64,000 nt of DNA, taken from assembly GCF_000504285.1 (NCBI RefSeq), contig NZ_KI632511.1:8476154-8540153 (forward strand). Direction: 5' to 3'. The translations under genes were made by a program, and so were the position numbers. Positions 1 to 64,000 of the stretch are shown piece after piece. The notes under the pieces were generated by a model that had not been told where the DNA came from, did no database searches, and saw only the letters and a list, made by a program, of their open reading frames with translations. Source of the stretch: Actinospica robiniae DSM 44927 (GTDB taxonomy: Bacteria > Actinomycetota > Actinomycetes > Streptomycetales > Catenulisporaceae). Each line of letters begins with the position of its first letter. Position 1 is the first letter of the stretch.

Positions 1-88
1 ATGCGTGTTGATGTTGTCCCACACGAGTACGATCGGACCGCCGAGCTGCTGGTGGGTGGACGCCGCGCAGTTTCGTAGACAGGCAATA

Positions 89-1030
89 TTATGCAGCTAA
101 TGAAAGCTTATTGTCAAATATTGACTCGTACTGAGCTGGGCTCAGGTATCCGAGCTGACGCTGGATCCGAGTGCGGTTGTAGTAGGTCTCGATGTACTCG
201 AAGCTGGCGGCGCGTACCGCCTTGCAGTCGACCCAGACCGACAGATGTATCAGTTCTTTTTTATACAGAGCGTTGAACGATTCGGCGGCGGCGTTGTCGA
301 AGCAGATCCCGGTCTTGCCGACGGAGGGCAGGATGCCCTGGTCGAGGCACAGGTCGCGGAATGCGCGTCCGGTGTAGACGCTGCCGCGGTCGGTGTGCAT
401 CACGGTCTGGCCCCGATGCGGCCGGCGCCGGGCGATCGCCATGCGCAGCGCGTCCAGGACGAGTTGTTCGCGCATGTGCTCGGCCACGGCCCATCCGATC
501 ACCTGGCGGGAGAACCCGTCGATCACCGTGGCGAGGTAGCACCAGCCGGTCATGGTCCATATGTAGGTCACGTCGCCGTACCAGATCTCGTTCGGCGTGT
601 CGGGGAAGAAGTCGCGTTCGACCAGGTCGACGAGGCCGCGGCTGTTCGCAGGGTCCTGGGTTGTCGTGGTGGTGCGCTTGGCGGCGGGGTGGACGCAGCG
701 CAGGCCCGCGGCTCGTGCCAGGCGCCGGACGCGGCGCTGGGAGGTGGCGTGGCCCTGCTTGGCGAGTTCCGCGTGGATGCGGTCGATCCCGTAGCGGCCC
801 TCGTGCGCCCGGTCGATCGCGACGATAGCGGCGGTCAGTTCCGCGTCGCGCTGTGCGTGTGCGCAGGCCTGGCGATTGGACCAGGCGTAGTACCCGGATC
901 GGGAGACCGCCAGGATGCGGCACATCAGCTCGATCGGGTAGCGGTATCGGCGCGGTATGCCCGATTCCTTCTGTTCCTCCACGGCGGAGGAGATGAAGGC
1001 GAACCTCACTGGTTCTGGCTGGCAAACCAC
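89..1030 (-). CDS. IS3 transposase OrfB (DDE catalytic domain), expressed by frameshift
   Basis: This is the catalytic part of an IS3-family transposase. An HTH_21-like region (SRSGYYAW, near residue 43) is followed by an rve integrase domain. DDE residues can be seen in DVTYI, in HTDRGSVYT and in the Glu of DNAAAESFNALYKKELIH. The length of about 313 residues is normal for OrfB. The ORF opens upstream of the orfA stop and overlaps it by 25 bp, which is the arrangement for -1 frameshifting rather than independent initiation. The AUG at 1030 is therefore probably not the true start; the active product should be an OrfAB fusion. Confidence 0.93.
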   Translation of the reverse strand: MVCQPEPVRFAFISSAVEEQKESGIPRRYRYPIELMCRILAVSRSGYYAWSNRQACAHAQRDAELTAAIVAIDRAHEGRYGIDRIHAELAKQGHATSQRRVRRLARAAGLRCVHPAAKRTTTTTQDPANSRGLVDLVERDFFPDTPNEIWYGDVTYIWTMTGWCYLATVIDGFSRQVIGWAVAEHMREQLVLDALRMAIARRRPHRGQTVMHTDRGSVYTGRAFRDLCLDQGILPSVGKTGICFDNAAAESFNALYKKELIHLSVWVDCKAVRAASFEYIETYYNRTRIQRQLGYLSPAQYESIFDNKLSLAA

Positions 1031-1296
1031 GCGGCTGCTTTTTTTAGGAAATCTCTTTCCATGCGCAGCTTGCGGTTTTCGTCTTCGAGTTCCCGCAGGC
1101 GGGCGCGCTCGTCGGCGGTGACGGGCTTCTCGGCGACGGTGCCGTTCTTCTTGGCAAGGTTGACCCAGTTGCCGAGGGTCGCCTCGTGGATGCCGAGGTC
1201 GCGGGCGATCTCAGCGACCGGGCGCCCCGAGTTGACGACCAGGTCCACTGCCTCGGCCTTGTACTCGGCCGTGTACTTCTTCCGTGCTGCTCCCAC
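1006..1296 (-). CDS. IS3 transposase OrfA (HTH_Tnp_1)
   Basis: This 96-residue DNA-binding protein opens with the typical RKKYTAEYKAEAVDLV and has a helix-turn-helix (VAEIARDLGIHEATLGNWV, residues about 27-45). A heptad-rich leucine zipper (ARLRELEDENRKLRMERDFL) follows and would mediate multimerisation. It ends shortly after the A7 slippery run that shifts ribosomes into orfB. Alone, OrfA usually binds the IS ends and represses transposition. Confidence 0.93.
   Translation of the reverse strand: MGAARKKYTAEYKAEAVDLVVNSGRPVAEIARDLGIHEATLGNWVNLAKKNGTVAEKPVTADERARLRELEDENRKLRMERDFLKKAAAWFASQNQ
1039..1045 (-). promoter_or_regulatory. Programmed -1 frameshift site of the IS3 element
   Basis: On the coding strand the sequence is CTA AAA AAA GCA, seven consecutive A residues read as Leu-Lys-Lys-Ala near the end of orfA. 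This is the classical IS3-family slippery heptamer (A AAA AAG type). A slip by -1 here fuses OrfA to OrfB. Confidence 0.8.
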
Positions 1297-2216
1297 TGCT
1301 CAACCTCCGTAGACCAGCCACCTTAGCGGCTCCGAATGTCTACGAGACTGACGGGGGTCCAGGGCGGCGTCGAGCAGGCGGATGTAGTCGTGCTCGTCGA
1401 AGCCCTTCTTCTGGTTCTTGCGTCCGTGGTAGACGATGCTGCGGTGGATAAGGCGCGGTCGGTCAGCGGCGCCCGGCCGGAAGCCGAGCACGCCCGCGAA
1501 CGAGACGCGTTTGGTGCCCGCGGCGGTGACCTTCACCACCGGTGTCACCCCACGCGGTCCCCACGTCTTGCCACGCGGTGGCCGCATTCCCTGGCCGGCC
1601 TCATCCTCGAAGCACAGCCAGGCGTTCAGCTCCGAGGCCGTCCTTTTATCTCAGGCCAGGTCTGCTCACGCCACGCGGCGATCGCCTGCTCGTCGCGCTC
1701 GGCGGCGCGCCGGGTCGGTGCCTGCCAGGAGTACCCGGCCCGGTGCAGCAGCCGCGGGACCGTGCTCAGGTGTTTGTAGCGCACACCGAAGAGCTCAGCG
1801 ATCAGGTCTCTGATCCGCGCTAGCGTCCAGCGCTGGTCGTCGTCGTACCCGTGTGCCGCGGGCCCTTCATCGAGCACCGCGGTCAGCTGCGCGATCTGCT
1901 CTGTCGTGAGATACGGCTGCCGGCCTGCGGCTCCGATCGAGGCCATCGCCTCACGGCCGCCGCCTCGATAGGCCCGTCGCCACTCGAACACGCTCTTGCG
2001 GGTCACCCGCAGCCGTCTCGCGATCTCGGTGTCCCCGCACCCGGCGTCCATGAGCTCGATCGCGGCAAGGCGCACCTGCTCGCGTCGACGACGCGCCGCT
2101 ACCGTCTGTGGCGGGCCGGGTGCGAGGCGCTACCGATCGCCCTGACGAGCCGTGCGACCTTGACGGCGGAATCGCGGCGGACGGCGATGGTGAGGCCGAG
2201 ATTTGGTGACCCCTCT

Positions 2217-3569
2217 TCAGGTGGATCTCGCGCTGGTCGAAAGTCTTGTCGGGATCGCTGGCGCAGTGGTACCTTCCGTCGCATCGGGCCACAAAGCTCG
2301 CGCCATCCGGTCCGCCGCGTCCCGCGCGAGGCGGTGGGTGACGTGCGTGTACTTCTTCGTGACGGCCAGCGTCGAGTGGCCCAAGATCTCTTGCACAACG
2401 CGGATGTCGACGCCCTGCTCGAGCAGCAGGGTGGCGGCCGTATGGCGGGCGTCGTGCAACCGGGCCTCGCGCACTCCTGACTTCAAGCACAATTCTTTCC
2501 AGTGCGCCCAGTCATCCCGGGGTTCCTGCGGATTGCCGTCGGTGTCAGGGAAACACAGGTCCCAGTCAATCCAGCCGGCTCCGGCCGCGGTCTTCTCCTG
2601 TTCCTGCAGTCTGCGTGTCTCGGCTAAAAGCTCAATGAGTGGCTGCGGGATGACGACGGTGCGGGCTTTCCCACTCTTGGGCTGCTTGAATGCCCAGTCG
2701 CCGCCAAAGCGCTGCGGGCAGAACTGGGCGTGCAGGGTGCATCCCCTCGCGCAGGGTGTCGGGCAGCGGCTGTGGCGCGTGCATGGGCTCTTGCATGCCC
2801 GGCGGTGGTGGCCAGCGCCGCAGGCCGCCGGGTTGGGGCATCCGTGCTGATAGCGGGAGCGCTTGATCTGGAAGACACGCACCGTACCGGCCCCGAGGTC
2901 TACACAACTCCAGCGCATGCCGAGCGCTTCGTTCTGACGTAGCCCAAGGGCCAGTGCGACTGACCATCGCGCACCGTTGCGCATGGTGCGGGCTGAGTCG
3001 AGTAGGGCGCGTGCCTCAGCTTCGTTGAGTGGCTCGATCTCCGCGTCTCGATGGGTCGGGGCGTCGATGAGTGTGGCCACGTTGCGTTGCACCTTTTCCC
3101 GTCGCAACGCCATCTTGAGCGCGCGCGAAACGATCTGGTGCAACAGCAGCACGCTCTTGGTCGACAGACCGGCGGCTGCACACGTCGTGTAGAACTCGTC
3201 CAGGTGGTCGGGCAAGAGTCGGTCGAGCCGGTGCCGACCGAGTATCGGTATGATCCACCGCTCCACCTTGGGCCGGTAGATCTCGTTCACGGTGCTCGGC
3301 TGGGCGGTGCGCGGCGCGATGGTGTCGAGCCACGTGCGCATCCACTCGGCGACCGTGGGGATGCGACTCGGAGGTACCGCTTTCCCGGCGTCGCGCAGTG
3401 TTTCGAGGCGCTCGATTTTTTCGAGGACGGTCTGTTTGTCCTTGCTGCTGACGTGGCGTCGGTCAGGTGAGCCGTCTGACTTGAGCCCGACCGACACGCG
3501 GCCGTGCCAGCGACCGTCTGCGCCGAGATAGCAGGACGATTTACCATTGCTTCTTCTTGATCTGCTCAT
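2217..3569 (-). CDS. int: Tyrosine recombinase / phage-type integrase
   Basis: This is a site-specific recombinase of the XerC/lambda-integrase class, about 450 residues. It has an N-terminal arm-binding and SAM-like core-binding region (to about residue 165) and a C-terminal catalytic domain. Numbering from the upstream TTG at 3575, the catalytic residues are Arg213 (LGLRQNEAL), HDAR at 374-377, His400 (GHS) and Tyr409 (KKYTHV). Between residues 244 and 290 there is an insertion with eight Cys and five His, possibly a zinc-binding knuckle, which also occurs in other actinomycete integrases. The ATG at 3569 is preferred over the TTG because GGAAAG precedes it. The gene lies at the left end of the accessory region. 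It probably integrated the island at a tRNA gene (see 52614-52661). Confidence 0.93.
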
Positions 3570-3803
3570 TCTCAACTTTCCGTGCTCATGCCGAGAGCTG
3601 CCGGTCGTCGCTGGACGAGGTCTGGGGCGGAGGCCGAGTCACGGGTAGGGGCTCGGCGACACCAGATTGGCGCGATTTCGTGGATCTTCAAGCTTCTCAG
3701 AACGCAGACGCGTGTTGCTTGCTGCCACGTCGCCAGTGATGGGAGATTGGTGGTCACGTGACCGGGCAAATCGCGTCCGGCTTGAAGCGAGAGAGTAGAA
3801 GCG

Positions 3804-4286
3804 ATGGCGAGGAGGATCGACTACTTCGACGACCCGACCGCCCCTGCGGTCAACAGCATGGTTCCGTCCGTCAACGTCGTCGTCTCCGACGATTCCGGCC
3901 GAATCCTACTGATCCGCCGCACCGATAACGGGAACTGGGCCGTCCCTGGCGGCGCAATCGACCTCGGCGAATCCATGATCGACGCTGCTGTACGCGAGAC
4001 ATGTGAAGAGAGCGGCATCGATTGCGAGATCACGGGACTTATCGGCATCTTCACCGACCCACGACACGTGATTCACTACACAAGCAACGACGAGGTCCGA
4101 CAAGAATTCTCCATCGTGCTGGTCGGTCGCGCCGTCGGTGGCGAGCCCACCGCGAGCAGCGAGTCGAGCGAAGTGTGCTGGGTTGAGGTGGCACGACTGC
4201 CCAAGCTGCAGATGGACCGATCCATGCGCCTGCGCCTCGTCCAGTACGAGCGTTATCTTGCTTCTGGCCATCAGCACCTCGGTTAG
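3804..4286 (+). CDS. Nudix hydrolase
   Basis: This 160-residue protein contains a complete Nudix box at residues 50-72 (Gly50, Glu56, then RETCEESGI at 64-72), so the metal-binding REUxEExGU core is intact. It should hydrolyse a nucleoside diphosphate linked to another group; the substrate cannot be told from sequence. The length fits the MutT/ADP-ribose pyrophosphatase-like class. It starts at ATG 3804 after an AG-rich stretch (GAGAGAGTAGAAG) and appears to be monocistronic between the integrase and an IS1380 remnant. Confidence 0.9.
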   Translation: MARRIDYFDDPTAPAVNSMVPSVNVVVSDDSGRILLIRRTDNGNWAVPGGAIDLGESMIDAAVRETCEESGIDCEITGLIGIFTDPRHVIHYTSNDEVRQEFSIVLVGRAVGGEPTASSESSEVCWVEVARLPKLQMDRSMRLRLVQYERYLASGHQHLG

Positions 4287-4443
4287 CCTGTGTCTTGCGC
4301 GAAGCGTGTGAGTTCGTGCTCTGAGCCTGCTGGGCGGTGGCCGGTTGGTGCGCTCGATTCGGGGGCATGTCGAGGTGCCGACGCGGGTGGTCGGGTTCTT
4401 CCGGGCTCTTTCAGGTCGTGGCCGGCGGGGTTGTCGTAGCCGG

Positions 4444-4900
4444 TCAGCAGGTGCGGGGCCTGGGCAGGGCGGCGAGGCGTTCGAAGGCTGTGGCCGGCTG
4501 TTTCGCCCAGGGCCAGTGCTCGGCAATGTGCAGGTGTGCGCGTCTTGCGGATCTGGTGATGCGTGCTGCGACGTGCAGCAGCCGGTAGCGCAGCTTCTTG
4601 GGCTCGGCGAGCACGAGTTCGCCCTCGCCGTGTGATCGCCGCGGCGTCGATCGACTTCAGAACACGCCAGGCCGTTGGATCGGATGCCACCGGGCCGAAC
4701 AGATCCCCCTGGTCGCGCAGCGCCGCGAGGTCGCTGATCGCCTCGCCGTCCGCCAGCGTCACCGCGAGGTCCACTGCGACCCGCCCCGGCGCGTGCCCGC
4801 CGGCCCGTTGCCGCAGCGCCGCCAAGGCATCGACGAACCCGGACTCCAGCCCCCTGGTCTCGCCAAGTCCGCCAACAGCCGTGACCCGGCACGCCCGACC
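4444..4900 (-). pseudogene. IS1380-family transposase remnant with internal deletion
   Basis: Two pieces of an IS1380 transposase are joined. The upstream piece (about 4900-4650) reads GRVAVDLAVTLADGEAISDL and FGPVASDPTAWRVL, the N-terminal hallmark of the family. The downstream piece (about 4640-4444) reads LRYRLLHVAARITRSARRA and then HIAEHWPWAKQPATAFERL, the family C-terminus, and ends at a TGA. The catalytic middle (normally about 250 residues) is missing, with a frame change at the join. This is a dead element. Confidence 0.8.
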
Positions 4901-5298
4901 ACACCCCGCCCCTCGGACGAGACGACAAGACGCGGACGCGACGATGTACTCTTCACCTCGAAAGTGCTCCCTGCAGTGGAACATGTGACCCTAGAGAAGC
5001 CACATCATTCCAGCTCAGAGGGCACTTTCGTATATCAGGACCACGATCCGGACGTCGCTACTGAAGCGCCGAGGCTAAAACACCACCGCTCGGCTGGCCG
5101 CCGAGACCGGCACCGACTGGAGCCGCTACGCCGCAGGGAACCATGACCGTGTACGAACGCATGAGGGCTGGGAGCCACGGCCAGCACGTGAGAGTTGAAC
5201 ACCAGACAGCCCATCAGCACACTGGTGCCGTTGTTCCTACGAATTTTCGTTTCCTCTCTGCGGCCGTCACGCGCCGTTAACTCAGCAAGGAGATAAGC

Positions 5299-6019
5299 AT
5301 GAGTTTCGATCGACTCGACTGGGAACGCGTCGAACGCCGGGCGATGATGATACTGCTGGTCATACTGGTGGTGTATTCCATCGTCTGCGGCCTGTACTCC
5401 CTCTCGATCGCGTGGCAACTGCCCGCCGTATTTGCCGCGTTGCTGCTGATCCTCAAAGTAGCTCTGGAGATTCGAGAGAAGCTGTGCGCGGAGCCGACTG
5501 TGTCGATGGACTACTACGGAACTAACGCGGAGTTCTACTCCGAAATGTGGAGGCGCATCTCGCAGGCCCGGCGCAGCGTCGCGGCCACGTAACATCCGGA
5601 GCCTGCCGCCGACGGAGTTCGCAGGCAGGGATGCGACTGCATATTTCAGCAACATCATCGAGTGGGCGCGCGAAGATCCTTCGCGACGCACGATGCGACG
5701 CATCATCGCAGTGCCCGACTCTACGATGCTCGCGTCGGCCAGAGCACACGATGCCGAAACCTCTGGCGTACGGAACTACGAGGTGCGCGTCCTGGACTGG
5801 CACGTCAGGGCCGACTCGCTGAACATGTGCATCATCGACGCGGATACCGAGGACGCCACGGTGTTCCTCGCCTTCTCCGGTGAAACCGAGCAGGAGATGA
5901 CCGGATTGCGCATCCGCGGAAGCCGGGCGGTTGCCTACTTCGCCCGCTACTACAACCAACTGTGGAACGAAGCCGAGCCACTGCCCGAGTTCGTGAATGA
6001 ACGCAGTCGGCAAGCCTGA
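5299..6019 (+). pseudogene. Membrane-anchored protein gene of unknown function, frameshifted
   Basis: The first frame (5299-5592, 97 residues) has two hydrophobic segments (MMILLVILVVYSIVCGLYSL and LPAVFAALLLILKVAL) and stops at a TAA. The next frame continues at once with RNIRSLPPTEFAGRDATAYF and runs to 6019 through VRVLDWHVRADSLNMCIID and GLRIRGSRAVAYFARYYNQL. One extra base near 5589-5592 (ACGTAACATCC) explains the break. The intact product would be about 240 residues: a two-helix membrane anchor followed by a soluble domain, orientation unknown. I do not recognise the soluble domain. SD-like AAGGAG precedes the ATG. This is either a real frameshift or a sequencing error. Confidence 0.6.
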
Positions 6020-6543
6020 CACCCTCGACACATACCGTGCTGCGCCGGCTCGGCCGCGGCGAGATCGAACTGACCCACCAGGCCTTCCACGGCGGGCTTA
6101 TAGAGCCGTGGGTAGACGGGTTTGAGAATATCGGGCAGGTTGCCCTCGGTGATTGGCGCTGGTAGGAGGTAGAAGACTCGGCCGTCGCCGGGTGCTACTC
6201 GGGGCACCCCAGTCTGCGGGTCGCGTGACGTGCGAGATGAACACCCGACCTCTACGGCATCGGAATTGCGGACAATTTGCGATCTTCGGCAGCACATCGT
6301 CTCTTCGCCGTGCACGCGGTTATGTTCCCGGTGGAGCGCGCCGCGCGGTAAGCGGTGCAAGCGTGACGTCAAGGAAGAAGTAAGCGCGGTGTCAGGGCGG
6401 TGCGGAAACAGCATTCTCGACAGGGAGGGCGTAGGGGTGGCCGGCCACATGCCGCGACAGACCGAGTCCCTCCCGCATAGCGCGAGCCTCGGGCACTGAT
6501 GGTGCTGGGGTGCCGCGGAGGGTGGAGGTCGAAGGAGGCCGAT
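6020..6543. other. Gene-poor stretch with a possible minus-strand coding remnant
   Basis: No complete gene is visible. On the minus strand, about 6240-6035 reads as plausible coding sequence (GVPRVAPGDGRVFYLLPAPI, then PDILKPVYPRLYKPAVEGLV) without a convincing start. It may be the scrap of a lost gene; I cannot name it. The remainder up to the DUF397 gene shows nothing recognisable. Confidence 0.35.
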
Positions 6544-6750
6544 ATGTGTCGGCAGGACCAGGGATGGTTCAAGAGCAGTTTCAGCAGCGACAGCCCGCCG
6601 ACCTGCGTGGAGGTGCGGTTCGAGGGCGAGCGGGTGTGGGTGCGTAACGCCGCGGCCCCGCAGGGTCCGGTGCTGGTGTTCGAGCGCGGGGAGTGGGAGG
6701 CGTTCGAGCTCGGCGTGTTCCACGGCGAGTTCACGATGCCGCTCGAATAG
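6544..6750 (+). CDS. DUF397 domain protein
   Basis: This 68-residue protein shows the DUF397 pattern: WFKSSFSSDSPPTCVEV near the start and a C-terminal stretch (GPVLVFERGEWEAFELGV) that matches the family's usual ending. DUF397 proteins are abundant in streptomycete-like genomes and usually act beside XRE-DUF5753 regulators in developmental or antibiotic control. Here no XRE-DUF5753 gene is adjacent; the next gene is an NB-ARC protein. The ATG at 6544 is chosen because GGAGG lies 6-8 bases upstream and similarity begins there. Confidence 0.85.
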   Translation: MCRQDQGWFKSSFSSDSPPTCVEVRFEGERVWVRNAAAPQGPVLVFERGEWEAFELGVFHGEFTMPLE

Positions 6751-6870
6751 CGGGAAGGCGGTGGTGTGCCGCGGCGGTCCATCCCCTGGTTTCAGAGCGG
6801 GCCGCCGCGACCTGCCCGGATCGCGGTTAGGGCCCTGAGGCGCCGGGCAGGGGCCTGTCGGGGAGGTTCC

Positions 6871-9255
6871 ATGGACGAAGACGGTCGCCTCGATCCGCCG
6901 CGTATTGAACTGGCGTCGGTTTCCTCCATACTTTCGGGCACGGCCGGGGAGGTGTTGCAGGCCAGGGATATCAGCGGCGGGGTGCATTTCCACGGCGGTG
7001 GGCGTGCGGCCATGGTGCCGGGTCAGTTGCCGGCGGATGTGCGCGGGTTCGTCGGGCGCGAGGCGGTGCTGGCTCGACTCGCGGCGGCGATTGAGCCGGG
7101 TAGCGCCGGGCCGGCGCAGGTGTTGGTGCTGGTGGGCACGGCAGGGGTGGGAAAGAGCGCGTTGGCGGTGCGGTTCGCCCACCGGGTGCGCTCCCGCTTC
7201 GTGGGCGGGCAGTTGTTCGTCAACCTCTGCGGCTACGACGCGGTGCGCCCCCTCGATCCGTCCGCGGTGCTCGGGCGGTTCTTGCAGGCGCTCGGCGCCG
7301 CGCCGCGCCAGGTTCCGGCGGGCATGGAGGAGCGGGCCGGGTTGTACCGCTCTTTACTCGCGGATCGACGCGTGCTGGTGGTGCTGGATAACGCGGCCAC
7401 GGTCGGCCAGGTGCGTCCGCTACTTCCGGGTGGGGCTGGGTGCCTGGTCGTGGTGACCAGCCGCAGCCGTCTGTCCGGCCTGGCTGCGCGGGACGGGGCG
7501 TTGCGGGTGCCGGTGGGGCTGCTGACCGAGTCGGAGGCGGTGGAGTTGGTGGCGGTGACAACCGGGCCGTACCGCAGCGGGGATCCGCCGGAGGCGCTGG
7601 TGGAGCTCGCTCGGCTGTGCGCTCGGCTTCCGCTCGCGTTGCGGATCGCGGGCGAGCGTGCTGCGGCCAGGCCGATGATGCCGCTGGAGACGCTCATCGG
7701 GCAGCTGCGCGAGGAGTCCTCGCTCTGGCAGGTGCTTTCGGCGGAGGATGAGACGGAGGCTGACGCGGTGCGCACGGTGTTCGCCTGGTCCTATCGCGCT
7801 CTGCCGCCCGCGGCGGCCCGCGCGTTTCGTCTGCTGGGGCTGTTTCCCGGCCCGCATGTCGGGATCGAGTGCGCGGCGGCGCTTCTCGGTGAGACCGCCG
7901 CGCGGGCGGGCGGGCTTCTCGATGTGCTGGCAGGTGCGCATCTGATCGAGCAAAGCGGCCCGGCCCGCTACCAGTTTCATGATCTGCTGCGGACATTCGC
8001 CGCCGAACAGGCGCGTGCGGGCGAGGCGGAGGAAAAGCGATGTGACGCGGTCGCCCGGGCCGTGCGGTGGTATCTGCACACGGCGCACGCTGCCGGTCAA
8101 AAGATCGAGGACCTGCGGGCGGGCGTGGTGGATGAGATTGCCCCGTTCCCGGCCGCCGCGAAGGTGACCGGTCGGCAAGATGCCGCGGCTTGGTACCAGG
8201 CTGAGCAAGCGAATCTCGCCCCGATCGCGCGGGCAGCGCGCGAGATCGGCCTTGACGCGGAGGCGTGGCGGCTGGCGGTGAGCCTCGGCCCGCTGCACGC
8301 CACGGCGGGAAGCGTCGACGAGTGGCTGGAGATCACGCAGATCGGCCTGGAAGCGGCCGTGCAGGTTGACGACCGGCTCGGCCAGGCGCACGTGCTGTTG
8401 ACGCGGGCGAGCGCGCTTATGCTCACCGGCAGGCCCGCGCAGGCCGGTGAGGCGCTCGGTGCCGCGCGCGAGGTCTTTGCCGAAGCCGACGACGTGCCGC
8501 GGATGATCGACGCGGAGAACCGGCTGGGCCTGCTGCACCGTTCCAATCGAGACCTCGGACCGGCCGGGGAGAGTTTCCGGAGTGTGCTGGCGCAGGCCGT
8601 CGATGCCGGTCTGACCGTGTGGCAGGGCGTTGCTCAGGGCAATCTCGCCGACCTTGCGGAGACGGGCGGGTGGAACGAGGATGCAGCTGCGCGTGCGTCG
8701 GACGCATTGGCGCTGTTCGAGGACGCGGGCGCGGACCGGGCCTTGAGTATCAGTTCCCTGCTCGTTCTCGCACGCATCGAGCGCGCGGCCGGGCGCATCG
8801 CAGCGGCGAGGCAGTTTTCCGATCGCGCAGAAGCTGGACTCGCCGAGACGGGCGCGAATCGCTGGCTCGAATACGCCGTCAATTTCGAGAAGGCGAGCGA
8901 GGAACTGGCTGCGGGCCGAACCGAGCTTGCACTCGAAGGCTACTGGCGGTGTTGCGGGTTGGCCCGCTCGCTCGGCGAGCGTCAGCGCGAGGCGCGGACC
9001 CTTACCGCGATCGGCCAGGCCCTTACACGCCTCGGCCGCGGCGAGGAGGCTATCGACTTTCTGCGCACCGCGGTCGCGGTCGGCCGCGAGCACGCCACGG
9101 CGTTCGATACCGCCGGCGCGCTCGCCGGCCTCGCCGAGGCGTGCGAGGACGGAACGGAGCGCGCTTCCTTGCGGGCCGAGGCGGTGAGACTGCTGGAGCG
9201 CTACGAGGACCCGGCCGCCGCGAACCTGCGTGCCCACCTACTCTCCGATGGCTGA
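6871..9255 (+). CDS. STAND/NLR-like NB-ARC and TPR protein with N-terminal RHIM-like motif
   Basis: This protein has about 794 residues. Residues 18-43 carry an amyloid-motif-like segment (SGTAGEVLQARDISGGVHFH). An NB-ARC NTPase follows, with a P-loop (GTAGVGKS, residues 89-96), a Walker B-like VLVVLDNA near 170, and winged-helix and LHDLLRTFA-type elements around 370. The second half is tetratricopeptide-like helical repeats (about 440-790) that probably sense a ligand. It lacks the SARP DNA-binding domain of AfsR. The next gene on the same strand ends with a matching motif (111-128), which suggests signalling by motif templating. The ATG at 6871 has GGGGAGG upstream; the longer open frame before it has no support. 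Confidence 0.85.
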   Translation: MDEDGRLDPPRIELASVSSILSGTAGEVLQARDISGGVHFHGGGRAAMVPGQLPADVRGFVGREAVLARLAAAIEPGSAGPAQVLVLVGTAGVGKSALAVRFAHRVRSRFVGGQLFVNLCGYDAVRPLDPSAVLGRFLQALGAAPRQVPAGMEERAGLYRSLLADRRVLVVLDNAATVGQVRPLLPGGAGCLVVVTSRSRLSGLAARDGALRVPVGLLTESEAVELVAVTTGPYRSGDPPEALVELARLCARLPLALRIAGERAAARPMMPLETLIGQLREESSLWQVLSAEDETEADAVRTVFAWSYRALPPAAARAFRLLGLFPGPHVGIECAAALLGETAARAGGLLDVLAGAHLIEQSGPARYQFHDLLRTFAAEQARAGEAEEKRCDAVARAVRWYLHTAHAAGQKIEDLRAGVVDEIAPFPAAAKVTGRQDAAAWYQAEQANLAPIARAAREIGLDAEAWRLAVSLGPLHATAGSVDEWLEITQIGLEAAVQVDDRLGQAHVLLTRASALMLTGRPAQAGEALGAAREVFAEADDVPRMIDAENRLGLLHRSNRDLGPAGESFRSVLAQAVDAGLTVWQGVAQGNLADLAETGGWNEDAAARASDALALFEDAGADRALSISSLLVLARIERAAGRIAAARQFSDRAEAGLAETGANRWLEYAVNFEKASEELAAGRTELALEGYWRCCGLARSLGERQREARTLTAIGQALTRLGRGEEAIDFLRTAVAVGREHATAFDTAGALAGLAEACEDGTERASLRAEAVRLLERYEDPAAANLRAHLLSDG

Positions 9256-9428
9256 CAGCACGTGAGCCCTGCGCGGCCTACCAACGCCCCTGGCGCGCAA
9301 GATCCATTGCATGACCGCTGACCACCGCACGGCCGTGCCAGGCCGTCCGCTGCTGGCTTACCTGCGTTTTCAGCACGGCCGTGTTTCGTCGTAAACTGCG
9401 AAGCAGCTCTTTTGAGGGGGTGGAGGGG

Positions 9429-9866
9429 ATGGATCCGATCTCGGTCGGGTTGCTCGCGGCGATCGCCGGCGGGGCCGGGGGCGAGATGGGCAAACAGGCC
9501 TGGGCCTCACTGACTGCGCTCGTGCGCAAACCTCTGCGGCATACCCGCACTGGGCCGGCGCAGCCCGGCGTGAGCGTCGGCGAGAACGAACTCGTCGCGC
9601 TGCAGAACCGTCCCGGCGACCTGGCGCTGGCCCAGCGGCTCAGCACCGCCCTGGCCGTGCGATCCACACTCGACCAGGACTTCGCGCTCGCGCTCACCGC
9701 ATGGCTGGCCCAGGCCGCGCGCATCGAACCGGAGATGCCGCAAGACAATTCCGTCACGAACACGATCAGCGGCGGTACTTTCCACGGACCGGTGGTCATG
9801 GGCAGAAACATCGCGCACATCAACGGCCCCGACCCATCTGGGCAGCCTGATCACGGACCGGCTTAG
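9429..9866 (+). CDS. Small protein with C-terminal RHIM-like (BASS-type) motif
   Basis: This protein has 145 residues. Residues 1-30 (MDPISVGLLAAIAGGAGGEM) form a small-residue-rich hydrophobic helix, perhaps membrane-active. The middle is helical (about 50-100). Residues 111-128 read NTISGGTFHGPVVMGRNI, the pattern of actinobacterial amyloid signalling motifs. It lies 173 bp downstream of the NB-ARC gene, whose N-terminus bears a similar motif. By the logic of known NLR/effector pairs, this could be the effector and the NLR the sensor. The effector activity is not identified. The ATG at 9429 is preceded by GGGGGTGGAGGGG. A strong hairpin terminator follows at 9885. Confidence 0.65.
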   Translation: MDPISVGLLAAIAGGAGGEMGKQAWASLTALVRKPLRHTRTGPAQPGVSVGENELVALQNRPGDLALAQRLSTALAVRSTLDQDFALALTAWLAQAARIEPEMPQDNSVTNTISGGTFHGPVVMGRNIAHINGPDPSGQPDHGPA

Positions 9867-9884
9867 CATCGCGCTCTGAAGTGT

Positions 9885-9928
9885 GGCCCGGTGGGATCGA
9901 CTGCGCGCGCAGTCGATCCCACCGGGCC
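9885..9928. terminator. Perfect 44-bp palindrome, bidirectional terminator
   Basis: The 20-bp arm 9885-9904 (GGCCCGGTGGGATCGACTGC) is repeated exactly in inverse at 9909-9928 around a GCGC centre. It sits between two convergent genes (stop of the motif protein at 9866, stop of the secreted protein at 9944), as expected for a shared actinomycete terminator without a U-tract. Confidence 0.8.
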
Positions 9929-9943
9929 GTCGCAGAAGGCGGA

Positions 9944-10306
9944 TCAGGCCTCGCGCGAGTGCGTGCGGATGCAGAGCACGTAGGCCGCGCTCCCGTACTC
10001 CACCCACTGCGAGCGCGCCACGGCGTTCTCGCTGCTGGCGCGCTCGATCCACAGCGGCGCACGCATTTCGCCCGCGCCGCCTCGGCCGGAGGCCTGCTGT
10101 GTGCAGTCCTCCGCAGCGGCAACGACCGGAGCGTCACGGCTCGCTCCCGACGCCACCACGACCCTGGTGACACTGGCGACTCCACCAGTCCACATCAGGT
10201 CGCGACCCGGGGCCGCGGCTGTCTCTCCTGCGGTCCACGCCGCGGCGACCACCGCTGCTGCAGTGACTCCTGTCACGGCGGCCGCGCGTAGACGTATCGC
10301 GCTCAT
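9944..10306 (-). CDS. Putative secreted small protein
   Basis: This 120-residue protein begins with a Sec-type signal: basic start (MSAIRLRAA), hydrophobic core (AVTGVTAAAVVAAAWTAG) and an Ala-rich cleavage region near residue 30. The mature part is short, with two Cys (AAEDC and YVLCIR) that could form a disulfide. I do not recognise the family. Two in-frame ATGs exist (10312 and 10306). GAGGGAG lies almost against the first and at good distance from the second, so 10306 is preferred. It converges with the RHIM-motif gene across a palindromic terminator. Confidence 0.6.
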   Translation of the reverse strand: MSAIRLRAAAVTGVTAAAVVAAAWTAGETAAAPGRDLMWTGGVASVTRVVVASGASRDAPVVAAAEDCTQQASGRGGAGEMRAPLWIERASSENAVARSQWVEYGSAAYVLCIRTHSREA

Positions 10307-10686
10307 CAGCATGCTCCCTCTTGTTTATCGACGTGCTCTGAGTCGATAGCAGGATAGTAGCGCCAGCCGGTGGGCAGACTCGGAGATCATCTATCCGGGA
10401 CTCGGAAAATGCACAGGTCACTAGGAAATCGTCTTCTAATTAATCTTGACGCGTGCTGGATCACGGCGGCGCCACCGACCGGCGCGTATGGTACGCGTTG
10501 CGTACGCCTGCGCTTGTTGTGTTCGACCGCCGCGGCGGTGTGCCCAGGGTTCGAGAACACGGCCGTCTTGCGTACGATGACGGGAGCCGGGCCGGACGAA
10601 CGAGGGGGTGGGCTCGTGCGATCACGCCCGAACCACCGGAGGCGTATCGGCGGCACTGTGGAAGGCCGCGCGCGAAGGTCGATGCC

Positions 10687-11175
10687 ATGACGGGCGCCCA
10701 CGCGGATCCGGCCGCGCAGGCCCGGGCGGCGCGGTGGATGGCCGAGCTGCGCGAAGCACGGATCGAGGCAGACCTGACGCAGCAGGCGGTTGCCGAGGCG
10801 CTGGGTGTGCGCGCGTCCTCGGTGACCGAGTGGGAGGGCGGCCGCCTGGCGTCGTGGGAGAACTTCTGCGCTTTCGGCCGCGAGATCGGCGTGCGGCTCG
10901 TCGTGCTCGACCGGGACGGGCGCAGGCGCGACGGGGCTGCGAATGTGGTGGCCGGCGAGCCGTGGGAGCGCACGGAACTCCGGCGGCTGGCCGTGGCGCT
11001 GCGTGCCGAGCGCGCCGCCATCGGGCTTAGCCGTGCGGCGGTGGCGGCTGAGATCGGTATCTCGCCGTGGTCCTTCGCGCACCTCGAGCGCGCCCAGCTC
11101 TCCCCGCGCTTGATCGTGCTCGCGTCCTGGGTCGGATCACTCAAATCCGACATTCAATGGCAGCCTATAGTTTGA
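10687..11175 (+). CDS. DNA-binding protein with two XRE-like helix-turn-helix domains
   Basis: This protein has 162 residues. The first HTH is at about residues 18-50 (ELREARIEADLTQQAVAEAL, then VRASSVTEWEGG). After a short linker a second HTH-like unit follows at about 97-145 (RRLAVALRAERAAIGLSRAA, then SPWSFAHLERAQLS). Two fused XRE modules could bind a paired operator as a monomer. The gene is read toward the large SARP gene 217 bp downstream, so it may regulate it or itself. The ATG at 10687 is a judgement; the frame is open upstream but lacks a ribosome site. The 374 bp before it contain an AT-rich patch (about 10420-10450) but no clear gene. Confidence 0.7.
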   Translation: MTGAHADPAAQARAARWMAELREARIEADLTQQAVAEALGVRASSVTEWEGGRLASWENFCAFGREIGVRLVVLDRDGRRRDGAANVVAGEPWERTELRRLAVALRAERAAIGLSRAAVAAEIGISPWSFAHLERAQLSPRLIVLASWVGSLKSDIQWQPIV

Positions 11176-11199
11176 CGCCCTATTGCATCGGAAATACGG

Positions 11200-11229
11200 C
11201 TGATATCCTGTAGTCGAGCACTGATATCC
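11200..11229. repeat. Direct repeat CTGATATCC, 21-bp spacing, upstream of the SARP gene
   Basis: The 9-mer CTGATATCC occurs at 11200-11208 and again at 11221-11229, two helical turns apart, inside a locally AT-rich intergenic region before the SARP gene. Same-face direct repeats are the usual binding sites of SARP-type regulators, so autoregulation is possible. This is inference only. Confidence 0.35.
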
Positions 11230-11392
11230 GCACGTGTGCGACCGCAATTGCTGCTGCATATTGCACGACCGATGTTTCGTTCATGTGTGCGAATTTTTTA
11301 CGGGAAATCGGAGTCGCGCAACTCGGTCTGGTCTTTTTTCCGATGTCAGAAGAGAAGGCGGGTCGCGACGCTGCGGCCCGTGAGGAGGGGTC

Positions 11393-14300
11393 GTGATCTT
11401 CCGCCTGCTCGGCCCGGTCGACGTGTGGGCGCGCGAGCGCAGCTACACGGTCGGCCAGGCGAAAGCCCAGACCATACTCGCGATCTTGCTGTTCGATGCC
11501 GGGCGGGCTTTGCCGGTCCAGACGCTCGCCGAGCGATTGTGGGACGAGGAGATGCCCGGCCGGGCCCGCGAGACGCTTCAGGTGTACATATCGAGACTGC
11601 GCAGCCGCCTGCGCGCGGCGGGCGACGCGGTCGGGGTCATCGTGAGCACGGCGGGCGGCGGATACCGTCTGAACGCCGAGCAGCACGAGATCGACACGCA
11701 CCGCTACAACCAGTTGATCGTCAGTGCCAACTCCGCCGCAGGCGAGCACGATCTGCAACGCGCCCGAGGATTGCTCGTGCAGGCCGACTCGCTCTGGCGC
11801 GGCGAACCGCTCGAGGGACTGACCGGCAGATGGGCCGAGGCCGCACGCCAGGACCTGCTCGCGCGCCGCCGCTCCGGCCAACTCGCCCGCATCAGCCTGG
11901 ACGTGCGCACCGAAAACCACCGAGATGAGGCGATCAGCGAGCTCGCCGCTTTCGTGCGCACCGGCCGGATCGACCAGAACGCCATCGAGATGCTCATGAC
12001 CGCGCTCGCCTCGGCCGGACGCGAAGCCGAAGCCCTCGAGGCCTACCGCGCCGCCCGTCTGCGCATTCGCGAAGAACTCGGCGTCGAACCTCGCCGCGAA
12101 CTCACGGCGCTGCATCAGTCCGTGCTACGCGGCGAGCCCCTCGCCATCAGAGACGCCGCCCGCGCGCCCGCGCGAACCGGACCGCTCGCACCCCGCACCC
12201 TCGACCGCGACCCGGCCAACCTCATCGGCCGCGACGAGGTCCTGCATGGACTGATGGCCACGGTGGCTGAGGAACTCGCCCGGCCGCAGGGGATCGCGCT
12301 GTACGCGATCGACGGGATGCCCGGGATCGGCAAGACCGCGCTCGCGCTGCGCGCCGCCCACCAACTCGCCCCGCGCTGCCCCGACGGGGCCTTGCAGGTC
12401 AGTTTTCGCACACACGACCCGCGCCAGAACCCGCTGGATTCCCGCACCGCGTTGGTGATGCTCCTTGAGGCGCTCGGCACCACAGTCGAGGAACTCGGGC
12501 GAGCCGCCTCACACGACGAACTCGCCGCGCTCTGGCGCCGCAGCACCCACAACCGACGCATATTGGTCTTCTTCGATGACGTGCGCGAGGCAGACCAGAT
12601 CATCCCGCTGCTCCCGGTCAGTGCCGGCTCAATCATCCTGGTCACCTCCCGCCGGCCCCTCGTGAACTTTCCGGACGCACGGCACCTGACCTTGAGCGCA
12701 CTCAACGACGTCGCCACCACCCGCCTGCTCACCCGCGTCGCCGATCGCCGCTTCCCCGGACAGACCCGCGACCTGCGCCGCTTTGCCGCACACTGTGGCG
12801 GCCTGCCGCTGGCCATCACCGTCGCCGCAGCCCACCTGCGCTCCCACCCGGCATGGTCCCTCTCCGACCTCGTCCAGCACCTGGAGAACCCGCCCCCGAA
12901 CCCCTCCGATCACATCTCCGCTCCCGTCTACCGCGCCTTCGACCTGTCCTACCGGATGCTCAGCGCCGCACACCGCGCCCTGTTCTGGCTCGCCGCCCAC
13001 CAGCCCACCCCCGATCTCGGCATCCACGCCGCCGCAGCGCTCGCGGACGTCGATACCACCACCGCGGACGTCTTGCTCGAAACACTGGTGCAGCAGCACC
13101 TGATCGAGGAGATCAGCCGCCACCGCTACCGCCTGCACGACCTGCTGCGTTCCTTCGCCGCCCACGAGCCGCCCGACGGACAAGACACCATCGAGATCGA
13201 CGCCGCGCTCGAACGGATGACCGCCTTCTACCTCGCCACAGCCGCACACGCCGAACGCACCCTGCGCCCCACCCGACGCCTTCCCGCCCGCGTTCCCACC
13301 AGCCCGCTCGTCGCCGAGCTGGCAACCGACGCCCCCGCAGGAGCGCACCGGTGGCTCGAGACCGAGTCGGCCAACCTGCTCGCGCTCGCCGCGCACACCG
13401 ACACCCCCGGCCACCGCCACGCCGGCATCCTCGCAGCCATCCTCGCCCCCTACTTCGACCGGCGCGGCCAGTGGCCCCAAGCCGTCGAGATCCTCACCCG
13501 CGCTCACCGCGCCCTGGCCGCAGCGGGAAACGGGCCCCCGGACGCCGACCTCGCCCAGCTCCTCGTGCACCTGACCGCCGCGCATGTGCGGACCGGAGCG
13601 TTCGGCGACGCGACCGACACGGCGACCTCGGCGCTGAACGCCTGGCGCGCGCTCCACGATGACCGCGGCGAAGCCGACGCACTGCTCGAACTCGGCCGCA
13701 TCCACTGGCGCTCCGGGCGCCACGAAGACGCCGTGAGCGCCTACCGGGACAGTGACGAGCTCTACGCCAGACTCCTCCTGCCCCACGGCCGTGTCCTGGC
13801 CCACTACCACCGCGCCCTCGTCCTGTTCGATCAAAACCGCTTCATCGATGCCGTCAGTGCTGCCCGCCGTGCGCTCGAGATCGCCGATGACGGCGGAGAC
13901 CCGGCCTTGGTCTGCGAGGTGTTGATCAATCTCGCCGAGCTCTATCAGCGCACCGGCCAGATCGAGCACGCTACCCGGTACCTTGAGCGCGCGCGCCGAG
14001 AAGGAGCCGCACGCACCGACCCGCAATGGCTCGCCGCCCTCGCCCTGAATACCGGCATCCTCGCCCACCGTGCCGGCGATGACACCGCAGCATGCGAATC
14101 CCTGAGCACCGCGCTCGATCTGTACCAAGCCCTCGGCGACTACGATTACCAACTCCAGAGCCTCACAGCTCTCGCCTCGGCGAACGCTACGGACAACGGC
14201 GCGCTCGCACAGACGTACCTGCGCCAGGCCGAACACCTGATTGCCGAACGCGGAGATCCGAAACAGCGTGCCCGCACCGAAATCACCGCCGCGCACATCG

Positions 14301-14557
14301 AAGCAACACAGGGTCGGCACAGCGAGGCCATTGCCCACCTGCGCACGGCCATAGACTTTTCTCGCAACGCGAACGCGCCGATCGAGGAGGCCGATGCCCG
14401 CGCGGCACTTGGCACCATCCTCGCCTACCGCGGTGAGAAGATCGCCGCACACCGCCAACACCGCCGAGCACAGGGCCTTTACCGGCTCCTCGGACACACC
14501 TATAGCGATAGCCCCGCCCCAGGCAACGTGCCGGACCGGCGGCACTCCCACAGTTGA
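11393..14557 (+). CDS. AfsR/SARP-family regulator with NB-ARC and TPR domains
   Basis: This 1054-residue regulator has an OmpR-type winged-helix domain at the N-terminus (residues 1-95, starting MIFRLLGPVDVWARER). A bacterial transcriptional activation domain follows (about 100-245, ending EELGVEPRRELTALHQ), then an NB-ARC NTPase with P-loop GMPGIGKT near 308-315, and tetratricopeptide repeats (about 690-1040). This is the AfsR layout: the SARP part binds direct repeats near promoters and the STAND part senses a signal. It starts at GTG 11393 behind GAGGAGGGG. AfsR-type proteins control antibiotic or development genes, but no biosynthetic cluster is present here, so its target is unknown. Confidence 0.92.
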   Translation: MIFRLLGPVDVWARERSYTVGQAKAQTILAILLFDAGRALPVQTLAERLWDEEMPGRARETLQVYISRLRSRLRAAGDAVGVIVSTAGGGYRLNAEQHEIDTHRYNQLIVSANSAAGEHDLQRARGLLVQADSLWRGEPLEGLTGRWAEAARQDLLARRRSGQLARISLDVRTENHRDEAISELAAFVRTGRIDQNAIEMLMTALASAGREAEALEAYRAARLRIREELGVEPRRELTALHQSVLRGEPLAIRDAARAPARTGPLAPRTLDRDPANLIGRDEVLHGLMATVAEELARPQGIALYAIDGMPGIGKTALALRAAHQLAPRCPDGALQVSFRTHDPRQNPLDSRTALVMLLEALGTTVEELGRAASHDELAALWRRSTHNRRILVFFDDVREADQIIPLLPVSAGSIILVTSRRPLVNFPDARHLTLSALNDVATTRLLTRVADRRFPGQTRDLRRFAAHCGGLPLAITVAAAHLRSHPAWSLSDLVQHLENPPPNPSDHISAPVYRAFDLSYRMLSAAHRALFWLAAHQPTPDLGIHAAAALADVDTTTADVLLETLVQQHLIEEISRHRYRLHDLLRSFAAHEPPDGQDTIEIDAALERMTAFYLATAAHAERTLRPTRRLPARVPTSPLVAELATDAPAGAHRWLETESANLLALAAHTDTPGHRHAGILAAILAPYFDRRGQWPQAVEILTRAHRALAAAGNGPPDADLAQLLVHLTAAHVRTGAFGDATDTATSALNAWRALHDDRGEADALLELGRIHWRSGRHEDAVSAYRDSDELYARLLLPHGRVLAHYHRALVLFDQNRFIDAVSAARRALEIADDGGDPALVCEVLINLAELYQRTGQIEHATRYLERARREGAARTDPQWLAALALNTGILAHRAGDDTAACESLSTALDLYQALGDYDYQLQSLTALASANATDNGALAQTYLRQAEHLIAERGDPKQRARTEITAAHIEATQGRHSEAIAHLRTAIDFSRNANAPIEEADARAALGTILAYRGEKIAAHRQHRRAQGLYRLLGHTYSDSPAPGNVPDRRHSHS

Positions 14558-14729
14558 ACGGAAACCGCCACGCCGGCGTTCGAGGAGCGACGTACCTGGA
14601 GACGAGGGCGGCAAGGGACGAAACCGTGCCCACGAGCGTCCGTCGAGCGCACGTGGCCGTACCGCATGCGGCCGCGATCTCCGCACACTGGGCGAACAAT
14701 GCCGGGAACCGGAAAGATCGGGAAAGGCC

Positions 14730-15383
14730 GTGTGGCCCGGCAGCAATAAATCCGAGGAGGCGCGGGGCAAGTACTGCGCCGGGCGCCACCCGCTCGACGC
14801 GCTGCTGATCGACTCCGGGACGCTGAACGCCCCGCTGACCGAAACCTGGCAGGCGTGGGTCTCGACCTGGTACGTCGGAAAACGCCCGGCAGGTTGGCGG
14901 TTCGCCGGCAACGGCGACCCGGAAGCCGAGTACGGCGCCGACGGGCAAGACTTGCGCGCCGGTACGGCGACGATATTCCAGGCGCTGCTGTCTGCATCGA
15001 GCGCCCGTGACGCCGCGACACACGGCTTGTACGACAAGAAGGCCGACGCCGCCGCGACGAAAGACTGGTACTGGTGGTGCGCCGATGCCGACGCACGCGA
15101 GCGGGTCGATATGCGCTCCGAGACCCCGGCTGCCGGGTCGGCGAAAGACACGGCGCTCAAGACGCGGGCGGGCCGTCCGTCGATTCAAAGCGGGTACGTC
15201 CGCGGCGCCACCGCCTTGGTCGTCCAGTTGATCGACTGCAGCATCACCGCCGTCGTGCGCCACCACGGCTGGCCCGAGTCGCTGCGCCTTCCTGCCGACT
15301 GGTTCGACAAGGCGCCGAGCGTGGGGGCGCGGATCGCCGGGGTCGAGATCCGGTCGGGTAAGACCCTTCACCGACTTCCTTGA
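14730..15383 (+). CDS. Hypothetical protein upstream of the BREX locus
   Basis: This 217-residue protein is not recognised. It is rich in Trp and Tyr (WQAWVSTWYVGKRPAGW; KDWYWWCADA) and soluble in appearance, with no signal or membrane segment. The frame is open back to 14394, but the upstream residues look like noise (Arg/Pro/Ser rich). GTG 14730, preceded by GGGAAAGG, is taken as the start. A terminator-like hairpin at 15390-15426 immediately after its stop separates it from pglW, so it is probably not part of the BREX transcript. Confidence 0.5.
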   Translation: MWPGSNKSEEARGKYCAGRHPLDALLIDSGTLNAPLTETWQAWVSTWYVGKRPAGWRFAGNGDPEAEYGADGQDLRAGTATIFQALLSASSARDAATHGLYDKKADAAATKDWYWWCADADARERVDMRSETPAAGSAKDTALKTRAGRPSIQSGYVRGATALVVQLIDCSITAVVRHHGWPESLRLPADWFDKAPSVGARIAGVEIRSGKTLHRLP

Positions 15384-15389
15384 CTTCAG

Positions 15390-15426
15390 ACGCGGCGCCA
15401 GCCCTCTTTCACGGTTGGCGCCGCGT
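15390..15426 (+). terminator. Hairpin terminator before pglW
   Basis: ACGCGGCGCCA (15390-15400) pairs exactly with TGGCGCCGCGT (15416-15426) around a 15-nt loop, just after the stop of the hypothetical gene. Its position inside the longest possible pglW frame argues that pglW starts downstream, at 15590. Confidence 0.65.
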
Positions 15427-15589
15427 CGTGGAGGCGAGGGCTCCGGCCGAGGATGCCGAGCCGATCAAGTTGGTGGCACGCCCCAGCGCAGAGCTGGCAA
15501 GATGGGGTGTCACCGTCTCGGCACCGACCGCAACGGTGCTGTGCCTTGGCGTGGGTCAAGGTGCCGAACGGATGAAGGGGAGGGGCCTC

Positions 15590-18500
15590 GTGACGCAGGG
15601 CCCGGATCGGCTGGCATCTCGCTGGACGCAGCTGGCTCAAAGTTCGTACTCCTGGGAGCAGGAGGGCCTCTCGCACATCCGCTCGTTCATGCCCGACGCC
15701 CCACCGTACCGGGCCGTCGCTCTGTTCAGCTTCACGGCATTGAGCGGGCGGATCAACGAGTGCGACCTGTTCATCGCCACGCCTGGCGGGCTCTACCTGG
15801 TTGAGCTCAAGGGCCACCCTGGCAGGATCACCAACCGGGGCGCGGACTGGACGTCCCGCTTCACCGGGTCCGACGGACGCGCGCACACCCTCCACCAGCA
15901 CAATCCGCTCCACGCCACCGACCTGAAGTGCAAAGAGCTGCGTGATCGGCTCAAGAAGGCCGCGAAGCAGCTCCGGCTGAACATCCAGATTCCGTGGATC
16001 GAGCCCGCAGTCTTCCTCTCCTCGCCCGACCTTGAATCGCATCTGGACGAAGGCGAACGCATCAAGGTCTTCGGCCGCGACGACCGGAGCACCGGGTTGC
16101 CGAGGATCTGGGCCGATCTACTTGGTCGCGCGCCCCAATCGGTGCAAAGCCGTATCTCGGAGAGCTTCACCGACGAACTGCCGAAGCTGTTGCACCAGAT
16201 CGGCGTCGCGGCGGCACGTGCTCACCTGAAGTTCGGGGACGACTGGCTCTTGGAGCCGAAGCCTCTCGACCAGGGCCCGACCTGGGAGGATCGGCTCGCT
16301 CGGCGTACGGGACTGGCCGACGAGCAAGGCAGGGTACGTATCTACCTCACGGAAGAGGACGCCAGCGAGCAGGCCCGCACCGCCGTCGTTCGGGCGGCAG
16401 AGCGTGAATACAACGTGCTGCAGGGACTGCGACACCGGGGTATCGCGGAAGCCTGGTACTGGTCTACACACAAGGCCGGACCCGCGATCCTGTTCCGGCA
16501 CTCGGCCGAGGACCTGCGCCTAGACCGCTACCTGACGATCTACGAGGAACAGCTCGACTTCGAAACCCGGCTCGGCCTCGTGCGCCAGCTCGCCGAGGCT
16601 CTGCGCTACGCCCACCGCCGCTCGCTTTACCACCGAACCCTCGCGGCCCGCTCCATCTACGTCTCGGCCGGGCGCGAGGGCGCCCACCCGGTACTGCGGG
16701 TGATCGACTGGCAGACCGCAGCGCGCGACTTCTCCTCCACCGCGATGTCGCGGATCAAGTCGCTCGGTCGCGACGCTGTCACGGGCCGTCACCTGGCCGA
16801 AGGGGCTGGGATGTTCCTGGCACCGGAATTCTCTGCCGAGTACCCGGATCCGGCGGCACTCGACGTCTACGGGCTGGGCGCCGTCGGATACCTGATCCTG
16901 ACCGGCCAGCCGCCGGCGCGCAGCGAGGGCGAGTTGTTGGCGCGGCTGGAGCAGGAGCAGGGATTGCACCCGGCTGCCCTCGTCGACGGGCTGGGCCAGG
17001 ATGCGGATCAGTTGATCTACGACTCGACGCGGTTCAGCGCGGATGACCGCCTCGAGTCGGTGGACGAATTCCTCGACCGGCTCGCGGAGATCGAGCGCGG
17101 CCTCGGCGAGGAAGCGGTGGCCGCACAGGCACCGGTACGCTACGTCGACCCGCTCGAGGCGCGCCCGGGGGACTGGCTGGACGAGGAGTTGTTCGTCAAG
17201 CTGGAACTGGGCACAGGGGGGACCGGGAAGGTCCTGCTCGTCGAACGGTTGCGTGAAGATGACGAGGGTGAGGTGCAGATCTCCACGCACGTGCTGAAGG
17301 TGGCGCTGAACCAGACCGATGCGACCGACCGGCTGCGCGCCGAGGCGGATGCGCTGCGCAAGGTCGGCGGAGGTCAGATCGTTCGTCTGGTCAAGGGGCC
17401 GTTCGAGCTTCAGGAGCGGCGCACCGTGCTGCTGATGCAGTATGCGGGCGAGCGCACCTTGGGCCGCGAACTGCGTGAGAAGGGCCGGCTCCCGTACGTG
17501 CGGCTGCAGAACTTCTCCGACAACCTCTTCCATGCCCTGGGTGTGCTTGAGCGCGACGAGGTGGTGCACCGCGATATCAAGCCGGACAACCTTGGCGTAT
17601 TCAAGATCCCGCGTAACGACGAGCGGGAGCTGCTGCTGTTCGACTTCTCTCTGTCCGACAGGCCCGCCACGGACCTGACCTCGGGCACGACCGGTTACCT
17701 GGATCCGTTTCTAAGCCCCCGGGGTGAGCGAACACGGTTCGACGCGCACGCCGAAAGGTACGCGGCAGCGGTGACGCTGCATCAGATGGCGTCGGGCGAG
17801 CGCCCTATCTGGGGTAACGGCGCAGTAGACCCCAAGTCCCTGACGGACGAGTACCCGACGATTTCCTCCGAGCAGTTCCTCGAGCCGCTGCGCGACGGAC
17901 TGACCGAATTCTTCCGCAGGGCGCTCCACCGAGACGCGGACCGCAGGTTCGACAGCTGCGGGGAGATGTACCGGGCGTGGCGGCGGGTGTTCACCGAGGC
18001 CGAGCGCACGACCCCGCAGGTGGCCTCCGGCCAGGAACGCCCGAGCGGATCGGCGCAGGAGGTCGCTGCGCAGCGTGACGCCGCCGCGGCCGCCGCCGAT
18101 CTCGCCGCAGCCCTCGACGTGGCAGGCCTGAGCCCAGCGGCGTTGGACGTGGCGCAGGCGCTGGGCGCTTCGACCGTGGGTGGGTTACTCGGCGTGCCGC
18201 AGCACTTGATCAATACGGAACGGGGCGCGGGCACGCTCGCCAAGCGAGAGCTGAACAAGCGCTACCGAGAGTGGGCAACGCGGCTGCGCGGCGCCCCACC
18301 CTCGATCGCAGAGGTCTCTGACACCCAGCCATCGGATGCGCAAGATACGGAGTCGCCGTCCGCTACGGCATCCGAGCGCAAGCCGGTCGATGTGATGGCA
18401 CGCGACCTCGTCGATGCTCTCGGCGGGTCCAGGCACATCCCCGTGATGCGCGCCTTCCTCGGCCTGCCCGACCCGGATGCCGGGCAAAGTCCATCCGCGC

Positions 18501-20047
18501 TGCCGGCCCGGTGGCCGACCAACCGGGAAGCTGCACGGGCTGCCGGGCTGGCGGATGAGACCGCGGTCAACGCCGCGCTTCCACACGCGGTCCGGAAGTG
18601 GCGTGCCCTGCCGTGGATGGAGCAGGTCCGCAACGACATACACGACCTGCTGCTTCGGGCAGGGCGCGTGATGACGGCGGCCGAGCTCACTGCTGAACTG
18701 CGTGCCCAGGCCGGAGCAGGCACTGCCGACCGGGACCTGGCGCTGTGCTACGCCTCTGCCGTGGTCAGGGCCGGGTTGTGGGTGGAGAACGACCGGGAGG
18801 ACTCGCGATTTGGCGAAACCCGACGTGACGGGATGGTATACGTCGCTATTGAGGCGTCGGCCGGATCATCCACGCCCCAACCGGCGATGGCGGATCTCGT
18901 CGGCTACGCCCACGAATTGGGGCGGTCCGCTGACCAGGCCGTAGGTAACGAACCGCTCCCAAGCGTGGCGGCGGTACGAGCGCTGTTGCGCGCGGTGCCG
19001 GTCGCCGAGCACCTAGCGCCGCTCAGCGAAGGACGCCTGGTCTCCCTGGCCGCTGCGGCGTCAAGGGAGGCGCATGCCTCGCCACGTGGCGATCTGTATC
19101 CGCGCCAACTGCCCTTGGACCGCGCCCTGCGCCTTTCCCAGGCTGCCGTTGGCGTGGGGCATGCGCCCGGTGTGACGGTGAACGACCTGCTCGCCCGCGT
19201 CCGTGTCCGGTTCCCGGAACTCGGCTTCGGTGACGTAACCTACACTCAGCTCGAGCAAGCGCTCAAGGACGCGGGCTACCCCCTGCATTACGACGTAGCT
19301 GCCCGAGTGTTCCGGGGTCCGCAGCGGTCGGCGCTCGCGGCCACCGCCACGCCCGGGCGCACCTCGACCAACCTCGCCGGAACGCCGGCGACCGCCCGGC
19401 ACGCTGCGCTGCAGCGACTGGCCGAAGCTGTGGAGTTCGGCGGTTTCCGGGCGCTGACCGTGCACGTCGGACAGTTGCCCGGCGTAGCCACCGGGGTCGC
19501 GGCCAGGCACGCAGTGCATGCCATCGACGTCAACGCTTCCTTCCTGACCACGTTCCGCACGCTTGCCGAGGAGAAGGGACAGGACTGGGCCAAGGTGTTG
19601 CGCGTGGACGGGAGGCTGCGGGTCAGCAGCGAAGCTCTGGCACGCACGCAGGCGCCGAGCGCCTACGCCGGATACGTGACCGAGGTCTTCTCGCGCTTGC
19701 ACGCGGCTTGGCGCGACGCGGCAGGCGGCCCTGCAGCGCATACGACATTGTTTCTGCACAACGCCGGGTTGCTGGCACGGTACTGGGATCTCGGCGGCCG
19801 GGAACTCCTGACGGAGCTTCAGCAGGTTGCACGGCGCGCAGGCACCTCGCCCCACGGCCTGTGGCTGCTCTGCGCCGCGGAAAACGCCGCGCGCACCCCT
19901 CAGCTCGACGGCAGGACGGTCGAGACAATTATCCCGGACGGTGAATGGATCGTGCTCGGCCGTGCCGCCGCCGAGGTGCTTCGCGGCGTGAACGAACCGC
20001 CGGCAGGAGACAATGAGGAGCCGCGCAAGAGCGGCGCGAACGAGTGA
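15590..20047 (+). CDS. pglW: BREX-2 serine/threonine kinase PglW
   Basis: PglW is the kinase of the phage growth limitation/BREX type 2 system. About 1485 residues, normal for the family. The layout is an N-terminal NERD nuclease-related domain (about 35-180, with NECDLFIATPGGLYLVELKG), a first kinase-like domain (about 235-500), a second kinase domain (about 530-790) and a long C-terminal region. The second kinase has a glycine loop (GTGGTGKV), Lys in HVLKVAL, the catalytic loop HRDIKPDN (near 660) and DFS in place of DFG. The first has HRTLAARS and IDWQ in place of HRD and DFG, so it is probably a pseudokinase. GTG 15590 is preferred because GGGGAGGGG precedes it and a terminator lies within the longer frame from 15380. 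Its stop overlaps the pglX start. Confidence 0.93.
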   Translation: MTQGPDRLASRWTQLAQSSYSWEQEGLSHIRSFMPDAPPYRAVALFSFTALSGRINECDLFIATPGGLYLVELKGHPGRITNRGADWTSRFTGSDGRAHTLHQHNPLHATDLKCKELRDRLKKAAKQLRLNIQIPWIEPAVFLSSPDLESHLDEGERIKVFGRDDRSTGLPRIWADLLGRAPQSVQSRISESFTDELPKLLHQIGVAAARAHLKFGDDWLLEPKPLDQGPTWEDRLARRTGLADEQGRVRIYLTEEDASEQARTAVVRAAEREYNVLQGLRHRGIAEAWYWSTHKAGPAILFRHSAEDLRLDRYLTIYEEQLDFETRLGLVRQLAEALRYAHRRSLYHRTLAARSIYVSAGREGAHPVLRVIDWQTAARDFSSTAMSRIKSLGRDAVTGRHLAEGAGMFLAPEFSAEYPDPAALDVYGLGAVGYLILTGQPPARSEGELLARLEQEQGLHPAALVDGLGQDADQLIYDSTRFSADDRLESVDEFLDRLAEIERGLGEEAVAAQAPVRYVDPLEARPGDWLDEELFVKLELGTGGTGKVLLVERLREDDEGEVQISTHVLKVALNQTDATDRLRAEADALRKVGGGQIVRLVKGPFELQERRTVLLMQYAGERTLGRELREKGRLPYVRLQNFSDNLFHALGVLERDEVVHRDIKPDNLGVFKIPRNDERELLLFDFSLSDRPATDLTSGTTGYLDPFLSPRGERTRFDAHAERYAAAVTLHQMASGERPIWGNGAVDPKSLTDEYPTISSEQFLEPLRDGLTEFFRRALHRDADRRFDSCGEMYRAWRRVFTEAERTTPQVASGQERPSGSAQEVAAQRDAAAAAADLAAALDVAGLSPAALDVAQALGASTVGGLLGVPQHLINTERGAGTLAKRELNKRYREWATRLRGAPPSIAEVSDTQPSDAQDTESPSATASERKPVDVMARDLVDALGGSRHIPVMRAFLGLPDPDAGQSPSALPARWPTNREAARAAGLADETAVNAALPHAVRKWRALPWMEQVRNDIHDLLLRAGRVMTAAELTAELRAQAGAGTADRDLALCYASAVVRAGLWVENDREDSRFGETRRDGMVYVAIEASAGSSTPQPAMADLVGYAHELGRSADQAVGNEPLPSVAAVRALLRAVPVAEHLAPLSEGRLVSLAAAASREAHASPRGDLYPRQLPLDRALRLSQAAVGVGHAPGVTVNDLLARVRVRFPELGFGDVTYTQLEQALKDAGYPLHYDVAARVFRGPQRSALAATATPGRTSTNLAGTPATARHAALQRLAEAVEFGGFRALTVHVGQLPGVATGVAARHAVHAIDVNASFLTTFRTLAEEKGQDWAKVLRVDGRLRVSSEALARTQAPSAYAGYVTEVFSRLHAAWRDAAGGPAAHTTLFLHNAGLLARYWDLGGRELLTELQQVARRAGTSPHGLWLLCAAENAARTPQLDGRTVETIIPDGEWIVLGRAAAEVLRGVNEPPAGDNEEPRKSGANE

Positions 20048-23000
20048 CAACCGGCGAAAGGCGTGTTGTGGTGACCAGCGGGCATGGACGGGTCTCGGCT
20101 GTGAAAGCTCGCACTGCGGAGCTTCTTCGGGATCTCCAGCAGCAAGTCAGGCTGCTCGAGACGGACCTGGAGCGCCGCGCCGCGGACAAGCGAGAGCCGT
20201 TTGCCGCGCAACTGGCTGCCGAGCATGCAGAGGCTGTGGCCAGGCGGCGTGTCGATGACGGCTACACGGACTGGCTCGCCGAGCGGATTGCGCAGGTCGC
20301 CGCCGCCTGGGTACTCGGCTGTGTGTTCGTGCGCTTTGCGGAGGACAACGAACTGGTCGACGACGTCTACCTCGCCGGCCCCGGCGAACGGCTCGCGAAA
20401 GCAGAGCAGACGCACGAGAGCTACGTGCAGGCAAACCCGAACGACAACGACCGGGACTACCTGATCGCGGCGCTCGCGTACTTCAAGGACCAGTCGGACG
20501 CCACGAGGGCGATTCTCGATGAGAACCACAGCCCGATTTGGTCTATTACGCCGAGCTACGAGGCGGCGGATGCCCTGATCCGGTTCTGGCGTCGACGCGG
20601 CCCGGACGGCGAGATCGTGCACCGCTTCGATGGACGAGACGAGAATGGCCGGCTGGACACGCGCTTCCTCGGCGACTTGTACGAGTACATGTCCGAGTAC
20701 GCGCAGAAGAAATACGCGCTGCGGCAAACACCGGTTTTCGTCGAGGAGTTCATCCTGGACTTGACGCTCGAGCCTGCGTTGGAGGACTTCCCGCTCCACG
20801 GGTTCCGCGCGATCGACCCCGCGTGCGGCTCGGGCCACTTCCTTTTGGGGCTCTTTCACCGGCTGCTCGCACACTGGGAGCGGCTCGAACCGGGCACGAG
20901 CCGGGTCGAACTCGTGCGGCGTGCGTTCTATAGCGTGCACGGCTGTGATCGCAACCCGCACGCGGCGGCGATCGCTCGATTCCGCCTGCACCTGGCGGCC
21001 CTCGACGCAGCGGGCGCAAAGAAGCTGTCCGAAGACCATGGGTTCCGGCCCGTCATCGCCGTGGGCGACTCATTGCTGGCGGGAGGCGACAGCGCCGGGA
21101 AGCAAGGCAGTATCGTCGAGGAAACGAATGAGTTCGAGTTCTGGGTTGAAGACACCCAGTTCTACATCGAACGGCACCGTCTGCTTGAACGAGGCTCCTA
21201 CCACGCCGTGGTGGCGAACCCGCCGTACATCACTGTGCGTGACAAGATGGAGAGCGAGCGCTACCGGGAGACATTCGGAAAGGTCTGCTACCGTCAGTAC
21301 TCGCTGGCGGTACCGTTCGCAGTGCGCCTGTTCCAATTGGCCGTGCGCGGCGATCGAACTCACCCCTCCGGCCATATCGGACAGATTACCGCGAACTCGT
21401 TCATGAAACGCGAATTCGGCAAGATCCTGGTCCAAGAGAACTTCGCAAAACATGTCGAGCTCACCAAAATCATCGACACATCCGGCGCGTATATCCCGGG
21501 CCACGGCACGCCGACCGTCATCCTCATTGGGAGGAACCAGCACCCATACAAGGACATCCCGATTCGTGCGGTGCTCGGTGTCCGAGGCGAGCCTGGGCAA
21601 CCGGAAGACCCTCAGGATGGCCTTGTCTGGAACGCCATCGTGCGTCAGGTGGGCAAGGAAGGCAGCGCATCGGACTACGTCACGGTTGAGGACGTGACAC
21701 GCGGGCACTGGGCGACCCATCCGTGGTCTGTCAGCGGCGGCGGGGCGGGGGACCTGTTCAGCGATATTGTGACCGCTGGCGTCGCTACCGTTGGGGACCG
21801 ATGCGTGGCAATCGGCCGCACGACACACACGGGAAGTGACGAATCGTACTTCGCACCACCGAAAGCCTGGCAGCGGCTCGGAGTAGATCGCGCTCACGTG
21901 GTCGACCTCGTCGAAGGCGACGTAGTACGCGACTGGCACCTTGACCCGGCGACCGAAGCGCTCTTTCCGTATGGCTCCGATCTGAAGGCAGGCCTTGGCG
22001 ATCAGGCCATGGAGCAGCTGCTTTGGATGCAGCGCGTTGGATTGAGTGGCCGTGTGGAACTCGGTGGCACTCACGAGGAAGTCGGTCTCACCTGGTTCGA
22101 ATGGAGCCGCTGGCATCCTGAGCGATTTACTGTTCCGCTTGGACTTGCCTTTGCATTTGTCTCGACTCACAACCATTTTGTCCTCGACCGGGGTGGGCGT
22201 GTATTCAATCGATCCGCACCAGTCATCAAACTGCCGCTCGGGGGGACGGAAGACCGACACCTGGAACTACTGGGTATCCTGAATTCGTCAACAGCGTGCT
22301 TCTGGCTCAAGCAAGTGTGCCAGGGGAAGGGAAACAGAGGCGGTGAACGGTCTACAGGGCGATGGGAGTGGGAGGAGTACTTCGAGTTCAGCGGGACTAA
22401 GCTCCGGAGCTTCCCCCTACCGAAGAGCCTGCCCCTAGAATACGGCAGGGTACTCGATTCCCTCGCAGGGCAGCTCGCCGCCGTCGAGCCAAAGAGTGTC
22501 TGCATCGAAGGCGTGCCCACGCGGGAGGCCTTAAATCGCGCCCGCGTGACCCACGAGGTTCTCCGCACGCGGATAATCGCGCTTCAGGAAGAGCTCGACT
22601 GGTTCACCTACGGCTTGTACGGCTTGCTCACGCAGAAGCAGATCCTGAGCGTCATAGCGCCTGACCTTGCAGACGTCGCCGGCATTAGGTTGGGCGAGCG
22701 TGCCTTCGAGATCGTGCTTGCCGCTGGAAAGGAAGACACTCAGTGGTTTGCTCGACATGGTTCAGCACCGGTCACTGAAATCCCCAGGCATTGGCCGGAG
22801 TGGTACCGCGCGATCGTGCAGGCCAGGGTTGATCTCATCTCAAAGAATCCGAACATCAATCTCATCGAACGGCCCGAGTACAAGCGCCGTTGGTCGCTCG
22901 AGCCGTGGGAAAGGCGTGAGGCTGAAGCGCTGCGCGGCTGGCTGCTAGACCGCACCGAGGACGAGGATCTGTGGTACACGCGAGTCGGTGGTCATGCAGC

Positions 23001-23643
23001 GCCGCGCCCGCTGACGATCAACCAGCTTGCGGACCGGCTGCGGCGTTCGGATGAGTTCGTGTCTGTCGCCGAACTGTACGCGCAATCCATCGGCAAAGTG
23101 GATGTGTCCCTTGAGAAACTGCTGACCGATCTTGTCTCAACGGAACACGTGCCGTATCTCGCGCGCCTGTGCTACAAGGCCACTGGGCTACGCAAGCGGG
23201 CACGATGGGAGGCCGTCTGGGAAGCGCAGCGCGAGGAGGACCGGATCGGTGTGCACCGTACCGTCGAGGCCCCGCCGAAGTACTCGTCTGCGGACTTCGC
23301 CAAGCACTCGTACTGGGCCCAGCGCGGCAAGCTCGATGTGCCGAAGGAACGGTTCGTCAGCTATCCCGACGCTTCGCCGTCCGGAGATGGCTCGCTGTTG
23401 CTCGGCTGGGCTGGCTGGAACCGCAGGGACCAGGCCCAAGCCCTGGTGAGTACCTTCACCGAGCGGGTTGAACAAGACGGCATCGTCCTTCCAGATCTCC
23501 TCGTCGGCCTCGAGGAGATCATGCCGTGGATCGCGCAGTGGCACGCCGACTACGATGCGGACTGGGGTGGCTACCCCGCCCAGGAGTTCACGGCCTTCCT
23601 GGATGAGCAACACGCCAAGCACGGACATGGAGGGGTGGGCTGA
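20044..23643 (+). CDS. pglX: BREX-2 adenine-specific DNA methyltransferase PglX
   Basis: PglX is the modification enzyme of type 2 BREX, expected to methylate adenine at a non-palindromic host site and mark self DNA. About 1199 residues. The N-terminal region is helical; motif I (DPACGSGHF, near residue 258) binds S-adenosylmethionine, and the N6-adenine catalytic motif NPPY lies near 392 (VVANPPYIT). The C-terminal half should hold the target-recognition region. It overlaps the pglW stop by 4 bp (GTGA), so translation is coupled. GTGs at 20068 and 20071, behind AAAGG, are alternative starts. pglY follows after 2 bp. Confidence 0.95.
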   Translation: MTTGERRVVVTSGHGRVSAVKARTAELLRDLQQQVRLLETDLERRAADKREPFAAQLAAEHAEAVARRRVDDGYTDWLAERIAQVAAAWVLGCVFVRFAEDNELVDDVYLAGPGERLAKAEQTHESYVQANPNDNDRDYLIAALAYFKDQSDATRAILDENHSPIWSITPSYEAADALIRFWRRRGPDGEIVHRFDGRDENGRLDTRFLGDLYEYMSEYAQKKYALRQTPVFVEEFILDLTLEPALEDFPLHGFRAIDPACGSGHFLLGLFHRLLAHWERLEPGTSRVELVRRAFYSVHGCDRNPHAAAIARFRLHLAALDAAGAKKLSEDHGFRPVIAVGDSLLAGGDSAGKQGSIVEETNEFEFWVEDTQFYIERHRLLERGSYHAVVANPPYITVRDKMESERYRETFGKVCYRQYSLAVPFAVRLFQLAVRGDRTHPSGHIGQITANSFMKREFGKILVQENFAKHVELTKIIDTSGAYIPGHGTPTVILIGRNQHPYKDIPIRAVLGVRGEPGQPEDPQDGLVWNAIVRQVGKEGSASDYVTVEDVTRGHWATHPWSVSGGGAGDLFSDIVTAGVATVGDRCVAIGRTTHTGSDESYFAPPKAWQRLGVDRAHVVDLVEGDVVRDWHLDPATEALFPYGSDLKAGLGDQAMEQLLWMQRVGLSGRVELGGTHEEVGLTWFEWSRWHPERFTVPLGLAFAFVSTHNHFVLDRGGRVFNRSAPVIKLPLGGTEDRHLELLGILNSSTACFWLKQVCQGKGNRGGERSTGRWEWEEYFEFSGTKLRSFPLPKSLPLEYGRVLDSLAGQLAAVEPKSVCIEGVPTREALNRARVTHEVLRTRIIALQEELDWFTYGLYGLLTQKQILSVIAPDLADVAGIRLGERAFEIVLAAGKEDTQWFARHGSAPVTEIPRHWPEWYRAIVQARVDLISKNPNINLIERPEYKRRWSLEPWERREAEALRGWLLDRTEDEDLWYTRVGGHAAPRPLTINQLADRLRRSDEFVSVAELYAQSIGKVDVSLEKLLTDLVSTEHVPYLARLCYKATGLRKRARWEAVWEAQREEDRIGVHRTVEAPPKYSSADFAKHSYWAQRGKLDVPKERFVSYPDASPSGDGSLLLGWAGWNRRDQAQALVSTFTERVEQDGIVLPDLLVGLEEIMPWIAQWHADYDADWGGYPAQEFTAFLDEQHAKHGHGGVG

Positions 23644-23645
23644 AC

Positions 23646-26600
23646 ATGGGTAACGGCTCTGGAACCAAGGTGCTGCGCGACGTCCTCGAGATCAGAGATG
23701 ACGTGCACTCCGGCGACTTCAAGGTGGAGTTGACCGCCGGAGTCGCCGACGAGGCCAAGACCAAGCAGCTTATCGACGAGTACGTGGTTACCGATCAGTT
23801 GCGCAAGGCGTTCGCCGACGCGTTGAATCTGGTCAAAGCCGCCTATACCACGCGCACCTCGCACGCCGCGTACCTGCACGGCTCGTTCGGATCCGGGAAG
23901 TCCCATTTCCTGACGGTTCTCCATGCGGTGCTGAACAACGACACCGATGCCCGGGCGAAGGCTGGCCTCCAGCCTGTCATCGCGGACCACGACTCATGGC
24001 TGCGTGGACGCAGCTTCCTGATGGTGCCTTACCACCTCGTTGGCGCCACTGACATCACCTCGGCGCTGCTCAGCGGTTACGTGCGCACCGTAGGCGAGAA
24101 GCACGATAAGGCGCCGACGCCAGCGGTCTACCGGGACCAGCAGTTGATGGCCGACGCGCGGCGCCAGCGGCAGTTTTTCGGCGATGACGCCCTGTTCGCG
24201 CAATGGCTCGGCGGTGGTTCCAGGCAACACCCGGCGGCCGCGGGCAGGGCGGCGCCAGACGACGACCTCGAGCCGTTGGATGCCTCCGCGCCCGGCGCCG
24301 CTTCACAGTCTTGGTTGGCCGCCGACCTCGACACCGCCCTCGACGAGCACACCCCACCCGGCGACGCCACGCGCGGCCGCTTAGTACAGGCGCTGCTGGA
24401 TGGGCCGCTGAGCAGTTACAAGTCCGCGGTTCACGGCGCGGACGGCGGGTTTGTCTCGCTCGATGACGGTCTGTCCGCGATCTCGCACCATGCCCAGAGC
24501 CTCGGCTACGACGGGATCGTGCTTTTCCTCGATGAACTGATCCTGTGGCTCCAAGCCCACCTGGGTGAGCGCACGTTCATCAACACCCAGGTGCAACTGC
24601 TGGTCAAGCTCATCGAGTCGGCCAACAACGACCGGCCGATCCCGATCGTGGCGTTCGTCTCGCGGCAGCGGAACCTGTCGGTGTTGATCGGCGAGGACAT
24701 CGTCGGCGCGGACGTGAAGAACCTCGAGGCCCAGGCCAACTACTTGGCAGAGCGATTCGACGTGATCGAGCTCGAAGACCGGAATTTGCCGGCGATCATC
24801 CGGGAGCGGGTGCTGCGTCGTCGGCCGGGAGGCGAGTCGGCGATCGACGCCGCTTTCGACGCGGTGGAGACGGCCGGCGCCAAGGACCGCGACATCCTCC
24901 TCGACGCGCACGGCGCCACGCAGGCGGACTGGGATGACTTCCGCAGCGTCTACCCGCTGACTCCCGCTCTGCTCAACACTCTGGTCGCGATCTCCAATGC
25001 GCTTCAGCGAGAGCGCTCTGGGCTCAAGCTCGTCTACGAATTGCTCCGCAACAACGCCGAGACGCCACTTGGCAATCCGATCCCGCTGGGCGAGTTGTGG
25101 GATGTGCTCACCGCGCGCACCGGTGCACCGTTCACCGACCGGCTCAAGACAGAGGCCGAACGCGCCCAGAAGCTTCACGGGGAGGTTGTGCGAACCCTGC
25201 AGGAGCGCTACCAGGGCGATCCCGACGACACGCGGCTGCGTCAGGACGACCTGCTGATCAAGACGCTGCTGCTATCGGCGCTCGCCCCAGACGTGCCGGC
25301 GCTTCGCCAGTTGACCGGCGGGAAGCTGGCTGCGCTCAACTACGGCGTACTCACCTCGCGGCTGACCAGCGCCGGTAGCGCGGCCGTCAAACGGATGCGC
25401 GAGTTGGCCGCGGAATTCTCCGGACAGATCCGCTCGGACGGCGACCAGGCCGATCCGGTGTTCACCGTGCACCTGTCCGATCTCGACGTCAAACCGCTGC
25501 TGGATGCCTGCGACGACGCCGACCGCCCGGGCTCGCGCCGCATCTGGGTCAAAAAGCTGCTGTGGGATGCATTCGGCGTACCGATGGACCAGACTGCCGA
25601 TGCGGAACAGCGCGCAGTCATTTGGCAGGGCACCCAGCGACGCGTCGAGTTCGTCTTCGGCAACGTCCGCGACTCCCATTCGGTAAGCAGCGGCCGATTC
25701 GAACCCGACACCGCTGGCCACATCAAGATCGTCATTGACTACCCCTTCGACGAGCCGGACCACTCGCCCAACGACGACAAGGCGCGGGTGGAGGCGATGG
25801 TGCGCGGCGGTACCAGCGCGCCGACGGTGGTGTGGCTGCCCGACTTCCTCTCGGTCAGCTGCACGAACCTGCTCGGAAGGCTGCTGCGCACCGAGTCGCT
25901 GCTGCGCGGCGACCGACTGGAAGAGGTCGCCAGCCACCTCTCGGCCGAGGACCGTCTACGGGTCAAGCAGCAGCTCCAGGTCAGCGCCGCGAACCTGACG
26001 CAGCAGCTTACCGAGGCGATCTTGCAGGCCTACGGCCTGGTCAAGGGCGAGGAGCGCAACATCGGCTCCACCGTGACCGACGGCGAGCACCTGCTGTCCC
26101 TGCTCCCCGGCCACCGTCCGGTACTCCGCAGGTCCGAGGGCTTCGAGAAGGCCATGCTGCGGATCGCGCAGGATCTGTTCACCGGCCTGCACCCGGGACA
26201 CCTTAACCTCGATCCGCAGGGCAAGGGCGATCTGGTCACGCTGCGCGACCTCAAGACCGTGCAGGCGCTCGTAGCTGCGGCGGTCGAGGACGGGTCGATG
26301 CGCACGGTCGTCGAGAGTTCCAAGCTGCTGCTCGCGCGGAGGATCGTGCACGGGCTCCAACTCGGCGAAGTGCACGACGGGCCGCTGAACGTTTCGACCG
26401 AGTGGCGCAGGCGCCTCGACCAGCAGGCTGCGAAGGCGGGCGTCGATCCAGGCGCTGACCTGAAGGTCGAACAGTTACGCGCCTGGCTCGGAGAGCTGGG
26501 GTTCACCGGGCTGGATCGCAACGCCTCGAACCTGATCATTTCCTGCTATGCGATGGTTGCGGACAAGACATGGGTCTACCACCAGTCCCCGGTCGCCGCG

Positions 26601-27503
26601 CCCGAGCTTGAGCGGATCGGCGAGGGCTACGCGCTACGTTCCCAGGAACTCCCGGACGAGCAGCAGTACACCGCAGCCTGTGCGAAGGCGGCCGGGGTGT
26701 TCGGTCTGAGGTTCCCGCCGGTACGCAACGCGCGCAACACCGCGCAGCTGGCCGCGGAGGTCCGGGCACAGGTCGGCCGTTATGAGGGGCCGGTGAAAAA
26801 CCTCTTGGACTCTCTCCGCGCCGACACGCACGCCGCGCTGCTCGGCCTGGAGGCCGGGAACGCCCGCACCACCTCGGTGACCGAGGCTGCCGAGCTTCTC
26901 GCGAAGCTCTCGCGGCACCACGACAAGGACAGCGATACGGCCCTGGTCGGGGAGCTTGCCACCCACGCCTACCCGGTCAGCGACCAGGTTATGGGCAACA
27001 CGATCAAATCCGCCCAGGAGGTCCTGACCGCGCTCGACGCGACCCAGTGGTCCATGGTGGAGATGGTTCGGGATATGGCCGAGCGCGCCGACGACATCGG
27101 CGAGCAGGCCCGGTCGCTGGCGAACCGGCTGACCAAGGCAGCAAACAGCGAGGAGTTCGTCGCCTCCCTGCCCGAGGCCCTGGCCGAGACGTACAACCGC
27201 GGCCTTGTCCTGCTTGGCGAGTCGCAGCGGCGCGCTGCCGTAGCGGTCGAGCGCGTCACGCCGCCCGCAGTACCGGACGGCCCGACGGTGCCGGATCCTG
27301 CGCCGCGCAACGCCGGCGATGTGCCGTTGCCCTTGGACGAGCAAGAGCTCGCTCCACGCCGCGCAAAGCGCGCGCGATCCGCGAGCATGCTCGAATCGAT
27401 TAGCCGGGACGTCCTGGCCGAGGCCAGCGCCTATGCCTCTGCGCATCCCGATGCGGTGATCGAGATCATGTGGCGCCCGGTCGTCGATGAAGAAGGAGCC
27501 TGA
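23646..27503 (+). CDS. pglY: BREX-2 P-loop ATPase PglY
   Basis: PglY is the large AAA-type ATPase of the Pgl/BREX-2 complex, equivalent in role to BrxC of type 1. It has about 1285 residues, with Walker A GSFGSGKSHF near residue 79 and Walker B VLFLDELILWL near 292. Long helical regions follow, and a low-complexity Pro-rich stretch occurs near 1205-1225. Its sequence and position between pglX and pglZ make the assignment firm. ATG 23646 is 2 bp after the pglX stop. Its end overlaps the possible ATG (27487) of pglZ. Confidence 0.94.
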   Translation: MGNGSGTKVLRDVLEIRDDVHSGDFKVELTAGVADEAKTKQLIDEYVVTDQLRKAFADALNLVKAAYTTRTSHAAYLHGSFGSGKSHFLTVLHAVLNNDTDARAKAGLQPVIADHDSWLRGRSFLMVPYHLVGATDITSALLSGYVRTVGEKHDKAPTPAVYRDQQLMADARRQRQFFGDDALFAQWLGGGSRQHPAAAGRAAPDDDLEPLDASAPGAASQSWLAADLDTALDEHTPPGDATRGRLVQALLDGPLSSYKSAVHGADGGFVSLDDGLSAISHHAQSLGYDGIVLFLDELILWLQAHLGERTFINTQVQLLVKLIESANNDRPIPIVAFVSRQRNLSVLIGEDIVGADVKNLEAQANYLAERFDVIELEDRNLPAIIRERVLRRRPGGESAIDAAFDAVETAGAKDRDILLDAHGATQADWDDFRSVYPLTPALLNTLVAISNALQRERSGLKLVYELLRNNAETPLGNPIPLGELWDVLTARTGAPFTDRLKTEAERAQKLHGEVVRTLQERYQGDPDDTRLRQDDLLIKTLLLSALAPDVPALRQLTGGKLAALNYGVLTSRLTSAGSAAVKRMRELAAEFSGQIRSDGDQADPVFTVHLSDLDVKPLLDACDDADRPGSRRIWVKKLLWDAFGVPMDQTADAEQRAVIWQGTQRRVEFVFGNVRDSHSVSSGRFEPDTAGHIKIVIDYPFDEPDHSPNDDKARVEAMVRGGTSAPTVVWLPDFLSVSCTNLLGRLLRTESLLRGDRLEEVASHLSAEDRLRVKQQLQVSAANLTQQLTEAILQAYGLVKGEERNIGSTVTDGEHLLSLLPGHRPVLRRSEGFEKAMLRIAQDLFTGLHPGHLNLDPQGKGDLVTLRDLKTVQALVAAAVEDGSMRTVVESSKLLLARRIVHGLQLGEVHDGPLNVSTEWRRRLDQQAAKAGVDPGADLKVEQLRAWLGELGFTGLDRNASNLIISCYAMVADKTWVYHQSPVAAPELERIGEGYALRSQELPDEQQYTAACAKAAGVFGLRFPPVRNARNTAQLAAEVRAQVGRYEGPVKNLLDSLRADTHAALLGLEAGNARTTSVTEAAELLAKLSRHHDKDSDTALVGELATHAYPVSDQVMGNTIKSAQEVLTALDATQWSMVEMVRDMAERADDIGEQARSLANRLTKAANSEEFVASLPEALAETYNRGLVLLGESQRRAAVAVERVTPPAVPDGPTVPDPAPRNAGDVPLPLDEQELAPRRAKRARSASMLESISRDVLAEASAYASAHPDAVIEIMWRPVVDEEGA

Positions 27504-27507
27504 TACG

Positions 27508-30381
27508 GTGCCCACGGCAGCCGAGCAAACCTCCCAGCGGGCGCCCCGGATCAGCCGGAGCGTGCTGGCCGGGCTTGTTCGCGGCGAACTCGAGCGCAAG
27601 CGCGCGCAGCTCTTGCTCGTGCACGCCGACTCGTCCGAGTGGTCGGGCACGGACGGATCATTCGCCCTCAATGTCATTGGCCTGCGTTACCAGGTGAGCG
27701 TCGTCGAGTGCGGCAGCGTTCTGGCTGCGGCGGACGCATGGGAACGGCACCAAGCGGCACAGACTGGATCCGACGTCCGGGTCCTGGTGATCACAACCTC
27801 GGTTCCGGACGAGGACCTGGGGCTGAGCCTGCGCGCGTATGCGGCGCATCAGGCCACGATCACCGTGCGACGCGACGAACTGGTTCTCGAGCAGTTCAAC
27901 CTGCGCGAACTCGACTGGCGCCTGAGCCGTGAGCAGTGGCTGCTCGACGCGCTTCTCGATGCCGCGCCGCCCGGCGGGTGGGCGGCCGGACGAAAGCGCA
28001 TCGGAACCGTGCTGACCAGAGACGCCGCCGCCGCTGCCCTGTTGGAGGCGCGCACTGGGCTGGCAGGCGAGGACGACGGCCTGACCGCTCCGGATATCGG
28101 CACGCTTCTCGAATGGAGCGCGCAGGGAGCCGGCTCTCAGCGTTACGCGGAGCTGTCGGGAGCCGAACGCGACGGCTTGGCCGCCTGGATGCGGGAGACC
28201 TCCGGTGCTCCCGCCGCGCTGGTGCTGCGTCTGGCCGAGCTCGGCCGGGGCGCGGACGCGGTGCCCCTCGGGCTGCTGTGGAGATCCGCGAACGGTCACG
28301 GCGACGCGTTGCTGCTGATCGGGGCGCTGTTCGGTCACGGCGGGCCCACGACCGGGGACCTGGACGCTCTGGCCACGGCGGCGGAAGGAGCCGTCGCCCG
28401 GTGGATTACCGCAGCGGCGCGCTCCTCGGCCGCGACCGCGACGGGCCAGCGTGATCGGGTACTGGCCGCGGTGGCCCGCGCCGAACAACTCGCCTCCGCA
28501 AGCCGCCATCTGACCGCCGGATTCCGAGAGAGCGCCGTCCTGCCGCTGGGCTTCTCCGCGCGGTGGAACGAATTCGCCCAGGCGCTCGCACACGAGTCGG
28601 GCTCGAGTGCTGCTGCTGCGGTGGCGGAGAAGTACGACGCGCTATGTCGGCACCGTCTCGCCGCGCTCTTCCCGCAGCGGATCGAACTGGCCGAGATGGC
28701 GCTGCGCGTGGTCCGGTGGCTGGCCCGCACCGCCGAAGCGACGGCGGCTCAGCCAAAATCCGTCGCCGCGCATCTATCCCGGCACATCGACGAGCTCGCC
28801 TGGGTCGATCGTGCGCTGAACACGTTGCACCACGGAGACCCCTACCTCGATCCTGACCAAGATTCAGCCGACTACGTCGCCTCGGTCTTGCGCGAGCTCC
28901 ACGACCGTGCGCGCACCGCCCGCTCCGCAATGGACACCGCGTTCGCAGAGATCCTCGCCCGCTGGACGCCCGCAGCCGATGCAGCCCATCCCGGCGGTGT
29001 CCTGCCGATCGAGGCGGTGATGGAGACAGTGGTCGCGCCCTTGGCAGCAGGCATCGACCGGGCGCCAATGATCCTCGTGATCGACGGGATGTCCGGCGCC
29101 GTCGCCGTCGAATTAGCCGAGGAGATGACACGGCGCAACCAGTGGACCGAGATCGCGCTCACGGGCCAGGGCCGCAAGTCCCGTATGACCGCGTGTGCGA
29201 TGGTGCCCTCGATCACCGTGGTCAGCCGTTGCAGTCTGCTGTCAGGGACTGCGAGCAAGGGCGGTCAGGAGCGTGAGAAGGCAGGGTTCGCGGCGTTCTG
29301 GCGGGCCCACGGATATGCAGCGAGCCTGTTCCACAAAGCCGATATCCCGGGCGAGGGCGCCGGAGCGCGCCTTAGCGGTCGATTGACGCAGGAGCTTTCC
29401 GGCCCAGGGGTGGTCGGGGTGGTGCTCAACGACGTGGACGACGCGCTGGACAAGGGCGCCCGCGGCGACCGTGCCCGATGGGCGCATGAGAGCCTCACCC
29501 ACCTCGCCGTCCTGCTCGACGCCGCGAGCGCGTACGGTCGCCCGGTCGTGATCGTTAGCGATCACGGCCACGTGCTGGACCGATCCACGGCACAGGATTC
29601 ACCGGCGCGAACAACGAGCACTGACCGAAGCCAGCGCTACCGCAGCACCGACGGCGAACCCGCTGGCCCGGGCGAGGTGGTGCTCACCGGGCTGCGCGTG
29701 CTCGAGCACGGCGGCAGCCTCGTCGCGGCGGTGAGCGAGCCGCTCAGGTACACCTCGAGGAAGGCCGGCTACCACGGGGGCGCGTCCCTGGCCGAGATGG
29801 CCATACCGGTTCTGGTGTTCCTCCAGGCCGGGCAGCCCGTGCCCGAAGCTACGGGCGGGCCCGAGTGGAGCGTGCTGAACCAAAGCCAGACGACCCCTGT
29901 GTGGTGGAGCGGCGAACAACCGCCCGGCGGCGTGGTTCAGGCACAGCCGGCACCGCGCAAACGTCCTGCCCGAGGCGCTGTGCCCTCGAGCGAGACCGGG
30001 GCCGAAGCCCTGTTCTCTCTCGAACCGGGCCAGGGCACGACAGCGAACGCGGCGCCCACACGGCCGGCCTCCCCCTTGCTCGGCTCGCTCGTTGTGGCCA
30101 GCGAAGCCTACGCACGCCAGCGCAAGTTCGTGCCGAAGATGAAGGACGCCGAGGTCACTGCGGTAATCGACGCGCTGGACGCGGCCGGAAGGACGCTTCC
30201 GGCCGCAGCGCTCGCCCAAGCCGTCGGGCGGTCCGGCACGCTGTTCGACGGGTTCGTCGCCAACCTCGAGCGGCTTCTGAACATCGACCAGTATCCGGTG
30301 GTCTCCCGGATCGACGCGGGGCGCACCATCCGGCTCGACACAGAACTGCTGCGCGAGCAGTTCGGCCTCGGGCGCCGCTAG
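27508..30381 (+). CDS. pglZ: BREX-2 phosphatase-fold protein PglZ
   Basis: PglZ is the defining protein of all BREX systems, with an alkaline-phosphatase-like domain. About 957 residues. Metal-site motifs are visible at LVIDGMSG (near 523) and VSDHGHVLD (near 682). The C-terminal part (about 740-957) is variable, with a terminal helical domain. Two starts are possible: ATG 27487, which overlaps pglY by 17 bp but has no ribosome site, and GTG 27508, which has AAGGAG at 27493-27498. The GTG is preferred. The exact biochemical role of PglZ in exclusion is not settled; nuclease or phosphatase functions have been proposed for family members. Confidence 0.94.
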   Translation: MPTAAEQTSQRAPRISRSVLAGLVRGELERKRAQLLLVHADSSEWSGTDGSFALNVIGLRYQVSVVECGSVLAAADAWERHQAAQTGSDVRVLVITTSVPDEDLGLSLRAYAAHQATITVRRDELVLEQFNLRELDWRLSREQWLLDALLDAAPPGGWAAGRKRIGTVLTRDAAAAALLEARTGLAGEDDGLTAPDIGTLLEWSAQGAGSQRYAELSGAERDGLAAWMRETSGAPAALVLRLAELGRGADAVPLGLLWRSANGHGDALLLIGALFGHGGPTTGDLDALATAAEGAVARWITAAARSSAATATGQRDRVLAAVARAEQLASASRHLTAGFRESAVLPLGFSARWNEFAQALAHESGSSAAAAVAEKYDALCRHRLAALFPQRIELAEMALRVVRWLARTAEATAAQPKSVAAHLSRHIDELAWVDRALNTLHHGDPYLDPDQDSADYVASVLRELHDRARTARSAMDTAFAEILARWTPAADAAHPGGVLPIEAVMETVVAPLAAGIDRAPMILVIDGMSGAVAVELAEEMTRRNQWTEIALTGQGRKSRMTACAMVPSITVVSRCSLLSGTASKGGQEREKAGFAAFWRAHGYAASLFHKADIPGEGAGARLSGRLTQELSGPGVVGVVLNDVDDALDKGARGDRARWAHESLTHLAVLLDAASAYGRPVVIVSDHGHVLDRSTAQDSPARTTSTDRSQRYRSTDGEPAGPGEVVLTGLRVLEHGGSLVAAVSEPLRYTSRKAGYHGGASLAEMAIPVLVFLQAGQPVPEATGGPEWSVLNQSQTTPVWWSGEQPPGGVVQAQPAPRKRPARGAVPSSETGAEALFSLEPGQGTTANAAPTRPASPLLGSLVVASEAYARQRKFVPKMKDAEVTAVIDALDAAGRTLPAAALAQAVGRSGTLFDGFVANLERLLNIDQYPVVSRIDAGRTIRLDTELLREQFGLGRR

Positions 30382-30429
30382 GGTGTCAGCGAGCACGATC
30401 ATGGCAGTGAAACGTCAGGGAGAACGCAG

Positions 30430-31782
30430 ATGACGGCGCCCACGCCGACGGAAGCCGAGGTGTCGGTCAGCCCGGTCCGGCGACGGCAGATCGTGGACGC
30501 ACTGCGTCGCGGCACCGTGCCGCAAACCGGCCTCGACCTGTTCGCCGTCGGGATGCAGCGGTTCGTTCCGGCTCTGGACGAACAACTGTCCGCGGTCGCA
30601 GCGGGAGCCGCAGCATTCCAGGCGGTGCGCGGCGAATACGGAAGCGGCAAGACCTTCTTCGCCCGGTATCTCGCCGAGTGCGCGCGCAGAGCCGGCCTTG
30701 CCACCAGCGAGATCCAGATCTCCGAGGGCGAGACGCCGCTGCACCGGCTCGAGACGGTCTACCGACGGCTCACCGAGCATCTGACCACCTCCACACACCA
30801 GCCCAGCGCACTGACCGCCGTGATCGACTCATGGCTCTACACATTGGAGGAGGACGCCGCAGAGCAGCTCGGCGCGAGCGCCGACGACCCCGAACAGGTC
30901 TCGGCGGCCGTCGAGGGCCTGCTCGAACAGCGCCTCGCCGTCGTCGCCACCACGGCCCCGGCGTTCTCCGCAGCACTGCGCGGCTACCGCCAATCTCGCC
31001 TGTCCGGAGACACGAGCACCGCTGAAGCGCTCGCGGCCTGGCTGGGAGGTCAGCCGAGCGTGGCTGCCGCCGCGAAACGCGCCGCAGGGGTGCGCGGTGA
31101 CCTGGACCACACCGCCGCGCTCGGCTTTCTGCGCGGCCTGCTCACTGTGCTCCGGGAAAGCGGCCATCCAGGATTGCTCGTCGTACTCGACGAGATCGAG
31201 ACGCTGCAGCGCGTGCGCTCCGACGTTCGGGAGAAGGGCCTCAACGCCCTGCGCCAACTGATCGACGAGATCGATGCCGGGCACCTGCCCGGCCTGTTCC
31301 TCGTGATCACCGGCACCCCGGCGTTCTTCGATGGCCAACAGGGCGTGCAGCGACTGGCGCCATTGGCCCAACGACTGGCCACCGACTTCACCACCGACCC
31401 CCGATTCGATTCCGCGCGCGCAGTCCAACTGAGGCTCACCGGCTTCGACATCGACCGCCTGACTGAACTCGGCAACCGGGTCACAGCCCTGTACGCGAAC
31501 GGTGCTCGCAACCCCGACCGCGTCGCGCGATTCGCGGACGACGCCTACCTTCGCGACCTGGCCTGCGCGGTCGCCGGGCACCTGGGCGGGCAGGTCGGCA
31601 TCGCACCGCGCCTGTTCCTGCGCAAACTGGTCGCCGACGTACTCGACCGAATCGACGAGTTTCCCGACTTTGACCCGCGCAAGCACTATCGCCTTACCGT
31701 CAACGACGCCGAGCTCACCGAGGCCGAGCGCAACGCCGGCGCGGCGACCCGCGCCGACGAGGTCGAGCTGGACCTGCCGTGA
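30430..31782 (+). CDS. brxD: BREX system ATP-binding protein BrxD
   Basis: BrxD is the ATPase found in type 2 BREX loci together with BrxHI. It has 450 residues, with Walker A GEYGSGKTFF near residue 70, Walker B LLVVLDEIETLQ near 250, and a later sensor-like segment (LFLVITGTPAFF). It lies 48 bp after pglZ with AGGGAGAACGCAG before the ATG. Its stop overlaps the brxHI GTG by 4 bp, so the two should be made together and probably interact. Confidence 0.92.
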   Translation: MTAPTPTEAEVSVSPVRRRQIVDALRRGTVPQTGLDLFAVGMQRFVPALDEQLSAVAAGAAAFQAVRGEYGSGKTFFARYLAECARRAGLATSEIQISEGETPLHRLETVYRRLTEHLTTSTHQPSALTAVIDSWLYTLEEDAAEQLGASADDPEQVSAAVEGLLEQRLAVVATTAPAFSAALRGYRQSRLSGDTSTAEALAAWLGGQPSVAAAAKRAAGVRGDLDHTAALGFLRGLLTVLRESGHPGLLVVLDEIETLQRVRSDVREKGLNALRQLIDEIDAGHLPGLFLVITGTPAFFDGQQGVQRLAPLAQRLATDFTTDPRFDSARAVQLRLTGFDIDRLTELGNRVTALYANGARNPDRVARFADDAYLRDLACAVAGHLGGQVGIAPRLFLRKLVADVLDRIDEFPDFDPRKHYRLTVNDAELTEAERNAGAATRADEVELDLP

Positions 31783-33941
31783 TCACGGCGCACAGCGGCG
31801 AGGATGAGGATCCGTTCGCCGCGCTGCATCCGGTGCTCGCCCACCACATCGTCAATACTCTGGGATGGCGGAATCTACGCCCCCTGCAGCGCGCGGCGAT
31901 CCGCCCGCTGCTCGCGGGAGCAGACGCGGTGCTGCTCGCGCCGACGGCCGGCGGGAAGACCGAAGCCGCGCTCTTCCCGCTGCTGACCGCGATGGATCGA
32001 GACCGGCGCCGCGGCTTAAGCGTGCTCTATCTGTGCCCAATCAAGGCCCTGCTCAACAACCTCGCGCCCCGCGTCGGCAGTTACACTGACTGGATCGGCC
32101 GGCGGACAGCGCTCTGGCACGGCGACATCGGAGCCGGAGCGCGTCGGGCGCTGCTCCGCGAGCCGTCCGACATCCTGCTGACTACTCCCGAGTCGTTGGA
32201 AGCGATGCTCGTCTCGGTGAACGTGGACGAGCAGGACCTGTTCCGCAGCCTCGCCGCCGTGGTGATCGACGAAGTGCACGCGTTCGCTTCCGACGACCGC
32301 GGCTGGCACCTGCTGGCCGTCCTCGAAAGGCTCAGCAGATTGTGCGGTCGCCCGCTCCAGCGCATCGGGCTGTCCGCCACCGTCGGCAACCCCGAACAAC
32401 TCGCGGCCTGGCTCCAAGGTGCGAACCCCACGGGACGCAAGCCCGAGGTCATCGCGGCCGGTACAGGCCCGCTCTCGCCTCATCCGCGCGCTGCAGACCT
32501 CGAACTGGACTACGTCGGTTCGCTGGAAAATGCCGCGCGCGTCATCGCCGCGCTGCACACCGGCCAGAAGCGACTCGTGTTCTGCGACGCCCGGCGCCAG
32601 GTCGAGCAACTCGGCCAAGCGCTCAACGCCCTCGGCGTGCAAACCTTCCTCTCCCACGCCTCGCTTTCGGCCGACGAACGCCGACGCAGCGAGACCGCGT
32701 TCGCCGAGGCCAGGGACTGCGTCATCATCGCCACGTCCACCCTCGAACTCGGCATCGACGTAGGCGACCTCGACCGGGTCATCCAGATCGACGCGCCGAA
32801 CACCGTCGCCTCCTTCCTCCAGCGACTCGGGCGGACCGGCCGGCGCCCGCAAACCGAGCGCAACTGCTTGTTCCTGGCGACCGGCGAACGCCAACTCCTT
32901 CAGGCCGCCGGACTACTCCACCTGTGGGGACAAGGGTTCGTGGAACGGGTCGCCGCCCCGCCCGAGCCGCTGCATCTCGTCGCCCAGCAGGTGATGGCGC
33001 TGTGCCTGCAAAAAGGCAGAGTCGGCGACCGCCTGTGGGAGCAGGAGTGGAACGGCCTGACCCCATTCGACGCCGAAGCCGCCCCCATTGTCGAACACCT
33101 GCGCAGCGAAGGGTTCCTCGACGCGGACGGAGGCATGCTCTTCGTAGGCCCTACAGCCGAGCACCGCTTCGGCCGTCGCCACTTCATGGAGCTGACCGCG
33201 TCCTTCACAGCACCGCCGCAGTTCACGGTGCTCGCAGGACGCACCGAGATCGGCCAAGTCGAGCCCGGACTCCTCACGGCATTCGCCGACGGCCCGCGCC
33301 GGATCCTTCTGGCCGGACGCAGTTGGCAGATCACGTTCATCGACTGGGCACGACGTAGATGCCAGGTCGAGCCCGCCGACGGCGGCGGCCGCGCCAGGTG
33401 GGGAGCATCCGCGGAGCGTGGCGGCCTGTCCTTCGAGCTGACCCAGGCGATGCGCACAGTCCTCCTCGGAGAAGACCCCCCCGTGCGCCTCACCCGTCGC
33501 GCGGAAACCGCGCTCGCCAAGGCGAGGGAGAAAGGGAGCACTCTGGTACATCCGGATGGGCTGATCATCGACGTCGGTGACCGCGCCACCAGGGTGCGGT
33601 GGTGGACCTGGGCAGGGCATCGCGCGAACCTCACCCTCGCGGCGTCTTTGACCGAAGCCGGCGGCCCCGGGTGGTCGAGCGCACCCGCCGTGAGCGACCG
33701 GTGGATCGCGATCCCTCGAGAGCTGACCTTCGCCGAGTGGAAGGAGGTGTCCGCCATCGCCCGAAATCGTCCGCTTCGCGCCCCGGCTCCTGACCCCAAC
33801 GCCCTTCAAGGCCTGAAATTCTCCGAAGCCCTGCCAAAGCAGTTGGCCGAGCGGGTACTCGCCACGCGCCTGGCTGACTACGAGGGCGCACGCCACGTAT
33901 TCTCAGTCCCCACACACTGGCACGCTGGCCGTGATCTGTAG
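31779..33941 (+). CDS. brxHI: BREX-2 superfamily 2 helicase BrxHI
   Basis: This is an Lhr-like DEAD/DEAH helicase, about 720 residues. Motif I is APTAGGKTEAA (near 55), motif II IDEVHAF (near 161), motif III LSATVGN (near 197) and motif VI QRLGRTGRR (near 348). The C-terminal region beyond 400 is family-specific. It starts at GTG 31779, coupled to brxD by a 4-bp overlap, and is the last gene of the six-gene BREX-2 set. The stop is followed by about 120 bp before the first nuclease-like copy. Confidence 0.93.
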   Translation: MITAHSGEDEDPFAALHPVLAHHIVNTLGWRNLRPLQRAAIRPLLAGADAVLLAPTAGGKTEAALFPLLTAMDRDRRRGLSVLYLCPIKALLNNLAPRVGSYTDWIGRRTALWHGDIGAGARRALLREPSDILLTTPESLEAMLVSVNVDEQDLFRSLAAVVIDEVHAFASDDRGWHLLAVLERLSRLCGRPLQRIGLSATVGNPEQLAAWLQGANPTGRKPEVIAAGTGPLSPHPRAADLELDYVGSLENAARVIAALHTGQKRLVFCDARRQVEQLGQALNALGVQTFLSHASLSADERRRSETAFAEARDCVIIATSTLELGIDVGDLDRVIQIDAPNTVASFLQRLGRTGRRPQTERNCLFLATGERQLLQAAGLLHLWGQGFVERVAAPPEPLHLVAQQVMALCLQKGRVGDRLWEQEWNGLTPFDAEAAPIVEHLRSEGFLDADGGMLFVGPTAEHRFGRRHFMELTASFTAPPQFTVLAGRTEIGQVEPGLLTAFADGPRRILLAGRSWQITFIDWARRRCQVEPADGGGRARWGASAERGGLSFELTQAMRTVLLGEDPPVRLTRRAETALAKAREKGSTLVHPDGLIIDVGDRATRVRWWTWAGHRANLTLAASLTEAGGPGWSSAPAVSDRWIAIPRELTFAEWKEVSAIARNRPLRAPAPDPNALQGLKFSEALPKQLAERVLATRLADYEGARHVFSVPTHWHAGRDL

Positions 33942-34059
33942 TTTGAGGCGGTGGGCGCTTGGCCGCATTCGGCGCGCAAGCCCGCGTCGCGACCGCCCGG
34001 ACGCCCGGGGTAGCGGCTGGCGAGAGGGCGCCTAGAGGGGGTCCTGATACCGTCCCGGC

Positions 34060-35100
34060 ATGGCGAGAGAGCCCGTGCTGCGCGGTTATCTGTTGGAAGA
34101 GTGCCTGGCATGGTTGCTGCGCGGCAGCGGATACCGGCTGCTGGTGAGCGTCGAGGACGACCCGGTGGAGCTCGAGGCCCAAGGCCAGGAGCTTCGGGTG
34201 CGCGGTCGGGGCACCAGCCACCAGGTCGACGTGCTCGGCGAACTCGCCTTCACCCCGGCGTTTTCGCTGCCGGTGTGGATGTTCCTCGAGGCGAAGTACT
34301 ACTCCACCCCGTGTCGGCTCGAAGTGGCGCGCGACGCCCACGGCGTGATCGACGACGTGAACGAGAATTACGCGAACCGCCCCGCCACCGGTCGTCCGCA
34401 ACGCCGCTTCCACTACGCGTACGCGCTGTTCTCGGCCAGCGGCTTCACCAGCGGGGCCCAACAGTATGCCCTGGCGCAGCAGATCTCTCTGATCGACTTG
34501 TCCGTCCCCGCATTTACCTGGCTGCTCGAACCCATCGCGAAGGCAGCCGGAAAGCTTATCGGCGCCAGGAGCGCTACGGCATCGAGAAGTTCCCTGTGAG
34601 CTGGCTGCGTGTGCGGCTGCGGACCTTGCTCCGCACGCTCTCCGCCGAGGACCTGCCCGACATCGAAACCGCCGCGCCGCAGTTCGCCGCAGCGGCTGAT
34701 CAAGTGCTCGCCGCGCTCGCCCAGACCCTGCATGCCCACCAGAACACCCATCTGCTGCTCGGCTTTCCGGCGGCACCGTTCGTGCTCGCGCTGCGCGCCG
34801 AGGACAAGGCGGCGTTCCGTGCGTTCGCGGCCAAGCAGCCACCCGGTGCGCATCCGGCGCACCAACGATGAGTGGCTGGCGAGCCCTGTCGGGGACGAGA
34901 ACGCCTATCAACTCGCCTTCACCATGCCCGAGCAGGTAGAGGCGTGGATCACCGGAAACGAGGACGAACGTGTCGCCCGCACCCGGCAGATCAAAGCCGA
35001 TCTGCTATCTGCCATCACGATCTACGACGTCGCGGACAAAGACGGCGAACCTCTTGTCTACCAGCTACGTTACGCCGCCGGCTCCCTGCGCCATCGGTGA
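34060..35100 (+). pseudogene. Broken copy of a PD-(D/E)XK nuclease-like gene
   Basis: This copy matches the intact gene at 41583-42635 over its whole length, including 15-20 bp before the start (CTGATACCGTCCCGGC). It opens MAREPVLRGYLLEECLAWLL and has the nuclease-like core HQVDVLGE then LEAKYY (residues about 54-80). One base is missing near 34555 (AAGCTTATC against AAGCTCTATC), which shifts the frame and gives a stop at 34599. Five bases are missing near 34834, which returns reading to the original frame to the stop at 35100. The net loss is 6 bases, but the middle 93 codons are out of frame. It is probably inactive, though a truncated N-terminal nuclease domain might still be made. Confidence 0.85.
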
Positions 35101-35175
35101 ACCGGCTTCGCCGTGGTTCATGCCACCGTGCGACGCAGACGAGACCACTCGGCGCTCGGACAGGTGAGCCGACAT

Positions 35176-35210
35176 GCGCGGTCCCGCCGCGTGCGTTGAC
35201 GGGACCGCGC
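35176..35210 (+). terminator. Hairpin after the broken nuclease copy
   Basis: GCGCGGTCCCG (35176-35186) pairs exactly with CGGGACCGCGC (35200-35210) around a 13-nt loop. It is a likely terminator for transcription coming from the nuclease gene or the BREX operon. Confidence 0.65.
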
Positions 35211-35227
35211 GAACGCCCGTTCAGCCG

Positions 35228-35332
35228 TCACACGGATGCCTCCACCACGTCCAGCAGTGAGTGCAGGGGCGCGGCGTCTGTGGGCGCGCGGCCGAACGCC
35301 GTGGCCAGTTCGCCGAGTACTGCTGGCAGTTA
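35228..35332 (-). pseudogene. C-terminal scrap of an unidentified gene
   Basis: About 34 codons on the minus strand read like genuine coding sequence (AVLGELATAFGRAPTDAAPL, then HSLLDVVEASV and TGA) but are preceded by an in-frame TAA and have no start. It is probably the tail of a gene removed by rearrangement. Confidence 0.4.
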
Positions 35333-35650
35333 CCCCTGCCCGGGCAACCGGCAAAACCGATAAAAGTCGGAAATCAGTGTCCTGAAATTGGCTCGGTGGA
35401 CCCAGAGTCAGCGCCGGTCACCTCGCACTTAGCGAATGAACGTACCTTGATCTACCGACGCCGTTGAGCCGAAGTAGTTCCGTCAATCCAGCAGGTGCGC
35501 GTACCCGGTGTTCGGAAAGGAGTGGCTGTGGTCGATGTGGCACGCAGTCGGCAGCAGGCCGTGCGCAGTTCAGGGCTATGAACGTGTCGATGATCGACTG
35601 AACGCGGCGTGCCGCAGCAGCCCGTCAGAATGGCCAGGATCTCCGCCGAT

Positions 35651-35790
35651 CGCAAGACGGTACGTAGGTGCCGATTGTGGCCGGGCCTCCCGCTCGTGTA
35701 GGCATACCGGCCAGGCTGCGCCCGACCGGCAGCCCACCACAAATTGCGAGCGAGGCCCGGCCACAACCGGCACCTACGTACCGTCTAGCG
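35651..35790. repeat. 140-bp imperfect inverted repeat (giant hairpin or MITE-like)
   Basis: The left arm 35651-35696 and right arm 35747-35790 are inverse copies with about two mismatches and a 2-base indel. Both contain GACGGTACGTAGGTGCCG and GTGGCCGGGCCTC. The 50-nt centre shows no repeat. The right arm runs into the stop codon of the XRE-ImmA/IrrE gene. The arms are much longer than a normal terminator stem, so a non-autonomous mobile element is possible. The rest of 35333-35784 shows no gene. Confidence 0.75.
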
Positions 35791-37038
35791 CGTCGCACTC
35801 GACGGTTCCGGCCGAGCCGCTTCTGTGTAATCGTCAGTGGACGTGGTAGATCCGCGCTCGTGCCAATCGAGCAGTGAGATGACCTGGGCTGAAGGCTCTT
35901 GATGCAGTGCAAGGTCGGGTGCTGTGTCAATGACGGCGTCCGGTGTTCTCGCGGTGATGATGTGGAACAGGTCGCGTGGCACCGCGCACTGCTCGATCAA
36001 GACGTTCTCATCGATGTCTTCGTGAGCCAGGAGTTCAAGTGTTCGCGGTAGCAGTGAGGGCTGCTCGATCCGGATCATGCGGCCCGGTTCGTCGCGTCGC
36101 CAGCCCCGCGCGGAGATCGTCGCCATCGCGTTGCGATAGGAGATGTCGCTGAGCGTCTCGAGTCGGCGGGCCCGGTAGAGCAGGGCCTGCATGCTCACGC
36201 CCCACTGCTCCTTGAGCTGTCCGAGCGTTCGCCAGGGGCGCCCGCTCATCGTGGTCGGCAGCAGCTCCCGGATTCCGGCGGCGGGCATGAGCAGTTCGGA
36301 GGCGAAGCGGTTGGCCTGCTCCTCCACGATGCGGCTCCCCGGCTCGGCGTCGGAGTGCATCACGAGATGCCCGAGTTCGTGCGCGACGTCGAAGCGCTGC
36401 CGGTAGTAATCGTGCTTGAGCGGGTTGAGCACCACTACCGGGCGCAAGGGCCCGACGAAAGAGTAGGCGTCGACGGACGAGGTCTGAACCGGGCTGAACA
36501 CCACCAACACGCCGCGGTTTTCCAGTATCCGCACCAGGTGTGCGATCGGCTCCTCGCCCAGTCCCCACACCTCACGGACCAGGCGGGCGGCCTGTTCCGG
36601 GCCGTCGCCATCCGCGTCCTCCACGTGCACCGGGTACTCCGGCAGATCCGGCTCGGGGAACTCGACGTACCGCTCGAAGGTGCCCGCGATGTCGATGGCC
36701 AGCTGCCCGTAGGCGATTGCCTGGTCGCGGCTGAGCTGGCTGGTCGAGCGCAGCGAGCGGAAGTGAGCGGTGGTTTTCAGCACCGTGACGTCCTCGGGGC
36801 GCACGGCGAAGAACGCAGGGTCGACCGATAGGCCCAGAGCAAGCTGTGCCACGGTGGAGGCCGTGGGGCGTTTGGCGTTCGACTCGAACGCCGCCACCGC
36901 GGTCGGGCTCTTGTCCACCCGGGCCGCCAGCTCGTTCTTGCGCAACCCGGCGAGCTGGCGGGCGAGAGTGAGGCGGGAACCGTCGAACAGATGGGCGACA
37001 TCGGTTGCGCGTGACGTCGTCCTTCTGGCTTTGCTCAT
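35785..37038 (-). CDS. XRE helix-turn-helix and ImmA/IrrE-type zinc protease fusion
   Basis: This 417-residue protein has an N-terminal XRE HTH (residues about 20-78: RLTLARQLAGLRKNELAARV, DKSPTAVAAFES). A peptidase M78 domain follows, with metalloprotease motif HELGH (FDVAHELGHLVMH, near 216) and downstream EEQANRFASELLMP supplying the third ligand. ImmA/IrrE-type proteases cleave repressors to induce mobile elements or stress genes. The combined HTH-protease form often pairs with a neighbouring gene in toxin-antitoxin-like or element-control modules. Its ATG overlaps the stop of the upstream gene (37035-37856) by 4 bp, so the two are coupled. Confidence 0.9.
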   Translation of the reverse strand: MSKARRTTSRATDVAHLFDGSRLTLARQLAGLRKNELAARVDKSPTAVAAFESNAKRPTASTVAQLALGLSVDPAFFAVRPEDVTVLKTTAHFRSLRSTSQLSRDQAIAYGQLAIDIAGTFERYVEFPEPDLPEYPVHVEDADGDGPEQAARLVREVWGLGEEPIAHLVRILENRGVLVVFSPVQTSSVDAYSFVGPLRPVVVLNPLKHDYYRQRFDVAHELGHLVMHSDAEPGSRIVEEQANRFASELLMPAAGIRELLPTTMSGRPWRTLGQLKEQWGVSMQALLYRARRLETLSDISYRNAMATISARGWRRDEPGRMIRIEQPSLLPRTLELLAHEDIDENVLIEQCAVPRDLFHIITARTPDAVIDTAPDLALHQEPSAQVISLLDWHERGSTTSTDDYTEAARPEPSSATR

Positions 37039-37856
37039 CGTTCGCCGCTCGCGCGTCCGGTGCGTCGGGTGGCGGCCGGGCGCAGTCGGACGGTGGCATC
37101 CTCGACGGCGATCGGGTCGGGGCCGATCGGCATGGGGCTGGGGTTGGGCACCGGGGTGCGGCCGCCGTCGTCCATCGGGGGCAGCGTGAGCAGGTCCTGT
37201 CTCCAGTGCCAGGCCGGTCCGCCGCCGGTGTTCAGTCGGGCGCGGCCGAGGACGAGTTCGCGCCCGTTGTGGGCAACGTCCTGGGTGTGGCCCACGACCA
37301 GGGTATCGAGGTCGAGCTTGAGCACCGCATTGAGCATCTCGGCCAAGCCGCCGATCTCCTCGGCCGCGAAGTCCTCGAACAGCGTCGGCTGATCCGAGTC
37401 GGGGCTGGGTTGCCTAGCCACGCGCTGCTTCGTCGTGCTCTTGCGCGGCCACGGCACGGTGTCGAGGTGCCCGTACTGCGCGGCGGCCAGCAGCCAACGC
37501 CAGTGCGTCCACCGCCATCCAGGGCTGCCGTTGAGGTCTTCTCGGACGACCAGACCCGGGGCGAGCGCCGGCATCGTCTCGATGTCACGCTTCGTCAGCG
37601 CGGCGTGCACGAGATCGAGGCTGACCTGCTGGTCGGCGTTACCCGGCGGAATCGCGTACTTTCCAGTGGAGAAGACGCGGTCGAGCCGGTCGCGGATCAG
37701 TGTGTACCGCATGGTGCCGGCGAACGCGGCGTCGTGGCCGTCGTCCTCGGAGAAGTCCTCGAGCACACGACTGGTGGCCGAGTCGTACGCCCACCGGATA
37801 CCGCCGAGCACGCCCGCTTCCCCGAACGTCTCGATCACGTCCTGCTGCTCACTCAT
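37035..37856 (-). CDS. Hypothetical protein coupled to the ImmA/IrrE protease
   Basis: This protein has about 273 residues. The ATG at 37856 (MSEQQDVIETFGEAG) is taken as start because the sequence before it is low quality. I do not recognise a domain. Features visible are a soluble, mixed helix/strand composition, DAAFAGTMRYTLIRDRLDRV in the first third, RWTHWRWLLAAAQYG in the middle, and a Pro-rich C-terminus. It is first in a two-gene minus-strand operon, ending inside the start of the protease gene. It may be the protease's partner or target. Confidence 0.65.
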   Translation of the reverse strand: MSEQQDVIETFGEAGVLGGIRWAYDSATSRVLEDFSEDDGHDAAFAGTMRYTLIRDRLDRVFSTGKYAIPPGNADQQVSLDLVHAALTKRDIETMPALAPGLVVREDLNGSPGWRWTHWRWLLAAAQYGHLDTVPWPRKSTTKQRVARQPSPDSDQPTLFEDFAAEEIGGLAEMLNAVLKLDLDTLVVGHTQDVAHNGRELVLGRARLNTGGGPAWHWRQDLLTLPPMDDGGRTPVPNPSPMPIGPDPIAVEDATVRLRPAATRRTGRASGER

Positions 37857-38003
37857 GTCGCCGAGGATACACCACAGACAGCATCTTGTGCGTGAAAATG
37901 AACCATGGGGAGTACAGTCGGTCTCTGACTGCACTGCGGCCTGTGATCGTGCCGCTCTGCTCCGTGCCCTTGAAGATCGACACTATAGGAACGGGAGGGT
38001 GTG

Positions 38004-39230
38004 ATGAGCGCGATGGATTCGGGGTCCTTGCTGTTCAATAGGGGCGAGCTGACCGAGGTTCTGCGTATGCGCAGGGCCGAGGCTCTGCGGCAGGTGGACC
38101 AGTGGGAGGGGGAGGAGCTCCTGCGGATCCCGGCGGCCGAGGTCATCGATGCCGTCGTCGCCGAGCACACGCTCGAATGCCCCCGGCTCGACCGGGACGC
38201 GATCGAGCACGTGGAGACCGGCGAGACCGTCGTCTCCGGTGTGCGCAACTTCGGTCGGGCGGGCATTGTGCAGGCGCAGACGAGGATCGTCGTCGCCGTC
38301 CCGTACACAGGTGACCGGCTCGTGTTCGACTTCAGGCCGCCCACCTTCCAGAGCGTCGTGCCGCGCGCGAGCGTGCTCGACGGCGAGCTCCACCTGGTCT
38401 GGATCGGCTCTGGGGAGCGGCCCGAGACCGTCAAGGCCTACTTCGGCAAGGAGCTCGACACGATCGAACTTTGGCTCTCCTGGTCGCGCACGGCCGTCGA
38501 GGCTTTTACCAGGGAGTTGCGCGCGGTGGTCGAAGGCCGCGTCCAGCAGCGCTACGCCGGGCTGCAGGCCCGCCAGAGTTTGACTGCCTCGCTCGGCTTC
38601 AAGCAGCGTTCGGCGTCCCCGACGTGTTCGACTGTTCCGATCACGCGCAGGAAGATCACCGTTGCGCGTCCGCCGAGCGTCGGACCGTTCCGGCCCGACC
38701 CCGCGCTCGACACACAGACGTACGAGCAGATTCTCGCGGTGCTCCGCTCCCAGATGATCTCGCTCGAACGGACCGCCTCCACCACCGCGAAGCTCGACGA
38801 GGAGGAGATCCGCGATCTTCTCCTATCAACTCTGAACGGGCAGTTCGATCTTGCCGGGCGTGCGAGGGGCGAGACCTTCAACTGCATGGGCAAGACCGAC
38901 ATTCTCGTGAACGTCGACGGAAAGAACGTCTTCATCGCCGAGTGCAAGTTCTGGCACGGGCCCAAGAAGTGGAGCGAGACCGTCGACCAACTGCTCCGGT
39001 ACCTCACTTGGCGCGACACCAAGGGCGCTCTCCTGCTGTTCATGCGCCGCGGCGCGCCGTCGCACATCATCGCGGAGGCCGTGAGGACGATCGAGAATCA
39101 CCGCAACTACAAAACCACAATCAATGTGGCCACGCCCCGGGAGCACGCCGACTTCGTCTTGCGCACCGACAGCGATCCGAACAGCGAGGTGACGTTCGCT
39201 CAGCTTCCGTTCCACCTCCCGCTCATCTAG
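38004..39230 (+). CDS. Putative PD-(D/E)XK endonuclease-like protein
   Basis: This protein has about 408 residues. The C-terminal third carries a restriction-nuclease-like core: GKTDILVNV (near 297) and FIAECKFW (near 312), giving the D...ExK pattern, followed by DQLLRYLTWRDTKGALLLF, a typical helix-strand element of the fold. The N-terminal 250 residues are of unknown function. It could be a Mrr- or Card1-like effector; the target is unknown. ATG 38004 is preferred to GTG 38001, with GGGAGGG 5 bases upstream. It is divergent from the ImmA/IrrE operon (148 bp between starts) and lies in a run of defence-like genes. Confidence 0.75.
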   Translation: MSAMDSGSLLFNRGELTEVLRMRRAEALRQVDQWEGEELLRIPAAEVIDAVVAEHTLECPRLDRDAIEHVETGETVVSGVRNFGRAGIVQAQTRIVVAVPYTGDRLVFDFRPPTFQSVVPRASVLDGELHLVWIGSGERPETVKAYFGKELDTIELWLSWSRTAVEAFTRELRAVVEGRVQQRYAGLQARQSLTASLGFKQRSASPTCSTVPITRRKITVARPPSVGPFRPDPALDTQTYEQILAVLRSQMISLERTASTTAKLDEEEIRDLLLSTLNGQFDLAGRARGETFNCMGKTDILVNVDGKNVFIAECKFWHGPKKWSETVDQLLRYLTWRDTKGALLLFMRRGAPSHIIAEAVRTIENHRNYKTTINVATPREHADFVLRTDSDPNSEVTFAQLPFHLPLI

Positions 39231-39638
39231 CGGACCGCACGCCGTAAACCCGCCGTCGGACGATCGTGGTGCTGCCGAGATCAGGGGGGAAGAGGACTTG
39301 GAGTTAGCCTGCGCGATCGATCAGGTTGCACCGGGTGATCATGCCGGCCGCGGAGCGATCTGCGGTCGCATAGGTCTGGGGCACGGGCTGCCGGACAAGC
39401 CTCGAGGGTGCCGGTGCCGGTGCAGGCGGGGGGTCGGATAGTCAGGTCACGCCGGCGTCCAGGCGGGGAATGCGACTCTTCGGGGCCATCGGCCCCGGGC
39501 GAGAATCGCTCGACACGTCGGCATACGCGGACGACCGAGCCCCGGCCGAGAGCTCCACGGCCGAAATCCCGTTCAGCCGTGTCATCGACGGGAGGTAGCC
39601 TCAGTAACCATTCGAACGTCACGAACAGGGGAACGCGG
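39231..39638. other. Gene-poor intergenic stretch
   Basis: No gene is supported. The stretch is GC-rich with a small hairpin (CGGGGCC ATC GGCCCCG near 39481-39497) that may terminate the preceding gene. The last 50 bp before the ATG at 39639 hold a GGGG ribosome site. Confidence 0.5.
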
Positions 39639-40442
39639 ATGAGCGACGACGGCCAGTTGAGCGAGCAGGGCAAGCAGGCGCTCGTGCAGCTGTTTCCGCG
39701 TATCAAGGCCTGGCGTGAGCGTACCTCTGCCGTGTCGTTGCGCCCGGCGCCCGGGAGCCAACTTGCCAAGGATGATCAGCTCGTTCATCCCTACCAGATC
39801 TCGCACGCAGCCACCGGCGCGCTCGTAAGCGCTGTCGACCACATGGACGCGCTTCGAACGCTCGTGGAAGACGCGCACGTCGTCCACGCGCGTGCCCCGC
39901 TGACGCTGCTGCGTGGATCGCTGGAGAACGCATCGGTCGCGGTGTGGCTGTTGGCGGCCTCGAATCGAAAGGAGAGGATACGGCGACGGCTGCGATGGCA
40001 GTGGGAGGACGAGAAGTACGGAGTGGAAGCCGCGAAGCTTATCGGCCGGCCGCACGGTCCCACCCTGGATGAGCGGAAGGCCAAGATCGCGGGCGTTGCC
40101 CGGGCGTGCGAGCTCGACGATGACGACGTGGCCAGGCTGTTTACGAGAGGTGTGAGTTTCGGATGGGTTGTGAAGACAGCCGGCGACGAAGCGCTCGGGG
40201 GCCCCCGCGGTGAGACGGCCAAGTTCGTCTGGATGGGCGCGAGCGGTATCGCTCACGTACAGAACTGGGCGGTTCTCTCGCTTCTTCAGCGCGAAGAGGT
40301 CGGCGACTCTTCCGAAGGCATCGTCGGACTACACCTCTCGGTGTCCGATAACTTCCTGTACTTGAGCTGGCTCGCAGCCGCCGCGATGATCGCTGAAGGC
40401 TGGCGCCTGCTGGACAAGCACAGCGGAAACCACCGCGGCTAG
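39639..40442 (+). CDS. Hypothetical protein
   Basis: This soluble 267-residue protein is not recognised and is mostly helical in appearance. Conserved-looking segments are HPYQISHAATGALVSAVDHM and APLTLLRGSLENASVAVWLL, followed by a Lys/Arg-rich part and a C-terminal helix (LYLSWLAAAAMIAEGWRLLD). The frame is open back to 39408, but the first 77 codons look like shadow sequence. ATG 39639, after AGGGGAACGCGG, is the better start. It stands alone between the nuclease-like gene and an IclR regulator. Confidence 0.65.
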   Translation: MSDDGQLSEQGKQALVQLFPRIKAWRERTSAVSLRPAPGSQLAKDDQLVHPYQISHAATGALVSAVDHMDALRTLVEDAHVVHARAPLTLLRGSLENASVAVWLLAASNRKERIRRRLRWQWEDEKYGVEAAKLIGRPHGPTLDERKAKIAGVARACELDDDDVARLFTRGVSFGWVVKTAGDEALGGPRGETAKFVWMGASGIAHVQNWAVLSLLQREEVGDSSEGIVGLHLSVSDNFLYLSWLAAAAMIAEGWRLLDKHSGNHRG

Positions 40443-40571
40443 GCCCCGGCTCAACAGGTGCAGTCGGGCGAGGATCACCCGGTACTCCAGCATCCTGGGT
40501 TGGTCGTACAAACGCCGTAATCATGCTGAAGCGCGCCAGGGTGGAGCGCGACACCGGGAGAGTAGAGGTTC

Positions 40572-41378
40572 ATGGATACGTCACACACGCCGACGGTAGA
40601 GGGCTCGTACGCACGCGGGATCTATGCGGTGGACGTCCTGCGCTCCCTCGGCGCAGGACCGCACGCGCTCCACGAACTTAAGGAGGTCACCCAGCTCCCG
40701 TCCTCAACCCTCTGCAAGATCATGGCGTCAGCGATCGCGCTCGGCGTCGTGCGCAAGCACGGGCGGGGCTATTACGAGCCCTGCGGCCCGGCTCCTCTCG
40801 GCCATGTCTTCGTTCCCGCGGACGAAGCCGCGCAGAGGCTCGGGATCCCGCGCGCCGCATGGAGCGCCCTGGTCTCGCTGCAGGAGTTCACCGGCGACCT
40901 GGTAGCGCTGCACTGCCTGATATGGAACGGATTGCCCTACCATTTGTGCACCGTGGCCGTCACTGGCGCGGACCCTGCGCTCGAAGCGCTGCTGGTTCGC
41001 TGCGACCCGCGCAGCGCGCGGCCGCTGACGTCCGGCGCCGTCGGGCATGCAATGCGTGCGGCCCTGCGCCCTCGCGCTCGGCAGTTGGCCGGCGGGATCG
41101 AGGAGAAGCGCGGGGCGTTGTGGTCCGAGTCACCCGCTGAGCCGCTCGAATCCACGTGCGAGCGCGGTTACGCGAGAACCGTGAGTACCGACGGCTACGA
41201 GACGCTCGCCGTTGCCCAGTTGGGCCACGGGGAGGTGTGTGGCGCACTGAGCGTCACCTGCGCCGCAGGAGTCAAGGCCTCTGAAGACCGGGCAGCGAAG
41301 TTGCTTAAAGCTGTCGACTATGTCCAGGCTCTGCTCGAGGGCCCGCGCGCGGCCGGTTCGTCGCTGGCTCCGTTGTAA
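40572..41378 (+). CDS. IclR-family transcriptional regulator
   Basis: This 268-residue protein has an N-terminal winged helix (YARGIYAVDVLRSLGAGPHA, LHELKEVTQLPSSTLCKIM, residues about 12-65) and a C-terminal effector-binding region (about 85-255) with the IclR order of motifs. A Leu-zipper or metabolic operon neighbour is absent, so the ligand and target are unknown. ATG 40572 is chosen; AGAGTAGAGG lies upstream. The effector domain is rather divergent. Confidence 0.8.
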   Translation: MDTSHTPTVEGSYARGIYAVDVLRSLGAGPHALHELKEVTQLPSSTLCKIMASAIALGVVRKHGRGYYEPCGPAPLGHVFVPADEAAQRLGIPRAAWSALVSLQEFTGDLVALHCLIWNGLPYHLCTVAVTGADPALEALLVRCDPRSARPLTSGAVGHAMRAALRPRARQLAGGIEEKRGALWSESPAEPLESTCERGYARTVSTDGYETLAVAQLGHGEVCGALSVTCAAGVKASEDRAAKLLKAVDYVQALLEGPRAAGSSLAPL

Positions 41379-41582
41379 TGCCGATTGACTTTCGGTTGAG
41401 TGGCTGTCCAGTCCATGAAGAGCGAGCGCCTTGATCTCGATTGACGAGAGCGGGCCTGTCGGACCACCAGGGAAGGAACGACGGCGCCCGTCGCTTGTCA
41501 GGCGTGTTCGGGACGTCCGCTTGCAACGCCCAGGTTGCCGGCGGGCGCGGGCGTGTTTGGAGAGTGCTGATACCGTCCCGGC

Positions 41583-42635
41583 ATGGCGAGAGAGGCCGTG
41601 ATACGCGGTTATCTGTTAGAAGAGTGCCTCGCGTGGCTGTTGCGCGGCAGCGGCTACCGGCTGTTGGTGAGCGTTGAGGACGATCCGGTGGAGCTCGAGG
41701 CGCAGGGGCAGGAACTAAGGGTGCGCGGTCGGGGCACCAGTCACCAGGTCGATGTACTTGGCGAACTCGCCTTCACCCCGGCGTTCTCGCTGCCGGTTCG
41801 GATGTTCCTTGAGGCGAAGTACTACTCCACCCCGTGCCGTCTGCAGGTGGTGCGCAATGCCCATGGCGTGATCGACGACGTGAACCAGAACTATGCGAAT
41901 CGCCCCGGCGCCGGCCGCCCGCAGCGCCGGTTTCACTACGCGTACGCGTTGTTCTCAGCCAGCGGTTTCACGACCGAGGCCCAGCAGTACGCCCTGGCCC
42001 AGCAGATCTCCCTGGTCGACCTGTCCGTCTCCGCCTTCGCCTGGCTGCTCGAGCCCATCGCACTTACGGCCGGAAAGCTCTATCGGCGCCAGAACCGCTT
42101 CAACGTCGAGAAGTTCCCTGTCAGTTGGCTGCGTGTGCGTCTGCGGGCCCTACTGGGCACGGTTCCTGCTGAGGACCTGCCGGAGATCGAGACGGGTGCG
42201 CCGCTGTTCGCCTCCGCGGCCGAGCAGGTCCTCGTCGCGCTCGCACAAGCGCTGAACGCCCACCAGCAGACACAGCTACTGCTCGGCTTCCCGGCGGCGC
42301 CGTTCGTGCTCGCGCTGCGCGCCGAGGACAAGGCGGCGTTCCGCACGTTCGCGGCCAAGCGCCCGAGCCACCCGGTGCGCATCCGGCGCCTCGGCGGCGA
42401 CCCCGGCGAATGGCTGGCGAGCCCGGTCGAGGACGAGAACGCATACCAACTTGCCTTCACGATGCCCGAACAGGTGGAGCAGTGGATCAGCGGGAACGAA
42501 GACGAACGCGTTGCCCGCACACGTCAGATCAAGTCCGATCTGCTGTCCGCCATCACGATCTACGACGAGGACGGTTACGGCGAACAGCTCGTCTACCGAC
42601 TGCGCTACGCGCCAGGCTCGCTGCGCCGACGGTGA
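41583..42635 (+). CDS. PD-(D/E)XK nuclease-like protein (intact paralogue)
   Basis: This 350-residue protein starts MAREAVIRGYLLEECLAWLL and carries HQVDVLGE (Asp, near 56) and LEAKYY (Glu-x-Lys, near 78), fitting a restriction-endonuclease-like fold of the Mrr/VRR group. The N-terminal helix before this core supplies the usual upstream Glu. The C-terminal 200 residues form a second, unrecognised domain (FPAAPFVLALRAEDKAAF; AYQLAFTMPEQVEQW). It is a close paralogue of the broken gene at 34060-35100; upstream similarity includes CTGATACCGTCCCGGC. Probable role: nucleic-acid cleavage in defence. No adjacent methyltransferase exists, so it is not an ordinary restriction enzyme. Confidence 0.75.
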   Translation: MAREAVIRGYLLEECLAWLLRGSGYRLLVSVEDDPVELEAQGQELRVRGRGTSHQVDVLGELAFTPAFSLPVRMFLEAKYYSTPCRLQVVRNAHGVIDDVNQNYANRPGAGRPQRRFHYAYALFSASGFTTEAQQYALAQQISLVDLSVSAFAWLLEPIALTAGKLYRRQNRFNVEKFPVSWLRVRLRALLGTVPAEDLPEIETGAPLFASAAEQVLVALAQALNAHQQTQLLLGFPAAPFVLALRAEDKAAFRTFAAKRPSHPVRIRRLGGDPGEWLASPVEDENAYQLAFTMPEQVEQWISGNEDERVARTRQIKSDLLSAITIYDEDGYGEQLVYRLRYAPGSLRRR

Positions 42636-42737
42636 ACCGGATTAGGGCGCGCGTCGGATGGTCGCGGGGACTCTCGTGCCGAGACGTGTCCGGCTGACGC
42701 CGATGCTGACACAACGATAGGTCTAGCATGTGTAGCC

Positions 42738-43980
42738 GTGTGGAGTCACTCGATCTCTCAGCGTATCGGGTTTGCTGTCGTCGATCTTGAGACGACAGGT
42801 CTCAACCCAACTGGAGCCGACCGCGTCATTGAGATCGGCGTGGTACTGCTCAGTCCTGACCTTGTGGTCCAAGAGCATTGGTCGACGCTGGTAGATCCAG
42901 GCCGCGATGTCGGGCCGACGCACGTGCATCACATCACCGCCCGCGAGGTGTGCGAGGCCCCGAAATTCGATCGGGTGGCAGGCGACTTGGCCGGCCGCCT
43001 TGCCGGACGGCTCTTCGTCGCGCACAACGCCTCCTTCGACGTGCGCTTCCTGGTAGCGGAGTACGGTCGTCTCGGGGTCCAGATCCCGCTCAGCCCCGAA
43101 GGCTGTATCTGCACGATGGCCGCTGCCCGCACCTACCTTCCCGAAGCGCGGCGCAATTTTGTCCTCGTGCTGTCGAGCGGCCGGAGTCGTGCAAGTTGGG
43201 GCTCACGACGCGCTCGCCGACGCTCGGGCGACCGCCGGACTGCTCGGCTACTGTGTGGCCAGGTCCGCGGGGTCATTTTGGGATCAGGTGCTCACCACTG
43301 CAGCGAACCAGTCGTGGCCGTCGATGGCCGCTTTGGCGACTCCCGTGATGCGACGTTCGGACGTCCGCGAGCGCGTGCCGCCGCACTTTCTGGCACGCCT
43401 GGTCGAGCGGCTTCCGCGGATGGAGTCCCCGCGGCTCGATGAGTACTTCGCAATGCTCGACGTCGTGCTGATGGACCGCTATCTTGCACAGTCCGAGGCG
43501 GACTCGCTGGTAGCTCTCGCGACTGAACTCCAACTCGATCGGGCGACGGCGCTGAACGCACACCGGTACTACCTGACGAGTCTGGCTCGCGTGGCTCTTC
43601 AAGACGGCATCGTGGCAGAAGCGGAGAGAACGGATCTGTCAGCCGTCGCAGCCCTCCTCGACCTTCCGGCCGACGCGGTGGACGACGCACTGGCGCTGGC
43701 GCAAACATTGGTGGACCGGAAGATTCCGACCGCGGCGCCATTCGCGCTGAACCGAGGTGACCACGTGGTCCTGACGGGCAGCATGACCAAGTCGCGCGAA
43801 TTCTGGGTAGAGCGAGCCACGAGCGCCGGACTCGTCGTGCAACCCTACGTAACCAAGAGGACAAGGCTCGTAGCTGCAGCCGATCCTGACTCGCAGTCAG
43901 GAAAGGCGGTAAGAGCTCGCCTCTATGGCATCCCGATCATCACCGAGGATGCGTTCGGCCACATGCTCGATGCGCTGTAG
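42738..43980 (+). pseudogene. DEDDh exonuclease, TerB-like and BRCT protein, frameshifted
   Basis: The first frame (from GTG 42738) has exonuclease motifs I (VVDLETTGLN) and II (HNASFDVRFL), and breaks near 43157-43160 at a TTTT run. Reading with one T removed gives NLSSCCRAAGVVQVG and motif III (HDALADA). It then continues with a TerB-like helical domain (about 170-300, including ALQDGIVAEAE) and a C-terminal BRCT domain (DHVVLTGSMTKSREFWVERA) to the stop at 43980. The intact protein would be about 413 residues, the normal length for this actinobacterial DnaQ-like family. A single extra T in a homopolymer may be a sequencing error or a true mutation. Confidence 0.85.
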
Positions 43981-44313
43981 TGGGGCGCTGCTCTTTCCCC
44001 GCTGGCTATGTTGAGTCGGAGATGACGGGGCACATCTCGGTACCTGAAGTACGAGGGGCGGGGCGTGGGCTGACTGCCCACGTGGTTGCCGAGGCTGACA
44101 CGTGGCGCTAGGCCACGACGGCTTCGCCCACCGCGAAGTCTGTACTTGGCTCAACCGCCATCGGTGCCGTAGTGAGTCCGTGCCAGGGCGTGCAGGACCA
44201 CGGCGATCGGGTCGTTGCCCAGCAGCGCGGTTATTTGCCGGGACGTGATGCAACGACCCAAACGAAAACGAGTGAATATTGTCATTTGAAGCCAGTCGGG
44301 AGACGCTTGAGGA
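43981..44313. other. Intergenic stretch without a recognisable gene
   Basis: No gene is supported. The last 70 bp are AT-richer (AAACGAAAACGAGTGAATATTG, about 44268-44290) than the surroundings, fitting a promoter region for the gene at 44314. No clear -35/-10 pair is claimed. Confidence 0.45.
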
Positions 44314-45705
44314 ATGATCGAACGCAAGGCGCTCAACGACCGGCAGTTGTCCCTCCTCAAGCGCATCGCGGCCGGCGACGATCTGAGCGGCGAGACGGAG
44401 ACGCGCGTGAGGATCTCTGCGTACGCGCTGAGCAACCGCGGTCTGATCAAGATTTCCAAGCGCGGTGGCGTATTCAGGGCCGTGGCGACGCAGGCGGGGC
44501 GGGCGCACGTCGCGCGCGATCGATCGGCGGCGGTTGTGCCGCAACAATCGTCGCGCGAGCCACGGCAGGTGTCCGGCTCGAACCGTAGGGCGCCTGCCGC
44601 GACGGTCAAGGCTGCCGTCACGCGGACGGCGCAGGCCGCTGAACTGATGGAGAGGCTCTTGCTCGAGCCAAGGTTCACCGTCGTCCAGCCGGCGGAACAG
44701 GAACTCGCGACCTGGCGCAAGATCGTCGCTTTCGCTGTACGACATGGCTGTGTTCCTGAGGGAAAGCGGCTCGAGATGACCGTCACTCGGGACAAGGACC
44801 TGGAGATCGCGCTGCTCGATGCGGTACGTGTGAGCGCCGAGGCCACAGGGCGCGCCATGGAAGCCCCGACCGTGCGCGTTCCCGAGACGCTGCGGGCATG
44901 TCATCCAGTCATCGCCGAGCTTCGCGATGACGAGCACCGTCTCATGATGCCCAAGCAGCAGCGCCGGCGCTGCCTGCTCATCCTCCAGGCGATCGCGCTC
45001 GAGGCGCAGCGGCGCGGTCACATCGTCAAGGACGAGGCGGTAGAGGGGAACCAGTACGGATATTACGGTGGCGGCTACCGGGCCCGCGACGGTGCGATCA
45101 ACGTGACGATCGACGGCTTTGGGTTCGCTGTGAGGGTTGGGCAGGTCAGTCCGAAATCGTCGTTCCCTGAACGTCTTGAAGCGCTGGTACTCGAACTGCC
45201 GCAGCGTGGCGTGCGCGATCGCCAGACGAGGTGGGCTGATGGCAAGCGCAAGAAGGTCGAGGACGTCCTGGACTTGATCCTTCCCGAGTTGGAACGCCAG
45301 GCCGAGGAAGCGAAGCAACGCAAGATCGAGGAGGATCGCGCGAAGGCTGAGCGCCGAGCCCAGTGGGAGCAGGCGATGACACTTGCGAAGGCTTTGGCCG
45401 TCACGGCAGCAAGGGCGAAGGTTCTCAAGCAGCAAGTCGAGGACTGGCGTAGAGCTGCGACGCTGCGCGAGTACCGCGCCGCCCTGGCGGACCGGATCGC
45501 GCAAGCTGAACGCGACGGCGAAGGGGTGGATGACGGCATGCGCGCCTGGGTGGAGTGGGTCACGGTGTATACCGCAGTTGTTGATCCGCTGACCTCGATT
45601 CCAACCTTGCCGGAGGTCTCGGAGCCCTCAGCGTCGGACTTGGCTCCGTTCCTGGGCAAGTGGAGCCCCTACGGCCCGGAATCGAGCTACGGCTGGCGGG
45701 GCTGA
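44314..45705 (+). CDS. Hypothetical protein with C-terminal coiled coil
   Basis: This protein has 463 residues. The N-terminal 70 residues look like a winged-helix module (LNDRQLSLLKRIAAGDDLSG, then YALSNRGLIKISKRGGVFRA). The middle (about 110-310) is unrecognised; it contains NQYGYYGGGYRARDGAINVT. Residues about 310-410 form a long charged coiled coil (ERQAEEAKQRKIEEDRAKAE). No catalytic motif is seen. It sits among defence-like genes; a DNA-binding adaptor role would be guesswork. Confidence 0.65.
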   Translation: MIERKALNDRQLSLLKRIAAGDDLSGETETRVRISAYALSNRGLIKISKRGGVFRAVATQAGRAHVARDRSAAVVPQQSSREPRQVSGSNRRAPAATVKAAVTRTAQAAELMERLLLEPRFTVVQPAEQELATWRKIVAFAVRHGCVPEGKRLEMTVTRDKDLEIALLDAVRVSAEATGRAMEAPTVRVPETLRACHPVIAELRDDEHRLMMPKQQRRRCLLILQAIALEAQRRGHIVKDEAVEGNQYGYYGGGYRARDGAINVTIDGFGFAVRVGQVSPKSSFPERLEALVLELPQRGVRDRQTRWADGKRKKVEDVLDLILPELERQAEEAKQRKIEEDRAKAERRAQWEQAMTLAKALAVTAARAKVLKQQVEDWRRAATLREYRAALADRIAQAERDGEGVDDGMRAWVEWVTVYTAVVDPLTSIPTLPEVSEPSASDLAPFLGKWSPYGPESSYGWRG

Positions 45706-45941
45706 TATCCCGCCCGAACATCCGCCGGCGCGAGGCGCGGGACTTCTGGGTGTATGGCGAGCGGGCGATGCGCGGACCGTCCGGCGCCGATCGGCACGAC
45801 TCGGGTCGATGCCCTGACAGGGCTTCGGGCGGCATCGTGCGCCGTACACGTGCGGATTCCGTCCCGTCGCACTCTGTCTGGTGTCAGACGGCGTCATGCC
45901 CCATGTTTCACCGTGAGCAAGATCCAGGTGCCCGTTCTGAG

Positions 45942-46394
45942 TCAGGCATTGGCAAGGCACAGACAAAGAAGTGTCAGCCCGTAGATCATGATCGCGAGGT
46001 GCAGGACCACCCACAGGCCATGAAGTCGGATGCGATGCAGCCTGGGGAAGGCATGGTAGTGATCCGCTCGCGCCTGCACCAACCTCTCGGCACTGCCCAA
46101 GGCCCCAAGCTCAACGAGATCCCGGGTCAAAGCTCGCGCCTGGGTCAGGTGGTAAGTGGCCCTCTCGTAGTACTTCGATACAGCGACTGCGCCATAGAGG
46201 CCAGCCAGCATAATAAAGATACACAAGGGGATGACATAAGGAGAGAAATGCTGCTGCACGATCAGAGCGCTCAAGGCGGCCGTGATGACAATCAGGAGGT
46301 TGGTCAGCGTCGAGCGCTGTGTCTCGCACTGGCGCAGTTGCTCACGATGCTCCTTCCAGTAGGCGCGTATCGCCTCGTCTGAGATCCCGGCCAT
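45942..46394 (-). CDS. SLATT-like membrane protein
   Basis: This 150-residue protein starts MAGISDEAIRAYWKEHREQL. It has two closely spaced membrane helices (about 29-48, NLLIVITAALSALIV; about 54-72, IPLCIFIMLAGLYGAVAV), a cytoplasmic helix (ATYHLTQARALTRDLVELG) and a third hydrophobic helix at the end (LWVVLHLAIMIYGLTLLCL). The arrangement resembles SLATT-type two-helix pore-like effectors found with nucleotide-sensing defence proteins. It is divergent from a DUF4062 gene, with only 84 bp between the two starts, so the pair probably shares a control region. The family call is by pattern only. Confidence 0.6.
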   Translation of the reverse strand: MAGISDEAIRAYWKEHREQLRQCETQRSTLTNLLIVITAALSALIVQQHFSPYVIPLCIFIMLAGLYGAVAVSKYYERATYHLTQARALTRDLVELGALGSAERLVQARADHYHAFPRLHRIRLHGLWVVLHLAIMIYGLTLLCLCLANA

Positions 46395-46478
46395 CAGCTA
46401 TGCCCCACCCGCTTCGGATAGAATGTGCGCGACCGCTCCGGTTCCCGGGCGAACCCCTACCAGTGGAGACAGTGTAGC

Positions 46479-47600
46479 GTGAGGGTCTTCATCAGCAGCG
46501 TGCGAAAGGGCTTGGAGGAGGAGCGCGATTCCCTTCCTGGCTTGATCACTGCGCTGGGCTATACGCCGGTGCGCTTTGAGGACTTCTCGGCTCAGGCAAC
46601 GCCGAGCAGAGAGGCGTGCTTGCACGCTCTTGAGTCGTCAGACGTCTGCCTGGTGCTGCTGGGTCCAAACTACGGTCATGTTTTTCCAGAGACTGGGCAG
46701 TCAGCCACTCACGACGAATGGGTGCACGCCCAGAAGTTAGGGATGCCGCGACTCGTTTACCGCAAGACCGGGGTGATGTTCGAGCCCGAGCAGCACGAGT
46801 TCACTCGACTCGTCGAAGCATACGCCACAGGTCTGTTCCGGGATTCGTTTCGGAACACTTCAGAACTCCAGGTCAAGGTTGTCCAAGCGCTACGCGAGTT
46901 GAGTTCAAAGCCGTCCGTCTTGGAATTTAAGCGGTTGACTTATTCGCCCGTCGTGAGCTGGATCGCGGACGCCAACGGAGAAAACTCCTCCAGTATCAGC
47001 CAAGGGGCGCTGCTCGAAGTTCACATTCTGCCTCTGGATCGCCACGGGTACTCTGCTCGCGAAATGGAGCTGTTCACTGAATCGCTGACAAACCGGGTTC
47101 GAGGGACCCGCTATATCAGCGACGACGTCGCACTCCGCGTCTCCAAATCTAGAGACCATGCGGTTGTCAACATCGAGAGCGGTCGGCGACCAGCATGGGA
47201 CAAGCCCCAGACCTGGAGGATCGTGGAAGTACGGCTGTATGGAACCGGCCAGATCTCGGTCAGGGCCACTCTTCCAAGGGACCAGATGGGCTCAATTCTA
47301 GACACCGAGGCATTGCCGAAGCAGATCGCTGAAATGCTACGTTTGGCGGGGGCGCTGGGCATTATCCAACAGGAGCATGTAGCTGTGGCGGTTGGTGTGT
47401 CACCCAATTCGCTCATCAGCGTCGACACTTTTGATCCGAATCGCTCGCGATCTCGCGCCCAACCCTTGGGTTTTGGCCGTCAGCTTGGCATGCTACGTAC
47501 TGAACCGGACGAGGCTGTCAGCCTGGCTGCTTTGGGGAATGGAGCCGACGAAGCCGCCGACAGCCTCGCCCGGGTCCTGTTTGCCCAGATCGCGACATAG
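46479..47600 (+). CDS. DUF4062 (TIR-like) domain protein
   Basis: This 373-residue protein has a DUF4062 domain at the N-terminus (residues 1-90): VFISSVRKGLEEERDSL, then EACLHALESSDVCLVLLGPN and GQSATHDEWVHAQKLG. DUF4062 is related to TIR/nucleotide-binding folds and recurs in predicted defence and NLR proteins. The remaining 230 residues are unrecognised (ALLEVHILPLDRHGYSARE; QTWRIVEVRLYGTGQ). GTG 46479 is chosen because the domain begins exactly there, with GGAG 10 bases upstream. It is divergently paired with the SLATT-like gene, so a sensor/effector pair is likely by inference. Confidence 0.8.
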   Translation: MRVFISSVRKGLEEERDSLPGLITALGYTPVRFEDFSAQATPSREACLHALESSDVCLVLLGPNYGHVFPETGQSATHDEWVHAQKLGMPRLVYRKTGVMFEPEQHEFTRLVEAYATGLFRDSFRNTSELQVKVVQALRELSSKPSVLEFKRLTYSPVVSWIADANGENSSSISQGALLEVHILPLDRHGYSAREMELFTESLTNRVRGTRYISDDVALRVSKSRDHAVVNIESGRRPAWDKPQTWRIVEVRLYGTGQISVRATLPRDQMGSILDTEALPKQIAEMLRLAGALGIIQQEHVAVAVGVSPNSLISVDTFDPNRSRSRAQPLGFGRQLGMLRTEPDEAVSLAALGNGADEAADSLARVLFAQIAT

Positions 47601-47694
47601 CGGGGAGTCGGACGGCCACGTTCAGGTCAAACGCAACTTGAACGAACCGTTACCGGAAGGATCCTTCACCTGGCTGAGGCGAAGCGACGCTACA

Positions 47695-47739
47695 CGGCGT
47701 CGGGTCGGGACTGCGTCTACGTCCCGGCCCGACGCCGTG
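47695..47739 (+). terminator. Hairpin terminator after the DUF4062 gene
   Basis: ACGGCGTCGGGTCGGGA (47695-47711) pairs with 47723-47739 in all 17 positions with one T-G wobble, around an 11-nt loop. It lies 95 bp after the stop of the DUF4062 gene. Confidence 0.7.
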
Positions 47740-48301
47740 CTCTCAACGGGCTACAAGCCTCACTCGCTGCAAACTGGCGCACTGCCGACCGTCCACGCCG
47801 TCGTCGACCCCGTCCACCGACTCGAGCGGAGGCCGAAACTTCTCGGTCAGATCGTGGATGCCTCCGCGATCGTTTACCGCTTGAGGGCACCGAGTTCGTC
47901 GTCACGGCAATCGGCAAGGACCAGGGGAGGCTCGCTGTCGGCAAGCAGGTTACGGCCGACTTCCCGGTCGGCTGCACACTGCGAACGTCGAGTGACGAGG
48001 GACCCAGGAATCAGCGCGGCGTGCGTGAGCCGGCGCTCGGGCACGGCCAGGACGCACGCGTGGGCGTCTGCCGGCTCGGCATTCCCAATCGTGGTCACCG
48101 CCCGGCCTCGCGCGGCGCCCACCGCGCCGTGCGCACCACCGGCGCAAGCATTTCCAGCAGGTCTGTTCATGCGACGTTGTTCTCTGCGATCGAGTCCGGA
48201 GAGTGCGCTCGTGCGCGAACACCACGTTTCACTGCGGACTGTCAGGGCTATGTATCACTTCGGCCACCGTCCGTGAGCGAGGTGGTGGGGAGGGGCATCG
48301 G
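47740..48301. other. Stretch without a supported gene
   Basis: Open frames exist on both strands, as expected at this GC content, but none has a good start or a recognisable product. A plus-strand segment near 47886-47970 (EGTEFVVTAIGKDQGRLAVG) reads somewhat like coding sequence and could be a remnant. The end of the stretch carries GGGGAGGGG, the ribosome site of the next gene. Confidence 0.4.
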
Positions 48302-48802
48302 GTGGATGGCTCGAGCTGGCAGAAGGAACAGATCAGCAAGGCGTACGTGCTCGCCGTCGCCACCGAGGCCGGTGCGACCCTCGCGGACTGGAACGTCGAC
48401 AAGGATGGCGTCGATGTCACCCTCCGCCGCGGACAGCTGATGGTCGACTTGCAGCTCAAGTGCACTGGCTCGGCGCGAGTGAGCGGCGGGGACTACACTT
48501 TCGACCTCGATGTGCCGACTTTCGTCAAGCTCACCGATCCTGATCGTTCGGCCCCGGCCTATCTGTGCTTGCTGGTCGTTCCCAAGGCACTGCGGGCGTG
48601 GCTTCAGCATCACCCCGAGGCCCTGCTACTACGATGCCATGGCTACTGGGCCGGCATGCGAAGCGATCACGCTCCGCGTGGCAACGCCACCACCGCGGTC
48701 CGACTGCCGCGCGCCAACCGCCTTGACAGGACCGCCCTAGACCATATGTTCGAAGAATCGAGGAGAATGGTCCGCGGTCATTCCGGTCAGGGAGGTGGAT
48801 GA
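48302..48802 (+). CDS. DUF4365-type nuclease-like protein
   Basis: This 166-residue protein starts at GTG 48302, 6 bases after GGGGAGGGG. It begins SSWQKEQISKAYVLAVATEA, the usual start of DUF4365. The strand pattern DKDGVDVTL then VDLQLKCT supplies the D...QxK residues of a PD-(D/E)XK-like fold. DUF4365 proteins are common in defence islands, and cleavage of nucleic acid is predicted. Its TGA overlaps an ATG and lies directly before the GTG of the next gene, so the two form a coupled operon. Confidence 0.75.
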   Translation: MDGSSWQKEQISKAYVLAVATEAGATLADWNVDKDGVDVTLRRGQLMVDLQLKCTGSARVSGGDYTFDLDVPTFVKLTDPDRSAPAYLCLLVVPKALRAWLQHHPEALLLRCHGYWAGMRSDHAPRGNATTAVRLPRANRLDRTALDHMFEESRRMVRGHSGQGGG

Positions 48803-49939
48803 GTGCCAGCACCCGCCGCACCCGATAGCCTCGAGACGCTCGCCTACCTCAAGAACACCGGATGGCACCCCGTCAGCCGCAGCCGCGTGGCTGAGTACTG
48901 GGCATATCCGGGCCGCGAGGGCGTCGAGGTCCTCGTCCCGATGATTAGGACCGCCTCGGACTACGACAAGCGCTTCCGGCTGCTCACCGGCGATCTCGCA
49001 CGCTTCGAGCGGCGTGAACCGGAACGCGTCCGCGAGGACATCACGCTCGTCTTCGACGATGTTACTCAGCTGCGGGCTCAAGGTAGCGAGACGGACGGAT
49101 CCATTCCGCTCCAGACCGGTATCAGTGTGTTCAACTCGGCCAAGAAGTTGATCGTGGCAGCTGCCGCGGCAACACTGCGACGGCAGTCCTACATCAAGCG
49201 CACGCCAGCGCGGGCTCGGGAACACGCAAGCCGTGTGCGACTCGGCCACACGCGACGCGGCTCCTACATCGTCCCGATCATCAGCAAGGCCCGTCCACCG
49301 GAGTACCAGCCGGACGCGGGCATGATTCCGATCGACCCGGAGATCGAGGAGTCCCTTTTCGACCGAAGGGTCGTGGTCACGTTGTCCCGCGCCCTTGGGA
49401 CGCTTCAGGAACTGGCTGTGGTGCGCGGCTCGGCGCCGCGCCCCTCCGAGGTGACCGACGCCGTCGGTGAAGGGGTTTCCTATGAGCTGTGCAAGGCGAT
49501 CACCGACGTCCTAGTCCCGCGTGAACTCGACGAGGTCGATGTCGAGTTCCAATGGGCTCTGGGTGTCGGCAGGCCCGTCGCGCCGGTCGAGGCCGTGAGC
49601 TTCCCGGCAGAGGCACTCGGTCCTCTCAGCGAGATCGCCGGACGCCTCAAGACCATGCCGCAGGAGCGGCAGGACGTCATCTTCGGCGTCGTCGAGGACC
49701 TGCACGACAGCGAGTCCGAGCCGGACACCGTGATCGGTGTCAGGGCGCTCGTTGACAGCCGGGTCCGCATGGTCTGGGTCACCCTGGACAAGCAGTCGTA
49801 CCGCGTCGCGCTTAGGTGTCACGCGAACCGGCAGCGCGTCGTCGTACGGGGAACGCTTCGCACGCCGCCCAACCGAAGGGCGACCATGACACCCACCTAC
49901 TTCGGGCCCGAGGGCACCATCGATTCGCCGGGCACTTAA
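48803..49939 (+). CDS. Hypothetical protein, partner of the DUF4365 gene
   Basis: This soluble 378-residue protein is not recognised. The start is GTG 48803, directly after the preceding TGA, with GGAGG at 48791; the first residues are MPAPAAPDSLETLAYLKNTG. Visible features are GREGVEVLVPMIRTASDYDK, a basic middle (ARAREHASRVRLGHTRRGSY) and a C-terminal beta-rich part with RVRMVWVTLDKQSYRVALR. Coupling to a nuclease-like gene suggests a two-component system in which this is the sensor, regulator or antidote. No function is assigned. Confidence 0.65.
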   Translation: MPAPAAPDSLETLAYLKNTGWHPVSRSRVAEYWAYPGREGVEVLVPMIRTASDYDKRFRLLTGDLARFERREPERVREDITLVFDDVTQLRAQGSETDGSIPLQTGISVFNSAKKLIVAAAAATLRRQSYIKRTPARAREHASRVRLGHTRRGSYIVPIISKARPPEYQPDAGMIPIDPEIEESLFDRRVVVTLSRALGTLQELAVVRGSAPRPSEVTDAVGEGVSYELCKAITDVLVPRELDEVDVEFQWALGVGRPVAPVEAVSFPAEALGPLSEIAGRLKTMPQERQDVIFGVVEDLHDSESEPDTVIGVRALVDSRVRMVWVTLDKQSYRVALRCHANRQRVVVRGTLRTPPNRRATMTPTYFGPEGTIDSPGT

Positions 49940-50691
49940 GAAGACCCCGATCGATCGCTGGGCGAGCGGGCGGATTCCCGCCGACGGCGTCCGGCGTCGC
50001 GCAGACTCGGCCGCACGCTAAGTTCCTCACCTGGAAGGTTCCCGCCGTGTGCGGTCTCCTTCTCGACCGGGATGAAGGCCCTGGCACCGCGGAAGGCGAG
50101 CAACACGCGGTCTGGGGCGGCCCGTCGGCTCACCGGCTCTCGCCGCGCACGACATCGACCGGGCCGGCGGTGTGCTCGTCCAGGAGTGCGCGGGCCTGGC
50201 CGTACGACAGAGCCGCCGACGGACCACCATGTCAGCTGAGCACGGGCATCCCAGATGCGGCGCGATCACGAGTTAGCAGTGCCGACCCGACCTGGTGGTT
50301 CTCATAGAGAACTCGCCAGGCTTGCGCTCTACCGACGCACGATCGCGTGGGCGCTACTCTGTGACCATGGGGTGTACCCAGGACGATGGATGCAACGCGG
50401 CGGCTCGGGCTCAACGCGGTCGGCGCTACGCGCTGTCGTGCTGCCGTTATGCCATGGTGGTGTTCCCTCGTGCAGTCTGGCCAGAACGGCGGAAGGCCGA
50501 GCGTGATCATCTCATCACGGCTTCGAGCGGACTGATCGGCCCCATCCGGCACTCGACAACCCGTAATGGCACAGTCCGGCACGCGTGCCAAGTCGTGCCG
50601 TTCGCTGTCGCCGAGTGCCGGATGGTACCGGGCGGTGTCGCATCGTCCCGGGGAGCCTTCCTGACGGATCAGCACGCGACGGACTCAGGCG
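49940..50691. other. Gene-poor stretch with short coding scraps and degenerate repeats
   Basis: The minus strand around 50133-50040 reads APDRVLLAFRGARAFIPVEK, and around 50215-50145 SYGQARALLDEHTAGPVDVV ending in TGA. Both look like coding scraps without complete genes. The plus strand at 50305-50350 reads RLALYRRTIAWALLCDHG. From about 50535 on, short motifs such as CCGGCAC and TGGCACAGTCCGGCAC recur, as in 52.9-53.3 kb. No complete gene is claimed. Confidence 0.45.
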
Positions 50692-50699
50692 GACGGATT
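50692..50699. repeat. 8-bp target duplication of the IS66 element, left copy
   Basis: GACGGATT directly precedes the left inverted repeat and is repeated exactly at 52252-52259 after the right one. Eight bases is the characteristic IS66 duplication length. Confidence 0.9.
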
Positions 50700-52251
50700 G
50701 TGACAGGTTTGGGTGCTTGATCGACCCGGCTGGTTGACGGCCTGTCAGGATACTGTGATCATTGGTCGGGTGACCGCGTCGGAGCAGCCTTCGTATGAGG
50801 AGTTGCTGGCCGAGAACGCAGCGTTGAGGTCCGCGGTGGCCGAGTTGTCGGGCGTGGTCGAGGTGCTGCGCAGCCAGGTCGAGGCGCTCAAAGCGCAGTT
50901 GTCGGCGAACTCGCGCAACTCCTCGAAGCCGCCGTCCTCGGACGGGTTGGCCAAGCCGTCGCCCAAGTCGCTGCGCGGGCGCTCCGGGCGCAAGCCCGGG
51001 AGGCCGAAGGGCGGCCCGGGGCTCACCCTCGATCTGGTGGCCGAGCCGGACCGGGTCATACGCCACCGCCCGGGCTCGTGCGCGGGCTGCGGGAGTGCGC
51101 TACGCGATGCCGCGCCGGTCGCGCTCGAACGTCGGCAGGTCTTCGACGTTCCCGCAGCGGCGGTCACGGTGACCGAGCACCGAGTGGTCTCGTGCCGGTG
51201 CGCCTGCGGGACGGTCACGGCCGGCGCGGCTCCCGCGTACGCGTCGAAGACCGTGCAGTACGGGCCACGGATCACCGGGATCGCCGTGTACCTCCTGCAC
51301 GGACAGTTCCTCTCGAGGGCCCGCACCGCCCAAGCCCTCTCGGACCTGTTCGGCCTGACCCTGGTGCCCTCGACCATCGGCGCGATGGTCAAACGTGTCG
51401 TGCGGCCGCTCGGCCCGGTGCTCGAACGGGTCCGCACGGCGATCGCGGGTGCGCCGTTGGCGTTCTTCGACGAGACCGGGATGCGGGTTGCCGGCGCGTG
51501 CCACTGGCTGCACTCGGCGTCCACCACCCGATTCAGCCTGCTCACGGTGCACCGTCGGCGCGGGCGTGAGGGCAGCGACGCGGCAGGGGTGCTGCCGAGT
51601 TTCATCGGGATCGCGGTGCACGACGCCTGGGCGCCGTACGACACCTACACCGGCGCCACCCACGCACTGTGCAACGCCCACCTGCTGCGGGAACTGCTCG
51701 CGGTCACCGAAACCGGACGCGATGCGGACAAGGCGTGGGCCACCGCGGCGATCGAGACGCTCCTCGCGCTCAAAGCAGCACTCGAACGCGCCGTGCACGA
51801 CGCCGGCGGCGGTCCGGTCGAGGTCGACACCGCCGGGTTCCACACCGCCCGGCTCACGCAGATCGCCGCACACGGGATCGAGAGCACCGCGCAACGCGAG
51901 ACCACGCTGGTCCGCAAGCACCACGCCCTGGCCGTGCGCCTGCATGCCCGGATCGAAGACTACGTGCGCTACGCGCGTCACCCAGAGTTCGGGATGTTCT
52001 TCGACAACAATCCGGCCGAGCGCGAGATCCGGATGCCGAAGAACCGCATCAAGATCTCCGGGAGCATGCGGACCCTGACCGGAGCACGCGAGTTCGCCGC
52101 GATCCGCTCCTACACCGCCACCGCCGCCAAACACGGCCTCGGTGTTCTCGACGTGCTGATCCAGGCCGCCGAAAGCCAACCCTGGACCCCACAGACGACC
52201 TGACGGCCACCCAGCATCACGGTTGCCAGCTCACCAACCCAAACCAGTCAC
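50700..52251 (+). mobile_element. IS66-family element (single-gene type)
   Basis: The element is 1552 bp, bounded by inverted ends (GTGACAGGTTTGGGT at 50700-50714; inverse ACCCAAACCAGTCAC at 52237-52251; 14 of 15 match). An exact 8-bp duplication GACGGATT is on both sides. It carries only the large transposase gene and no tnpA/tnpB, as in the ISBst12-like branch. Perfect duplication and an intact gene indicate recent insertion. Confidence 0.92.
50770..52203 (+). CDS. IS66-family transposase
   Basis: This transposase has about 477 residues. A coiled-coil leader (EELLAENAALRSAVAELSG) is followed by KPPSSDGLAKPSPKSLRGRS, a Cys-rich zinc-finger-like segment (CAGCGSAL ... CRCACGTV) and the DDE domain. 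DDE residues are visible in FFDETGMRV, VHDAWAPYD and the terminal DNNPAEREIRMPK. The frame is open to 50713, inside the left inverted repeat; GTG 50770 (MTASEQPSYEELL) fits the family start better. The gene is complete. Confidence 0.93.
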   Translation: MTASEQPSYEELLAENAALRSAVAELSGVVEVLRSQVEALKAQLSANSRNSSKPPSSDGLAKPSPKSLRGRSGRKPGRPKGGPGLTLDLVAEPDRVIRHRPGSCAGCGSALRDAAPVALERRQVFDVPAAAVTVTEHRVVSCRCACGTVTAGAAPAYASKTVQYGPRITGIAVYLLHGQFLSRARTAQALSDLFGLTLVPSTIGAMVKRVVRPLGPVLERVRTAIAGAPLAFFDETGMRVAGACHWLHSASTTRFSLLTVHRRRGREGSDAAGVLPSFIGIAVHDAWAPYDTYTGATHALCNAHLLRELLAVTETGRDADKAWATAAIETLLALKAALERAVHDAGGGPVEVDTAGFHTARLTQIAAHGIESTAQRETTLVRKHHALAVRLHARIEDYVRYARHPEFGMFFDNNPAEREIRMPKNRIKISGSMRTLTGAREFAAIRSYTATAAKHGLGVLDVLIQAAESQPWTPQTT

Positions 52252-52259
52252 GACGGATT
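52252..52259. repeat. 8-bp target duplication of the IS66 element, right copy
   Basis: An exact second copy of GACGGATT, immediately outside the right inverted repeat. Confidence 0.9.
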
Positions 52260-52447
52260 TACACTATCCGGACGGTGGCGGCAGCAGACGGACGCGCGCC
52301 GAGCCGAGATCTGACGGTAGCTCAGCGAACCCTGACGGCTCATCCACGATGTTCGCCTTACGGCAGGGGCTTGATGGTTGAATCTGCCTGTTCGGCGCCG
52401 GATATGTCCGTTGTGGGGCATGCGCTGGCGGCGCGTGGATCCGAGCC

Positions 52448-52470
52448 GATGGCGAGCGAATGGCGAGCGG
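52448..52470 (+). repeat. 23-bp direct repeat, left copy
   Basis: The 23-bp unit (beginning GATGGCGAGCGA and containing ATGGCGAGCG twice) is present identically at 52762-52784. The two copies lie on either side of the tRNA-derived attachment sequence, 144 bp before and about 100 bp after it. They are possible binding sites for integrase or an excision factor. Confidence 0.7.
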
Positions 52471-52613
52471 GCCACGTCCGGACTATCCGACACGCGTCGG
52501 CGCGATCCGAATTTGTACGGACGGTGGCGGACTCGTATCATCAAGGGTGGGTGGACGATCCGGTACTGGGTGACACGTACTGGTATAGACTGGCATAGAG
52601 CGACATTGATATC

Positions 52614-52661
52614 AGGGGGCTCATAATCCTCCGGTCGTGGGTTCGAGCCCCACCCGCCCCA
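52614..52661 (+). other. 3' half of tRNA-Met(CAU); probable attachment site
   Basis: The sequence holds the anticodon stem and loop CTCATAA (52620-52626, anticodon CAT), the variable loop, a perfect T-arm (GTGGG TTCGAGC CCCAC) and the acceptor strand CCGCCCC with discriminator A at 52661. The 5' half (expected to begin GGGGCGG) is absent; the bases before GGGGG do not fit a tRNA. A partial 3' tRNA end in plus orientation is what is left at the far end of an element that integrated into a tRNA gene located to the left. The intact tRNA would lie outside the window. Confidence 0.8.
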
Positions 52662-52761
52662 CCGAGGTTGGACATCCAACTACGCCGATGAGCTGCGGAA
52701 ACGCGCAAATTCGACTGAATGGTCGAACCTCTCGACGCCTCGTCAGCCCCATTTTCACCCG

Positions 52762-52784
52762 GATGGCGAGCGAATGGCGAGCGG
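52762..52784 (+). repeat. 23-bp direct repeat, right copy
   Basis: An exact second copy of the 23-bp unit at 52448-52470. Confidence 0.7.
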
Positions 52785-53400
52785 CCGCGGGCCGACACTC
52801 TTTGTCAATACTCGGTTATAGCCGACAGTATCCGTGCGATCACGGTTTGCGTTTGCCCGTAGTCGGCGCCGCCGATGTCTTCGCCGGAATTTCACGGCGT
52901 CCGGATCATTACGGTCCGTGTCATGTGATGCGGTGCAGTATCGGATCGTGTCAGATGGTGCCAACGGATGTCGCCGGTAGTGGCGTGCCGATTTTCGCCG
53001 GATGGTGATGGGCGATGCCATCTGAAGCCGACGAGTGCCGTCGGGTGCCATCGAGTCCGCTCTCGGAGCGCGGCGCACTGGCCGTGCCTGATCGTCATCG
53101 GTCGACCGCATCCGTCATGGGGCAACACCCGGTGGCACGCCGCGGGATGTCCCGGCACCATCCGGCAGGATCTGACATTGCCCGTACTCAGGCGGACGAT
53201 CTGGGATTTGTTGTGGGCTCCGGGCTGTGGGGAAGCGTCATTGTGGCACGGAACGGCACCGTCCGGCCCGTGTAGGCAGCCAATGGCATCCGTTGGCACG
53301 GACCGGCATCATCCGGCATCGCGGCCGGGTGCTGACCGAGGATCGCGACATGCCGACAAGGATACGGGCGCCTCCGGGACAAGTGGGGACGCATCAGTTT
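52785..53400. repeat. Non-coding tract of short degenerate repeats
   Basis: No gene is supported. Variants of a GGCAC-CGGCA(C/T)C-TCCGGC motif recur: 53143-53166, 53244-53267 (TGGCACGGAACGGCACCGTC) and 53294-53317 (TGGCACGGACCGGCATCATC), with looser copies around 52950-53090. The last two agree at 21 of 24 positions. The same motif family occurs before the IS66 element at about 50535-50640, so the IS66 and the attachment site lie within this tract. The repeats could be a relic origin, partition or recombination region. Confidence 0.55.
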
Positions 53401-53499
53401 GAGCCAGGAGGAGCCGGCGTAGGACACGGTTGCGCGGTTGGCAGTCCGAGGAGTCCGAGCAGCCCGATGCAGATCAATCAGCGACCGTCGGGTCTGTGC

Positions 53500-53650
53500 G
53501 AGCAAAGTCGCCTCGACCCTGGCTGACAGCAAGTGGCCTCCGATGACGCGGCCACTCTCGACGGTTCGAGTCCTGAGCAGGGAGCTTTGCAAGGATGTCA
53601 ACCGCTTTGATGGGCAGGGCAGGATCACCGCCAGGTCGAGCAGGCTCAGC
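53500..53650 (-). pseudogene. Fused scraps of a second XRE/PCC gene pair
   Basis: The segment 53515-53570 matches the C-terminal part of the PCC-domain gene (here VESGRVIGGHLLSARVE; intact VENGRVVGGHLLSARVE at 55612-55944). The segment 53575-53620 matches the XRE gene (here ILAKLPAQDSN; intact ILAKLPAQDAN). The two are in different frames and joined by a deletion that removed most of both genes. The stretch 53650-53858 shows nothing recognisable. Confidence 0.7.
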
Positions 53651-54251
53651 CGGCGCCGGGCGCTGGCACTCGTCGCGCAGCAAGGAAGCGGCAATTGGCT
53701 CGTACGTTCGCGCCGTGCCCGCAGACCAGACTGGCGATCGCTGCGATCTTCACGACGCGGGAAGATCGCGAGTGAGTGGTGGGTTCAGGGCACCAGGCAG
53801 GCGAGAATCTCATGGGCGAGCAAAGCACCGCTGGCAGCGATGATGGCGCGTCGCCCATTCATTGCGCGGAAATGTCCTCGAGGCTGTCGAGGTCGTAGTC
53901 GAGGGAGAGTTCCTTACCATCGAGGTCGATCACGACACTGCCAGCCGCGTGCAGGATGTAGTGGCCTGGAGAAAGGTCCCAGATGGCGAAGCCCTTGGCG
54001 AACTCGATGGTGCCGTCGGTCTGGCCAGAGACGACGTGGCAGAGACTGGTGGAGCCGAAGTCGACGCCGATGCGTCCTTGAGCGCGCACGGCGCCGAGCT
54101 CGCGGGCGGAAGTGACGCGCTTCGACGAAGCTACATTCCGTGCTACTTCCGCGGGCCGAGCGGTATGATTCTCGCGCTCGCCGAGCGGCTGAGTTAGGGC
54201 CTGTTTTGGAAGGGTGCTGCGTCGTTCGTGCCGTGCCGGGATGATCTCGGT

Positions 54252-55121
54252 GTGGCGCGAGGGGACTTGAGCGATGCGCAGTGGGCGGCGCTGAAGCCGC
54301 TGTTGCCGGTGGCGGCGACAGGCAGGCCGGCGATGTTCCAGCGCAGACTGATCGACGGGGTGCGCTACCGCGTGCGCACCGGCGTTCCCTGGCGCGACCT
54401 GCCTGAGGAGTACGGGCCCTGGCAGACGGTCTACGGCCTGTTTCGCCGCTGGCAGCGCGAAGGCGTATGGGCAATGCTACTCACCAGGCTGCAGGCCGCG
54501 GCGGATGCCGCAGGGCGGATCAGCTGGGACGTCTCGGTGGACTCGACCGTGTGCAGGGCCCACCAGCACGCCGCCGGCGCCCGGCGCGACGGTGCGGCGC
54601 AGCGACAACCGCCCGGCGGTGTACAACTCGAACCCGCCGACCATGGCCTCGGGCGGTCCCGCGGTGGACTGACCACCAAGATCCACCTGGTGTGCGAGCA
54701 CGGACAACGACCGCTGGCGCTGATCGTGACGGCAGGCCAGCGCGGGGACAGCCCTCAGTTCGTCCCCGTGCTCGAGGCGATCAGGGTGCCCAGGCCCGGT
54801 CCTGGCCGTCCCCGGACCCGGCCGGACCGGGTGCGCGCCGACAAGGCGTACTGCTCCAGCGCGAACCGGGCCTATCTACGCCGTCGCGGCATCCGCGCCA
54901 CCATCCCCGAGCGGCGCGACCAGGTCGCCGGGCGCAAGCGGCGCGGGCGTGTCGGAGGCCGACCCCCGCACTTCGACCGCGAGGACTACAAGCTGCGCCA
55001 CGCGGTCGAATGCGGCATCAACCGGCTCAAGCGCAACCGCGCGGTGGCCACCCGCTACGACAAGCTCGCCGTCCGATTCCAGGCCGCGGTCACGGTCGCC
55101 GCGCTGGCCGAATGGCTGTGA
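54252..55121 (+). CDS. IS5-family transposase
   Basis: This 289-residue transposase of the IS427/DUF4096 branch starts ARGDLSDAQWAALKPLLP, then RVRTGVPWRDLPEEYGPW. The DDE catalytic domain has the first Asp in SVDSTVCRAHQHA, the second in ADKAYCSSANR and a Glu in HAVECGINRLKRNRAVATRY. The gene is complete. GTG 54252 is preferred over 54228 because the family sequence begins there. Confidence 0.93.
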   Translation: MARGDLSDAQWAALKPLLPVAATGRPAMFQRRLIDGVRYRVRTGVPWRDLPEEYGPWQTVYGLFRRWQREGVWAMLLTRLQAAADAAGRISWDVSVDSTVCRAHQHAAGARRDGAAQRQPPGGVQLEPADHGLGRSRGGLTTKIHLVCEHGQRPLALIVTAGQRGDSPQFVPVLEAIRVPRPGPGRPRTRPDRVRADKAYCSSANRAYLRRRGIRATIPERRDQVAGRKRRGRVGGRPPHFDREDYKLRHAVECGINRLKRNRAVATRYDKLAVRFQAAVTVAALAEWL

Positions 55122-55182
55122 TCAACCATCCGCACCTGCCATGCTGGAGCCCGTTGCGTTACCTGAGCATGGGGGAAGAGCG

Positions 55183-55482
55183 ATGCCCGCCTCGTACTAC
55201 CGGGCCGAGAGCGAGAACGGCGACGGCATCGACGACCCGTCCGAGGACGCGCTGTTCATGATGATCGACGACCTGAACCACACCGATAACACCTTCGTCG
55301 TCATCCAGCCCGACTCCGAGGACCCGGCGTGGTTCACCTCCGTCGCTGTGCTTGAGCAGGGCGGATACGAGGTCGAATGGCGTGACATGAGCCGCCACGA
55401 CCATGAGCTCGCCATCCACCGGGACATCGGCCGGATCGCCAAGGACCTCACCATCTGGATGGCCGGCCGCAACCGCGGCTAA
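55183..55482 (+). CDS. Passenger protein inside the IS5 element
   Basis: This acidic 99-residue protein begins PASYYRAESENGDGIDDPSE. It has FVVIQPDSEDPAWFTSVAVL and GYEVEWRDMSRHDHELAIHR, and ends WMAGRNRG. It resembles small single-domain immunity-like proteins in size and charge, but I cannot assign a family. GGGGGAAGAG precedes the ATG by 3-12 bases. It lies between transposase and right inverted repeat, so it moves with the element. It could be an accessory transposition factor or captured cargo. Confidence 0.7.
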   Translation: MPASYYRAESENGDGIDDPSEDALFMMIDDLNHTDNTFVVIQPDSEDPAWFTSVAVLEQGGYEVEWRDMSRHDHELAIHRDIGRIAKDLTIWMAGRNRG

Positions 55483-55611
55483 CGATCAACCCAACGCCGC
55501 AGTTCCAAAACAGGCCCTAGCACCTGCTTGGGGTAGGCGACAGCCGACCGAAGGGCACGCGGTGACCGCTCGAGGCTCCAGCCAGTTCTGCTAATGCGGG
55601 CGACCTGCAGA

Positions 55612-55944
55612 TCAGTCAGCAATGGTCAGGTAGACCCGGGCGAAGTGTGACTCGACTCTGGCCGAGAGCAAGTGGCCGCCGACGACGCGGCCGTTCTCGA
55701 CGGCCATGCTGGCGTGCACGTGGACGTTCCCGTCGACGATCTCGCCGACACCGCTCATCTCCGCAGGCACCGCCATGCTGAGCGGCACGTCGACGAGAGG
55801 GTCGTGTGCTGGCATTGTCGTGAGGACAAACTCGTCGACAGCACCGATCAGCGAGATGATCGCAGCATTCTCGATACCGTCCTGTTTAGCCCGCTGGCTC
55901 AGCTCGGCCATAAGTTCCGCGTTGCGAATTTCATATGTGATCAC
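55612..55944 (-). CDS. PCC/DUF296-domain protein
   Basis: This 110-residue protein has the PCC (plants and prokaryotes conserved) domain over most of its length: AAIISLIGAVDEFVLTTMP, GNVHVHASMA and GRVVGGHLLSARV. The His-x-His and GG-H elements resemble the metal/ligand site of this trimeric fold. Its biochemical role is unknown; prokaryotic members are often next to regulators. It starts at GTG 55944, 3 bp after the XRE stop. Its own stop overlaps the start of the interrupted monophosphatase-like gene, so the three formed one operon. Confidence 0.85.
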   Translation of the reverse strand: MITYEIRNAELMAELSQRAKQDGIENAAIISLIGAVDEFVLTTMPAHDPLVDVPLSMAVPAEMSGVGEIVDGNVHVHASMAVENGRVVGGHLLSARVESHFARVYLTIAD

Positions 55945-55947
55945 CGG

Positions 55948-56694
55948 TTACGCTCCGATCATCGGCGATAGATCTCGCAGGAGATTAGCAGCGCACCAAC
56001 GGGCGCCGGCGTCTCGGGGGTTGAGAGCTTCCGCGGCTAGCAGGCGGGCCGCTGCATCGGGGTGACTGAATCCGGCTGGATCTGCTGCGAGCCGCTGAGC
56101 TGCGCACCAGTCGACTTTGAACACCCGTGCGATCACTGCGGTGAGGTACCTGTCACGGGTCTCTGCATCATGGCTGAGCACTGCGGCAACTGCCCGGTTT
56201 GCGTCCTGAGCAGGGAGCTTGGCAAGGATGCCAGCCGCGTTGACACGCAGGACGGGATCGCCGCCATCTTGTGCCCACGCCGTCAGCTTGCGATGCGAAG
56301 AAGGCTCGACGAGCGAGGCGAGGACGAGGTCTACGCCGTGTGAAGTCTGTACGCTTGCGAGAGGGACCGCGTCGCCCGAGGCCAGCGATGCGTAGAGCTC
56401 GCCAGCGAGACCACCGTGCAAGGTAGTGAGGGCAGCCAGCGAGAGAAAGTTCCTGCGGTCCACCTTCGAAAGCCTAGAGGCGGCGCGCAGCTGTTGCATG
56501 GGTATGCCCAAAACTTGAGACAGCGCACTGATGGACTTCTCTGTGGATGGCACCCGCTTGCCGCTCTCCCATCGGGCCACTTCGGTCCGGGTCACGGTCG
56601 GCTCGGGCAAGGCACTGTTGAGGTGGAGCGCTAGGTCGTCCTGCGTCCAGTTCAGCGCTGTACGTCGTTCGTAAATCAGAGCCCCGACAGACAC
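55948..56694 (-). CDS. XRE-family transcriptional regulator
   Basis: This 248-residue protein has an N-terminal HTH (residues about 6-65: ALIYERRTALNWTQDDLALH, then TEVARWESGKRVPS). The C-terminal 180 residues are helical (NAAGILAKLPAQDANRAVAA). Such actinobacterial XRE proteins with an extended C-terminus control a neighbouring enzyme or PCC gene. It starts at GTG 56694 and is the first gene of the minus-strand operon. It is divergent from the DUF6879 cluster (152 bp between starts). Confidence 0.85.
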   Translation of the reverse strand: MSVGALIYERRTALNWTQDDLALHLNSALPEPTVTRTEVARWESGKRVPSTEKSISALSQVLGIPMQQLRAASRLSKVDRRNFLSLAALTTLHGGLAGELYASLASGDAVPLASVQTSHGVDLVLASLVEPSSHRKLTAWAQDGGDPVLRVNAAGILAKLPAQDANRAVAAVLSHDAETRDRYLTAVIARVFKVDWCAAQRLAADPAGFSHPDAAARLLAAEALNPRDAGARWCAANLLRDLSPMIGA

Positions 56695-56807
56695 GCAATC
56701 AACTTATCTCACAAACTGGCCCCGTGCGCTGGCCCTGGCAGCGGTCGGTCCGGCGACGTTCAATGATTGGGCCGGGTGCGACGTGGGAGCCGCGCGCCCT
56801 GCGCCCG

Positions 56808-56825
56808 GAGCAAGTTCGCGCAAGT
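56808..56825 (+). promoter_or_regulatory. Operator-like direct repeat, upstream copy
   Basis: GAGCAAGTTCGCGCAAGT contains GCAAGT twice with a 10-base period. It lies 22 bp before the ATG at 56847. A second copy differing at one base lies at 58466-58483. A likely target of the XRE-DUF5753 regulator encoded between them. Confidence 0.6.
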
Positions 56826-56846
56826 GCCTGTTCTAAGGAGACCTCG

Positions 56847-57089
56847 ATGAAGCTACATTTCGTAGGTAAGGACCCCGACAGCCCGAGCGGTGGTTGCCCT
56901 GCCGTGTTCGTGGACGAGAGCTCCGGTGACCTGCTGTTCCAGGGACTGACGGTCACCGAAGCCGGAGCACTCTCGTTCGTGGACTCCAAGAGCGCCATGC
57001 AGCCGGGTGAGTCGGTCGTGCGGCTGCCCGCTCGGATGCGGGCGATCATATTGGAGGCCTGTGGTGTCGACGAGCGAGCCGACGTTTGA
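56847..57089 (+). CDS. Hypothetical small protein of the DUF6879/XRE cluster
   Basis: This 80-residue protein starts KLHFVGKDPDSPSGGCPAVF and contains DLLFQGLTVTEAG. It resembles small proteins commonly encoded before DUF6879 genes in streptomycete-like genomes. AAGGAG lies 6 bases before the ATG. It overlaps the next start (57061) by 29 bp, so the two are coupled. Function unknown. Confidence 0.75.
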   Translation: MKLHFVGKDPDSPSGGCPAVFVDESSGDLLFQGLTVTEAGALSFVDSKSAMQPGESVVRLPARMRAIILEACGVDERADV

Positions 57090-57579
57090 GGAACTGCTCG
57101 GCGCGTGCAGGGTCAGCGCGGTGCATTTGGAGATGCGTGACGCGTATATGACCGACGATCCGGCGTACGTGGAGTGGACCAAGGGCGAGCGTGTGGACGG
57201 CGCCGCGGCCTACGCGGACTGGTTCGCACTGGTTCGGGAGACGGTCGCACGCGGCGTCGTAGTCCGCAGGCTCCGCGTGTTCAACGAGCCGGCCAGTGAC
57301 TACATTCGCTTCGAGCACGCGATCACTTCCGAGCTGAACGTCGCGGCGGGCGAGCGTGTGCGATGGCTTCCCCGCCGCCAGGCCGAAGGATTGCTGCTTC
57401 CGGCTAACGAGCTGTGGGTTTTCGACGGAGTGAGGGTACGCTTCGGGTTCTTCTCGCCCGAGGGCGACGACCTCGGTTCCCAGATCACTGAGGACGTCGC
57501 CGTGGCGTATTCATGCGCGGACTCGTTCAACTCGGCGTGGGATCTCGGCGCTGACCACGAAGAGTTCGAGCTCCGCTGA
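57061..57579 (+). CDS. DUF6879 family protein
   Basis: This protein has about 172 residues. The pattern HLEMRDAYMTDDPAYVEW, then RRLRVFNEPASDYIRFEH and WLPRRQAEGLLLPANELWVF, is typical of DUF6879. These proteins usually sit next to XRE-DUF5753 regulators in three-gene modules affecting development or antibiotic production. GTG 57061 or 57064 is the start. The XRE-DUF5753 gene follows after 17 bp. The biochemical role is unknown. Confidence 0.85.
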   Translation: MVSTSEPTFEELLGACRVSAVHLEMRDAYMTDDPAYVEWTKGERVDGAAAYADWFALVRETVARGVVVRRLRVFNEPASDYIRFEHAITSELNVAAGERVRWLPRRQAEGLLLPANELWVFDGVRVRFGFFSPEGDDLGSQITEDVAVAYSCADSFNSAWDLGADHEEFELR

Positions 57580-57596
57580 CCGCCCGCAACCACAAC

Positions 57597-58463
57597 ATGT
57601 CCCCTGTGCACGGCACATCCTCGTCGAGTGCGCACGCGGCGCAGATGGCCCTTGTCGACCATCTCCAGGAACTGATGGCGGACAAGGGCCTTTCTGCGCG
57701 CCAACTCTCCACGAGAGCTGGCTGGCACGAGGCCAAGACTTCCAAAATCCTCAATGGCCGACAACGTCCCACCCGCGAGGACGTGGTCAGCTGGTGCAAT
57801 GCATGTGAAGCACCGCCTGAGGTGCTCGACCGGCTCACCGCCCAACTCCAGTCAGTCGATTCGATGTGGCTGGACTGGCGGCGAGCCGAACGCCACGGCA
57901 TGTATAAGCTCAACCGCGAGGTTCGCGAACTCTACGAGCGAACTCGCCAGTTTCGGATCTACTCGCCGTCCATGATCCCTGGGCCGGTGCAGACGGCGGA
58001 GTACGTGCGTGCACTGCTTAGCAGCCTGCGTGAGCGTCGCGGCGTGGCGATCGATGACATCGAACGGACCGTAGCCGAACGCATGGCCCGCCAGCACATC
58101 GTCTACGAGGGCGGCCACCGCTTCTCGATCCTCCTCGAAGAGGCCTCGCTGCGCATGCAGATCGGCGGTCCGCACGTCCTTGCTGGTGCGTTGCGCCATC
58201 TGTTAGCCATCCAGTCGACGCCCTCGATGGCACTCGGAGTCATCCCGCTGGGCGCGGATCGCACGGCGTACTGGCCTGTCGAGGCGTTCTTTATATTCGA
58301 TCAGTCGCAGGTATCCGTCGAACTGGTGTCCGGATATTTGACGGTCACAGCTCCTGCCGAGATTCAGATGTACGAAGACGGGTTCGCGCGGCTTGCGGAA
58401 GCAGCTGTCTACGGTGCTCGGGCGCGAGCTCTGATCGAGCGGGCGCTCTCAGTGCTCGAATAG
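57597..58463 (+). CDS. XRE-family regulator with DUF5753 domain
   Basis: This 288-residue protein has an HTH (about 22-60: LMADKGLSARQLSTRAGWHE, then KTSKILNGRQRPT) and a DUF5753 C-terminal domain (about 105-285), recognisable by IPGPVQTAEYVRALL, RHIVYEGGHRF-like RQHIVYEGGHRFSILLEEA and GVIPLG. These are WhiJ/Scr1-like regulators of streptomycete-type bacteria. Operator-like GCAAGT repeats occur both before the cluster (56808) and just after this gene (58466), supporting autoregulation and control of the gene at 58578. Confidence 0.88.
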   Translation: MSPVHGTSSSSAHAAQMALVDHLQELMADKGLSARQLSTRAGWHEAKTSKILNGRQRPTREDVVSWCNACEAPPEVLDRLTAQLQSVDSMWLDWRRAERHGMYKLNREVRELYERTRQFRIYSPSMIPGPVQTAEYVRALLSSLRERRGVAIDDIERTVAERMARQHIVYEGGHRFSILLEEASLRMQIGGPHVLAGALRHLLAIQSTPSMALGVIPLGADRTAYWPVEAFFIFDQSQVSVELVSGYLTVTAPAEIQMYEDGFARLAEAAVYGARARALIERALSVLE

Positions 58464-58465
58464 TC

Positions 58466-58483
58466 GAGCAAGTTTGCGCAAGT
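58466..58483 (+). promoter_or_regulatory. Operator-like direct repeat, downstream copy
   Basis: GAGCAAGTTTGCGCAAGT, identical to the 56808 copy except for one base. It lies just after the XRE-DUF5753 stop and 95 bp before the next start. Confidence 0.6.
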
Positions 58484-58577
58484 TTGTCGTCGCGGAGCGC
58501 ATCCGGGGAGTTACCTGGGAAAAGCGCGGCAGCAACCCGCCGCGCCCCTCAAGGTAAGACTGCCGAAGCGAGACGCG

Positions 58578-59222
58578 ATGACCATCATGGCCGAGCGCCC
58601 AAGCCCCACTCCCCGTTCTTCCCAGACAACGACGGATTGTGCATCAAGACTCCAGGCGCGAGCGTACTTCGAGCCCAGCATCAATGGCGCTCTCGCCGCC
58701 AGGACCGGTGTGGCCTCGCAGCTCGTGCGGTGGGGCTACGCGCCGCTCGCCACGAGAGCCGGATCGATCGTCGGCATCCTCGCCAATTGGCTCGTGGACC
58801 ATGGGCCGAGTGCTGGCAACATCGAAGTCCTCGTCCACATCGAGGGGGATGCGCTCGAGGTCTGTGCGCGTGACCACGGCGATGTGCTTCCTGCACTCGA
58901 CAGCTACGACGAACTGCTAAGAGCGCTGTCCCAACTGGCGATGCGCTCGTTCGGTGCTACGCCCGGGCCGGCCGGCGGGAGGATTCTGGGCAGCAGCATC
59001 TCGCTCTCATATCCCTGGCGGGCGGTCTACGCCTGGCGTGTGGCCGCAGGTCAGCTTCACGCCGAGCGCACAGTCGACGGTTGGCCGTCCTCCGACGCGG
59101 CCAAGCGAGCGATCATGCGAACGCTGGACGCCAACCCTGTGGACGGTGTTGCCCTGGCCGCGGCACACATCGAAGGTCCCGATGGCGAGCGCGCCTCCCT
59201 CTACGGGCAGGTAGTGCAGTGA
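58578..59222 (+). CDS. Degenerate GHKL ATPase-like regulatory protein
   Basis: This 214-residue protein has a segment (residues about 45-110) that follows the layout of anti-sigma-factor-like ATP-binding proteins (VRWGYAPLATRAGSIVGILA, then LVDHGPSAGNIEVLVHIEG and VCARDHGDVLPAL). The usual Asn of the N-box is not seen and the second motif is DHGD, so ATP binding is doubtful. Such proteins often accompany XRE-DUF5753 genes. The C-terminal half is unrecognised. An operator-like repeat precedes it. Confidence 0.5.
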   Translation: MTIMAERPSPTPRSSQTTTDCASRLQARAYFEPSINGALAARTGVASQLVRWGYAPLATRAGSIVGILANWLVDHGPSAGNIEVLVHIEGDALEVCARDHGDVLPALDSYDELLRALSQLAMRSFGATPGPAGGRILGSSISLSYPWRAVYAWRVAAGQLHAERTVDGWPSSDAAKRAIMRTLDANPVDGVALAAAHIEGPDGERASLYGQVVQ

Positions 59223-59304
59223 CCATGACAGCCATCTTGACCGTTCCGGACGCTGCTCGGGTGACGTTCATCCCGTGCATTGAGGCCACACGGGGAGGCT
59301 CGTG

Positions 59305-60201
59305 ATGACAGCGCAGCTTAAGTCTTTGACGCCCGAGCTATCCGCTGTGCATCGGTTCGGCGCGTTGCTGCGCCGCTGGCGGATCGGGGCTGGGTATTCT
59401 CAGCCCGAGCTCGCGGCGAAGCTCTACACGTCGAAATCGACCCTCAGTCGTGCCGAGACCGGGGTGCGCCCGTTGCCGCGGGACCTGGCCGAGAGATGTG
59501 ACGAACTGCTCGGAGCCCGCGGAGCGCTGAAGGCCGCGTGGCACCGTGCCGATTCGAGCCGTACGAACCGAGCACGCGGCGGGCAGGTTCGGCGCGGGAG
59601 CGCCATGGGGCATTACGTCGGGAGCTTGTGCTCCTTCGCGCTGCGTTCTCGCCATGCGGAAACTACGGTGCCTGGCAGTAAATCGGCAGCGCCGATGAGC
59701 TCGCACCTTACGTCCGATCCGGTAGTTGAGCGCGCGGACCTCGTCGGCCGACGTGACCGAGGCCGGGCCATCGTCTTCGGCAAATGGGAGCCCGGGCGGT
59801 ATTCGTTGCCGCTCGTTGGCGACGTGCTGCCGGACCCGCCGCCCGCGGGCCCGCGCCCGCGCGTGTCAGCTCGAGTGAGGCCTGGGACGCGTGCCCTTGC
59901 GTATCTGCGGGCGGCGGCTTGGCCCTATGGACCGGCTCCTCGGTCCACGACACCGCGGAGATCGCGCGACGGGCGACCGATTATGTCTAACTTCGTGTGG
60001 AGCGTGGCGTGGCGTGATCAGCGCCTGGATGCCGCGTGTACGGATATGCAGGCCGGGCTGCTTCTCCGGCATTCGGGAGGCGATACCAGATGGTGCGTCG
60101 TTCAGATGAGCACGGCAGCAATGCCGAGCAGCCTGCCAACCTTGCGCCGCGCCCACGACGTCGTACTGGCCTTTCGAGGAGACGCCGTGCGGTGGGTCTG
60201 A
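59305..60201 (+). CDS. XRE-family DNA-binding protein, C-terminus uncertain
   Basis: The frame encodes about 298 residues. The first 90 are a convincing XRE HTH (RFGALLRRWRIGAGYSQPEL, then TSKSTLSRAETGVRPLPRDL). Beyond residue about 100 the sequence is Arg/Pro-rich and less protein-like, and the other plus-strand frame (59890-59990) reads LALWTGSSVHDTAEIARRAT before a stop. A frameshift near 59700-59850 is therefore possible. ATG 59305 is preferred, with GGGGAGG 6 bases upstream. The end overlaps the next HTH gene. Confidence 0.55.
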   Translation: MTAQLKSLTPELSAVHRFGALLRRWRIGAGYSQPELAAKLYTSKSTLSRAETGVRPLPRDLAERCDELLGARGALKAAWHRADSSRTNRARGGQVRRGSAMGHYVGSLCSFALRSRHAETTVPGSKSAAPMSSHLTSDPVVERADLVGRRDRGRAIVFGKWEPGRYSLPLVGDVLPDPPPAGPRPRVSARVRPGTRALAYLRAAAWPYGPAPRSTTPRRSRDGRPIMSNFVWSVAWRDQRLDAACTDMQAGLLLRHSGGDTRWCVVQMSTAAMPSSLPTLRRAHDVVLAFRGDAVRWV

Positions 60202-60413
60202 CCCAGGAGGAGTTGGCTCATAGGCTCAGGGTCTCGCCGAGAACCACCTCGCGTTGGGAATTGGGTGAGAGCGAACCGCAGCCCTGGTACCGCCCGGCGC
60301 TTGCCAGACATCTCGACGTGACTGTTGAGGAGCTCGACCGTCTTCTCTTCGGTTCGAACACGTACGAGTTTGAGAACGCTGTGCCTCTGGTCTCAAGTCG
60401 ACGAGGAGGCTGA
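60090..60413 (+). CDS. Small XRE-family helix-turn-helix protein
   Basis: This 107-residue protein has an HTH in the middle: SRRRRAVGLTQEELAHRLRV, then SPRTTSRWELGESEPQPWY and HLDVTVEELDRLLFG (residues about 30-88). It is a single-domain repressor-type protein. ATG 60090 is a guess among several starts. It overlaps the preceding frame. Confidence 0.7.
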   Translation: MVRRSDEHGSNAEQPANLAPRPRRRTGLSRRRRAVGLTQEELAHRLRVSPRTTSRWELGESEPQPWYRPALARHLDVTVEELDRLLFGSNTYEFENAVPLVSSRRGG

Positions 60414-60511
60414 AGATCGAAGTCATGATGGACGACAGGGTATGGGTGCTTTACCAGCCAGGATGCGGCCCGGAGGATGTAGTGTCGCGTTTCGACCACC
60501 GTGCTGCGCCG

Positions 60512-60901
60512 TTACTCCACAGCCGTGCTCTCGAGGATCTGCCGGATCTGCGCAGGATCCGGGGTCGGCGGCAGTATGGCGATGCGCTGCGGGTTGGACT
60601 CGCGCATGACCACGGCCAAACTACCCGGAGGCAGGAAACCGAGGAACCACGCGACCGTCGGTGCCCAGTCGACCGCGTCGCCGTCGTTGAGGATGAGTGG
60701 GCCGCCGCGGTAATACGCGCCGGTACGCCACATGCCGTTCATCATCAACTCGAAGGCGAGGTAGTCGCGGCCCAGTACCGGAGCGCGGCTGGTCCGGCTT
60801 CGCATCTCGGGGAACCGCTCGGCGAGGCACTGGCTCACAGCACTGATCTCCACAGGCCACATGCGTCCCTCGGGGGCGCTGACGACGAAGGTGTCGAGCA
60901 T
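60512..60901 (-). CDS. Hypothetical protein
   Basis: This 129-residue protein starts MLDTFVVSAPEGRMWPVEIS. Conserved-looking segments are LGRDYLAFELMMNGMWRTGA and WFLGFLPPGSLAVVMRESN. I do not recognise the family. The frame is open far upstream, but ATG 60901, with CAGGAGTGAGAC before it, is the better start. It converges with nothing obvious and is divergent from the methyltransferase. Confidence 0.65.
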   Translation of the reverse strand: MLDTFVVSAPEGRMWPVEISAVSQCLAERFPEMRSRTSRAPVLGRDYLAFELMMNGMWRTGAYYRGGPLILNDGDAVDWAPTVAWFLGFLPPGSLAVVMRESNPQRIAILPPTPDPAQIRQILESTAVE

Positions 60902-61087
60902 GCCGGTCTCACTCCTGCCGGGAGGCTTGCCTACGAACCTACCTTTCTCCGAGACCGGGCACTGATACACGCTGACCCGCATGCGCAAGCAGGCATTACA
61001 GACAACTCGCATGCGGCACGGGCACGCGAGGTGCAAGAATCGACCTCCACCCACTACTGTCCGCCGCCCGCGAAAGGACGTAGACCC

Positions 61088-61930
61088 GTGCCCCGAGACG
61101 ACGCCGCTTTGCTGTTCGCCGGGACGTCCCAGGCGTATGTGACCTACCGGCCCGGCTATCCGATGGCCCTGTTCGACCACATGGCGGCCCAGCTCGCCTT
61201 TACTCCGGAGACCCGCGTGGCCGACCTCGGCTGCGGCCCGGGTACCGCCACCATCCCTCTCGCTGAGCGTGCCGGAACCGTTCTCGCGCTCGACCCGAAC
61301 TCCGAGATGCTCCACGCTGCGCGTGAGGCGGCACAGCGCGCCGGTATGGGCAACATCGAGTTTCGCCATGGCCATGCTGAACACCTGCCGGAGATGGACG
61401 CGGGGCCCCTCGAGCATGTCGTGTTCGGCCGTTCGTTTCACTGGACCGATCGGGCCGCGGTGGTCGCGATGCTCGACGCACTCCTGCCACCGCATGGAGC
61501 GATCGTGCTACTCGGGCCCGGTCGCAGCGAGAAGGGTGCCTGGCATCGCTGGCCCTGGGACGAGGCGATTCGCGAGGTCCGCGAGAGCTTCCTCGGCCCC
61601 GAGCGGCGGGCTGGAACCGGCACCTACTCGCATCCTGAGACCGGCCACGAACAGGTCCTCGAAGCCGGAGGCTTCGGATGGATCGAGCGATACGGTTTCA
61701 CCGAGCACGTCGAGTACGACCTCGAGCGCGTCCTCGGGCTCCAGCGCTCCTACTCCCACTCGGCCGAGCGGCTCTTCAGTGGCCGCTACGACGAATATCT
61801 CGAAGCGGTGCGCGCCGCGGTGACCGCGGCCTGCGGACCGGGGCCGTACCGGATCGACAAGCGGGACTCCATGGTCATCGCCCGCCGGCCACAGCGTCAT
61901 CCCGACAGTGACGCGCCGGAACATCCATGA
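61088..61930 (+). CDS. Class I SAM-dependent methyltransferase
   Basis: This 280-residue protein has motif I VADLGCGPGTATIPLAE (near 42-58), the acidic end of strand 2 in LALDPNSEM, and motif II/III regions (PLEHVVFGRSFHWTD; GAIVLLGPG). It resembles small-molecule methyltransferases of the UbiE/Methyltransf_25 type; the substrate is unknown. GTG 61088, preceded by AAAGGACG, is chosen; the longer frame from 60425 is unsupported. Its TGA overlaps the ATG of the acetyltransferase by 4 bp. Confidence 0.88.
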   Translation: MPRDDAALLFAGTSQAYVTYRPGYPMALFDHMAAQLAFTPETRVADLGCGPGTATIPLAERAGTVLALDPNSEMLHAAREAAQRAGMGNIEFRHGHAEHLPEMDAGPLEHVVFGRSFHWTDRAAVVAMLDALLPPHGAIVLLGPGRSEKGAWHRWPWDEAIREVRESFLGPERRAGTGTYSHPETGHEQVLEAGGFGWIERYGFTEHVEYDLERVLGLQRSYSHSAERLFSGRYDEYLEAVRAAVTAACGPGPYRIDKRDSMVIARRPQRHPDSDAPEHP

Positions 61931-62457
61931 GTTTCGGCGAGGTGCCACGGCTGGTTCCCCCCACGATACGGGTCCACCACTCGTATCTGGCGGCGGTATC
62001 CGAGTACCTCGAGGAAGGCCGCTATCCCGACTTCGTCGACTTGGACATCGCCGAATCCGCGTCGTTCGCCGTCTACACTGCCGCGCTCCGTAAAGATCCA
62101 AGACGGGAACCGGGCGTCGACTGGCCGCCCATGACCCTGTTGTGGTGGACCCTCGGCCCGGTCTACCTCGGTCGGATCTCCATCTGGCACCGTCTGGAGG
62201 GTCCGGCGGCGCGCTCCGGCCACGTAGGGTATGACATTCGCCCCTCGGCACGAGGGCAAGGCAACGCGACTGCCATGCTGCGCGCCGCGCTCCCGAGTAT
62301 GGCGCGGCTCAACATCGATCCTGCGCTCGCGACTGTTCACCGCGACAACGTTGCAAGCCGTCGAGTGCTGGAGGCCAACGGCGCTCGACCGGTCAACAGT
62401 GACGGCGCTCGGCTGTTCTACCTTCTGGCAACGAGCATCCCCGACCGTGGGGACTGA
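61927..62457 (+). CDS. GNAT-family N-acetyltransferase
   Basis: This 176-residue protein has the acetyl-CoA motif (GYDIRPSARGQGNATAMLRA, near 99-118) with the R/Q-x-x-G-x-G/A loop as RGQGNA, followed by VHRDNVASRRVLEANGARP, the typical GNAT C-terminal signature. It is translationally coupled to the methyltransferase upstream. Substrate unknown. Confidence 0.88.
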   Translation: MSFGEVPRLVPPTIRVHHSYLAAVSEYLEEGRYPDFVDLDIAESASFAVYTAALRKDPRREPGVDWPPMTLLWWTLGPVYLGRISIWHRLEGPAARSGHVGYDIRPSARGQGNATAMLRAALPSMARLNIDPALATVHRDNVASRRVLEANGARPVNSDGARLFYLLATSIPDRGD

Positions 62458-62578
62458 GACTGAAGGCCCGCCTGTAGCGAACGCCTCGGCGGGCCCAACG
62501 GGGCAGGGTGGCCGCTCCAGCCATGAAGACCGCGACGGCCACATAGTGGGGCGCGGCTGGTCGAGCCTCAGACGGGTT

Positions 62579-63232
62579 CTAAGCGAGGGCACGTCCGTTG
62601 TAGCCGGCTGCCGCAAGCTCCTGGGCTGCCGCGAGCAGATCGGTGGGGATGTCTTCGCCGGCATGTATCAGTCCGGAACGCGCATAAGCTTCGAGACGTA
62701 GGATCTCGCCGACGAGCATAGAGAAGATCCTGGACGGCGGGATGTCTCTTGAACAGTAATCGTCAAACGTGGTCAGCTCCGACGTCACGAGGACCCGCTT
62801 GTCCGGCCAGCGCCGTCGGGCTGTGGCGATGATGCGCCGCTCCGCGTAGGGCTTCTGCACGACAAGGAACCGGTCCGCGTCGATGCCTAGGTCGCGAAGG
62901 ACTTCGGCGGCGAACCAGAAGTTCTCGCTCGTATTGCTAGCGAGAGTCTCAAGCGCGATAGCCGTCCGGGGCACATCTCGGGTGATCAGAATTTCGCGTA
63001 GTGCTTCGGCCTCGGTGCCGTACTCGGCGCCGGCGGGGACGGCCCGGGTTCCGCCGGACACGAGGAGACGGGAGGCGATGTTCTCGTGGTAGAGGTCAGC
63101 GGCCCGATGGGCGACGGACAGGTCGTGACTGCCGAACACGAGGATCAAGTCCACGGGTTCGACGGCTTGCCCGAGACGCAGGTAGTCCCAGAGCGACAGC
63201 GCCATGCGCCACTCGTGGCTGGTCGGGATCAT
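62579..63232 (-). CDS. YdcF-family (DUF218) protein
   Basis: This 217-residue protein has the DUF218 order of motifs: DLILVFGSHDLSVAHRAADL, LLVSGGT, EAEALREIL, ALETLASNTSENFWFAAEVL and RFLVVQKPYAERR. YdcF-like proteins have a Rossmann-like fold and bind S-adenosylmethionine in E. coli; the cellular role is unclear. There is no N-terminal membrane segment, so it is cytosolic. ATG 63232 is used. Confidence 0.88.
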   Translation of the reverse strand: MIPTSHEWRMALSLWDYLRLGQAVEPVDLILVFGSHDLSVAHRAADLYHENIASRLLVSGGTRAVPAGAEYGTEAEALREILITRDVPRTAIALETLASNTSENFWFAAEVLRDLGIDADRFLVVQKPYAERRIIATARRRWPDKRVLVTSELTTFDDYCSRDIPPSRIFSMLVGEILRLEAYARSGLIHAGEDIPTDLLAAAQELAAAGYNGRALA

Positions 63233-63381
63233 CCGTTTCCTCTAAGGCGTTGAGCGATCAGTTCGGTATAGCTGTGGACGTGTGCCGGGAATCCGGGCGA
63301 GACAGCTCCGATCGCAGGGCGAGCAGTCAGATGTCCCGACCAAGGTAGAGCCGCTCGCCAACCGTCGGTGGACCCGGGCGG

Positions 63382-63902
63382 TCATGCGGTGTGGCTGCGA
63401 AGCCATCCCTGCGGCTGCGGCATGTGGGCTTTGATGAGCTCGGTCACTGCGTCGTTGTCAGGGTGTCCGGGGCCGTGGACGAGGGGGCCGGTGAGCGCGG
63501 TGATGTCGAGCGCCCACGCGAGTTCCCGCCAGTTCTCAGGCTTGAGCCGGCCGAGTTTCCCCAGCATGTCGGCCAGGATGATGAGGACCTCCGAAAACGG
63601 CCAGAGCCGCTCTGGGTACGCCCCAGTTTGGCAAGGCTCGAATTCGGGCCCGTGGGGCCGGGGCCGACCGCCCGATCAGGATCAGGCCGCTCGTCGCCGT
63701 CAAGGGCGCCTTCGGCGTCGCTCCGCGACGGGCTACGCCCGCCCTGGACCGCTCCTCTCGCCCCAAAGTCGCCGCAGCTGTCGGCCAGCCCCGGCGCTGT
63801 GTCGCCGAGCCCGCTGATCAGCAGTTCGGGGTGAGGAGATCCACTGAGCAGGTCCGGCCAAGCGGTGAGCAGGAACTGGCCGTTTTCAAGGAGTCTCATC
63901 AA
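63382..63902 (-). pseudogene. Unidentified gene broken by a hairpin-rich insertion
   Basis: The upstream part (63902 to about 63775) reads MRLLENGQFLLTAWPDLLSG and SPHPELLISGLGDTAPGLAD. The downstream part (about 63630 to 63382) reads FSEVLIILADMLGKLGRLKP and WRELAWALDITALTGPLVHG and ends in TGA. The 140 bp between are Gly/Arg/Pro-rich in every frame and hold the triple hairpin at 63706-63741. The two parts may belong to one gene or two. I do not recognise either. No other gene is seen in the last 98 bp of the window. Confidence 0.5.
63706..63741. repeat. Three consecutive hairpins with 3-nt loops
   Basis: Hairpin 1 GCGCC TTC GGCGT (63706-63718), hairpin 2 CGTCGC TCC GCGACG (63716-63730) and hairpin 3 CGGGC TAC GCCCG (63729-63741) overlap end to end. 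Regular tri-loop stems in a row do not occur by chance in coding sequence. Probably a small repeated element inserted between the two parts of the surrounding pseudogene. Confidence 0.7.
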
Positions 63903-64000
63903 GGACTAGTAGATAGCCCGGAGGGACGAACGAGTAGGGGCGCAGTAGGTGTCCGACATCGCCGAGATGGCAGCCGGAGACGGCGAACTCCCAGTCCAGG

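Follow-up and report, generated by a model that had tools for sequence, protein, structure and literature searches.

An intact and probably functional type 2 BREX (Pgl) operon in a defence-gene cluster of Actinospica robiniae DSM 44927

Known type 2 systems and the genes of the locus

Type 2 BREX was found in 1309 taxa according to the available part of a 2026 survey (PMC12839542). The domain roles used below are drawn from that text and from the accessible part of a study on the Pgl system of S. coelicolor A3(2) (PMC4365076), between which the type 2 mechanism is disputed. It is still argued whether the host DNA is marked, as in type 1, or the phage DNA, as proposed for Pgl. In the part of the Pgl study available, N6-methyladenine was undetectable in the S. 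coelicolor host (PMC4365076).

The window analyzed here is the whole stretch of 64,000 nt from Actinospica robiniae DSM 44927 (GCF_000504285.1, NZ_KI632511.1, positions 8,476,154-8,540,153 of the forward strand). According to the ORF listing, six large plus-strand frames without internal stops follow each other in the order pglW-pglX-pglY-pglZ-brxD-brxHI. The genes and their best profile matches, with curated NCBIfam cut-offs in brackets, are:

15572-20047, plus strand: pglW; PADLOC PglW 1357 bits, NCBIfam BREX_PglW 1377 bits (990); Pfam NERD and kinase domains; motifs present
20044-23643, plus strand: pglX, adenine-specific DNA methyltransferase of BREX-2 type; PADLOC PglX 1518 bits, NCBIfam BREX_2_MTaseX 1562 bits (400); DPACGSG, NPPY
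23646-27503, plus strand: pglY (BrxC-like), large P-loop ATPase; PADLOC BrxC-PglY 1259 bits; GSFGSGKS, DELILW
27487-30381, plus strand: pglZ, PglZ-domain protein of BREX-2 type; PADLOC PglZ 747 bits, NCBIfam BREX_PglZ_2 718 bits (200); DGMS and SDHGH retained
30430-31782, plus strand: brxD, P-loop ATPase; PADLOC BrxD 662 bits, NCBIfam BrxD 647 bits (350); Pfam BrxC_BrxD E = 9e-138
31779-33941, plus strand: brxHI, DEAD/DEAH-type helicase; PADLOC BrxHI 1007 bits; DEAD and Helicase_C domains; GGKTE, DEVH, QRLGRTGR

The first frame extends from 15380 to 20047 and the start of pglW is uncertain, with candidates at 15380 (TTG), 15572 (ATG) and 15590 (GTG, the choice of the earlier note). The junctions from pglW to brxHI measure -4, +2, -17, +48 and -4 nt, the 48 nt being the largest intergenic gap. 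An earlier note on this DNA had described the six type 2 genes as being in order and unbroken, with an overlap or short gap at every junction and with the motifs HRDIKPDN, NPPY, DHGH and DEVH besides Walker motifs. All of this is borne out by the frames, the measured junctions and the sequence itself, and the profile search it had proposed as a check matched all six genes strongly, PglX and PglZ included.

Taken as sequence evidence, PADLOC and NCBIfam scores of such magnitude are not chance matches. The assignment to type 2 BREX, in which we concur with the earlier note, is based on the PADLOC and NCBIfam matches, on the order of the genes and on their motifs. The locus combines the trio of PglX, BrxC/PglY and PglZ with a PglW carrying NERD and kinase domains and with BrxD and BrxHI, all in adjacent, unbroken genes on a single strand. 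We regard it with high confidence as a full type 2 BREX (Pgl) operon that probably works. A counterpoint to this explanation is PglY, which aligned with the NCBIfam BREX-2 PglY model over its full length but scored 903 bits, below the cut-off of 1700. The helicase had 42 NCBIfam matches, and none of the 25 that were listed is to a model named after BrxHI.

The locus is a further intact example of a known system and not a novel type. Measured against the available part of the survey (PMC12839542), it has all six components, a tight brxD-brxHI pair and a PglW with the same architecture, i.e. a nuclease-like NERD domain together with two kinase stretches (Pfam) and an extended C-terminal part. 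No type-defining difference from that description was seen; particular to the strain are a damaged Mrr-like gene after brxHI and a second complete locus. With S. coelicolor A3(2), as described in the accessible part of the Pgl study (PMC4365076), it shares pglW, pglX, pglY and pglZ, the identical Walker A motif GSFGSGKS of PglY and the kinase catalytic loop. A locus of Actinospica acidithermotolerans (L007) has an equal order from pglX to brxHI, with 53% identity in PglZ and 78% in BrxD, although a contig end cuts its pglW. Between the two species PglX is 57% identical overall, but only 28% at residues of about 575-691. When the catalytic motifs were aligned in two other loci they were retained with conservative changes, the alignment to the partial PglW of A. 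acidithermotolerans ending short of the three PglW motifs.

PglW matched 287 PDB sequences (phmmer), and the 60 of these that were listed are protein kinases. PDB sequences gave no phmmer match to PglX (E up to 0.001) or to PglZ (E up to 0.1), and PglZ had none in 50,697 phage records. BrxHI matched 776 of 72,556 plasmid records (E up to 1e-30), all except two at less than 60% identity; the helicase by itself is no proof of BREX on those plasmids.

PglX and the possible modes of action

Judged from the respective families, PglX would mark adenines in a short site that is set by its target-recognition region. PglW may detect infection through its kinase domain and C-terminal part and signal to the other components, while PglY/BrxC would power the complex with ATP. 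PglZ is the presumed principal effector, possibly a nuclease or phosphatase, and may also restrain PglX. BrxD would load the BrxHI helicase onto invading DNA, and the NERD domain of PglW could act as a reserve nuclease.

Since PglX also matches the PADLOC model REase_MTase_IIG with 1023 bits, it might be read as a stand-alone type IIG restriction-modification enzyme, the other genes being incidental. This match is, however, clearly exceeded by the 1518 bits of the PADLOC PglX model, the NCBIfam BREX-2 PglX model is cleared by a wide margin, and pglX is tightly packed among five partner genes. Partner genes and BREX-2 model speak against the stand-alone reading, which we regard as extremely improbable.

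Within type 2 BREX, the locus could operate in the mode proposed for S. coelicolor Pgl. There, the host DNA would stay unmethylated, PglX would be a toxin restrained by PglZ, and phage DNA that received its mark during a first cycle would come under attack in the following one. The core genes are shared, and in the available part of the Pgl study PglX was toxic without PglZ, which together with the undetectable host methylation fits such a mode (PMC4365076). On the other hand, methylated phage DNA was not demonstrable in the accessible text of that study either, and the survey, in its available part, finds no direct evidence for phage methylation and prefers a BREX-like scheme (PMC12839542). 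Moreover, the pglX described here differs from that of S. coelicolor in having no visible phase-variation tract. The window contains only two homopolymer runs of at least 7 nt (T7 at 1039 and C7 at 33476) and none lies in pglX, so that no counterpart of the phase-variation-linked G tract of S. coelicolor pglX is visible. We consider this mode possible but rather unlikely.

The earlier note had named a lack of BREX-dependent adenine methylation as a refutation. This is not a clean test, since a Pgl system may exist without methylated host adenines: none were detectable in S. coelicolor according to the available part of that study (PMC4365076). It is doubtful that PglX-dependent adenine methylation is a defining feature of type 2 BREX.

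Neighboring defence genes and the question of a mobile element

The BREX locus sits in a defence-gene cluster with IS elements. The following genes were found downstream of brxHI:

34060-35100, plus strand: Mrr-like gene (putative PD-(D/E)XK nuclease), damaged copy; homology scattered across frames
35785-37038, minus strand: RmrA antitoxin of a RosmerTA-type pair, HTH and ImmA-like protease; PADLOC RmrA E = 6e-108, Pfam Peptidase_M78 and HTH_3
37035-37934, minus strand: candidate RmrT toxin, 299 aa; 4-nt overlap with the RmrA gene
38001-39230, plus strand: PADLOC candidate PDC-S54, E = 2e-119
41583-42635, plus strand: Mrr-like gene, intact copy, 350 aa; DNA 82-87% identical to that of the damaged copy
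42738-43980, plus strand: PADLOC candidate PDC-S48, split across two frames; Pfam RNase_T in the first ORF, PDC-S48 E = 8e-86 in the second
48203-49939, plus strand: PADLOC candidate pair PDC-M02A (48203-48802, E = 8e-63) and PDC-M02B (48803-49939, E = 9e-142)

RmrA, the three PADLOC candidates, the two damaged neighbors and the duplicated Mrr-like gene beside brxHI were absent from the earlier note. The RmrA protease antitoxin is identified by its PADLOC match, and the 299-aa candidate toxin had no match in Pfam, PADLOC or NCBIfam; RmrA pairs with differing toxins, as stated in the part of PMC10440598 available. In the split PDC-S48 gene, the exonuclease domain lies in 42738-43442 and the C-terminal part in 43159-43980. 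A further counterpoint to a working operon is that two neighboring genes (34060-35100 and 42738-43980) are damaged, so that maintenance of the region is incomplete.

The damaged Mrr-like copy is located directly 3' of brxHI, and the intact copy reached 18.6 bits with Pfam Mrr_cat, below the 21-bit cut-off. Among 245 genomes of the order, 13 contain a match to the gene, our own included; in two of the 12 others (G037 and G194) the matches are all split or partial. It was not found in the genome G002, which is probably that of the A. acidithermotolerans locus. A role as a BREX accessory nuclease was considered and is not supported, as only 3 of the 12 other genomes have a PglZ relative, and never close by (on another contig in two, 1.6 Mb away in one).

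The earlier note had placed the locus between an integrase and a tRNA-derived attachment site. Both features are present:

2217-3575, minus strand: tyrosine integrase, 452 aa; Pfam Phage_integrase E = 5e-28
52613-52699, plus strand: 3' fragment of tRNA-Met (CAU), about 50 nt, with about 36 nt of the parent gene's downstream sequence; 97.7% identity over 87 nt to genome positions 4559019-4559105

The integrase gene lies 12 kb upstream of pglW and has near-full-length relatives (66-70%) in both congeners searched, and the tRNA fragment lies 18.7 kb downstream of brxHI. Transposase genes are located at 89-1030, 50713-52203 and 54228-55121, and the left flank carries an IS21-type pair. Because of these IS transposases a horizontal history of the neighborhood is plausible. 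Together with the integrase and the fragment, they would also suit a single integrative element that extends from the integrase at 2.2-3.6 kb to the fragment at 52.6 kb and includes the BREX locus.

Such an element should be bounded by a pair of sites, and no fitting paired att repeats were found in the window, in 10 kb of either flank or in the whole genome. The sequence 52581-52740 has no exact 13-nt match elsewhere in the window or within 10 kb on either side, and no whole tRNA gene was detected in the window (ARAGORN, Rfam). While the comparison of tRNA loci covered 30 of 53, the fragment itself was searched against the whole genome. Its strong relatives are two in number, one being the tRNA-Met gene (4.559 Mb) and the other a fragment (4.509 Mb); two further matches of 40 nt at 85% are weak. 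The segment 52440-52680 is 89% identical to 4508653-4508893. The arms of the fragment match both ends of another stretch of 50 kb, located 4 Mb away at the tRNA-Met gene and bounded by the two strong relatives. This stretch carries its own integrase of 502 aa about 150 nt from tRNA-Met. The window has no close relative of that enzyme (27% over 158 aa with the window integrase, E = 0.009), and a shorter integrase-like ORF of the other stretch (L059:12042-12803) gave a 33% match over 73 aa.

Without a fitting partner the fragment appears to be an orphan attachment-like site, and therefore the single element is retained as an improbable, low-confidence alternative. Of the two parts of the earlier note's claim, the probably transferable mobile island is the weaker. 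In a search for an empty site, the left-flank gene occurred in 1 of 14 family genomes, our own, whereas 5 of the 14, again with our own among them, had the right-flank gene. In one congener contig (39,000 of 53,354 bases compared), DNA matches were confined to the right-flank gene and a 119-nt left-flank stretch; the other matches listed at the translated level were short and dispersed, without wider synteny.

A second type 2 locus in the genome

A second complete type 2 BREX locus, absent from the earlier note, is located 2.4 Mb from the first (G000:C1:6076040-6094715). Its six-gene order is identical and every gene has a PADLOC match. Protein identities between the two loci are 35% for PglW, 44% for PglX, 33% for PglY, 34% for PglZ, 64% for BrxD and 59% for BrxHI. 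We tentatively suggest that the cell may run two complete, diverged type 2 systems with different PglX recognition regions, so that each system would mark or attack a DNA site of its own and leave the other unharmed.

Two diverged complete loci make A. robiniae a convenient test strain, in which the methylome could be compared after loss of one pglX or the other. If the two systems are indeed compatible, the strain could reveal directly whether type 2 BREX methylates host or phage DNA.

The type 2 locus and its genes

15572 or 15590 to 33941 (+), type 2 BREX (Pgl) locus, pglW-pglX-pglY-pglZ-brxD-brxHI

The host genome of 9.92 Mb is a single contig, of which the window spans 8476154-8540153. 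From pglW to brxHI all frames are open on a single strand, and the junctions measure, in order, -4, +2, -17, +48 and -4 nt, in agreement with the earlier note, which had described six unbroken type 2 genes in order with overlaps or short gaps. The pglW open reading frame begins with TTG at 15380; from comparison by eye with a second locus of this genome, ATG at 15572 or GTG at 15590 is the likelier start.

A profile search had been proposed as a check of the system, and each of the six genes, those of PglX and PglZ included, matched its own PADLOC family. NCBIfam curated cut-offs were exceeded by PglW, BREX-2 PglX, BREX-2 PglZ and BrxD. PglY was aligned over the whole length to the BREX-2 PglY model with 903 bits (cut-off 1700), and no BrxHI-named model was found among the best 25 of 42 NCBIfam matches listed. 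In Pfam, PglW showed NERD and kinase stretches, PglX an Eco57I methylase domain with DUF7008, and PglY DUF6079 (threshold exceeded by a small margin); PglZ, BrxD and BrxHI matched the PglZ domain, BrxC_BrxD and DEAD/DEAH helicase domains, respectively. This architecture agrees with type 2 BREX as given in the available text of the survey PMC12839542.

PglW contains the NERD D...ExK and HRDIKPDN motifs, and DPACGSG, NPPY, GSFGSGKS, DELILW, DGMS, SDHGH, GEYGSGKT, LDEIE, GGKTE, DEVH and QRLGRTGR are also present in the locus. The motif residues are presumably catalytic, judging by family. A C7 at 33476, inside brxHI, is the sole run of at least seven C or G in the window and is too short for a claim of phase variation.

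A second locus and the probable PglX recognition region

6076040-6094715 of the same genome, second complete type 2 BREX locus

When the host genome was searched for PglZ, a second match appeared at 6.09 Mb, which belongs to six genes in the same order with six PADLOC matches. Its motifs correspond to all those of the window locus with conservative changes, including the HRDIKPDN, NPPY, Walker, DHGH and DEVH motifs that the earlier note had read from the window; the kinase DFG position is DFS in both PglW proteins. Protein identities to the window locus are 35% (PglW), 44% (PglX), 33% (PglY), 34% (PglZ), 64% (BrxD) and 59% (BrxHI), so that by sequence the two loci are strongly diverged. The locus of Actinospica acidithermotolerans (NZ_JAGSOH010000009.1), in which pglW is cut by the contig end, keeps the motifs of the other five genes. 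Its proteins, the partial PglW included, share 52-78% identity with those of the window and are closer to them than the second locus in all six cases, so the two loci of the host genome did not arise by recent duplication. PglZ relatives were found in 14 of 60 genomes searched (own included), with two each in two of the carriers, the own genome and G019 of the comparison set.

The three PglX proteins were compared by three-way alignment in 60-column blocks. Around residues 575-691, the window protein is 28% identical to that of A. acidithermotolerans, between blocks of 63% and 70%. Against the second locus the values are 28% and 35%; here the preceding block is also low (34%), as are others, e.g. 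28% at about 115-173. From these two comparisons, of which the one with A. acidithermotolerans alone is clear-cut, we infer that this is the target-recognition region. Its divergence suggests that the compared proteins probably recognize different DNA sites.

Integrase, tRNA-Met fragment and neighbouring genes

2217-3575 (-), integrase, 452 aa
52613-52699 (+), tRNA-Met fragment

The earlier note had placed the BREX locus on a mobile island between these features. Both are real, but their pairing as borders is unsupported, since no partner attachment site for the fragment was found near the locus (window and 10 kb on either side) and the window integrase is only weakly similar to that of the tRNA-Met stretch described below. 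About 50 nt of the fragment come from the 3' part of the tRNA, and about 36 nt correspond to the sequence downstream of the tRNA-Met gene at 4.559 Mb; the upstream arm (52440-52680) shares 89% identity with 4508653-4508893. Because the arms of the fragment match the two ends, the stretch 4508653-4559130 looks like a putative element of about 50 kb inserted at tRNA-Met; the window site combines the inner arms of the two ends, as expected of an unused attachment site. Apart from these two strong matches, the rest of the genome contains only two further matches, each of 40 nt at 85%. The stretch encodes, some 150 nt away from the tRNA, a 502-aa protein with Phage_integrase and a C-terminal GntR helix-turn-helix domain (Pfam), adjoined by a shorter integrase-like frame. 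The window integrase is related only weakly to the former (27% over 158 aa, E = 0.009), shares 33% over 73 aa with the latter, and has near-full-length relatives (66-70%) in both congeners. Transfer of the BREX locus is possible.

Candidate genes downstream of the BREX locus
34060-35100, damaged Mrr-like gene next to brxHI, broken by frame changes
35785-37934, RmrA antitoxin gene and overlapping 299-aa gene, candidate RosmerTA pair
41583-42635, intact Mrr-like copy, 7.5 kb beyond the damaged one
42738-43980, PDC-S48-type exonuclease gene, PADLOC candidate in two frames (decay or sequencing error)
48203-49939, PDC-M02A/B candidate pair (PADLOC), DUF4365 protein and partner
Downstream of the BREX locus, PDC-S54, PADLOC candidate

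With 18.6 bits, under the Pfam cut-off, the assignment to Mrr is weak. A link of this family to BREX was considered but is not supported, as no association was seen in 12 other carriers, although PD-(D/E)XK nucleases are named as the commonest BREX-associated effectors in the available text of PMC12839542. RosmerTA is described in the available part of PMC10440598; the 299-aa partner, the candidate toxin, had no profile match.

Mode of action

No literature naming 'Actinospica robiniae' together with 'BREX' was found in a joint search on those words in one library. Two models of the mechanism stand in the literature considered. The study of S. coelicolor Pgl is that of Hoskisson et al. According to its available text (PMC4365076), PglX is toxic in the absence of PglZ, the kinase activity of PglW and the ATPase activity of PglY are both essential, and N6-methyladenine was undetectable by antibodies in host or progeny phage DNA. 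Phase variation is ascribed there to a G tract in pglX, whereas the window pglX is without any run of at least seven identical bases. For type 2 BREX, the available text of PMC12839542 argues for a type 1-like scheme. We favour such a BREX-like scheme over the S. coelicolor Pgl model, and the window locus would then act in a type 1-like manner. Type 2 BREX is already present in 1309 taxa according to the same text, and the window locus is therefore a further example of a known system.
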